This document shows, piece by piece, positions 1 through 20,251 of a stretch of DNA of 20,251 bases. The notes under the pieces are model-generated. The model saw only the letters and a program-made list of their open reading frames with translations. It did not search any database and was not told the origin of the DNA. The stretch is from positions 1 through 20,251 of the IMG/VR virus record IMGVR_UViG_3300033146_002678; one strand, given 5' to 3'. Every line of letters starts with the position of its first letter. Within the stretch, counting starts at the first letter, position 1. Source of the DNA: a virus. Both the position numbers and the translations under genes were made by a program.

Positions 1-6
1 TTATAA

Positions 7-252
7 TTAATAAATAAAATTTTCATATATTAATTTAATTATATCTTCTTTTGAACTTTCTTCATAAACAAGAATTTTTTTAGGAAAATCTTTATGACTT
101 TCAATAGAAAAACTTTTCTTATTTTTTCTTATCAAAAATGGTATTCCATCAACATGCCAATATGTTGGTAAATCAAAAAAATCTCTATTACAATGAAGAT
201 TAGTTGATATTTCTTTAAATGATTCAAAAATTTTTTCTAATAATTCATTCAT
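7..252 (-). CDS. Small hypothetical protein, 81 aa
   Basis: A complete small ORF whose product I do not recognise. It is mixed-charge and lysine-rich, with no membrane segment or signal peptide. Aromatic residues cluster in the middle (FFDLPTYWHVDG), followed by an alternating basic stretch, which suggests a small folded cytoplasmic protein. It begins MNELLEKIFE; the I-F-E could be read as a prohead-protease site, but the leader lacks the usual MK-x-x-x-x-F pattern, so I do not count it with the other propeptide-like proteins. It is the last gene of the left-hand minus-strand run, downstream of the sigma factor gene. No promoter was identified. Confidence 0.5.
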   Translation of the reverse strand: MNELLEKIFESFKEISTNLHCNRDFFDLPTYWHVDGIPFLIRKNKKSFSIESHKDFPKKILVYEESSKEDIIKLIYENFIY

Positions 253-263
253 TTTTAGTAATT

Positions 264-380
264 TTATTTTGCTATTTCAGTTGGTTTTATATCACTTGTA
301 CCTTCTGCACTCATTATGTGCTCTTGGTCTCGTATCTCAGTATTTTTTCGTTCTAATTTCATTTTTCGTTCTAATTTCAT
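264..380 (-). CDS. Possible small protein, 38 aa, with duplicated MKLERK start
   Basis: A short open frame lies between the sigma factor gene and the 81-aa gene. The translation starts with two identical six-residue blocks, MKLERK MKLERK, and continues with a hydrophilic, charged tail ending in EIAK. A stop codon directly precedes the start, so it is not a remnant of a longer frame on the same strand. The duplicated block comes from an 18-bp perfect tandem repeat, which keeps the frame. Either methionine could be the start. It could be a genuine small gene or chance; only the preserved frame and the otherwise empty gap support it. Confidence 0.3.
   Translation of the reverse strand: MKLERKMKLERKNTEIRDQEHIMSAEGTSDIKPTEIAK
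344..379 (-). repeat. 18-bp perfect tandem duplication (two copies)
   Basis: The plus-strand unit TTTTTCGTTCTAATTTCA occurs twice back to back (344-361 and 362-379) without a mismatch. Being a multiple of three, the duplication repeats six codons at the start of the 38-aa minus-strand ORF. Confidence 0.9.
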
Positions 381-429
381 TCATCTAAGTAATTTTTGTG
401 TCGGTAGTAATGCAGTATCATATACTTTT

Positions 430-1038
430 TTATTTATAATCATCAACACCACGTTTTTCAATAGCAGCAAGACCAGCAGCAGAATTTTTTCTAATAATTT
501 CTCTACCTTTTTTAATTTGAGATTTTACAGTAGATAAATTTAAATTTAGATAATCTGCAATTTCATCATAAGACATAGCATCAATTTCTCTCAAAATCAA
601 TACAGTTTTATACTTATGTTGTTTTTCTGGCAAATCATGAATACATTGTTTAACATAAGCAGATTTTCTTCGAATAAGTTCATGTCTTTCTAATTCTTTT
701 GATGAATCATTATATGGCAAAAACATTTCTAATGTTGCATTATTTTTAACATCTTTATCCATTGAAATTGTTGGTAATTTATTACCATCTTTCCATTTTT
801 TAATTGTCATATTTCTTGCAACAGTGAATAACCAAGTATGTACTTGTGATTTTTCAGGATTATATTTATCTACTTTTTTTAAACATTGTATAAATGCTTC
901 ATCTGCAATATCTTCAGATAGATTAGTATCTTTTGTCCATCCATTTAAATAAAAAATCAATTTTTGATAATGATCTTTGTAAAAAGTATTAAATTTAATA
1001 CCAGTTTTTTTTTCAAAATTTCTTTCAAGTCTATTCAT
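430..1038 (-). CDS. RNA polymerase sigma factor, sigma-70 family, ECF-like
   Basis: A 202-residue protein with the two-domain layout of ECF-type sigma factors. Region 2 lies at about residues 20-84 (YQKLIFYLNGW, then SEDIADEAFIQCLKK, then THTWLF-like QVHTWLFTVARN). A linker follows, then region 4 at about 145-184 with a clear helix-turn-helix (SYDEIADYLNLNLSTVKSQIKKGREIIRK). The product should bind host core RNA polymerase and redirect it to phage promoters. T4 uses the distant sigma homologue gp55 for late genes; an ECF-like factor here could play the same role, which is inference. No host-type promoter is visible upstream. It is separated from the upstream SPFH gene by a hairpin terminator, so it is probably transcribed on its own. 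Confidence 0.88.
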   Translation of the reverse strand: MNRLERNFEKKTGIKFNTFYKDHYQKLIFYLNGWTKDTNLSEDIADEAFIQCLKKVDKYNPEKSQVHTWLFTVARNMTIKKWKDGNKLPTISMDKDVKNNATLEMFLPYNDSSKELERHELIRRKSAYVKQCIHDLPEKQHKYKTVLILREIDAMSYDEIADYLNLNLSTVKSQIKKGREIIRKNSAAGLAAIEKRGVDDYK

Positions 1039-1204
1039 AAAAAAATAAATTTAATTTTTAATTATATCGAAAGTGAATGTATGGTCGAATTCTGTTTATT
1101 TAAATATGTAAAACTACATTAGTTTAATTCAAACCATTATTTTTATCGCAAGTCTATTATATACTATAATATATTAAAAAAGTTTACTTTAAATCAAACT
1201 AAAT

Positions 1205-1242
1205 TTTACACACCACATATTTTAATAAATGTGGTGTGTAAA
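1205..1242 (-). terminator. Hairpin terminator downstream of the SPFH gene
   Basis: A perfect 14-bp inverted repeat (TTTACACACCACAT and its complement, arms 1205-1218 and 1229-1242) encloses a 10-nt loop. It lies about 60 nt past the stop of the SPFH gene and upstream of the sigma factor gene. The unusually G+C-rich stem stands out in this A/T-rich DNA. The U-tract on the minus strand is weak, so termination efficiency is uncertain; an operator or mRNA-stabilising role is also possible. The surrounding 266-bp gap (1039-1304) shows no other gene. Confidence 0.6.
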
Positions 1243-1304
1243 GATAATTTATTTGGTATTGCTAATTTAATATAGATTTTGTATCTTTGTGAATGAAATG
1301 CCAT

Positions 1305-2162
1305 TTATTTTAATCCTTTAACAACTGTTGTTTCACCACCAAAAATATTATTTTCACCATACCAAGATTTACCATCTGTTTCCTTAAATGCTTCTACTTT
1401 CATCAATTCAACATATTGTGGTGATTTTTTTAATTGTTCTTGCTTTAATTTGATTGCTTGTGCTTCTGCTGATGCAACAGTTACTATTGCAATAGAATCT
1501 CCTTTTGCATCCTCTTTTTTTGCATTTGCTTTATAAATAGCTTCTTGTTGTAATTTTTGTGCTGTTAAATTTTTCTGATCTTGTTCTTGTTTTAATAAAA
1601 TAGCATCAGATATTTTCTTAGGTAAATCAACATCTTTAATATTTATTGCATCTAAGACTATATTATTTTTCATAAATGTTAGTGATATTAATTTTTCACA
1701 ATCTGATTGTAATTCAGCACGTTTCGTAGAATATAATTCTTCTGCTGTGTATTTTCCGATAACTTCTCGAATTGCCGATTTACTTTCTGGTATAACAACA
1801 ACATCTTTATAATCTCTACCTAAATTAATATCAATTAATCCAATTTTTGTTGGTAATGGATGATATTGAACAGTAACTGCAATATTTACAGTTAATCCTT
1901 TTTTATCTAATACAGATAAATCTAAATCTTCTTTTTTTTGTCGTACATCATAAACGATTAAATCATTCCATGGTGCAATCATATGAGTTCCTTCTGATAA
2001 AACACGAGTTGTATCTACACCACTACCCCACTTATAAAAAACTGCTGCTCGTTCACCAGAACCAACAGTATTGAATGATTTAATACCAATTATCATTACA
2101 ACTATTAATAAAATAATTGCTCCTATTCCTAAAAATGATGGAATTTTAATTTTTTTGTTCAT
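1305..2162 (-). CDS. SPFH/Band-7 (prohibitin/stomatin-like) membrane protein
   Basis: This 285-residue protein has the SPFH layout. A short basic N-terminus is followed by one membrane segment at about residues 10-27 (FLGIGAIILLIVVMIIGI). The SPFH domain covers about 30-190 and shows family hallmarks: V-x-x-GERA near its start, SEGTHMIAPW, then a beta-rich region with LTVNIAVTVQYH. A charged coiled coil follows at about 190-250 (KQEQDQKNLTAQKLQQEAIYKANAKKEDAKG). Such proteins form ring-like oligomers on membranes and often scaffold or restrain membrane proteases. The phage copy probably sits in the host inner membrane with its bulk outside the bilayer. It lies 68 nt downstream of the DUF932-like gene with no terminator between, so the two likely form one operon from the host-type promoter at 3100-3131, implying early expression. 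Confidence 0.9.
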   Translation of the reverse strand: MNKKIKIPSFLGIGAIILLIVVMIIGIKSFNTVGSGERAAVFYKWGSGVDTTRVLSEGTHMIAPWNDLIVYDVRQKKEDLDLSVLDKKGLTVNIAVTVQYHPLPTKIGLIDINLGRDYKDVVVIPESKSAIREVIGKYTAEELYSTKRAELQSDCEKLISLTFMKNNIVLDAINIKDVDLPKKISDAILLKQEQDQKNLTAQKLQQEAIYKANAKKEDAKGDSIAIVTVASAEAQAIKLKQEQLKKSPQYVELMKVEAFKETDGKSWYGENNIFGGETTVVKGLK

Positions 2163-2230
2163 ACTTTTTAATTTTTAATTTGTTTATATTTAACTTATAC
2201 TATTTATTTTTGTGATTGTTTAATTTATTT

Positions 2231-3076
2231 TTAAATTAATTCTAAAATTCTATTTGTTTCTCTATCAAGTATTTGACTATTATAATTTCTAAATATTTCT
2301 GTGTAACAATTTAATGCATTATATGCACTCATTTCTACATCAATTTTATCATAACCTTTTTCAGTAAATAATTCAGGATTATTTAATAATTCAATTTGTT
2401 CTTGTTTAAGATTTTTAATTTTATCTGTTTCTGATTTTAATAATTTTTGTGAAAATGCTCTAACAGTATTCATTTTATTTGCTGTAATAATACCATCTTT
2501 ATTCTTTGAAAGATTTTCAATCAACTCTCTATATGATACATATCTACCATTCAAATTATTTAATGCTAATGTTTGTTTGTTGATATTTAAATCAAAGTTT
2601 TTTAATGAATTTAAAAATAAATCTACTTTTTGTGGTAATGTACTTTTAAAATGTTTTACAGATAATTTTGATAATTCATCTTCAACACCAATAACCATAC
2701 CATTACTACACACAAATCTAATTAGACCAATATTTAAACCTAATGCTCTTGATCTATCAGTTGAATTGAATATATTAAACATTTTGTGATATTTATCACC
2801 ATTAATTTCAACTTCTTCACCAATTAATCGAAGTTCTTGTTGTCCTTTATTTATTCTAAGAATATAATTCTCTGGTGTAAAATAATTTTCTATTTCTTTA
2901 ACAATATTTGTTGCAAAATTAGGAAAATCGAAAAATTCATATTTATTTGACACTGTTGAATCTGCTATCAACTTATTATCAAACCTAGTAAATATATTAT
3001 TACCTTTTTGTTCTATTTCTAATTTATTTAATGTCTCTACTATTGCTGTTTGATTGTAAGATTTTTCAATTTTCAT
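2231..3076 (-). CDS. DUF932-like phage/plasmid protein
   Basis: A 281-residue protein resembling the DUF932 family of phage- and plasmid-encoded proteins (related to TIGR03299). The recognisable core is at about residues 100-135: FNSTDRSRALGLNIGLIRFVCSNGMVIG, matching the family pattern of a serine/threonine-rich N-S-x-D followed by a beta strand and IRxVCxNG. The C-terminal half is helical and lysine-rich (NKMNTVRAFSQKLLKSETDKIKNLKQEQ). The biochemical role of this family is not established to my knowledge; members are common in mobile elements and are probably nucleic-acid related. The gene has its own host-type promoter with a leader of about 15-20 nt, so it is likely expressed early, followed by the SPFH gene. 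Confidence 0.75.
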   Translation of the reverse strand: MKIEKSYNQTAIVETLNKLEIEQKGNNIFTRFDNKLIADSTVSNKYEFFDFPNFATNIVKEIENYFTPENYILRINKGQQELRLIGEEVEINGDKYHKMFNIFNSTDRSRALGLNIGLIRFVCSNGMVIGVEDELSKLSVKHFKSTLPQKVDLFLNSLKNFDLNINKQTLALNNLNGRYVSYRELIENLSKNKDGIITANKMNTVRAFSQKLLKSETDKIKNLKQEQIELLNNPELFTEKGYDKIDVEMSAYNALNCYTEIFRNYNSQILDRETNRILELI

Positions 3077-3099
3077 ATTTTAATTTTTAAAATGTTTCA

Positions 3100-3131
3100 C
3101 AAAGATATAAACTATTTTTTTAAAAAACAAA
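3100..3131 (-). promoter_or_regulatory. Bacteroidota-type promoter for the DUF932-SPFH operon
   Basis: On the minus strand a TTTG box (3128-3131) is followed after exactly 20 nt by TATCTTTG (3100-3107), matching the Bacteroidota primary-sigma consensus TTTG-N19-21-TAnnTTTG. It ends 23 nt before the start codon of the DUF932-like gene. Confidence 0.75.
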
Positions 3132-3132
3132 T

Positions 3133-3240
3133 TTATTTTTTATTAAAATAATTAAATACATTATCATAAATTTCTTCTGTCAAAAATGCTAACATGAATA
3201 ATATGAAATCTTGAATACTGTATTTTATAAAGTTTATCAT
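3133..3240 (-). CDS. Candidate leaderless small protein, 35 aa
   Basis: A 35-codon frame reads MINFIKYSIQDFILFMLAFL and then a polar tail ending in FNYFNKK. The middle is hydrophobic (FILFMLAFL) and could be a short membrane segment. The strongest support is context. Its ATG sits exactly 4 nt after the TATATTTG box of a host-type promoter, the same geometry seen at the PP-loop gene at 18647-19642. Transcription would begin at or within a few bases of the start codon, giving a leaderless message. It ends just before the -33 box of the next promoter. I do not recognise the product; a non-coding transcript from the same promoter is the main alternative. Confidence 0.45.
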   Translation of the reverse strand: MINFIKYSIQDFILFMLAFLTEEIYDNVFNYFNKK

Positions 3241-3244
3241 AGTA

Positions 3245-3276
3245 CAAATATATATCTATTATCTTTATAATACAAA
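3245..3276 (-). promoter_or_regulatory. Bacteroidota-type promoter for the 35-aa small ORF
   Basis: Minus-strand TTTG (3273-3276), 20-nt spacer, TATATTTG (3245-3252). It lies 4 nt upstream of the small ORF's ATG and just past the stop codon of the 414-aa gene, so it separates the early-looking block from the propeptide-type genes. Confidence 0.7.
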
Positions 3277-3283
3277 TTAAATC

Positions 3284-4528
3284 TTAATTTTCTTTATAAA
3301 TTTTCACTTTTTGATTAAAATCATACCATTCATCAATAGCCTCTTTTCCTTGTGTAATTGATACAGTATCATAACCTTGAATAATTTTATTTGCGAAATC
3401 TCTATAATATAAATCTGGAATAGTCCAATATCCTTCTGCACCTGGAGATAAATCTGAATTTTTTAACATTAAAAATCCTCTATATGTAACTTGTATTCTT
3501 GCTTCATTTGTATTAAAATCTTTAAATGATAAAACAGATTCAGCAGACATCTTATAAACTGCTGTTGATCTTGCTTTTAAACCTTTATTTGGTCCTGGTT
3601 CTGTACCATGATATAAACCATCTCTACCGGCTGATGTTGAATAATATTCATCATCTTTATCAACATCACCATTCTCATCTGGTATTCCATAATAATCTAA
3701 TGGTAATTCTACTGGTGTTTTTTCTCCAAATTTTTTATTATTACTTATATTAACATTTTGATTAACTCTATGATCATCACTTTCAGTATTTTGAGATTCT
3801 GTAAATTTGTATCTTGTTGATTTATCATTATATTCAGCATCTATCATATTATTTGATTTATGCTTTGATTTATAACCCATTTTTTTTAAATATTTCATTT
3901 TATCTTTACCTTTAAGTAAATGTAATTTTTCTCGTTCTTTCATATCTTTTTCCATTTCAGATGTTATTAAATCTTTAGTATATTCACCAATTGTTGAAAA
4001 TTTATGAATAAATTTATAATTTTCTTTATCATATTTCATAGACAAATGAATTAACCAATTATCATCAATATTAATATTTAATTCTCTATTTAATTTTTTA
4101 ATTATTTTTATTAAATCATTTTGATCAATAACATTCCAGAATCCAATTACTTTTTGAACAGACCAAACTCTACCTCTAATCCATTCAAAAATCAATTCTT
4201 CTTCAATATAATGATAAATCATATCATTTAATTCCATTTCATATTCTTCCTTACTATCAAAATCAGATTCATCAAAATCCCAATTAGTATAATTTAATGT
4301 ATTTTTTATAACCATATTTTTTATTTTTTCATAGTCATATAATTGATTTTCAAGAAAAAATTCTTGATGTGTTTGATATTCAAAAATATATAAATCATCA
4401 TCTGAAGATTCACACATAAAAGCAAAAGAATTTTCAGTAACATGATCTAGATATTCTTTTTCTCCTGTTTCTTTATTTATGATTTCTATATCATCTGCAT
4501 TTTCAAATATTTTAAATTTTGTTATCAT
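3284..4528 (-). CDS. Unknown protein, 414 aa, with capsid-targeting-like N-terminus
   Basis: I do not recognise a family. The N-terminus MITKFKIFE ends in I-F-E and resembles the short propeptides of T4 internal head proteins, which the gp21 protease cuts after (I/L)-x-E. The rest is acidic and helical to about residue 200, with a region rich in E, D, W and Y. A basic stretch follows at about 200-225 (MKYLKKMGYKSKHKS), then a low-complexity polar linker rich in N, D and S. The C-terminal part is compact (about 270-414) and rich in Y, G and aromatic residues. There is no membrane segment. It lies 64 nt downstream of the 287-aa gene, which has a similar N-terminus, so the two are probably co-transcribed. 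A packaged internal protein is the leading inference. Confidence 0.7.
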   Translation of the reverse strand: MITKFKIFENADDIEIINKETGEKEYLDHVTENSFAFMCESSDDDLYIFEYQTHQEFFLENQLYDYEKIKNMVIKNTLNYTNWDFDESDFDSKEEYEMELNDMIYHYIEEELIFEWIRGRVWSVQKVIGFWNVIDQNDLIKIIKKLNRELNINIDDNWLIHLSMKYDKENYKFIHKFSTIGEYTKDLITSEMEKDMKEREKLHLLKGKDKMKYLKKMGYKSKHKSNNMIDAEYNDKSTRYKFTESQNTESDDHRVNQNVNISNNKKFGEKTPVELPLDYYGIPDENGDVDKDDEYYSTSAGRDGLYHGTEPGPNKGLKARSTAVYKMSAESVLSFKDFNTNEARIQVTYRGFLMLKNSDLSPGAEGYWTIPDLYYRDFANKIIQGYDTVSITQGKEAIDEWYDFNQKVKIYKEN

Positions 4529-4592
4529 TATTTCATCTTTAAGTTTATTTACACCAATAAATAGGCATTTAAAAATTTTATAAAATCTGTAA

Positions 4593-5456
4593 TCATTTAA
4601 TTTCTAATTTTTTTAATCTACCAGTGTATAAATAATACATAAATGCTGTTTCAATATACATTCTACCAAATTCATCGATTAAATCCTTAATATTTAAATG
4701 TGTATAATATAAATCACTATATCCTACTTCAAATTTTATTAAATATTCATCTAATATAGTTAGTGAATTAAATTGTTTTTCTAATCTTTTTAATCTTAAA
4801 ATATCTTCATCATCCCTAGCATCTTCATATTCTTTAGCCGTTTCAGCTAATTTTTTATTATCATTTAAAAATTTTAAAATTTCTTCTGGTGTAGAATCTG
4901 TTGATATTTTTCCAATATTTTCTGCTATTGTTTTCATAACAATAGAATACTTTCTACCATAAATTCTTTTAATTATTGAATTAAAATGTTTTAAAATATA
5001 AATTTTAAAATCATCTGTTTCTTTTTCTAATTTTTCTGTTTGTGCTACTATTTTTCTATCTTGTTTAGGTTCTATTTCAAAATCAGATCCTTCTAACATA
5101 TAAATATCATCATTAATATTAATTGCATATGTTAATTGATTGTAACTAATTGTTTCTCTATCATCTATTCTAAAACTACCCCAACCATCTGTTTCTAATT
5201 TAAAATATTGTTTAGTATAATGTTGATAATTATTAATAAAAATATAAATATTTCCTTTTTTATCTAATTGAATAAAAAATTGTTTTTCATCTTTTTTTAA
5301 TTCTGATAATACATCTTTCTTCAACTTCATTTTAGTCCAAGTTGCATTAGAATTAATTTCAAAATTAATTTGTATTTCTTTCATTACTTCTTCAGGTACT
5401 CCTAATGATGTTAATGATGATTTTTCAAATAAATTAAATGTTTCTAAATATTTCAT
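4593..5456 (-). CDS. Unknown protein, 287 aa, with capsid-targeting-like N-terminus
   Basis: No family is recognised. It starts MKYLETFNLFE and then KSSLTSLGVPEEVMKEIQ. The first eleven residues match the MK-x-x-x-x-F leader with a terminal L-F-E, as expected for a prohead-protease propeptide. The N-terminal part after it is beta-rich (FFIQLDKKGNIYIFINNY; WGSFRIDD; DDIYMLEGSDFEIEP). The C-terminal half, from about residue 145, is helical and charged. There is no signal peptide or membrane segment. The start is supported by the leader pattern. A TTAATATATAA motif lies only 4 nt upstream of the ATG. Probable role: structural or internal head protein, expressed late with its downstream neighbour; this is inferred from the leader alone. 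Confidence 0.7.
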   Translation of the reverse strand: MKYLETFNLFEKSSLTSLGVPEEVMKEIQINFEINSNATWTKMKLKKDVLSELKKDEKQFFIQLDKKGNIYIFINNYQHYTKQYFKLETDGWGSFRIDDRETISYNQLTYAININDDIYMLEGSDFEIEPKQDRKIVAQTEKLEKETDDFKIYILKHFNSIIKRIYGRKYSIVMKTIAENIGKISTDSTPEEILKFLNDNKKLAETAKEYEDARDDEDILRLKRLEKQFNSLTILDEYLIKFEVGYSDLYYTHLNIKDLIDEFGRMYIETAFMYYLYTGRLKKLEIK

Positions 5457-5460
5457 AAAC

Positions 5461-5471
5461 TTATATATTAA
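5461..5471 (-). promoter_or_regulatory. TTAATATATAA motif, candidate phage late promoter
   Basis: The 11-mer TTAATATATAA on the minus strand lies 4 nt before the start codon of the 287-aa gene. The same 11-mer precedes the genes at 7327 (minus) and 9132 (plus). In such A/T-rich DNA this could be chance. Confidence 0.3.
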
Positions 5472-5488
5472 TTTATTAAAATGAAATA

Positions 5489-7327
5489 TTATAATAATAA
5501 TTCAAATTTCATTTGACCACAATCATATACTCTATTAGATATATCATTCATTATTTCTCGTTCAGACATATTTTTATCATATCCCATTTTAATTAATTTT
5601 TGTTTAGTATATTTCTGTTTATTGTGTCTTTTATTATTTATAACATATTTATAATTTATATCTGTTTCATATTTTAATACAAAATTTAATTTAAAATATA
5701 AATTTCCGTTACTCCATTCTTTGTCCGCAAATGATATTATTCTTTTAGGTTTGTATTTTTTAATAAAATATTTTAATAATTTTGATGCACCACCAACTAC
5801 ATTAGTATTTATTTTATTACAAAATCTACTCAGATTCCATTCATCATCATTCATTTTTTTTCTTCCTTCATTTTTATCAAATGTCATTAATGATACTAAT
5901 TCATTTTCAAAATATAAACCTATTTTTTTTGTAGATCTAATAAAACCCTGTATATGATTTTCATTTAAAAATTTTTTAACTGTTTTTGAATCTGTTATTT
6001 CCTTAATATCCGTTTTTCTTGCCCAAATCTTGTTTTCTGTTTTATTTAGCCAATTTTTAATTTGACTTTTTATTATATCTTTTTTATAATCCCAGTCATC
6101 TTCCCAAATATAAAATAATCTAATATTTTTTTCTCTAAAATAATTTAATTTATTAATATGTTTTCTTTTATCAATAAATTTATCAGAATGCCAATATAAT
6201 CCATTAAATTCAAAACCAATATTTAATTCTGGTAAAAAAATATCTATTTCTATTTTATCTCTATAATTTTCCACAATTTCACCATCATATATTGTCTTTA
6301 TATATTCTAATAACATTTTTTCTTTTAATGATGATTGTTCAGAAATAGGATAACACACTGTACATAAACAATTATTAGATTTATTTCTTGATTCAAAATT
6401 ATCTAAAGTAATTTTGAATGTGTGATTTTTTCCACAATCACATTTAAATTCTGATATTTTATTACCTAAATATTTAATATAATTTTCATGTTTCGCAATT
6501 TGATAATTATCTTTTCTAAATTTTTCAGAAAATTCAATATTAACTACACCATATTTATTTAATAGTGTTTGTGTGATTTTTTCTCTAATAATTTTTGATT
6601 TAAGCGGATTATCAACACCATACTTTTCAAGATTTGTTTTTTTAATTTTTTTAATAATAGTTTCATTCTTTAGTACATTATCAACTCCATATTTTTCTTT
6701 TATTGTTGATATTGTTTTTTTATAATATTTTGATGTTTTTTCAAATGGATATCCACCAGATTCTATTAATTTATTTTTTATTTTAGTTTTTATATCAACA
6801 TGTTGTGATATATTATGTACGCCATATTTTTCTAGAATAGTTTTTTCTCGTTTTTTATTTATTTTTTGTTGTTCATCATCTGTTCTGTTACTTAATGATT
6901 TTTTAATTTTTTCAGAATGTTTTTCAGAATTAAAATTTTCTTTTTTCTTATTTTTAATGCTTTCTAATTTTGATATATGATCAACACCATATTTTGATAA
7001 TGTTGTTTGTTTAGTTTTCTCAATATTTCTAAAATTTTCATCACCATATCGTTCTAAATTTGTTTCTTTTGCTTTAAGTAATCCACATTTTTGAGAACAA
7101 GAAAATTTATTTTGTTTTTTTATATTATTATAATAATTCTTTATAGTTATTTCTTTTTCATTATTACAGTAATCACATTTTGCGATTATATAATAATTAG
7201 AACCATGACCAAAATTTTCAATTGGAAAAAAATACTCTTTATCAATTTCTAAATTATCTTTTATTTTAGAAAATTTCTTTATATTATATTTTGTTATTTT
7301 AACTTTAACATTTTTACTTATTATCAT
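5489..7327 (-). CDS. Homing-endonuclease-like protein with Vsr/EDxHD-type nuclease domain
   Basis: This 612-residue modular protein looks like a free-standing selfish endonuclease. Residues 51-81 form a candidate zinc finger (C51-x2-C54 and C77-x3-C81). About 90-265 hold six KYGVxN-type DNA-binding repeats (YG at 94, 113, 168, 213, 236 and 259). A second cysteine cluster follows at 296-325. The nuclease core at about 355-415 has IEIDIFLPELNIGFEFNGLYWH then H390 and FYIWEDDW, matching the very-short-patch-repair-like EDxHD homing endonucleases (E360, D362, E373, H380). The C-terminal part (about 435-612) resembles a GNAT-like accessory module found in phage endonucleases: GFIRSTKKIGLYF, LSRFC, SFADKEW, YDCGQMKFEL. 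It sits between the gp32-like gene and the propeptide genes, just past the gp32 terminator, with a possible promoter motif abutting that terminator. Role: it likely cuts related genomes to spread itself. Confidence 0.8.
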   Translation of the reverse strand: MIISKNVKVKITKYNIKKFSKIKDNLEIDKEYFFPIENFGHGSNYYIIAKCDYCNNEKEITIKNYYNNIKKQNKFSCSQKCGLLKAKETNLERYGDENFRNIEKTKQTTLSKYGVDHISKLESIKNKKKENFNSEKHSEKIKKSLSNRTDDEQQKINKKREKTILEKYGVHNISQHVDIKTKIKNKLIESGGYPFEKTSKYYKKTISTIKEKYGVDNVLKNETIIKKIKKTNLEKYGVDNPLKSKIIREKITQTLLNKYGVVNIEFSEKFRKDNYQIAKHENYIKYLGNKISEFKCDCGKNHTFKITLDNFESRNKSNNCLCTVCYPISEQSSLKEKMLLEYIKTIYDGEIVENYRDKIEIDIFLPELNIGFEFNGLYWHSDKFIDKRKHINKLNYFREKNIRLFYIWEDDWDYKKDIIKSQIKNWLNKTENKIWARKTDIKEITDSKTVKKFLNENHIQGFIRSTKKIGLYFENELVSLMTFDKNEGRKKMNDDEWNLSRFCNKINTNVVGGASKLLKYFIKKYKPKRIISFADKEWSNGNLYFKLNFVLKYETDINYKYVINNKRHNKQKYTKQKLIKMGYDKNMSEREIMNDISNRVYDCGQMKFELLL

Positions 7328-7330
7328 ATT

Positions 7331-7341
7331 TTATATATTAA
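7331..7341 (-). promoter_or_regulatory. TTAATATATAA motif, candidate phage promoter for the endonuclease gene
   Basis: Minus-strand TTAATATATAA ends 3 nt before the endonuclease start codon and begins where the gp32 terminator ends, so a terminator and a candidate promoter abut. Confidence is limited by base composition. Confidence 0.3.
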
Positions 7342-7374
7342 AAAAAGACTATTAGTTTTTAATAGTCTTTTTTT
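7340..7374 (-). terminator. Rho-independent terminator of the gp32-like gene
   Basis: A perfect 15-bp inverted repeat (arms 7340-7354 and 7360-7374; TAATAGTC core flanked by A and T runs) has a 5-nt loop. On the minus strand the stem opens with an A-run and closes with a T-run, as a bidirectional intrinsic terminator would. It lies 17 nt past the gp32-like stop codon. Confidence 0.85.
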
Positions 7375-7391
7375 TGTTCTTTTTTATTCAC

Positions 7392-8360
7392 TTATTCTAT
7401 ATCAAAAAAATCATCTGCTTCTTGTGGTTCAGAATCAAAATCATCTGTATCAGTAGATGTTGTTGAATCAGTAGAAGTCGCACTTGCACTTTGAGCTGCT
7501 TTATATTCAATATTACCACTTAAAATAGCAAGAACATTATTTACTTTACCAGTAATTTTCTCATCCCATTTAGTTGCATTATGATCTTCTAACTTTACAG
7601 TTTTTTCAGATAAGAATGTTTTAATTTTATTATAAACACTTTCTGTTTTTTTAGCATCACCATCAAAACCAATAGTACCATCTTCTTTGATTGGTGCTGG
7701 CATAAATTTATCTGTTTTCTCATTATATAGTTTTATAGGTGATTCAGGTTTAAATGCTGAGGCATCATAATTTTGATATCCGGCTTTTTCCTTTATAATC
7801 AATTTGAAATCTTTTCCCTTAGCTAAATCAAAGACATTAGTTGGAACACCAGAAACTTCACCTTGTCGTTCTGAATTGATTTTTTCTTTAATAGTGTATC
7901 CATAAGGATAAACTAATATTTTACCAACTAATTCTGGATGTTGTTCATCTTCAATTACCATAATATAAGAATAATATTTTGTTGTTCTTGATAATTGATC
8001 TGCTTTTGCATTATCTGCTGCATTTGCTGAATTCTTTAATTTCCAATATTCTGTACATAAAGGACAATCTGATTCATGATTTTTCTTACAATCATAATAA
8101 CCTGATAAACCTGGTTCATTATTCATTTTAACATAATGGACATGCTTTTCAATTGCTGATGGTCCAATTTTTCCTGAATCTAATAAGTTAGGTAGAAATC
8201 TGATTAATGCATGATAGCCATGTTTTTTATCTTTTGCATCTTTTAATAATGGTCGATAAATACCATCTGTTGTTGTTGATTTTTTGTCAAATACTGACAT
8301 TGATGCATCATCTGCTTGCATACCTCCGAATAGGAAGTCATTTGCTGTGTTTTCACTCAT
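7392..8360 (-). CDS. 32: Single-stranded DNA-binding protein, T4 gp32-like
   Basis: This 322-residue protein binds exposed single strands during phage replication, recombination and repair and recruits the replication proteins. The gp32 layout is visible. An N-terminal arm holds a basic/serine-threonine patch KKSTT (26-30), like the cooperativity LAST motif of T4 gp32. The core OB-fold region holds a zinc-binding cluster with H73/H75, C91, C99 and C102 (YYDCKKNHESDCPLC), close to the His-Cys3 set of T4. Aromatic-rich DNA-contact strands follow (TTKYYSYIMV; ILVYPYGYTIKEKI). A low-complexity S/T tail ends in a strongly acidic stretch (DDFDSEPQEADDFFDIE), like the acidic C-terminus that binds partners. 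It has its own terminator. Its long non-coding leader carries repeats and a start-codon hairpin, suggesting autoregulation. Confidence 0.92.
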   Translation of the reverse strand: MSENTANDFLFGGMQADDASMSVFDKKSTTTDGIYRPLLKDAKDKKHGYHALIRFLPNLLDSGKIGPSAIEKHVHYVKMNNEPGLSGYYDCKKNHESDCPLCTEYWKLKNSANAADNAKADQLSRTTKYYSYIMVIEDEQHPELVGKILVYPYGYTIKEKINSERQGEVSGVPTNVFDLAKGKDFKLIIKEKAGYQNYDASAFKPESPIKLYNEKTDKFMPAPIKEDGTIGFDGDAKKTESVYNKIKTFLSEKTVKLEDHNATKWDEKITGKVNNVLAILSGNIEYKAAQSASATSTDSTTSTDTDDFDSEPQEADDFFDIE

Positions 8361-8362
8361 AT

Positions 8363-8387
8363 TTCATATAAGTATTTTTTATATGAA
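8363..8387 (-). promoter_or_regulatory. Hairpin covering the gp32 translation start region
   Basis: A perfect 9-bp inverted repeat (TTCATATAA and TTATATGAA, arms 8363-8371 and 8379-8387) encloses a 7-nt loop and ends 2 nt upstream of the gp32-like ATG. In the mRNA it would bury the ribosome-entry region. T4 gp32 represses its own translation through structured and A/U-rich leader RNA; a comparable operator here is inferred. Confidence 0.5.
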
Positions 8388-8425
8388 GTATAAAAAATTG
8401 TTGAATTTCGTTAAATAATAAAAAT

Positions 8426-8462
8426 TGCCTTAAATGCCTTAAATTCTTTTAAATCTTTTAAA
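8426..8462 (-). repeat. Four tandem TTTAAA/CTTAAA-type iterons in the gp32 leader
   Basis: On the plus strand TGCCTTAAA is repeated exactly (8426-8434, 8435-8443), followed by TTCTTTTAAA (8444-8453) and TCTTTTAAA (8454-8462). In the mRNA sense these become UUUAAA- and UUUAAGG-containing units. T4 gene 32 mRNA has UUAAA-type repeats in its translational operator, so these may bind the phage protein. Iterons of a replication origin are the alternative. Confidence 0.5.
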
Positions 8463-8641
8463 TCTTCACAATGTTTTTTTTCTGGAAAACTAACCATTTA
8501 AATTGCTTTCAAATTATATTATAAAATCAAAAAAAGTTGTTATTTTAATTATTTATTTTTAATTATTCTAAACAATTTTCATTCTAATTTTATACTACAA
8601 TTCTATATATTTGTTTTGAAAATTGCTTTTTTTCTCTTTCA

Positions 8642-8699
8642 TAACTATCTATTAATCAATACTTTATAGATATATAAGTCATTGATTAATAGATAGTTA
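8642..8699. repeat. Perfect 19-bp inverted repeat with 20-nt loop
   Basis: TAACTATCTATTAATCAAT (8642-8660) is exactly complementary to 8681-8699. The loop itself can pair partly (ACTT with AAGT), making a longer cruciform or RNA hairpin. It begins 10 nt past the stop of the 114-aa gene on the minus strand. It lacks the A/T-run flanks of the window's other terminators, so a terminator role is possible but not obvious. Confidence 0.85.
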
Positions 8700-8709
8700 A
8701 AAATAAAAA

Positions 8710-9054
8710 TTATTTTTTAAATTTATTTTTTATATTTTCAATATCTTTAATAACAATATCTGTTTTTTTATTAAATTTTTCAAGAATTTTTTCTTCATAA
8801 TTATCATCTTCAATAATTTTAAATTTAATCATATTATTTAAAGCATCTGACATAATTTGAGGTGAAATAACATCAATATCATCATTCAATATATATTTTT
8901 CAATATCCAAACAGAAATCATTATAATTTTCATATTTTGAATCAATATTTAATTCATTTAATGTATCATTAATATTAATCATAAATTGATAAAGATCATC
9001 ATAATCATCAACAAATTGTTGTTCTAATTTTAATTTAATTTCACTTATATTCAT
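8710..9054 (-). CDS. Acidic hypothetical protein, 114 aa
   Basis: No family is recognised. The protein is helical, acidic in its first 90 residues (DDYDD, NDDIDVIS, EDDNYEEK) and lysine-rich at the end (KDIENIKNKFKK). It has no cysteine except one near the middle (DFCLDIEKY) and no membrane segment or signal peptide. It is divergent from the giant structural gene at 9132, with about 77 bp between them. That gap carries two back-to-back TATATAA motifs at similar distances (18 and 20 nt) from the two start codons. The shared control region suggests expression together with the structural gene; a chaperone or assembly role would be speculation. Confidence 0.6.
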   Translation of the reverse strand: MNISEIKLKLEQQFVDDYDDLYQFMININDTLNELNIDSKYENYNDFCLDIEKYILNDDIDVISPQIMSDALNNMIKFKIIEDDNYEEKILEKFNKKTDIVIKDIENIKNKFKK

Positions 9055-9072
9055 TTAAAAAATTAATTTCAC

Positions 9073-9082
9073 TTATATATCT
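9073..9082 (-). promoter_or_regulatory. AGATATATAA motif upstream of the 114-aa gene
   Basis: Minus-strand AGATATATAA lies 18 nt before the start codon. The same 10-mer precedes the terminase-like gene at 19751-19760 (17 nt). It is a candidate late-promoter element related to TTAATATATAA. Confidence 0.35.
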
Positions 9083-9100
9083 TTTTTGAAGTGGTACAAT

Positions 9101-9111
9101 TTAATATATAA
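9101..9111 (+). promoter_or_regulatory. TTAATATATAA motif upstream of the giant structural gene
   Basis: This plus-strand 11-mer lies 20 nt before the ATG at 9132 and is followed by an A-rich leader. It is divergent to the motif at 9073-9082 and is a candidate late-promoter element. Confidence 0.35.
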
Positions 9112-9131
9112 AGAAAAATAAATTAAAATAA

Positions 9132-12100
9132 ATGACAACATTAAGATATGATGATTTAGGTAGTGTAAATGCAGTAAAAATATTACCAAAAATAGATTCA
9201 TATAATGGATTCATACAATTATACACTGAAATTGATTCACATATTGAAGAAGGAGATAATGTTTTTCTAACTTTCACTGGTGACATAGTTGACTCATTAA
9301 ATTTAGATAATTCTATTTATATTGATCAAGAAATTGATAGTTATTATTCTAAATATGCAACTGGATATAATATAATTCATGTAAATAAAAATATTAATTC
9401 TTTTGTAATAGAAAGAAAAATTTTTGATATTCCACAAGGAATAAAACCATATGATTATTATGTTTCAAAAATATCTGCACAGAAATTACATATTAGTCAT
9501 ATGAGTATTGATTCAGCAATAATCACAACTTCAGATAGTATTATTGATTCATGTGAATGGAAACAAGGTGTTGTTTTTGATGCTGATATTATAAATACAA
9601 CATTAATAAATAAATATGAATCAAATTATATATCATTAAATTTAATTTATAATGAAACTACTGATACATATACTAAAATAAATACATTAAATAATAATTT
9701 ATATGGATATTCATATTTTATAAATTCAAATAATTCTATTACTAATAGTAATATTGAAAATGGTTGGTTCTATAATTGTAGAATAAAAACTCAATCAAAT
9801 AATATTGATAATGGTTATTTTGATGAATGTAAAATTGAACAAGCAATAATAAATAATGGTCATTATAAAAATTCAACAATTGATGATGATTCAGAATGGA
9901 ATTATGGAAAATGGGAAAATAGTCAAAATCCATTTGTAATAGAAACTTGGAATGATGGTATTTTTTTAACTGGTGTTTTTGGTGATGTTGATATTAATAA
10001 TGTTAGTCTTGGTGATTCTATTTGGAAAAATGGTTATTTTATTGATGGTGATTTTAAAGGCAGATTATGGGAAAATGGAAAATTTCAAGGTGGAACATTT
10101 TGGGGTGTCACATGGGATGAAGGTTCTGGCTCAGAATCACATAAAAAGACAGCATTATTTGCTGGTGGATTTTTTAATGGTGGTGAAATGAAACCAATTA
10201 ATAATTTATATTCACCAATTGTACATGATATTACTATCAATGGTGGTGAAATTCACAATAGTATATTATCTAATATTAATTTAGAATATGGTAAAATAAT
10301 TGATTCAAATATTAAATTTTCTGAATTAAATGGTGGTGAAATAATTAATTCAAATATTATCTTATCAAATCAAAATAATTCAAAAATAATAAATTCTGAA
10401 TTTTCTGATACTAAAGTATTAAATGGCGAAATAATTGATTCAACTTTTTATCATAAAAATATAATAAAAAATGGAACTATAGAAAATTCAACAATAGCAA
10501 ATGATATTATAATTTATAATGGTACTTTTAAAAGTAACATATTTAAAATAATCAATAAAAGTGGATTAAGTGGTTCTATTTCACAAAAAATATTAAAAGA
10601 TGGTTCTAATTTTGTTAAAAAAATATATGTAGAATTTATAAATGGTCATTCATTTAGACCTGGTGATGATTTAGAATTAAATGGATTTGATGATGTTGAA
10701 TTAAATAATCAAATATTAACAATACCACCATATAATCAATATGAAGATCCAACTAAATATTCTGGTGGAAGTTTTGCATATTTTAATTCAACTGGTGATA
10801 CTTATGTTATATTAGAAGGTATTTGGAGAAATCATTATCAAGGTGCAAAAGGATATTTATCTGGTATATCTCATTCCGTAGATAGCAATGATAAAATAAT
10901 CATTGAAAATGGTGAATTTTTGTTAGATGATTTTGATAATGTAATTATTAATAATGGTAATTTTGTTAATACTAATATGCATAATGGAACAATTTTTAAT
11001 AATGGTGATTTTAGAGGTGGTTATTTTTCTTCTATACTTGGTATTGAGAATGAAAATATTTGGAATAATGGTAATTTTTATGATGGAAAATTTGGTGCAA
11101 GATTATCAGGTTCATCTGAAGCATACATGAGTATTTCTGATACAAAAATGGAAATATTTGAAGATACAATAATTGAAAATCTTAATATAAAAATAGTAAA
11201 TATATATCCTGCTCAAATAAATTCTCAAATAAATTCTTTAGGTAGTGGTGTGTTAAGTGTTGGACCATCACTATCTGATATAAGACCATTTAATGAATCT
11301 GATGTTATGGATTCTGTGCCTTGGTCTGCTACAACATCAACATCTTCAAATAATTTAACATTTTCACCTTATAGATTAATAGTTAAAATAGATTGTACAG
11401 ATACTGAAAATAAAGGAATATTAAAATATAGATTAGATCATTTAATTGATGGATTAAATGTCAATATTGTTGATTTAGCTTTCAAAGAAAATAATCCAAA
11501 TTCTAGTTTTGAAGATATTTATAGTACTTTTAATGATTTATATAGTAATGGTTCAAATGAATCAGAATATACAATGGATTCATATCAATATATTCAATAT
11601 TACATTAAGAATACTAATGATACATATATTTATTTACTATTTGAATCTGAACATGTTAAAAATTTATATAATGATGCAAATTCACAAGAAAAAACAGCAT
11701 TTGATTTAAATTTTAAGAATGCGTGGTCTATCACAAATTCAGGTTATTTTACAAATCCTCTTCCAGTTCTTGATAATGGTCTTGCTGGTGGAACAGATAA
11801 TATTAATAATCTTGATTATTTTAAGATCAAAGAAAATACAAATTCACCATATAGTGATGAAGATTGGATATGTGGTTCAAATGTCCCACCCTGGTGGTTA
11901 GAAAATACACATACTGGAACTGCACAAAATATAGATAGAACAAATAAATATAGTGTTAATTGGAAACATAGTCCAATATCAATTAATGATTTATCTTATA
12001 TTAATACAAATAATAATGTAGAAATATTTGTAAGTGGTGGTACAAATCCAGATTATACACAAACAACAATATCTGAAGATGTTATTAATCATCATTCATC

Positions 12101-13436
12101 ATTTCATAATTTATTAAATATGAATTTACAAATCCCATTTATGAACACATTTACATCTTGGATAAAATATCATTTTTTAAATAAATTTAGTATTGGTGAA
12201 AAACATTCAACTGATTTATATGTGTCACCATTGACTGATTTAGAAGTTATAACATCTGCAGCAACATCTTATGGTTGGACTGGTTGGACAAGTGTATATA
12301 ATGGAAATGTTCTGAGTGCAGCACCACCACCAAATACATATAAATTTTCAAATAATGATGAAGAATTATATATTAATATTGATAATGATAGTGCAATAAA
12401 TAGAACAACATCACAAGATTATTATGCTCAATTTCAAATACAATTTGAAGGAAAAATATCATTTAATTTAAAAAGTACATTAAATATTCAAGGTGGTCAA
12501 GGTGTATCAGCTTTACCAGTTTTAACACCAACCCCAGATTATTCACAAATATTTGAATCTGCTAATATGACCACAGTTACAGTAAAAACATTATTAAGAT
12601 ATTCATATAAATATATATCAATATCAAATTTAATTGCATCAGGATCAAAAGTCTATTCTGTGAAATATTCAAGAAAACATACTTTAGCAGAAATAGAAAG
12701 TGTTTGTCCGGAATGTGTTATACCAAGCACAGGTTTATCATGGTATGGTATTCCAACAGATTCACAAAATTTAATTTATGATGATGATAGAATGGTTGAA
12801 GAAGATGATAGCATTTTTCACTTAAATGAATATGATACTAATATGTTTGAATCATATTGGAGATATCGAAGAGGACAAACAAATACATTTTTTGAGGGTT
12901 TTTCATATAATCCAATTTTAGATAATTATTATAATGATGAAGAAATTGATGAAGATGATGATGAAGATGATAATTTTGAAACTAATGGGATGTATGCTTA
13001 TAATTCTTCATATTTTGATTGGTTTAGTACAAGAGAATTTACAAATGAAGAAAAATCAAATTTTGAATTATGGAATAGTAAAATATCAACAACTTCAAGA
13101 TATTTTAATAGAAAAGCTGGTGTTCAACTTAAAGCAGATAATAGAAATGTTTCTTCATCTTCTTATAGAGATAAATTTTATGATGGAGTTTTTTATAGTG
13201 GTGATTTTCAAGGAGTTTGGGAAGGTGGAAAATGGGTTAATGGTTATTTTCATGGATGGAATAATTTAGTACCAGCAGGTAGTTCAGAAAGTCTAACTGC
13301 ACCATATGAAACAAATCCAAATACAAAAATTTCAGTTGTTAAAATACATAAAGATGATAAATTATTAATTAGTAATAAAAAATATTATGAAGTTGCACCA
13401 TGGGATCAAAGTAGAGATAATATAAGATTGAATTGA
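9132..13436 (+). CDS. Giant beta-helix-like structural protein (probable tail/baseplate or fibre component), 1434 aa
   Basis: A 1434-residue, low-cysteine, Asn/Gly/Ser-rich protein typical of phage appendages. After a non-repeated N-terminal region (about 1-195), short repeats of type W-x-N-G-x-F-x-x-G-x-F run from about 200 to 340 (WKNGYFIDGDFKG, WENGKFQGGTFWG). Softer repeats follow at about 360-470 (NGGEIHNSI, NGEIIDSTF, NGTIENSTI), and the sharp form returns at about 590-660 (WNNGNFYDGKFG). Repeats of this period usually stack as a beta-helix or beta-solenoid. About 660-1340 is non-repetitive, with an acidic run near 1267-1282 (EEIDEDDDEDD). The W/G-x-F repeats return at about 1345-1378 (FYDGVFYSGDFQGVW). 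The exact virion position cannot be fixed from sequence. It converges tail-to-tail with the minus-strand membrane protein gene at 13444. Confidence 0.7.
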   Translation: MTTLRYDDLGSVNAVKILPKIDSYNGFIQLYTEIDSHIEEGDNVFLTFTGDIVDSLNLDNSIYIDQEIDSYYSKYATGYNIIHVNKNINSFVIERKIFDIPQGIKPYDYYVSKISAQKLHISHMSIDSAIITTSDSIIDSCEWKQGVVFDADIINTTLINKYESNYISLNLIYNETTDTYTKINTLNNNLYGYSYFINSNNSITNSNIENGWFYNCRIKTQSNNIDNGYFDECKIEQAIINNGHYKNSTIDDDSEWNYGKWENSQNPFVIETWNDGIFLTGVFGDVDINNVSLGDSIWKNGYFIDGDFKGRLWENGKFQGGTFWGVTWDEGSGSESHKKTALFAGGFFNGGEMKPINNLYSPIVHDITINGGEIHNSILSNINLEYGKIIDSNIKFSELNGGEIINSNIILSNQNNSKIINSEFSDTKVLNGEIIDSTFYHKNIIKNGTIENSTIANDIIIYNGTFKSNIFKIINKSGLSGSISQKILKDGSNFVKKIYVEFINGHSFRPGDDLELNGFDDVELNNQILTIPPYNQYEDPTKYSGGSFAYFNSTGDTYVILEGIWRNHYQGAKGYLSGISHSVDSNDKIIIENGEFLLDDFDNVIINNGNFVNTNMHNGTIFNNGDFRGGYFSSILGIENENIWNNGNFYDGKFGARLSGSSEAYMSISDTKMEIFEDTIIENLNIKIVNIYPAQINSQINSLGSGVLSVGPSLSDIRPFNESDVMDSVPWSATTSTSSNNLTFSPYRLIVKIDCTDTENKGILKYRLDHLIDGLNVNIVDLAFKENNPNSSFEDIYSTFNDLYSNGSNESEYTMDSYQYIQYYIKNTNDTYIYLLFESEHVKNLYNDANSQEKTAFDLNFKNAWSITNSGYFTNPLPVLDNGLAGGTDNINNLDYFKIKENTNSPYSDEDWICGSNVPPWWLENTHTGTAQNIDRTNKYSVNWKHSPISINDLSYINTNNNVEIFVSGGTNPDYTQTTISEDVINHHSSFHNLLNMNLQIPFMNTFTSWIKYHFLNKFSIGEKHSTDLYVSPLTDLEVITSAATSYGWTGWTSVYNGNVLSAAPPPNTYKFSNNDEELYINIDNDSAINRTTSQDYYAQFQIQFEGKISFNLKSTLNIQGGQGVSALPVLTPTPDYSQIFESANMTTVTVKTLLRYSYKYISISNLIASGSKVYSVKYSRKHTLAEIESVCPECVIPSTGLSWYGIPTDSQNLIYDDDRMVEEDDSIFHLNEYDTNMFESYWRYRRGQTNTFFEGFSYNPILDNYYNDEEIDEDDDEDDNFETNGMYAYNSSYFDWFSTREFTNEEKSNFELWNSKISTTSRYFNRKAGVQLKADNRNVSSSSYRDKFYDGVFYSGDFQGVWEGGKWVNGYFHGWNNLVPAGSSESLTAPYETNPNTKISVVKIHKDDKLLISNKKYYEVAPWDQSRDNIRLN

Positions 13437-13443
13437 TTCTAAA

Positions 13444-13935
13444 TTATAATAATAATCCTATTAATAAACCAAGCACTAATCCTGTACCACTACCAATAAG
13501 TATTTTCTTATTTGATTTTTTACATTTTTCTTTATAGATATTTTCTGTTTCAACTAACTCATGTTCTTTATTTTTATATAATGAATCTTTTAAAACACAT
13601 TTAGATTTAGTTATATTAATCATTGAATCTAAGTTTGCTATTTTTTGTTCATATAACAAAACTATTTTATTAAAATCGTTTTTCTTTTGATTATATTTAT
13701 TAATATAAAAATCTCTTTGTTGAAAAGAATTGTAAATATATTGAGCTTGCTCAGTATCAAAACAATAATATACTGTATTATATTTTTTAATTACTATTGG
13801 TTTAATTGATTTTATATCATTTATTTCAAAATTATTGGTGTCTATAACCATTTGGGTCGTATCCTGCGAATATACTACTGATACTATCAGAAGAAAGACC
13901 ATGAAAAGGTGTAAGCGTAGGTTTTTCATTATCAT
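13444..13935 (-). CDS. Exported protein with C-terminal membrane segment; possible lysis (spanin-like) partner
   Basis: A 163-residue protein (161 if it starts at the second Met, MKNLRL). An N-terminal signal-like segment (LFMVFLLIVSVVYSQD) has a probable cleavage before QDT, as is common in Bacteroidota. There is no lipobox cysteine. A central region (YYCFDTEQAQYIYNSFQQRD) is followed by a long coiled coil (about 85-140), a basic KKSNKK, and a hydrophobic glycine-rich C-terminal segment ILIGSGTGLVLGLLIGLLL. Its 5' end overlaps the upstream 121-aa gene by 104 nt in another frame, like the overlapping Rz/Rz1 spanin genes. I infer a cell-envelope lysis role, possibly bridging the periplasm. Without a lipoprotein signal it is not a classical outer-membrane spanin. 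Confidence 0.6.
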   Translation of the reverse strand: MIMKNLRLHLFMVFLLIVSVVYSQDTTQMVIDTNNFEINDIKSIKPIVIKKYNTVYYCFDTEQAQYIYNSFQQRDFYINKYNQKKNDFNKIVLLYEQKIANLDSMINITKSKCVLKDSLYKNKEHELVETENIYKEKCKKSNKKILIGSGTGLVLGLLIGLLL

Positions 13936-14197
13936 GTTGATTATTTTTTAAAGAATCAATATCTGAACTTAGATTCTTATTAAGTGTTTCTAAATTAGTA
14001 TATAGTGAATCTAAATTATTTATTTTTTTATTTAAACTGTCTTCAATTAATTCATGTTTATGTTTAATATCTTTTAATTTATTTTTATATCCGGATTCTC
14101 CAGAAAAATATAAATAAGTAACTATTATTAATGCTATAAAAAGTATTATAGTTATAATATTATTAGATTTTACTTTTACTTCTATATTTTTATCCAT
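13832..14197 (-). CDS. Small membrane protein with periplasmic coiled coil; possible inner-membrane spanin
   Basis: A 121-residue type-II membrane protein. A short basic N-terminus (MDKNIEVKVKSNN) is followed by one membrane segment at about 14-31 (IITIILFIALIIVTYLYF). A charged coiled coil follows at about 38-86 (KDIKHKHELIEDSLNKKINNLDSLYTNLETLNKNLSSDID), then a flexible tail ending GYDPNGYRHQ. This is the layout of an Rz-type inner-membrane spanin: anchored in the inner membrane with its helix in the periplasm. The downstream gene starts inside it in another frame. It is divergent from the plus-strand gene at 14279. The function is inferred from topology and overlap only; the sequence shows no diagnostic motif. 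Confidence 0.6.
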   Translation of the reverse strand: MDKNIEVKVKSNNIITIILFIALIIVTYLYFSGESGYKNKLKDIKHKHELIEDSLNKKINNLDSLYTNLETLNKNLSSDIDSLKNNQHDNEKPTLTPFHGLSSDSISSIFAGYDPNGYRHQ

Positions 14198-14221
14198 ATT
14201 TTTAATCTTTTTTTCTTATAT

Positions 14222-14256
14222 TCAAAAAATGACTTTTTGATATTAATATATATATT
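14222..14256 (+). promoter_or_regulatory. Small inverted repeat and A/T promoter-like motif in the divergent gap
   Basis: TCAAAAA (14222-14228) pairs with TTTTTGA (14234-14240) across 5 nt, followed by TTAATATATATAT (14243-14255), which resembles the 11-mer before other late-looking genes. It lies between the divergent genes at 14197 and 14279 and may serve as their shared control region. Confidence 0.3.
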
Positions 14257-14278
14257 GTAAAAAAATAATATAAAAATT

Positions 14279-14794
14279 ATGAAAAACATGAAAAATTTAA
14301 AAGAATTCAAAACTACAAATAAGAGTGGTCAAAGAATTAATGAAGATGTAATGATAATGGGAAATGATTTTATTGTTAGACCTGCTATCACTATACCTGG
14401 TTCTTTAGTTTCACAATATATGAAAAAAGTAAAAGATGAAAATGGAACAAAATTAGAAGATAAATTTGGTAAAAATCAAATTGCAGAAATGTTAGTAAAT
14501 TATTTAGCTACTAATTTTATGAATATTGAAAATTTTCCAACTTCAATAACTGAAGGTACTGCTGCAACTCAAGTTCAACCTGTTCAAACTCAAATGCAGG
14601 CTCAACCACAAGCACAAATGCAACCTCAAACTCAATTACAAGATGAAGATGCACAAAATATTCAAGCACAAGCAACTGCTCAAGATATTCAAAGTCAAGA
14701 AGGTCAAACACAACCTCAAACACAACCTCAAACACAATCACAAGGACAAGGACAAGGACAAGATATCCAAGGCACACAAACACAAGCAATATAA
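14279..14794 (+). CDS. Probable internal head protein with propeptide-like N-terminus and Gln-rich tail
   Basis: A 171-residue protein in three parts. The N-terminal leader (from Met4: MKNLKEFKTTNKSGQRINE) ends in I-N-E, matching the gp21 prohead-protease consensus. A short folded region (about 23-90) follows: FIVRPAITIPGSLVSQYMKKV, then KNQIAEMLVNYLATNFMNIENF. It closes with S-I-T-E at about 89-92, a second consensus cleavage site. The remainder (about 95-171) is low-complexity Gln/Thr/Pro, with QTQPQTQP and QGQGQGQ runs. This plan recalls small prohead-core proteins that are trimmed during head maturation. The gene is followed after 3 nt by the 173-aa gene, so the two are co-transcribed. 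Met1 or Met4 could be the start; Met4 fits the leader pattern better. Confidence 0.65.
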   Translation: MKNMKNLKEFKTTNKSGQRINEDVMIMGNDFIVRPAITIPGSLVSQYMKKVKDENGTKLEDKFGKNQIAEMLVNYLATNFMNIENFPTSITEGTAATQVQPVQTQMQAQPQAQMQPQTQLQDEDAQNIQAQATAQDIQSQEGQTQPQTQPQTQSQGQGQGQDIQGTQTQAI

Positions 14795-14797
14795 AAA

Positions 14798-15319
14798 ATG
14801 GGATTAAAGAAATATTCAGAATATATTAGTGAAAATAAAAACATGAAAACTTCTACACCAGAAGTTGAAAGAATACCAAAAGTTGAAGAACCAAAAACAA
14901 GTGATTCAAAAAAAATTTCTATAAAAAAATCTAAACAGAATCAAAGAAAATCTGTAAAGATTCAACAAAAAGAAGAAGTTGTATCTGAATCAATTGTTTT
15001 TAATGGTAAAGTTGTATCTTTTTTTGGTCCAGTTAAACCAAGTTCAACTATTTCACTATTAGAATCTAAGAATATTTCTAAAGAAAAATTACATTTTATT
15101 ATAACTGAACAACAAGATTCTATTGTTATTTTGAAATATAATCTTGAAACCGAAATGAAATTAAAAAGTTTTACAGAAACTTTCATAAAATATCATCAAA
15201 ATAAATTAAATATTTTTGAAGGTGTTACTGTTGAAGGATCAGATACTTTTTCAATGATTAAGAATTTAAAAAATAATAAGAAATTATTAATAGAAAATCT
15301 TATTAAATTATTAAAATAA
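14798..15319 (+). CDS. Probable internal/prohead-core-like protein, 173 aa
   Basis: No family is recognised. The leader MGLKKYSEYISE ends in I-S-E, the expected prohead-protease site, and resembles the capsid-targeting leader of T4 internal proteins. It is followed by a disordered, very basic segment (about 35-60, rich in K, S and Q), which could bind DNA inside the head. A compact alpha/beta part follows from about 64 to 173 (ESIVFNGKVVSFFGP; KLHFIITEQQDSIVILKYNLE; a helical C-terminus). It starts 3 nt after the previous stop codon and is closed by a strong terminator, so the two genes form a two-gene unit. Confidence 0.65.
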   Translation: MGLKKYSEYISENKNMKTSTPEVERIPKVEEPKTSDSKKISIKKSKQNQRKSVKIQQKEEVVSESIVFNGKVVSFFGPVKPSSTISLLESKNISKEKLHFIITEQQDSIVILKYNLETEMKLKSFTETFIKYHQNKLNIFEGVTVEGSDTFSMIKNLKNNKKLLIENLIKLLK

Positions 15320-15334
15320 TTTTTATTATAAAAC

Positions 15335-15365
15335 AAAAAAGTCATATTTGAAATATGGCTTTTTT
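15335..15365 (+). terminator. Rho-independent terminator after the 173-aa gene
   Basis: A 14-bp stem (15335-15348 with 15352-15365, one G-T wobble) has a 3-nt TGA loop. It begins with an A-run, ends in a T-run that extends past the stem, and starts 16 nt after the stop codon. Confidence 0.85.
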
Positions 15366-15403
15366 TTATTTATATATATGTTAATAAAAAATGTTATATT
15401 ATT

Positions 15404-16795
15404 ATGAAAAAATTTAAGAATTTTTTAAATGAAACAATAAAAATAGAAAATCTAATTGTAACATCTCTTTATAGTGAAAAACAATTAAATAATATTGCAG
15501 AAAATTGGAATGATGAAATATTATTTGATTTTGATGATATTTTTAATGAAATGAATGTAAATAAATCTATCATAAAATTAAATATATTGAATGATAATAT
15601 AAGTTTATATTTTAGAAGTATAACAAATGGAAAATTTGAAATCATTGCACCTTATTTTTTATTTCCAAATTCATTACGTTTAGAAAATTCAAATCATAAA
15701 AAATATCAAGGAGTATCATTTATAAAAGCAAATTTAAATTTAATGGATATTTTAGATATATTTGATTTAGATACAAATACAAATAAAATAACATATCAAA
15801 TACATAGAGATGAAACATTTATTAAAACAAATTTCACACAAGTTAAAATAGATAAAAATATTAAAAAAGAAATATCAAATTTAATAGTGGATGCAGGATT
15901 TGAAAGAAAAGGAGACTTAACAAAAAAAATAGAATTTCTTTCAGACATAAAAAATAAAGGTAAAACAATTCAAAGTCAAATTTCTGGTATAATTTTATTA
16001 GATTACTTATCAGAAATTAAAAATAACTTTAATGCAACTACTGCTGGATTTCTAATTGAAGGATTTATTGCTGGATTAATAGATGCACATAATTTTGATG
16101 ACAATTCAGCAGTTGATGTAGTATATCATAAACAAGGATATCAAAAGGGTAGAAATTATCAGATTAAATTTTGGGAAGGCAAAACAACGGATATGAATAA
16201 ATATATGGAAAAGAAAAAAACTACACAACTTGGAAATTTAATTAATAGAATGAAAGAAATAAGTGATCGAGAAAATTATATTTTAATGATACTCAAGGAA
16301 AAAAATAATAAACTAAATATCATAAATATTCCATTAAATGATTATGTCATTCAAGGTTTAACAGAAAATATTGAACCAGGTCAACATGGTCCAAGATTTA
16401 CATTTACACAATTAAAAGAATGGGGAAAAAATCCAAACACATTTCCAAAACCAAAAAATATAAATAATAAAAATAATAAAAATACTTCTTTATTTGATAA
16501 ACGAAGAATAACTAGTCTTGGTATTATAGATTTATCAAATATTGATGAACAATTATTTAATATTAATAAAGATCTAAAAACAAATTTAGAAGATTTATGG
16601 ATAAATATCAAAAAATTACAAATTGATGTACAAGATATGACAACTAAAAATACTAAAGAAATTCGAAATAAATATAAATTAAAAGGCAGAACACCATTAT
16701 CACCTGAAAAACAAGAAGCATCAAAACAAGCAAAAAAAGTTGATAAACTTATACAGAACACATATAAAACTATAATAAATAATAAACTAAAATAA
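15404..16795 (+). CDS. PD-(D/E)XK-like (putative nuclease) protein with capsid-targeting-like N-terminus
   Basis: A 463-residue protein starting MKKFKNFLNE and then TIKIE. The leader matches the T4-type capsid-targeting propeptide, with cleavage expected after L-N-E (residue 10). A helical/beta region of unknown type spans about 15-180. The middle holds an E219 (FLIEGFIAGL), D238 (SAVDVV), Q253-x-K255 (NYQIKFWEGK) arrangement, the spacing expected of a PD-(D/E)XK-type nuclease core. This is a pattern match, not proof of activity. The C-terminus (about 345-463) is Asn/Lys-rich, with coiled-coil-like helices. It lies 9 nt upstream of the DHH gene, probably in one operon. A DNA-processing internal protein injected with the genome is the leading inference; a non-catalytic virion protein is the alternative. 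Confidence 0.65.
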   Translation: MKKFKNFLNETIKIENLIVTSLYSEKQLNNIAENWNDEILFDFDDIFNEMNVNKSIIKLNILNDNISLYFRSITNGKFEIIAPYFLFPNSLRLENSNHKKYQGVSFIKANLNLMDILDIFDLDTNTNKITYQIHRDETFIKTNFTQVKIDKNIKKEISNLIVDAGFERKGDLTKKIEFLSDIKNKGKTIQSQISGIILLDYLSEIKNNFNATTAGFLIEGFIAGLIDAHNFDDNSAVDVVYHKQGYQKGRNYQIKFWEGKTTDMNKYMEKKKTTQLGNLINRMKEISDRENYILMILKEKNNKLNIINIPLNDYVIQGLTENIEPGQHGPRFTFTQLKEWGKNPNTFPKPKNINNKNNKNTSLFDKRRITSLGIIDLSNIDEQLFNINKDLKTNLEDLWINIKKLQIDVQDMTTKNTKEIRNKYKLKGRTPLSPEKQEASKQAKKVDKLIQNTYKTIINNKLK

Positions 16796-16804
16796 AAAAA
16801 AAAT

Positions 16805-18577
16805 ATGAAAAATTATAAAAATTTTACAACAAAATTAAATGAATCAGCTCCAAGAATACCAAATTCAGAAGATTATTGGATAAAAAAAGGTAAAGTTGGT
16901 AAAGAAGTTATGATATATTTTCATGATGATTTAGATGGTATATATTCTGCAACTGTTATGAAAAATTATCTTGAAGGTAAAGGTTTTAAAATACATGGAT
17001 ATGGTATTGTGAATTATCAAGAAGGTTGGAATACAACAAAATTAGATCCAAAATATATTAATATTGCTCTTGATTATGCAGATAATACTGATGGTATAGA
17101 TGTTTATATGGATCATCATGGTTCTTTTGATTTAGAAAATGTTAAAAACAAAGAAAAAAATAGAGGATCTGTTAAAACAGAAACAACTTCTGCTTATGAA
17201 GGAATTTGTGATCAATTAGGTGTACCAATTGATGGTACTATTCAAAATGTTATTGATATGGTTGATTCTGCTAAATATGATGATTATGAGATTGAACAAG
17301 AAGTTTTATTAGATTTTGACTTCAAAAAATTTAAATCAAAATTAGAATTTGCTGCAGCATTTAATCAAATGTTAAAACGTTCAGATCATAAAACTTTTAT
17401 TGAAGTTGTTGCAAATTCAACAGATATGGCACCATCAATTTATAATGTATATCGTTTATTTAGATTATTGTATCCATCTAATAACATGAATTTATGGGCT
17501 TTAAAAAAGGCTGCAAAAAATGCTGGCTTTGGTACAGATATTGATAAATATATTAATCATTTAAAATTAAATGATAACGAATTATTAAAATCATTTCAAA
17601 AAGATTTTATTGAAGATGCTCAATGGAGATTGAAAACTATGCAAGAAAGAACAAGAGGGAAAGGAAGATTTTCTAAAGAAACTATACATTCACAAAGAGA
17701 ATTTTGGAATAAATTTCATACACCAAACGGAATTAAACCGGAAGGCTATCAAATTCTAGGTAATATGGTTTTTGTACCAAGTGGGACATGGGCAAATGCT
17801 TTGAGAGCAAGAGCAATAGTTGAGAAAGATATGGAAAAAATTACTACTAAATTAGATGTAGAATATGGAAAATCAGATAGTTTAATTCCAACAATTGAAT
17901 ATATAATAGATAAAAATAGTCCATTATATTCTGATTTAGAAGGAAGAATCGGTCAAAAATTAGAATTAATTGGTGATATTTCATATGAAAATAATGAAAC
18001 ACATATAAAAATTATTGAAGATCTTACTAATAGTGATACAAATAAAGAAGGTATAACTGGTTTTATAGATAAAGATAATGAAAAACTTTTATTCAGAGCA
18101 AAACAACCAATTTTCTGGATATTGTTACAATATGGAAACACATTTCAGGTTGCATCATATCATAAATTAGAAAATTATGATGAAAACTATTTACCTAAAT
18201 TAAAAGATGGTACAACTGTTGGAAATCTTGGTAAATATTGTGAAGTTTTATTAAAGAATTTTGAAACCCATTTTGGTTTAGATCCAAATGCTGTTGAAGG
18301 TGTGACAACTGTTGCTGGTGGACATAAAGGAATTGGTTCAATATCGAATGTCTTTGGTAGAGCAACAAAAATTTATCCTGGATCAAGATTTTTAGATTTA
18401 ATTAAGAATAAAATGATTCAAGATTTATCAGGAATTTCTTGGCCAGATATTAAAATGACTTGGGGAGATGAAAGTGAAGAAAGAAAGCCTTTTAAATCAA
18501 CTGAAAATGAAATGAATAAAAAATCAATTTTGGCATCTGATATCAGAAAAGCACAAGATATACAAAATGAAGATTAA
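16805..18577 (+). CDS. DHH-DHHA1 family phosphoesterase with capsid-targeting-like N-terminus
   Basis: A 590-residue protein with the full motif set of DHH phosphoesterases. HDDLDG (40-45) is motif I, DYAD (90-93) motif II, DHHGS (103-107) motif III, and DMVDSAKYD (151-159) supplies the motif-IV aspartates. All are metal-ligand positions, so an active Mn-dependent enzyme is likely. Near the C-terminus AGGHKGIGS (504-512) matches the substrate-binding GGH motif of DHHA1. A long helical insert (about 170-370) and a small beta region (about 380-440) separate them. Relatives include RecJ exonuclease, nanoRNases and cyclic-dinucleotide phosphodiesterases; sequence alone does not choose the substrate. 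The leader MKNYKNFTTKLNE ends in L-N-E, suggesting packaging into the head and prohead-protease trimming. It follows the nuclease-like gene by 9 nt and ends at a strong terminator. Confidence 0.85.
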   Translation: MKNYKNFTTKLNESAPRIPNSEDYWIKKGKVGKEVMIYFHDDLDGIYSATVMKNYLEGKGFKIHGYGIVNYQEGWNTTKLDPKYINIALDYADNTDGIDVYMDHHGSFDLENVKNKEKNRGSVKTETTSAYEGICDQLGVPIDGTIQNVIDMVDSAKYDDYEIEQEVLLDFDFKKFKSKLEFAAAFNQMLKRSDHKTFIEVVANSTDMAPSIYNVYRLFRLLYPSNNMNLWALKKAAKNAGFGTDIDKYINHLKLNDNELLKSFQKDFIEDAQWRLKTMQERTRGKGRFSKETIHSQREFWNKFHTPNGIKPEGYQILGNMVFVPSGTWANALRARAIVEKDMEKITTKLDVEYGKSDSLIPTIEYIIDKNSPLYSDLEGRIGQKLELIGDISYENNETHIKIIEDLTNSDTNKEGITGFIDKDNEKLLFRAKQPIFWILLQYGNTFQVASYHKLENYDENYLPKLKDGTTVGNLGKYCEVLLKNFETHFGLDPNAVEGVTTVAGGHKGIGSISNVFGRATKIYPGSRFLDLIKNKMIQDLSGISWPDIKMTWGDESEERKPFKSTENEMNKKSILASDIRKAQDIQNED

Positions 18578-18582
18578 TTTCA

Positions 18583-18643
18583 ATTTTGTTCAATAAAAAA
18601 GAGTGTTCATTGACAATGAACACTCTTTTTTATTGAACAAAAT
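18583..18643. terminator. Bidirectional terminator, 30-bp perfect hairpin
   Basis: Arms 18583-18612 and 18614-18643 are perfectly complementary around a single central base. A- and T-runs inside the stem suit termination from both sides. It lies between the convergent DHH and PP-loop genes, 5 nt past the first stop and 3 nt past the second. Confidence 0.9.
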
Positions 18644-18646
18644 ATT

Positions 18647-19642
18647 TTACCATTCTAAAATATTAAATTTTCCTTCTATTTTTATTTTGAAATTTTCTTC
18701 ATAATTCTTAAACTTAACAAAAGATTTAATTTTTTCTTTTACTAAATCTAATAATTGTTTTATTTCTTTATCATTTAAATTATTCTCAATAAAATAACTA
18801 AGTTTTTCTGATGATAAATTTAATAAACCCATTGGTGATTTAATTTCATTTGTTGTTATTTTCACAAAAGTACCTTTATCAACATTATATTTATTAAGAT
18901 GTATCATTTCATACTTATTTCTTGATAATACTAATTTTGTTTCATTAACTAAACATTGTCTACCATATTTAAATATTTCAAAATCTTCCAATTTTAATTT
19001 TTTAATATCTAAACCTTTAACTTTTTTCTTTATACCACGTTCAGCTAAAATACAACCACCAGCAGGAACTTCAACTTCTTCTTTACTTAATTTATATTTA
19101 GATAATAATTCATATTGTATTTTTCTTGATTTACCTTTAATGTTTAATAATAACTTTCTATCAATTAATCCATCTTTTTCCATTTGGGTTTCTGGTAACG
19201 ATTTAGCAGATAATGGACGTAAAATTTTATCCGGATTATTTATTAAGTTTATTACTTTTTTTAATTGTGTTGGTGTTTGAGAAAAACCTCTTTGATCAAG
19301 AACTTCACCACTTGCAACAAAATCTGCATTTATTTCATTCATAACTTCTAATGCTATATTAGTCATTAATGCATGACAATTTACACAAGGATTCATTGCT
19401 TTTCCATATCCAAACTTTGGGTTTTTCCACATTTCGAAAAATTCTTTTTTTGAATCTTTGATAATTAATTTAACATTTAATTTTTTTGCTAAATCTTTAA
19501 GATATTTATCTTTATTTCCTTTATGAAAACCATTTTCAATATATAATGTAGTTACATCAATATTTTGTTCTTGTAATAATTTAACAACTATTACTGAATC
19601 TAATCCACCACTAAATAATACTATTGCTTTACTTTTACTCAT
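18647..19642 (-). CDS. PP-loop ATPase, ThiI/MnmA-like tRNA thiolation enzyme
   Basis: A 331-residue protein starting MSKSKAIVLFSGGLDS; SGGLDS is the PP-loop that adenylates the RNA base. C86-x2-C89 (NPCVNCHALM) and a later cysteine in VPAGGCIL (C197) are the candidate sulfur-handling residues. ASGEVLDQRGFSQTPTQLK and LRPLSAKSLPET are typical of the short ThiI-like/MnmA-related family. The expected role is 2- or 4-thiouridine-type modification of tRNA; the exact base is not determinable here. No THUMP domain is present, unlike ThiI of E. coli. An upstream TTG (19660) would lie inside the promoter -7 box, so I choose the ATG at 19642, which follows that box by 4 nt. It is a single-gene unit, probably early. 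Confidence 0.82.
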   Translation of the reverse strand: MSKSKAIVLFSGGLDSVIVVKLLQEQNIDVTTLYIENGFHKGNKDKYLKDLAKKLNVKLIIKDSKKEFFEMWKNPKFGYGKAMNPCVNCHALMTNIALEVMNEINADFVASGEVLDQRGFSQTPTQLKKVINLINNPDKILRPLSAKSLPETQMEKDGLIDRKLLLNIKGKSRKIQYELLSKYKLSKEEVEVPAGGCILAERGIKKKVKGLDIKKLKLEDFEIFKYGRQCLVNETKLVLSRNKYEMIHLNKYNVDKGTFVKITTNEIKSPMGLLNLSSEKLSYFIENNLNDKEIKQLLDLVKEKIKSFVKFKNYEENFKIKIEGKFNILEW

Positions 19643-19646
19643 ATTA

Positions 19647-19678
19647 CAAAGATAAAGCAAAATAATTAAAAAAACAAA
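19647..19678 (-). promoter_or_regulatory. Bacteroidota-type promoter of the PP-loop gene
   Basis: Minus-strand TTTG (19675-19678), 20-nt spacer, TATCTTTG (19647-19654), then 4 nt to the ATG. This predicts a leaderless or nearly leaderless message. Confidence 0.75.
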
Positions 19679-19750
19679 TCAAAAATGTCATTTTTTTAAC
19701 ATTTAATTGAAAAATTATTCAACATATTCTATTTTTTGACCATCAATACT

Positions 19751-19760
19751 AGATATATAA
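19751..19760 (+). promoter_or_regulatory. AGATATATAA motif upstream of the terminase-like gene
   Basis: It is identical to the motif before the 114-aa gene, lies 17 nt before the ATG at 19778, and is followed by an A-rich leader. It is a candidate late-promoter element. Confidence 0.35.
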
Positions 19761-19777
19761 CATTAAAAAAGAAAAAT

Positions 19778-20251
19778 ATGGTATTTGATAAAGAAGAAGT
19801 TGAAAAGATAATATGGAAATTCAAAAATAAAAAAAAAATAACAAGAACAGAAAATATATTTTTTCAGAAAGATATTGATTTACGAAGAGAAAACATTAAA
19901 TATATTTTTTCAAAAAACGAAATGAATGAATATGCTAAATGTTTTAATTCAATTGAATATTTTATTGAATCTAATTTTAATATATTATTATTAGATTATC
20001 AAAAAAATATAATAAAACAATATCAAGAAAATAGATTTCAAATATATGCTCGTTCATATCAAATAGGATTTTCTAATTTAATGAGTATGATATATTTATG
20101 GGAATTGTGTTTTAAACCAGATTTTACAATAACATACATTGATAATAAATATAAAGGTTCTAATGAAATGATGAATAATTTTAAGAAAAATTATAAAAAA
20201 ATACCATTTTTTTTAAAACCAGGTATTAAATCATGGAATATAAAAAATATT
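19778..20251 (+). CDS. Terminase large subunit-like (T4 gp17-like) protein, N-terminal fragment, degenerate Walker A
   Basis: The frame is open to the window edge; 158 residues are visible. From residue 71 it follows the start of the T4 gp17 ATPase domain: LLDYQKNIIKQYQENRFQIYA where gp17 has LRDYQ and a strand before the P-loop, and later FFLKPGIKSWN where gp17 has FLQPGIVEWN. The P-loop position reads S-Y-Q-I-G-F-S (93-99) instead of the expected S-R-Q-x-G-K-T, so both the arginine and the catalytic lysine and threonine are replaced. A normal terminase pumps DNA into the prohead using this ATPase. This copy may be an inactive paralogue, a repurposed subunit, or a sequence with a compensating motif. 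Downstream Walker B and nuclease domains cannot be seen. Confidence 0.75.
   Translation, partial: MVFDKEEVEKIIWKFKNKKKITRTENIFFQKDIDLRRENIKYIFSKNEMNEYAKCFNSIEYFIESNFNILLLDYQKNIIKQYQENRFQIYARSYQIGFSNLMSMIYLWELCFKPDFTITYIDNKYKGSNEMMNNFKKNYKKIPFFLKPGIKSWNIKNI

Follow-up and report, generated by a model that had tools for sequence, protein, structure and literature searches.

Capsid-targeting-like leaders on six genes of a T4-superfamily phage fragment and their abundance in giant relatives

The window, that is, the whole stretch of 20,251 nucleotides that was analyzed, ends in a partial gene for a T4-type terminase large subunit (19736 to 20251, plus strand; phrog_5989, E = 2e-23), on the basis of which it was assigned to a phage of the T4 superfamily. 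The best near-full-length matches to this terminase were found in phages of 635 to 735 kb. A gp32-like single-strand DNA-binding protein is encoded on the minus strand (7392 to 8360; PF08804, E = 1e-19); it is also present in the IMG/VR contigs G002 and G003 and served as a synteny anchor. The genome is low in GC, with A-rich upstream regions that lack Shine-Dalgarno sequences. The initial annotation had described positions 3284 to 18577 as a set of six genes sharing a leader. All six open reading frames and the N termini claimed for them are present in the window, but untagged genes lie inside the span as well (gp32, a homing-endonuclease-like gene, a 1434-aa gene, and two small membrane-type genes); the terminase is likewise untagged. 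No gp21-type (S77) protease gene was found in the 20-kb window, itself a fragment.

In T4, the internal proteins IPI, IPII, and IPIII and the protein Alt carry a capsid-targeting sequence (CTS) that is processed by the S77 protease gp21; only a few proteins are tagged in this way, and at least one of them is known to counter host defense. All six leaders in the window have the layout of this sequence, in which two hydrophobic/aromatic residues with i,i+3 spacing, located around positions 4 and 7, precede (I/L)xE. The gp21 consensus claimed for every leader end was recovered, P3 being I, L, I, I, L, and L; in relatives the site is broader, with F, Y, or T also occurring at P3. A strict leader pattern was matched by 5 of the 16 to 18 window genes, against approximately 0.05 expected from internal-Met controls.

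Two of the leaders lie on the minus strand. That of A414 (MITKFKIFE, 4502 to 4528; pair F5/F8, site IFE) precedes a mature part of 405 aa that belongs to no family (3284 to 4501). Residues 247 to 332 stand alone in relatives, where they match the leader-bearing genes L296 (MKHLKTINE followed by Y, 71% identity) and L297 (MRYIKNINE followed by I, 56%). A possible internal cleavage site, YKFTE244 followed by S (3797 to 3799, minus strand), may mark the join to this second cargo domain. Leaders of the A414 type (MIKKFKIFE/MITKFKLFE) are abundant in LR756501. The B287 leader (MKYLETFNLFE, 5424 to 5456) fits the strict pattern and precedes a mature part of 276 aa with no confident family (4593 to 5423). 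In homologues, the body of this 287-aa protein is found behind three leaders (MKYLETFNLFE, MITKFKLFE, and MYINFNKFLLE), with KSSL... joined directly behind E at an identical junction in all three. An AlphaFold2 (AF2) model of B287 (pLDDT 43) was too poor for a fold search. No relatives of A414 or B287 were found among named phages, and IMG/VR scans found no close relatives of A414 or E463.

The remaining four leaders are on the plus strand. C171 (leader MKN-MKNLKEFKTTNKSGQRINE, 14279 to 14344; pair L4/F7, site INE) falls outside the strict pattern because of a long spacer; its leader would be 19 aa long if translation started at the second Met. The mature part (14345 to 14794) has a Q-rich C-terminal half, and a homologue in G002, 65% identical over the aligned part, retains a leader (MKNMKNLNDFKSIKTGKKLNE followed by T). 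The D173 leader, MGLKKYSEYISE (14798 to 14833), fits the strict pattern and is one of three variants over a conserved body (mature part, 14834 to 15319), the others being MGLKKYTEYIGE and MLKKYTDYINE; the site reads IGE in L001, the last variant occurs in G002, and LR756501 encodes the body without a leader (579392 to 579778). E463 has the leader MKKFKNFLNE (15404 to 15433; strict pattern), which shares the register of T4 IPIII (MKTYQEFIAE) at positions 4, 7, 8, and 10. By eye, its mature part (15434 to 16795) contains a PD-(D/E)xK-like D-x(n)-QIK motif; the description of this 463-aa protein as nuclease-like is unproven, with no Pfam family and only a weak PHROG match. A distant homologue is present in LR756502, and an AF2 model (pLDDT 36) was again too poor for a fold search. 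Between close relatives, cargo in the E463 slot has been gained, lost, and swapped. F590 (leader MKNYKNFTTKLNE, 16805 to 16843, strict pattern; mature part, 16844 to 18577) was correctly recognized as a DHH-type phosphoesterase: the motifs HDDLDG, DHH, and GGHKGIG are conserved in three homologues (HDDMDG in LR756501), while the Pfam DHH match (E = 0.0054) is under the curated cutoff and a PDB sequence search returned nothing useful. The F590 leader is replaced by MKNFTNYTKLNE in G002 and by MIKEFHNFALNE in LR756501, leader-bearing DHH relatives occur in both LR756501 and LR756502, and the G003 homologue is leaderless, beginning M-SAPRIPNSE exactly at the junction.

Among homologues from one metagenome, four of the six bodies were kept while the letters of the leader had changed. 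The proposal of unrelated bodies behind one modular tag is well supported by leader swaps, exact junctions, and leaderless homologues. Because the cassette formed by the leader has its boundary precisely at E, evolution has swapped and fused the cargo domains behind it or freed them of the leader, as can be read directly from the homologues compared.

Giant relatives in the T4 superfamily (462 to 735 kb) were found to encode 36 to 158 leader-starting proteins per genome, against 5 to 9 expected. Relative to internal-Met expectations (in parentheses), leaders began 77 of 973 proteins in LR756501 (6.1), 158 of 939 in LR756502 (8.7), 141 of 909 in LR745206 (5.4), and 36 of 636 in LR756500 (7.8); Bacillus phage G had 4 of 510 (2.2). 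With the strict set, the counts for LR756501, LR756502, and LR745206 were 66, 89, and 66 (3.0, 4.2, and 3.2 expected). Because the patterns were designed after inspection of the giant genomes, these counts are somewhat favored, a bias lessened by G002 and G003 and by a test independent of E. In sequences near the window that were outside the pattern design, 14 of 99 and 7 of 33 genes have a leader. A first, loose motif gave a mere 2.4-fold enrichment, and tighter and E-independent tests were used instead. In the latter, only the N-terminal 7-residue box was scored: of the box starts in LR756502 (n = 116) and LR745206 (n = 96), 88 to 89% have E no more than four residues past the box, against 23 to 25% expected, and E is located at position 8, 9, or 11, never 10. 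Box starts were absent from phage G and from PTm1, a phage of Bacteroidota, and T4, as a positive control, yielded ipII and ipIII. The class-D pattern is loose and gives false positives (PrkA and GluRS in LR756502, and probably a DnaB-like match in LR756501).

Other properties of the leaders extend beyond their counts. At P1', S (32%), A (11%), and N (10%) are frequent, S following random [ILV]xE in only 7% of cases; among the 116 box-starting proteins of the 642-kb phage, the residue after E is usually S, G, N, or A. Of 75 MK[HY]L leaders, 73 differ from one another in their 24-mers, so the leader appears to be selected at the protein level. Orthologues in LR756502 and LR745206 retain it together (odds ratio, 58; P = 2e-27). 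Internal DPYGEE copies are followed by a protease site in 29% of cases against a 14% background, an approximately 2-fold excess that is a lead only.

A gp21-like protease was identified in all four giant relatives that were fully read and in each of three long IMG/VR contigs rich in leaders; in LR756502 it is encoded at 225272 to 227371. Its PF03420 match is under the curated cutoff in LR756501, LR756502, and LR745206; H85, S140, and D168 of T4, along with E9, are aligned in the three proteins compared residue by residue. Searching the PDB with the sequence of the LR756502 protease revealed no solved structure. The head genes are ordered portal, S77 protease, gp23, with gp23 over the PF07068 cutoff. 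The protease makes up the N-terminal domain of a 630- to 810-aa protein, the C-terminal part of which is possibly a scaffold. The capsid proteins of giant relatives carry leader-like sites (INE, MNE, and LYE, each followed by N). The protease search was negative for G001, G002, and G003, which says little as all three are fragments.

In T4 IPIII, residues 4 and 7 of the CTS serve targeting and residues 8 and 10 serve processing (PMC9026906). The leaders resemble those of T4 internal proteins in being putative N-terminal propeptides with determinants at 4 and 7 and an L/I-x-E site, in preceding unrelated bodies, and, in the giant relatives, in co-occurring with an S77 protease encoded beside portal and gp23. 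Unlike the few of T4, up to 75 to 160 genes are tagged per giant-relative genome, including those for RNA ligase, PPK2, DHH, ankyrin, and methyltransferase proteins; the leaders fall into several registers, with E at position 8, 9, 10, 11, 12, 13, or 19, P3 may also be F, Y, or T, and the protease is part of a longer protein. The inner-body/ejection proteins of phiKZ and SPN3US are similar in that the heads of giant phages hold many packaged proteins that mature by cleavage after E (packaging and cleavage are predicted here). They differ in their S80 protease, S-x-E or A-x-E sites, and often long propeptides, and in SPN3US a minority of head proteins (8 of approximately 50) is processed. No S80 protease with S/A-x-E sites was encountered: the leaders and capsid proteins mostly have I/L/M/F/Y-x-E, and the protease matches S77. 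P1 Dar and the polyvalent proteins of tailed phages likewise travel inside the head and reach the host with the DNA to act against its defense, as may hold here, but are large or multidomain. To our knowledge, they have no common leader of this type with 8 to 20 residues.

Taken together, the leaders quite probably represent the capsid-targeting propeptide known from T4 internal proteins, which would have undergone great expansion within a group of giant T4-superfamily phages whose predicted hosts are Bacteroidota. The capsid-targeting/prohead-protease reading of the initial annotation fits every sequence test that was run; its interpretation as a whole is partly supported. By analogy with T4 IPIII, the basic N-terminal box and i,i+3 pair would dock a protein on the prohead scaffold core, around which the shell would close. 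The S77 protease, whose gene lies between those for the portal and the major capsid protein, would then cut behind the conserved E, and the freed cargo would stay alongside the DNA inside the head until some or all of it entered the host. There, enzymes such as a T4-Rnl1-type RNA ligase, a polyphosphate kinase, and DHH phosphoesterases could act before early gene expression. Packaging, cleavage, and injection are what we infer for the tagged proteins; "effector" is a reasonable label for some cargo, such as the RNA ligase and DHH phosphoesterases, but other members of the set may belong to the core or the inner head. Counting against this reading are the 75 to 160 kinds of packaged protein, far exceeding the T4 number, and a P3 residue that is often F, Y, or T and so looser than the L/I of T4.

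It is also conceivable, if unlikely, that the tagged proteins are packaged and cleaved but are mostly core, inner-body, or head-completion parts, with few injected effectors. Most tagged proteins have no family, the approximately 50 head proteins of the giant phage SPN3US serve many roles (PMC5694885, PMC7411985), and T4 IPIII also influences head assembly (PMC9026906). However, the turnover of cargo in the E463 slot is more in keeping with accessory cargo than with conserved components of morphogenesis, and RNA ligase, PPK2, and DHH proteins have no obvious head-building role. Less probable still is that the leader sorts proteins to another phage structure (a replication compartment, a membrane, or an assembly site), with E recognized and left uncut: a basic amphipathic N terminus could suit several sorting systems, but homology begins directly after E, small P1' residues are enriched, the register is that of the T4 CTS, and the same consensus occurs at the predicted site of the capsid protein, which the protease is known to process in T4. 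Scarcely credible, and already disfavored by the controls, is a composition artifact, whereby A-rich gene starts in low-GC Bacteroidota-infecting phages yield MKK or MIK with F/Y and a chance E. The window does have this composition, but PTm1 (Tenacibaculum host) and Bacillus phage G, both of 30% GC, have no box starts, E is at 8, 9, or 11 in 88% of box proteins, synonymous codons vary, and a scan of 84,980 genomes of bacteria and archaea gave a single match, as opposed to 94 stretches among viral contigs.

If the leaders are capsid-targeting propeptides, a larger claim, on which we are evenly divided, is that approximately 8 to 15% of the genome of giant T4-superfamily phages encodes a tagged, premade payload of some 75 to 160 kinds of protein, some of them polyproteins that begin with a leader and have further, internal sites for the prohead protease, and hence that a takeover and antidefense proteome listable from sequence alone is delivered at the start of infection. 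A search of open-access papers found no earlier description of such an expanded tag. The tag may amount to an inventory of what a giant phage brings into the cell that it infects. Legible on up to 75 to 160 proteins per phage, it allows cargo to be listed, in a form open to testing, for phages that have never been cultivated, directs attention to numerous candidates for antidefense and host takeover whose fold is unknown, and helps to explain what the largest phages do with part of their additional coding capacity.

The six leader N-termini claimed by the initial annotation all proved real in the open reading frames of the window (proteins A414, B287, C171, D173, E463, and F590, numbered by length in amino acids). 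Five of the six pass a strict leader pattern, compared with approximately 0.05 expected from internal methionines; the start of C171, MKNLKEF, is like that of the other leaders, but its spacer to INE is longer. In T4 IPIII, capsid targeting requires residues 4 and 7 and processing requires residues 8 and 10, with gp21 cutting after L/I-x-E (PMC9026906). The window leaders share the IPIII layout, and MKKFKNFLNE of E463 corresponds to MKTYQEFIAE at each targeting and processing determinant position. Because a T4-type terminase large subunit lies at the window end (best near-full-length matches in phages of 635-735 kb) and a gp32-like protein is encoded, the window, an IMG/VR fragment of 20,251 bases, is, by gene content, assigned to a T4-superfamily phage.

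Neither the sigma-70-like factor (430-1038, minus strand) nor the SPFH/band-7-like membrane protein (1305-2162, minus strand), both recognized by sequence reading only, carries a leader. A small overlapping gene pair (13444-13935 and 13832-14197, minus strand), with synteny kept in contig L001, appears spanin-like from its layout only: one product begins with a membrane anchor, the other with a signal-peptide-like stretch. A homing-endonuclease-like gene (5489-7327, minus strand) has a DNA match in LR756500.1. That phage encodes a large protein family with common 5-mers such as YWWVV and ADDFG, and these proteins may be related endonucleases.

A single metagenome yielded IMG/VR contigs (L001/G001, L296/G002, and L297/G003) that match the window in gene neighborhood. 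The body of B287 is conserved in relatives (68% and 58% identity) behind differing leaders (MKYLETFNLFE, MITKFKLFE, and MYINFNKFLLE), with the junction at the identical E in all three. C171 and its relative have RINE and KLNE at the equivalent site, and the leaders of D173 and its relatives end in ISE, IGE, or INE. F590 and its relatives have three different leaders, while a G003 form without a leader has its start codon in place of the E (M-SAPRIPNSE). In L001, the E463 slot is occupied by a different protein, itself with a leader-like start (MKKYKTYVDELITE), and a portion of the A414 second half occurs in relatives as a separate protein with its own leader. These comparisons indicate that the leader behaves as a cassette whose end is E. 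The D173 homolog in L001 (6733-7163; leader MGLKKYTEYIGE) is frame-shifted, through either a real mutation or an assembly error.

Eight genomes were read, four of them giant and four for comparison (of the latter, phage G and P-SSM2 only partially). ORFs were called simply, under code 11, which suits all eight; start codons are uncertain. With patterns that are partly post hoc, as the giant genomes were viewed before they were written, leader starts were found on 77 of 973 proteins in LR756501, the 735-kb phage holding an F590 homolog (6.1 expected), 158 of 939 in LR756502 (8.7 expected), 141 of 909 in LR745206 (5.4 expected), and 36 of 636 in LR756500 (7.8 expected), versus four in Bacillus phage G (2.2 expected). 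On account of the post hoc patterns, a box-only test was added, using M[KRN][YHF][ILV]xx[FY] starts with E left out of the pattern. Among the 116 LR756502 proteins recovered, 88% had E in the following four residues versus 23% expected, at position 8, 9, or 11 and never 10, with S directly after E in 50. The picture in LR745206 matches, and no box starts were found in phage G or PTm1, the latter a Bacteroidota phage of similar GC with the protease present. A highly specific leader DNA pattern occurred in 94 viral-contig stretches, versus a single match among 84,980 genomes of bacteria and archaea. A small number of T4-like leaders also occur in cyanophage P-SSM2 (NC_006883.2; 99763-100529, 158143-159417, and 169737-171458): MRTFQEFLQLCE, MKSFKQFLEE, MKSFSQFLTE (the start of a protein annotated as a cytidyltransferase), and MKSLSQFIIE. 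These may mark packaged proteins.

Synonymous codons vary among leaders (73 of 75 24-mers were different), so it is the peptide that is under selection. Orthologs shared by LR756502 and LR745206 carry a leader in both phages in 35 cases, in one only in 12 and 17, and in neither in 338 (odds ratio, 58); co-retained leaders often differ in letters, as in MKYLRTYE/GFDHL versus MIIKKYIKFINE/EFDHL (slash, predicted cut). In the three largest phages, tagged genes occupy approximately 8 to 15% of each genome. Tagged genes are clustered (67 adjacent pairs versus 26.5 expected in LR756502). Tagged DHH phosphoesterases occur in four phages: that of the window, LR756501, LR756502, and LR745206 (the ortholog of the LR756502 protein). 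Other tagged cargo includes PPK2 and a T4-Rnl1-type RNA ligase, the LR756501 ortholog of which has no leader. A sample of large untagged LR756502 proteins includes ribonucleotide reductase, Hsp70, topoisomerase, an elongation factor, portal, and capsid protein.

A gp21-like protease, which the initial annotation proposed to look for elsewhere in the genome, is present in all four giant relatives, where the S77-like protease gene lies between those for portal and gp23 capsid protein as in the T4 head cluster. All three of the long IMG/VR contigs rich in leaders have the protease too; none was seen in the window or its near-relative contigs, all of which are fragments. In the giant genomes it forms the N-terminal domain of a 630- to 810-residue protein, with Pfam matches below the cut-off in three of four. 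In the three genomes for which individual residues were compared, T4 H85, S140, and D168 align, as does E9 of the T4 protease's own LIE site. Capsid-protein sites predicted from motif and position (HQMNE/N, HQINE/N, HSINE/N, and HELYE/N) lie in the N-terminal region equivalent to the T4 gp23 propeptide.

Besides the leader, another short peptide, [RK][IV][YF]S[DE]xDPYGEE[ND]W[ED], with DPYGEE as its core, was identified genome-wide in LR756501.1 (W01; loci L003 and L006-L040), with 104 copies of varying codons in 89 different proteins and an association with leaders (odds ratio, 5.8). Of these copies, 37 are extreme C-terminal, many on small and some on membrane-type proteins; 21 are near the N terminus, often directly after the leader; and 46 are internal. 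None of the other seven genomes examined has it, approximately 30 viral contigs do (IMG/VR loci L298-L391; maximum, 15 copies in 13 kb), and a literature search for it gave no relevant paper. Possible leader-headed polyproteins are encoded at loci L350 (9394-10443) and L362 (130-1797) and by window A414 (near residue 244), with repeat units approximately 110 to 140 residues apart and DPYGEEDW at each unit's end, in some cases followed by D[VI]NE/S-like sites; sites after internal copies are enriched approximately 2-fold.

T-even internal proteins have been described as diverse defense proteins with the capsid targeting sequence as their only common part (PMC3012670), and some hosts are infected only with IPIII (PMC9391042). 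Given the IPIII determinants and the same layout in the window leaders, the leader would be expected to dock cargo onto the prohead core and the protease to remove it after shell closure. The capsid-targeting and prohead-protease reading first proposed fits the T4-like leader layout and the protease and capsid sites of giant relatives; packaging, cutting, and injection of the tagged proteins are inferred. In the searched passages of the huge-phage paper, which reported giant genomes of 634, 642, and 735 kb, placed in the Mahaphage clade and with predicted Bacteroidetes hosts (PMC7162821), and in other literature found, no leader of this type is mentioned. From T4, such a tag, its protease, and the injection of internal proteins were already known; new here are the scale, several leader registers, and looser P3, together with the evolutionary evidence of a cassette ending at E.
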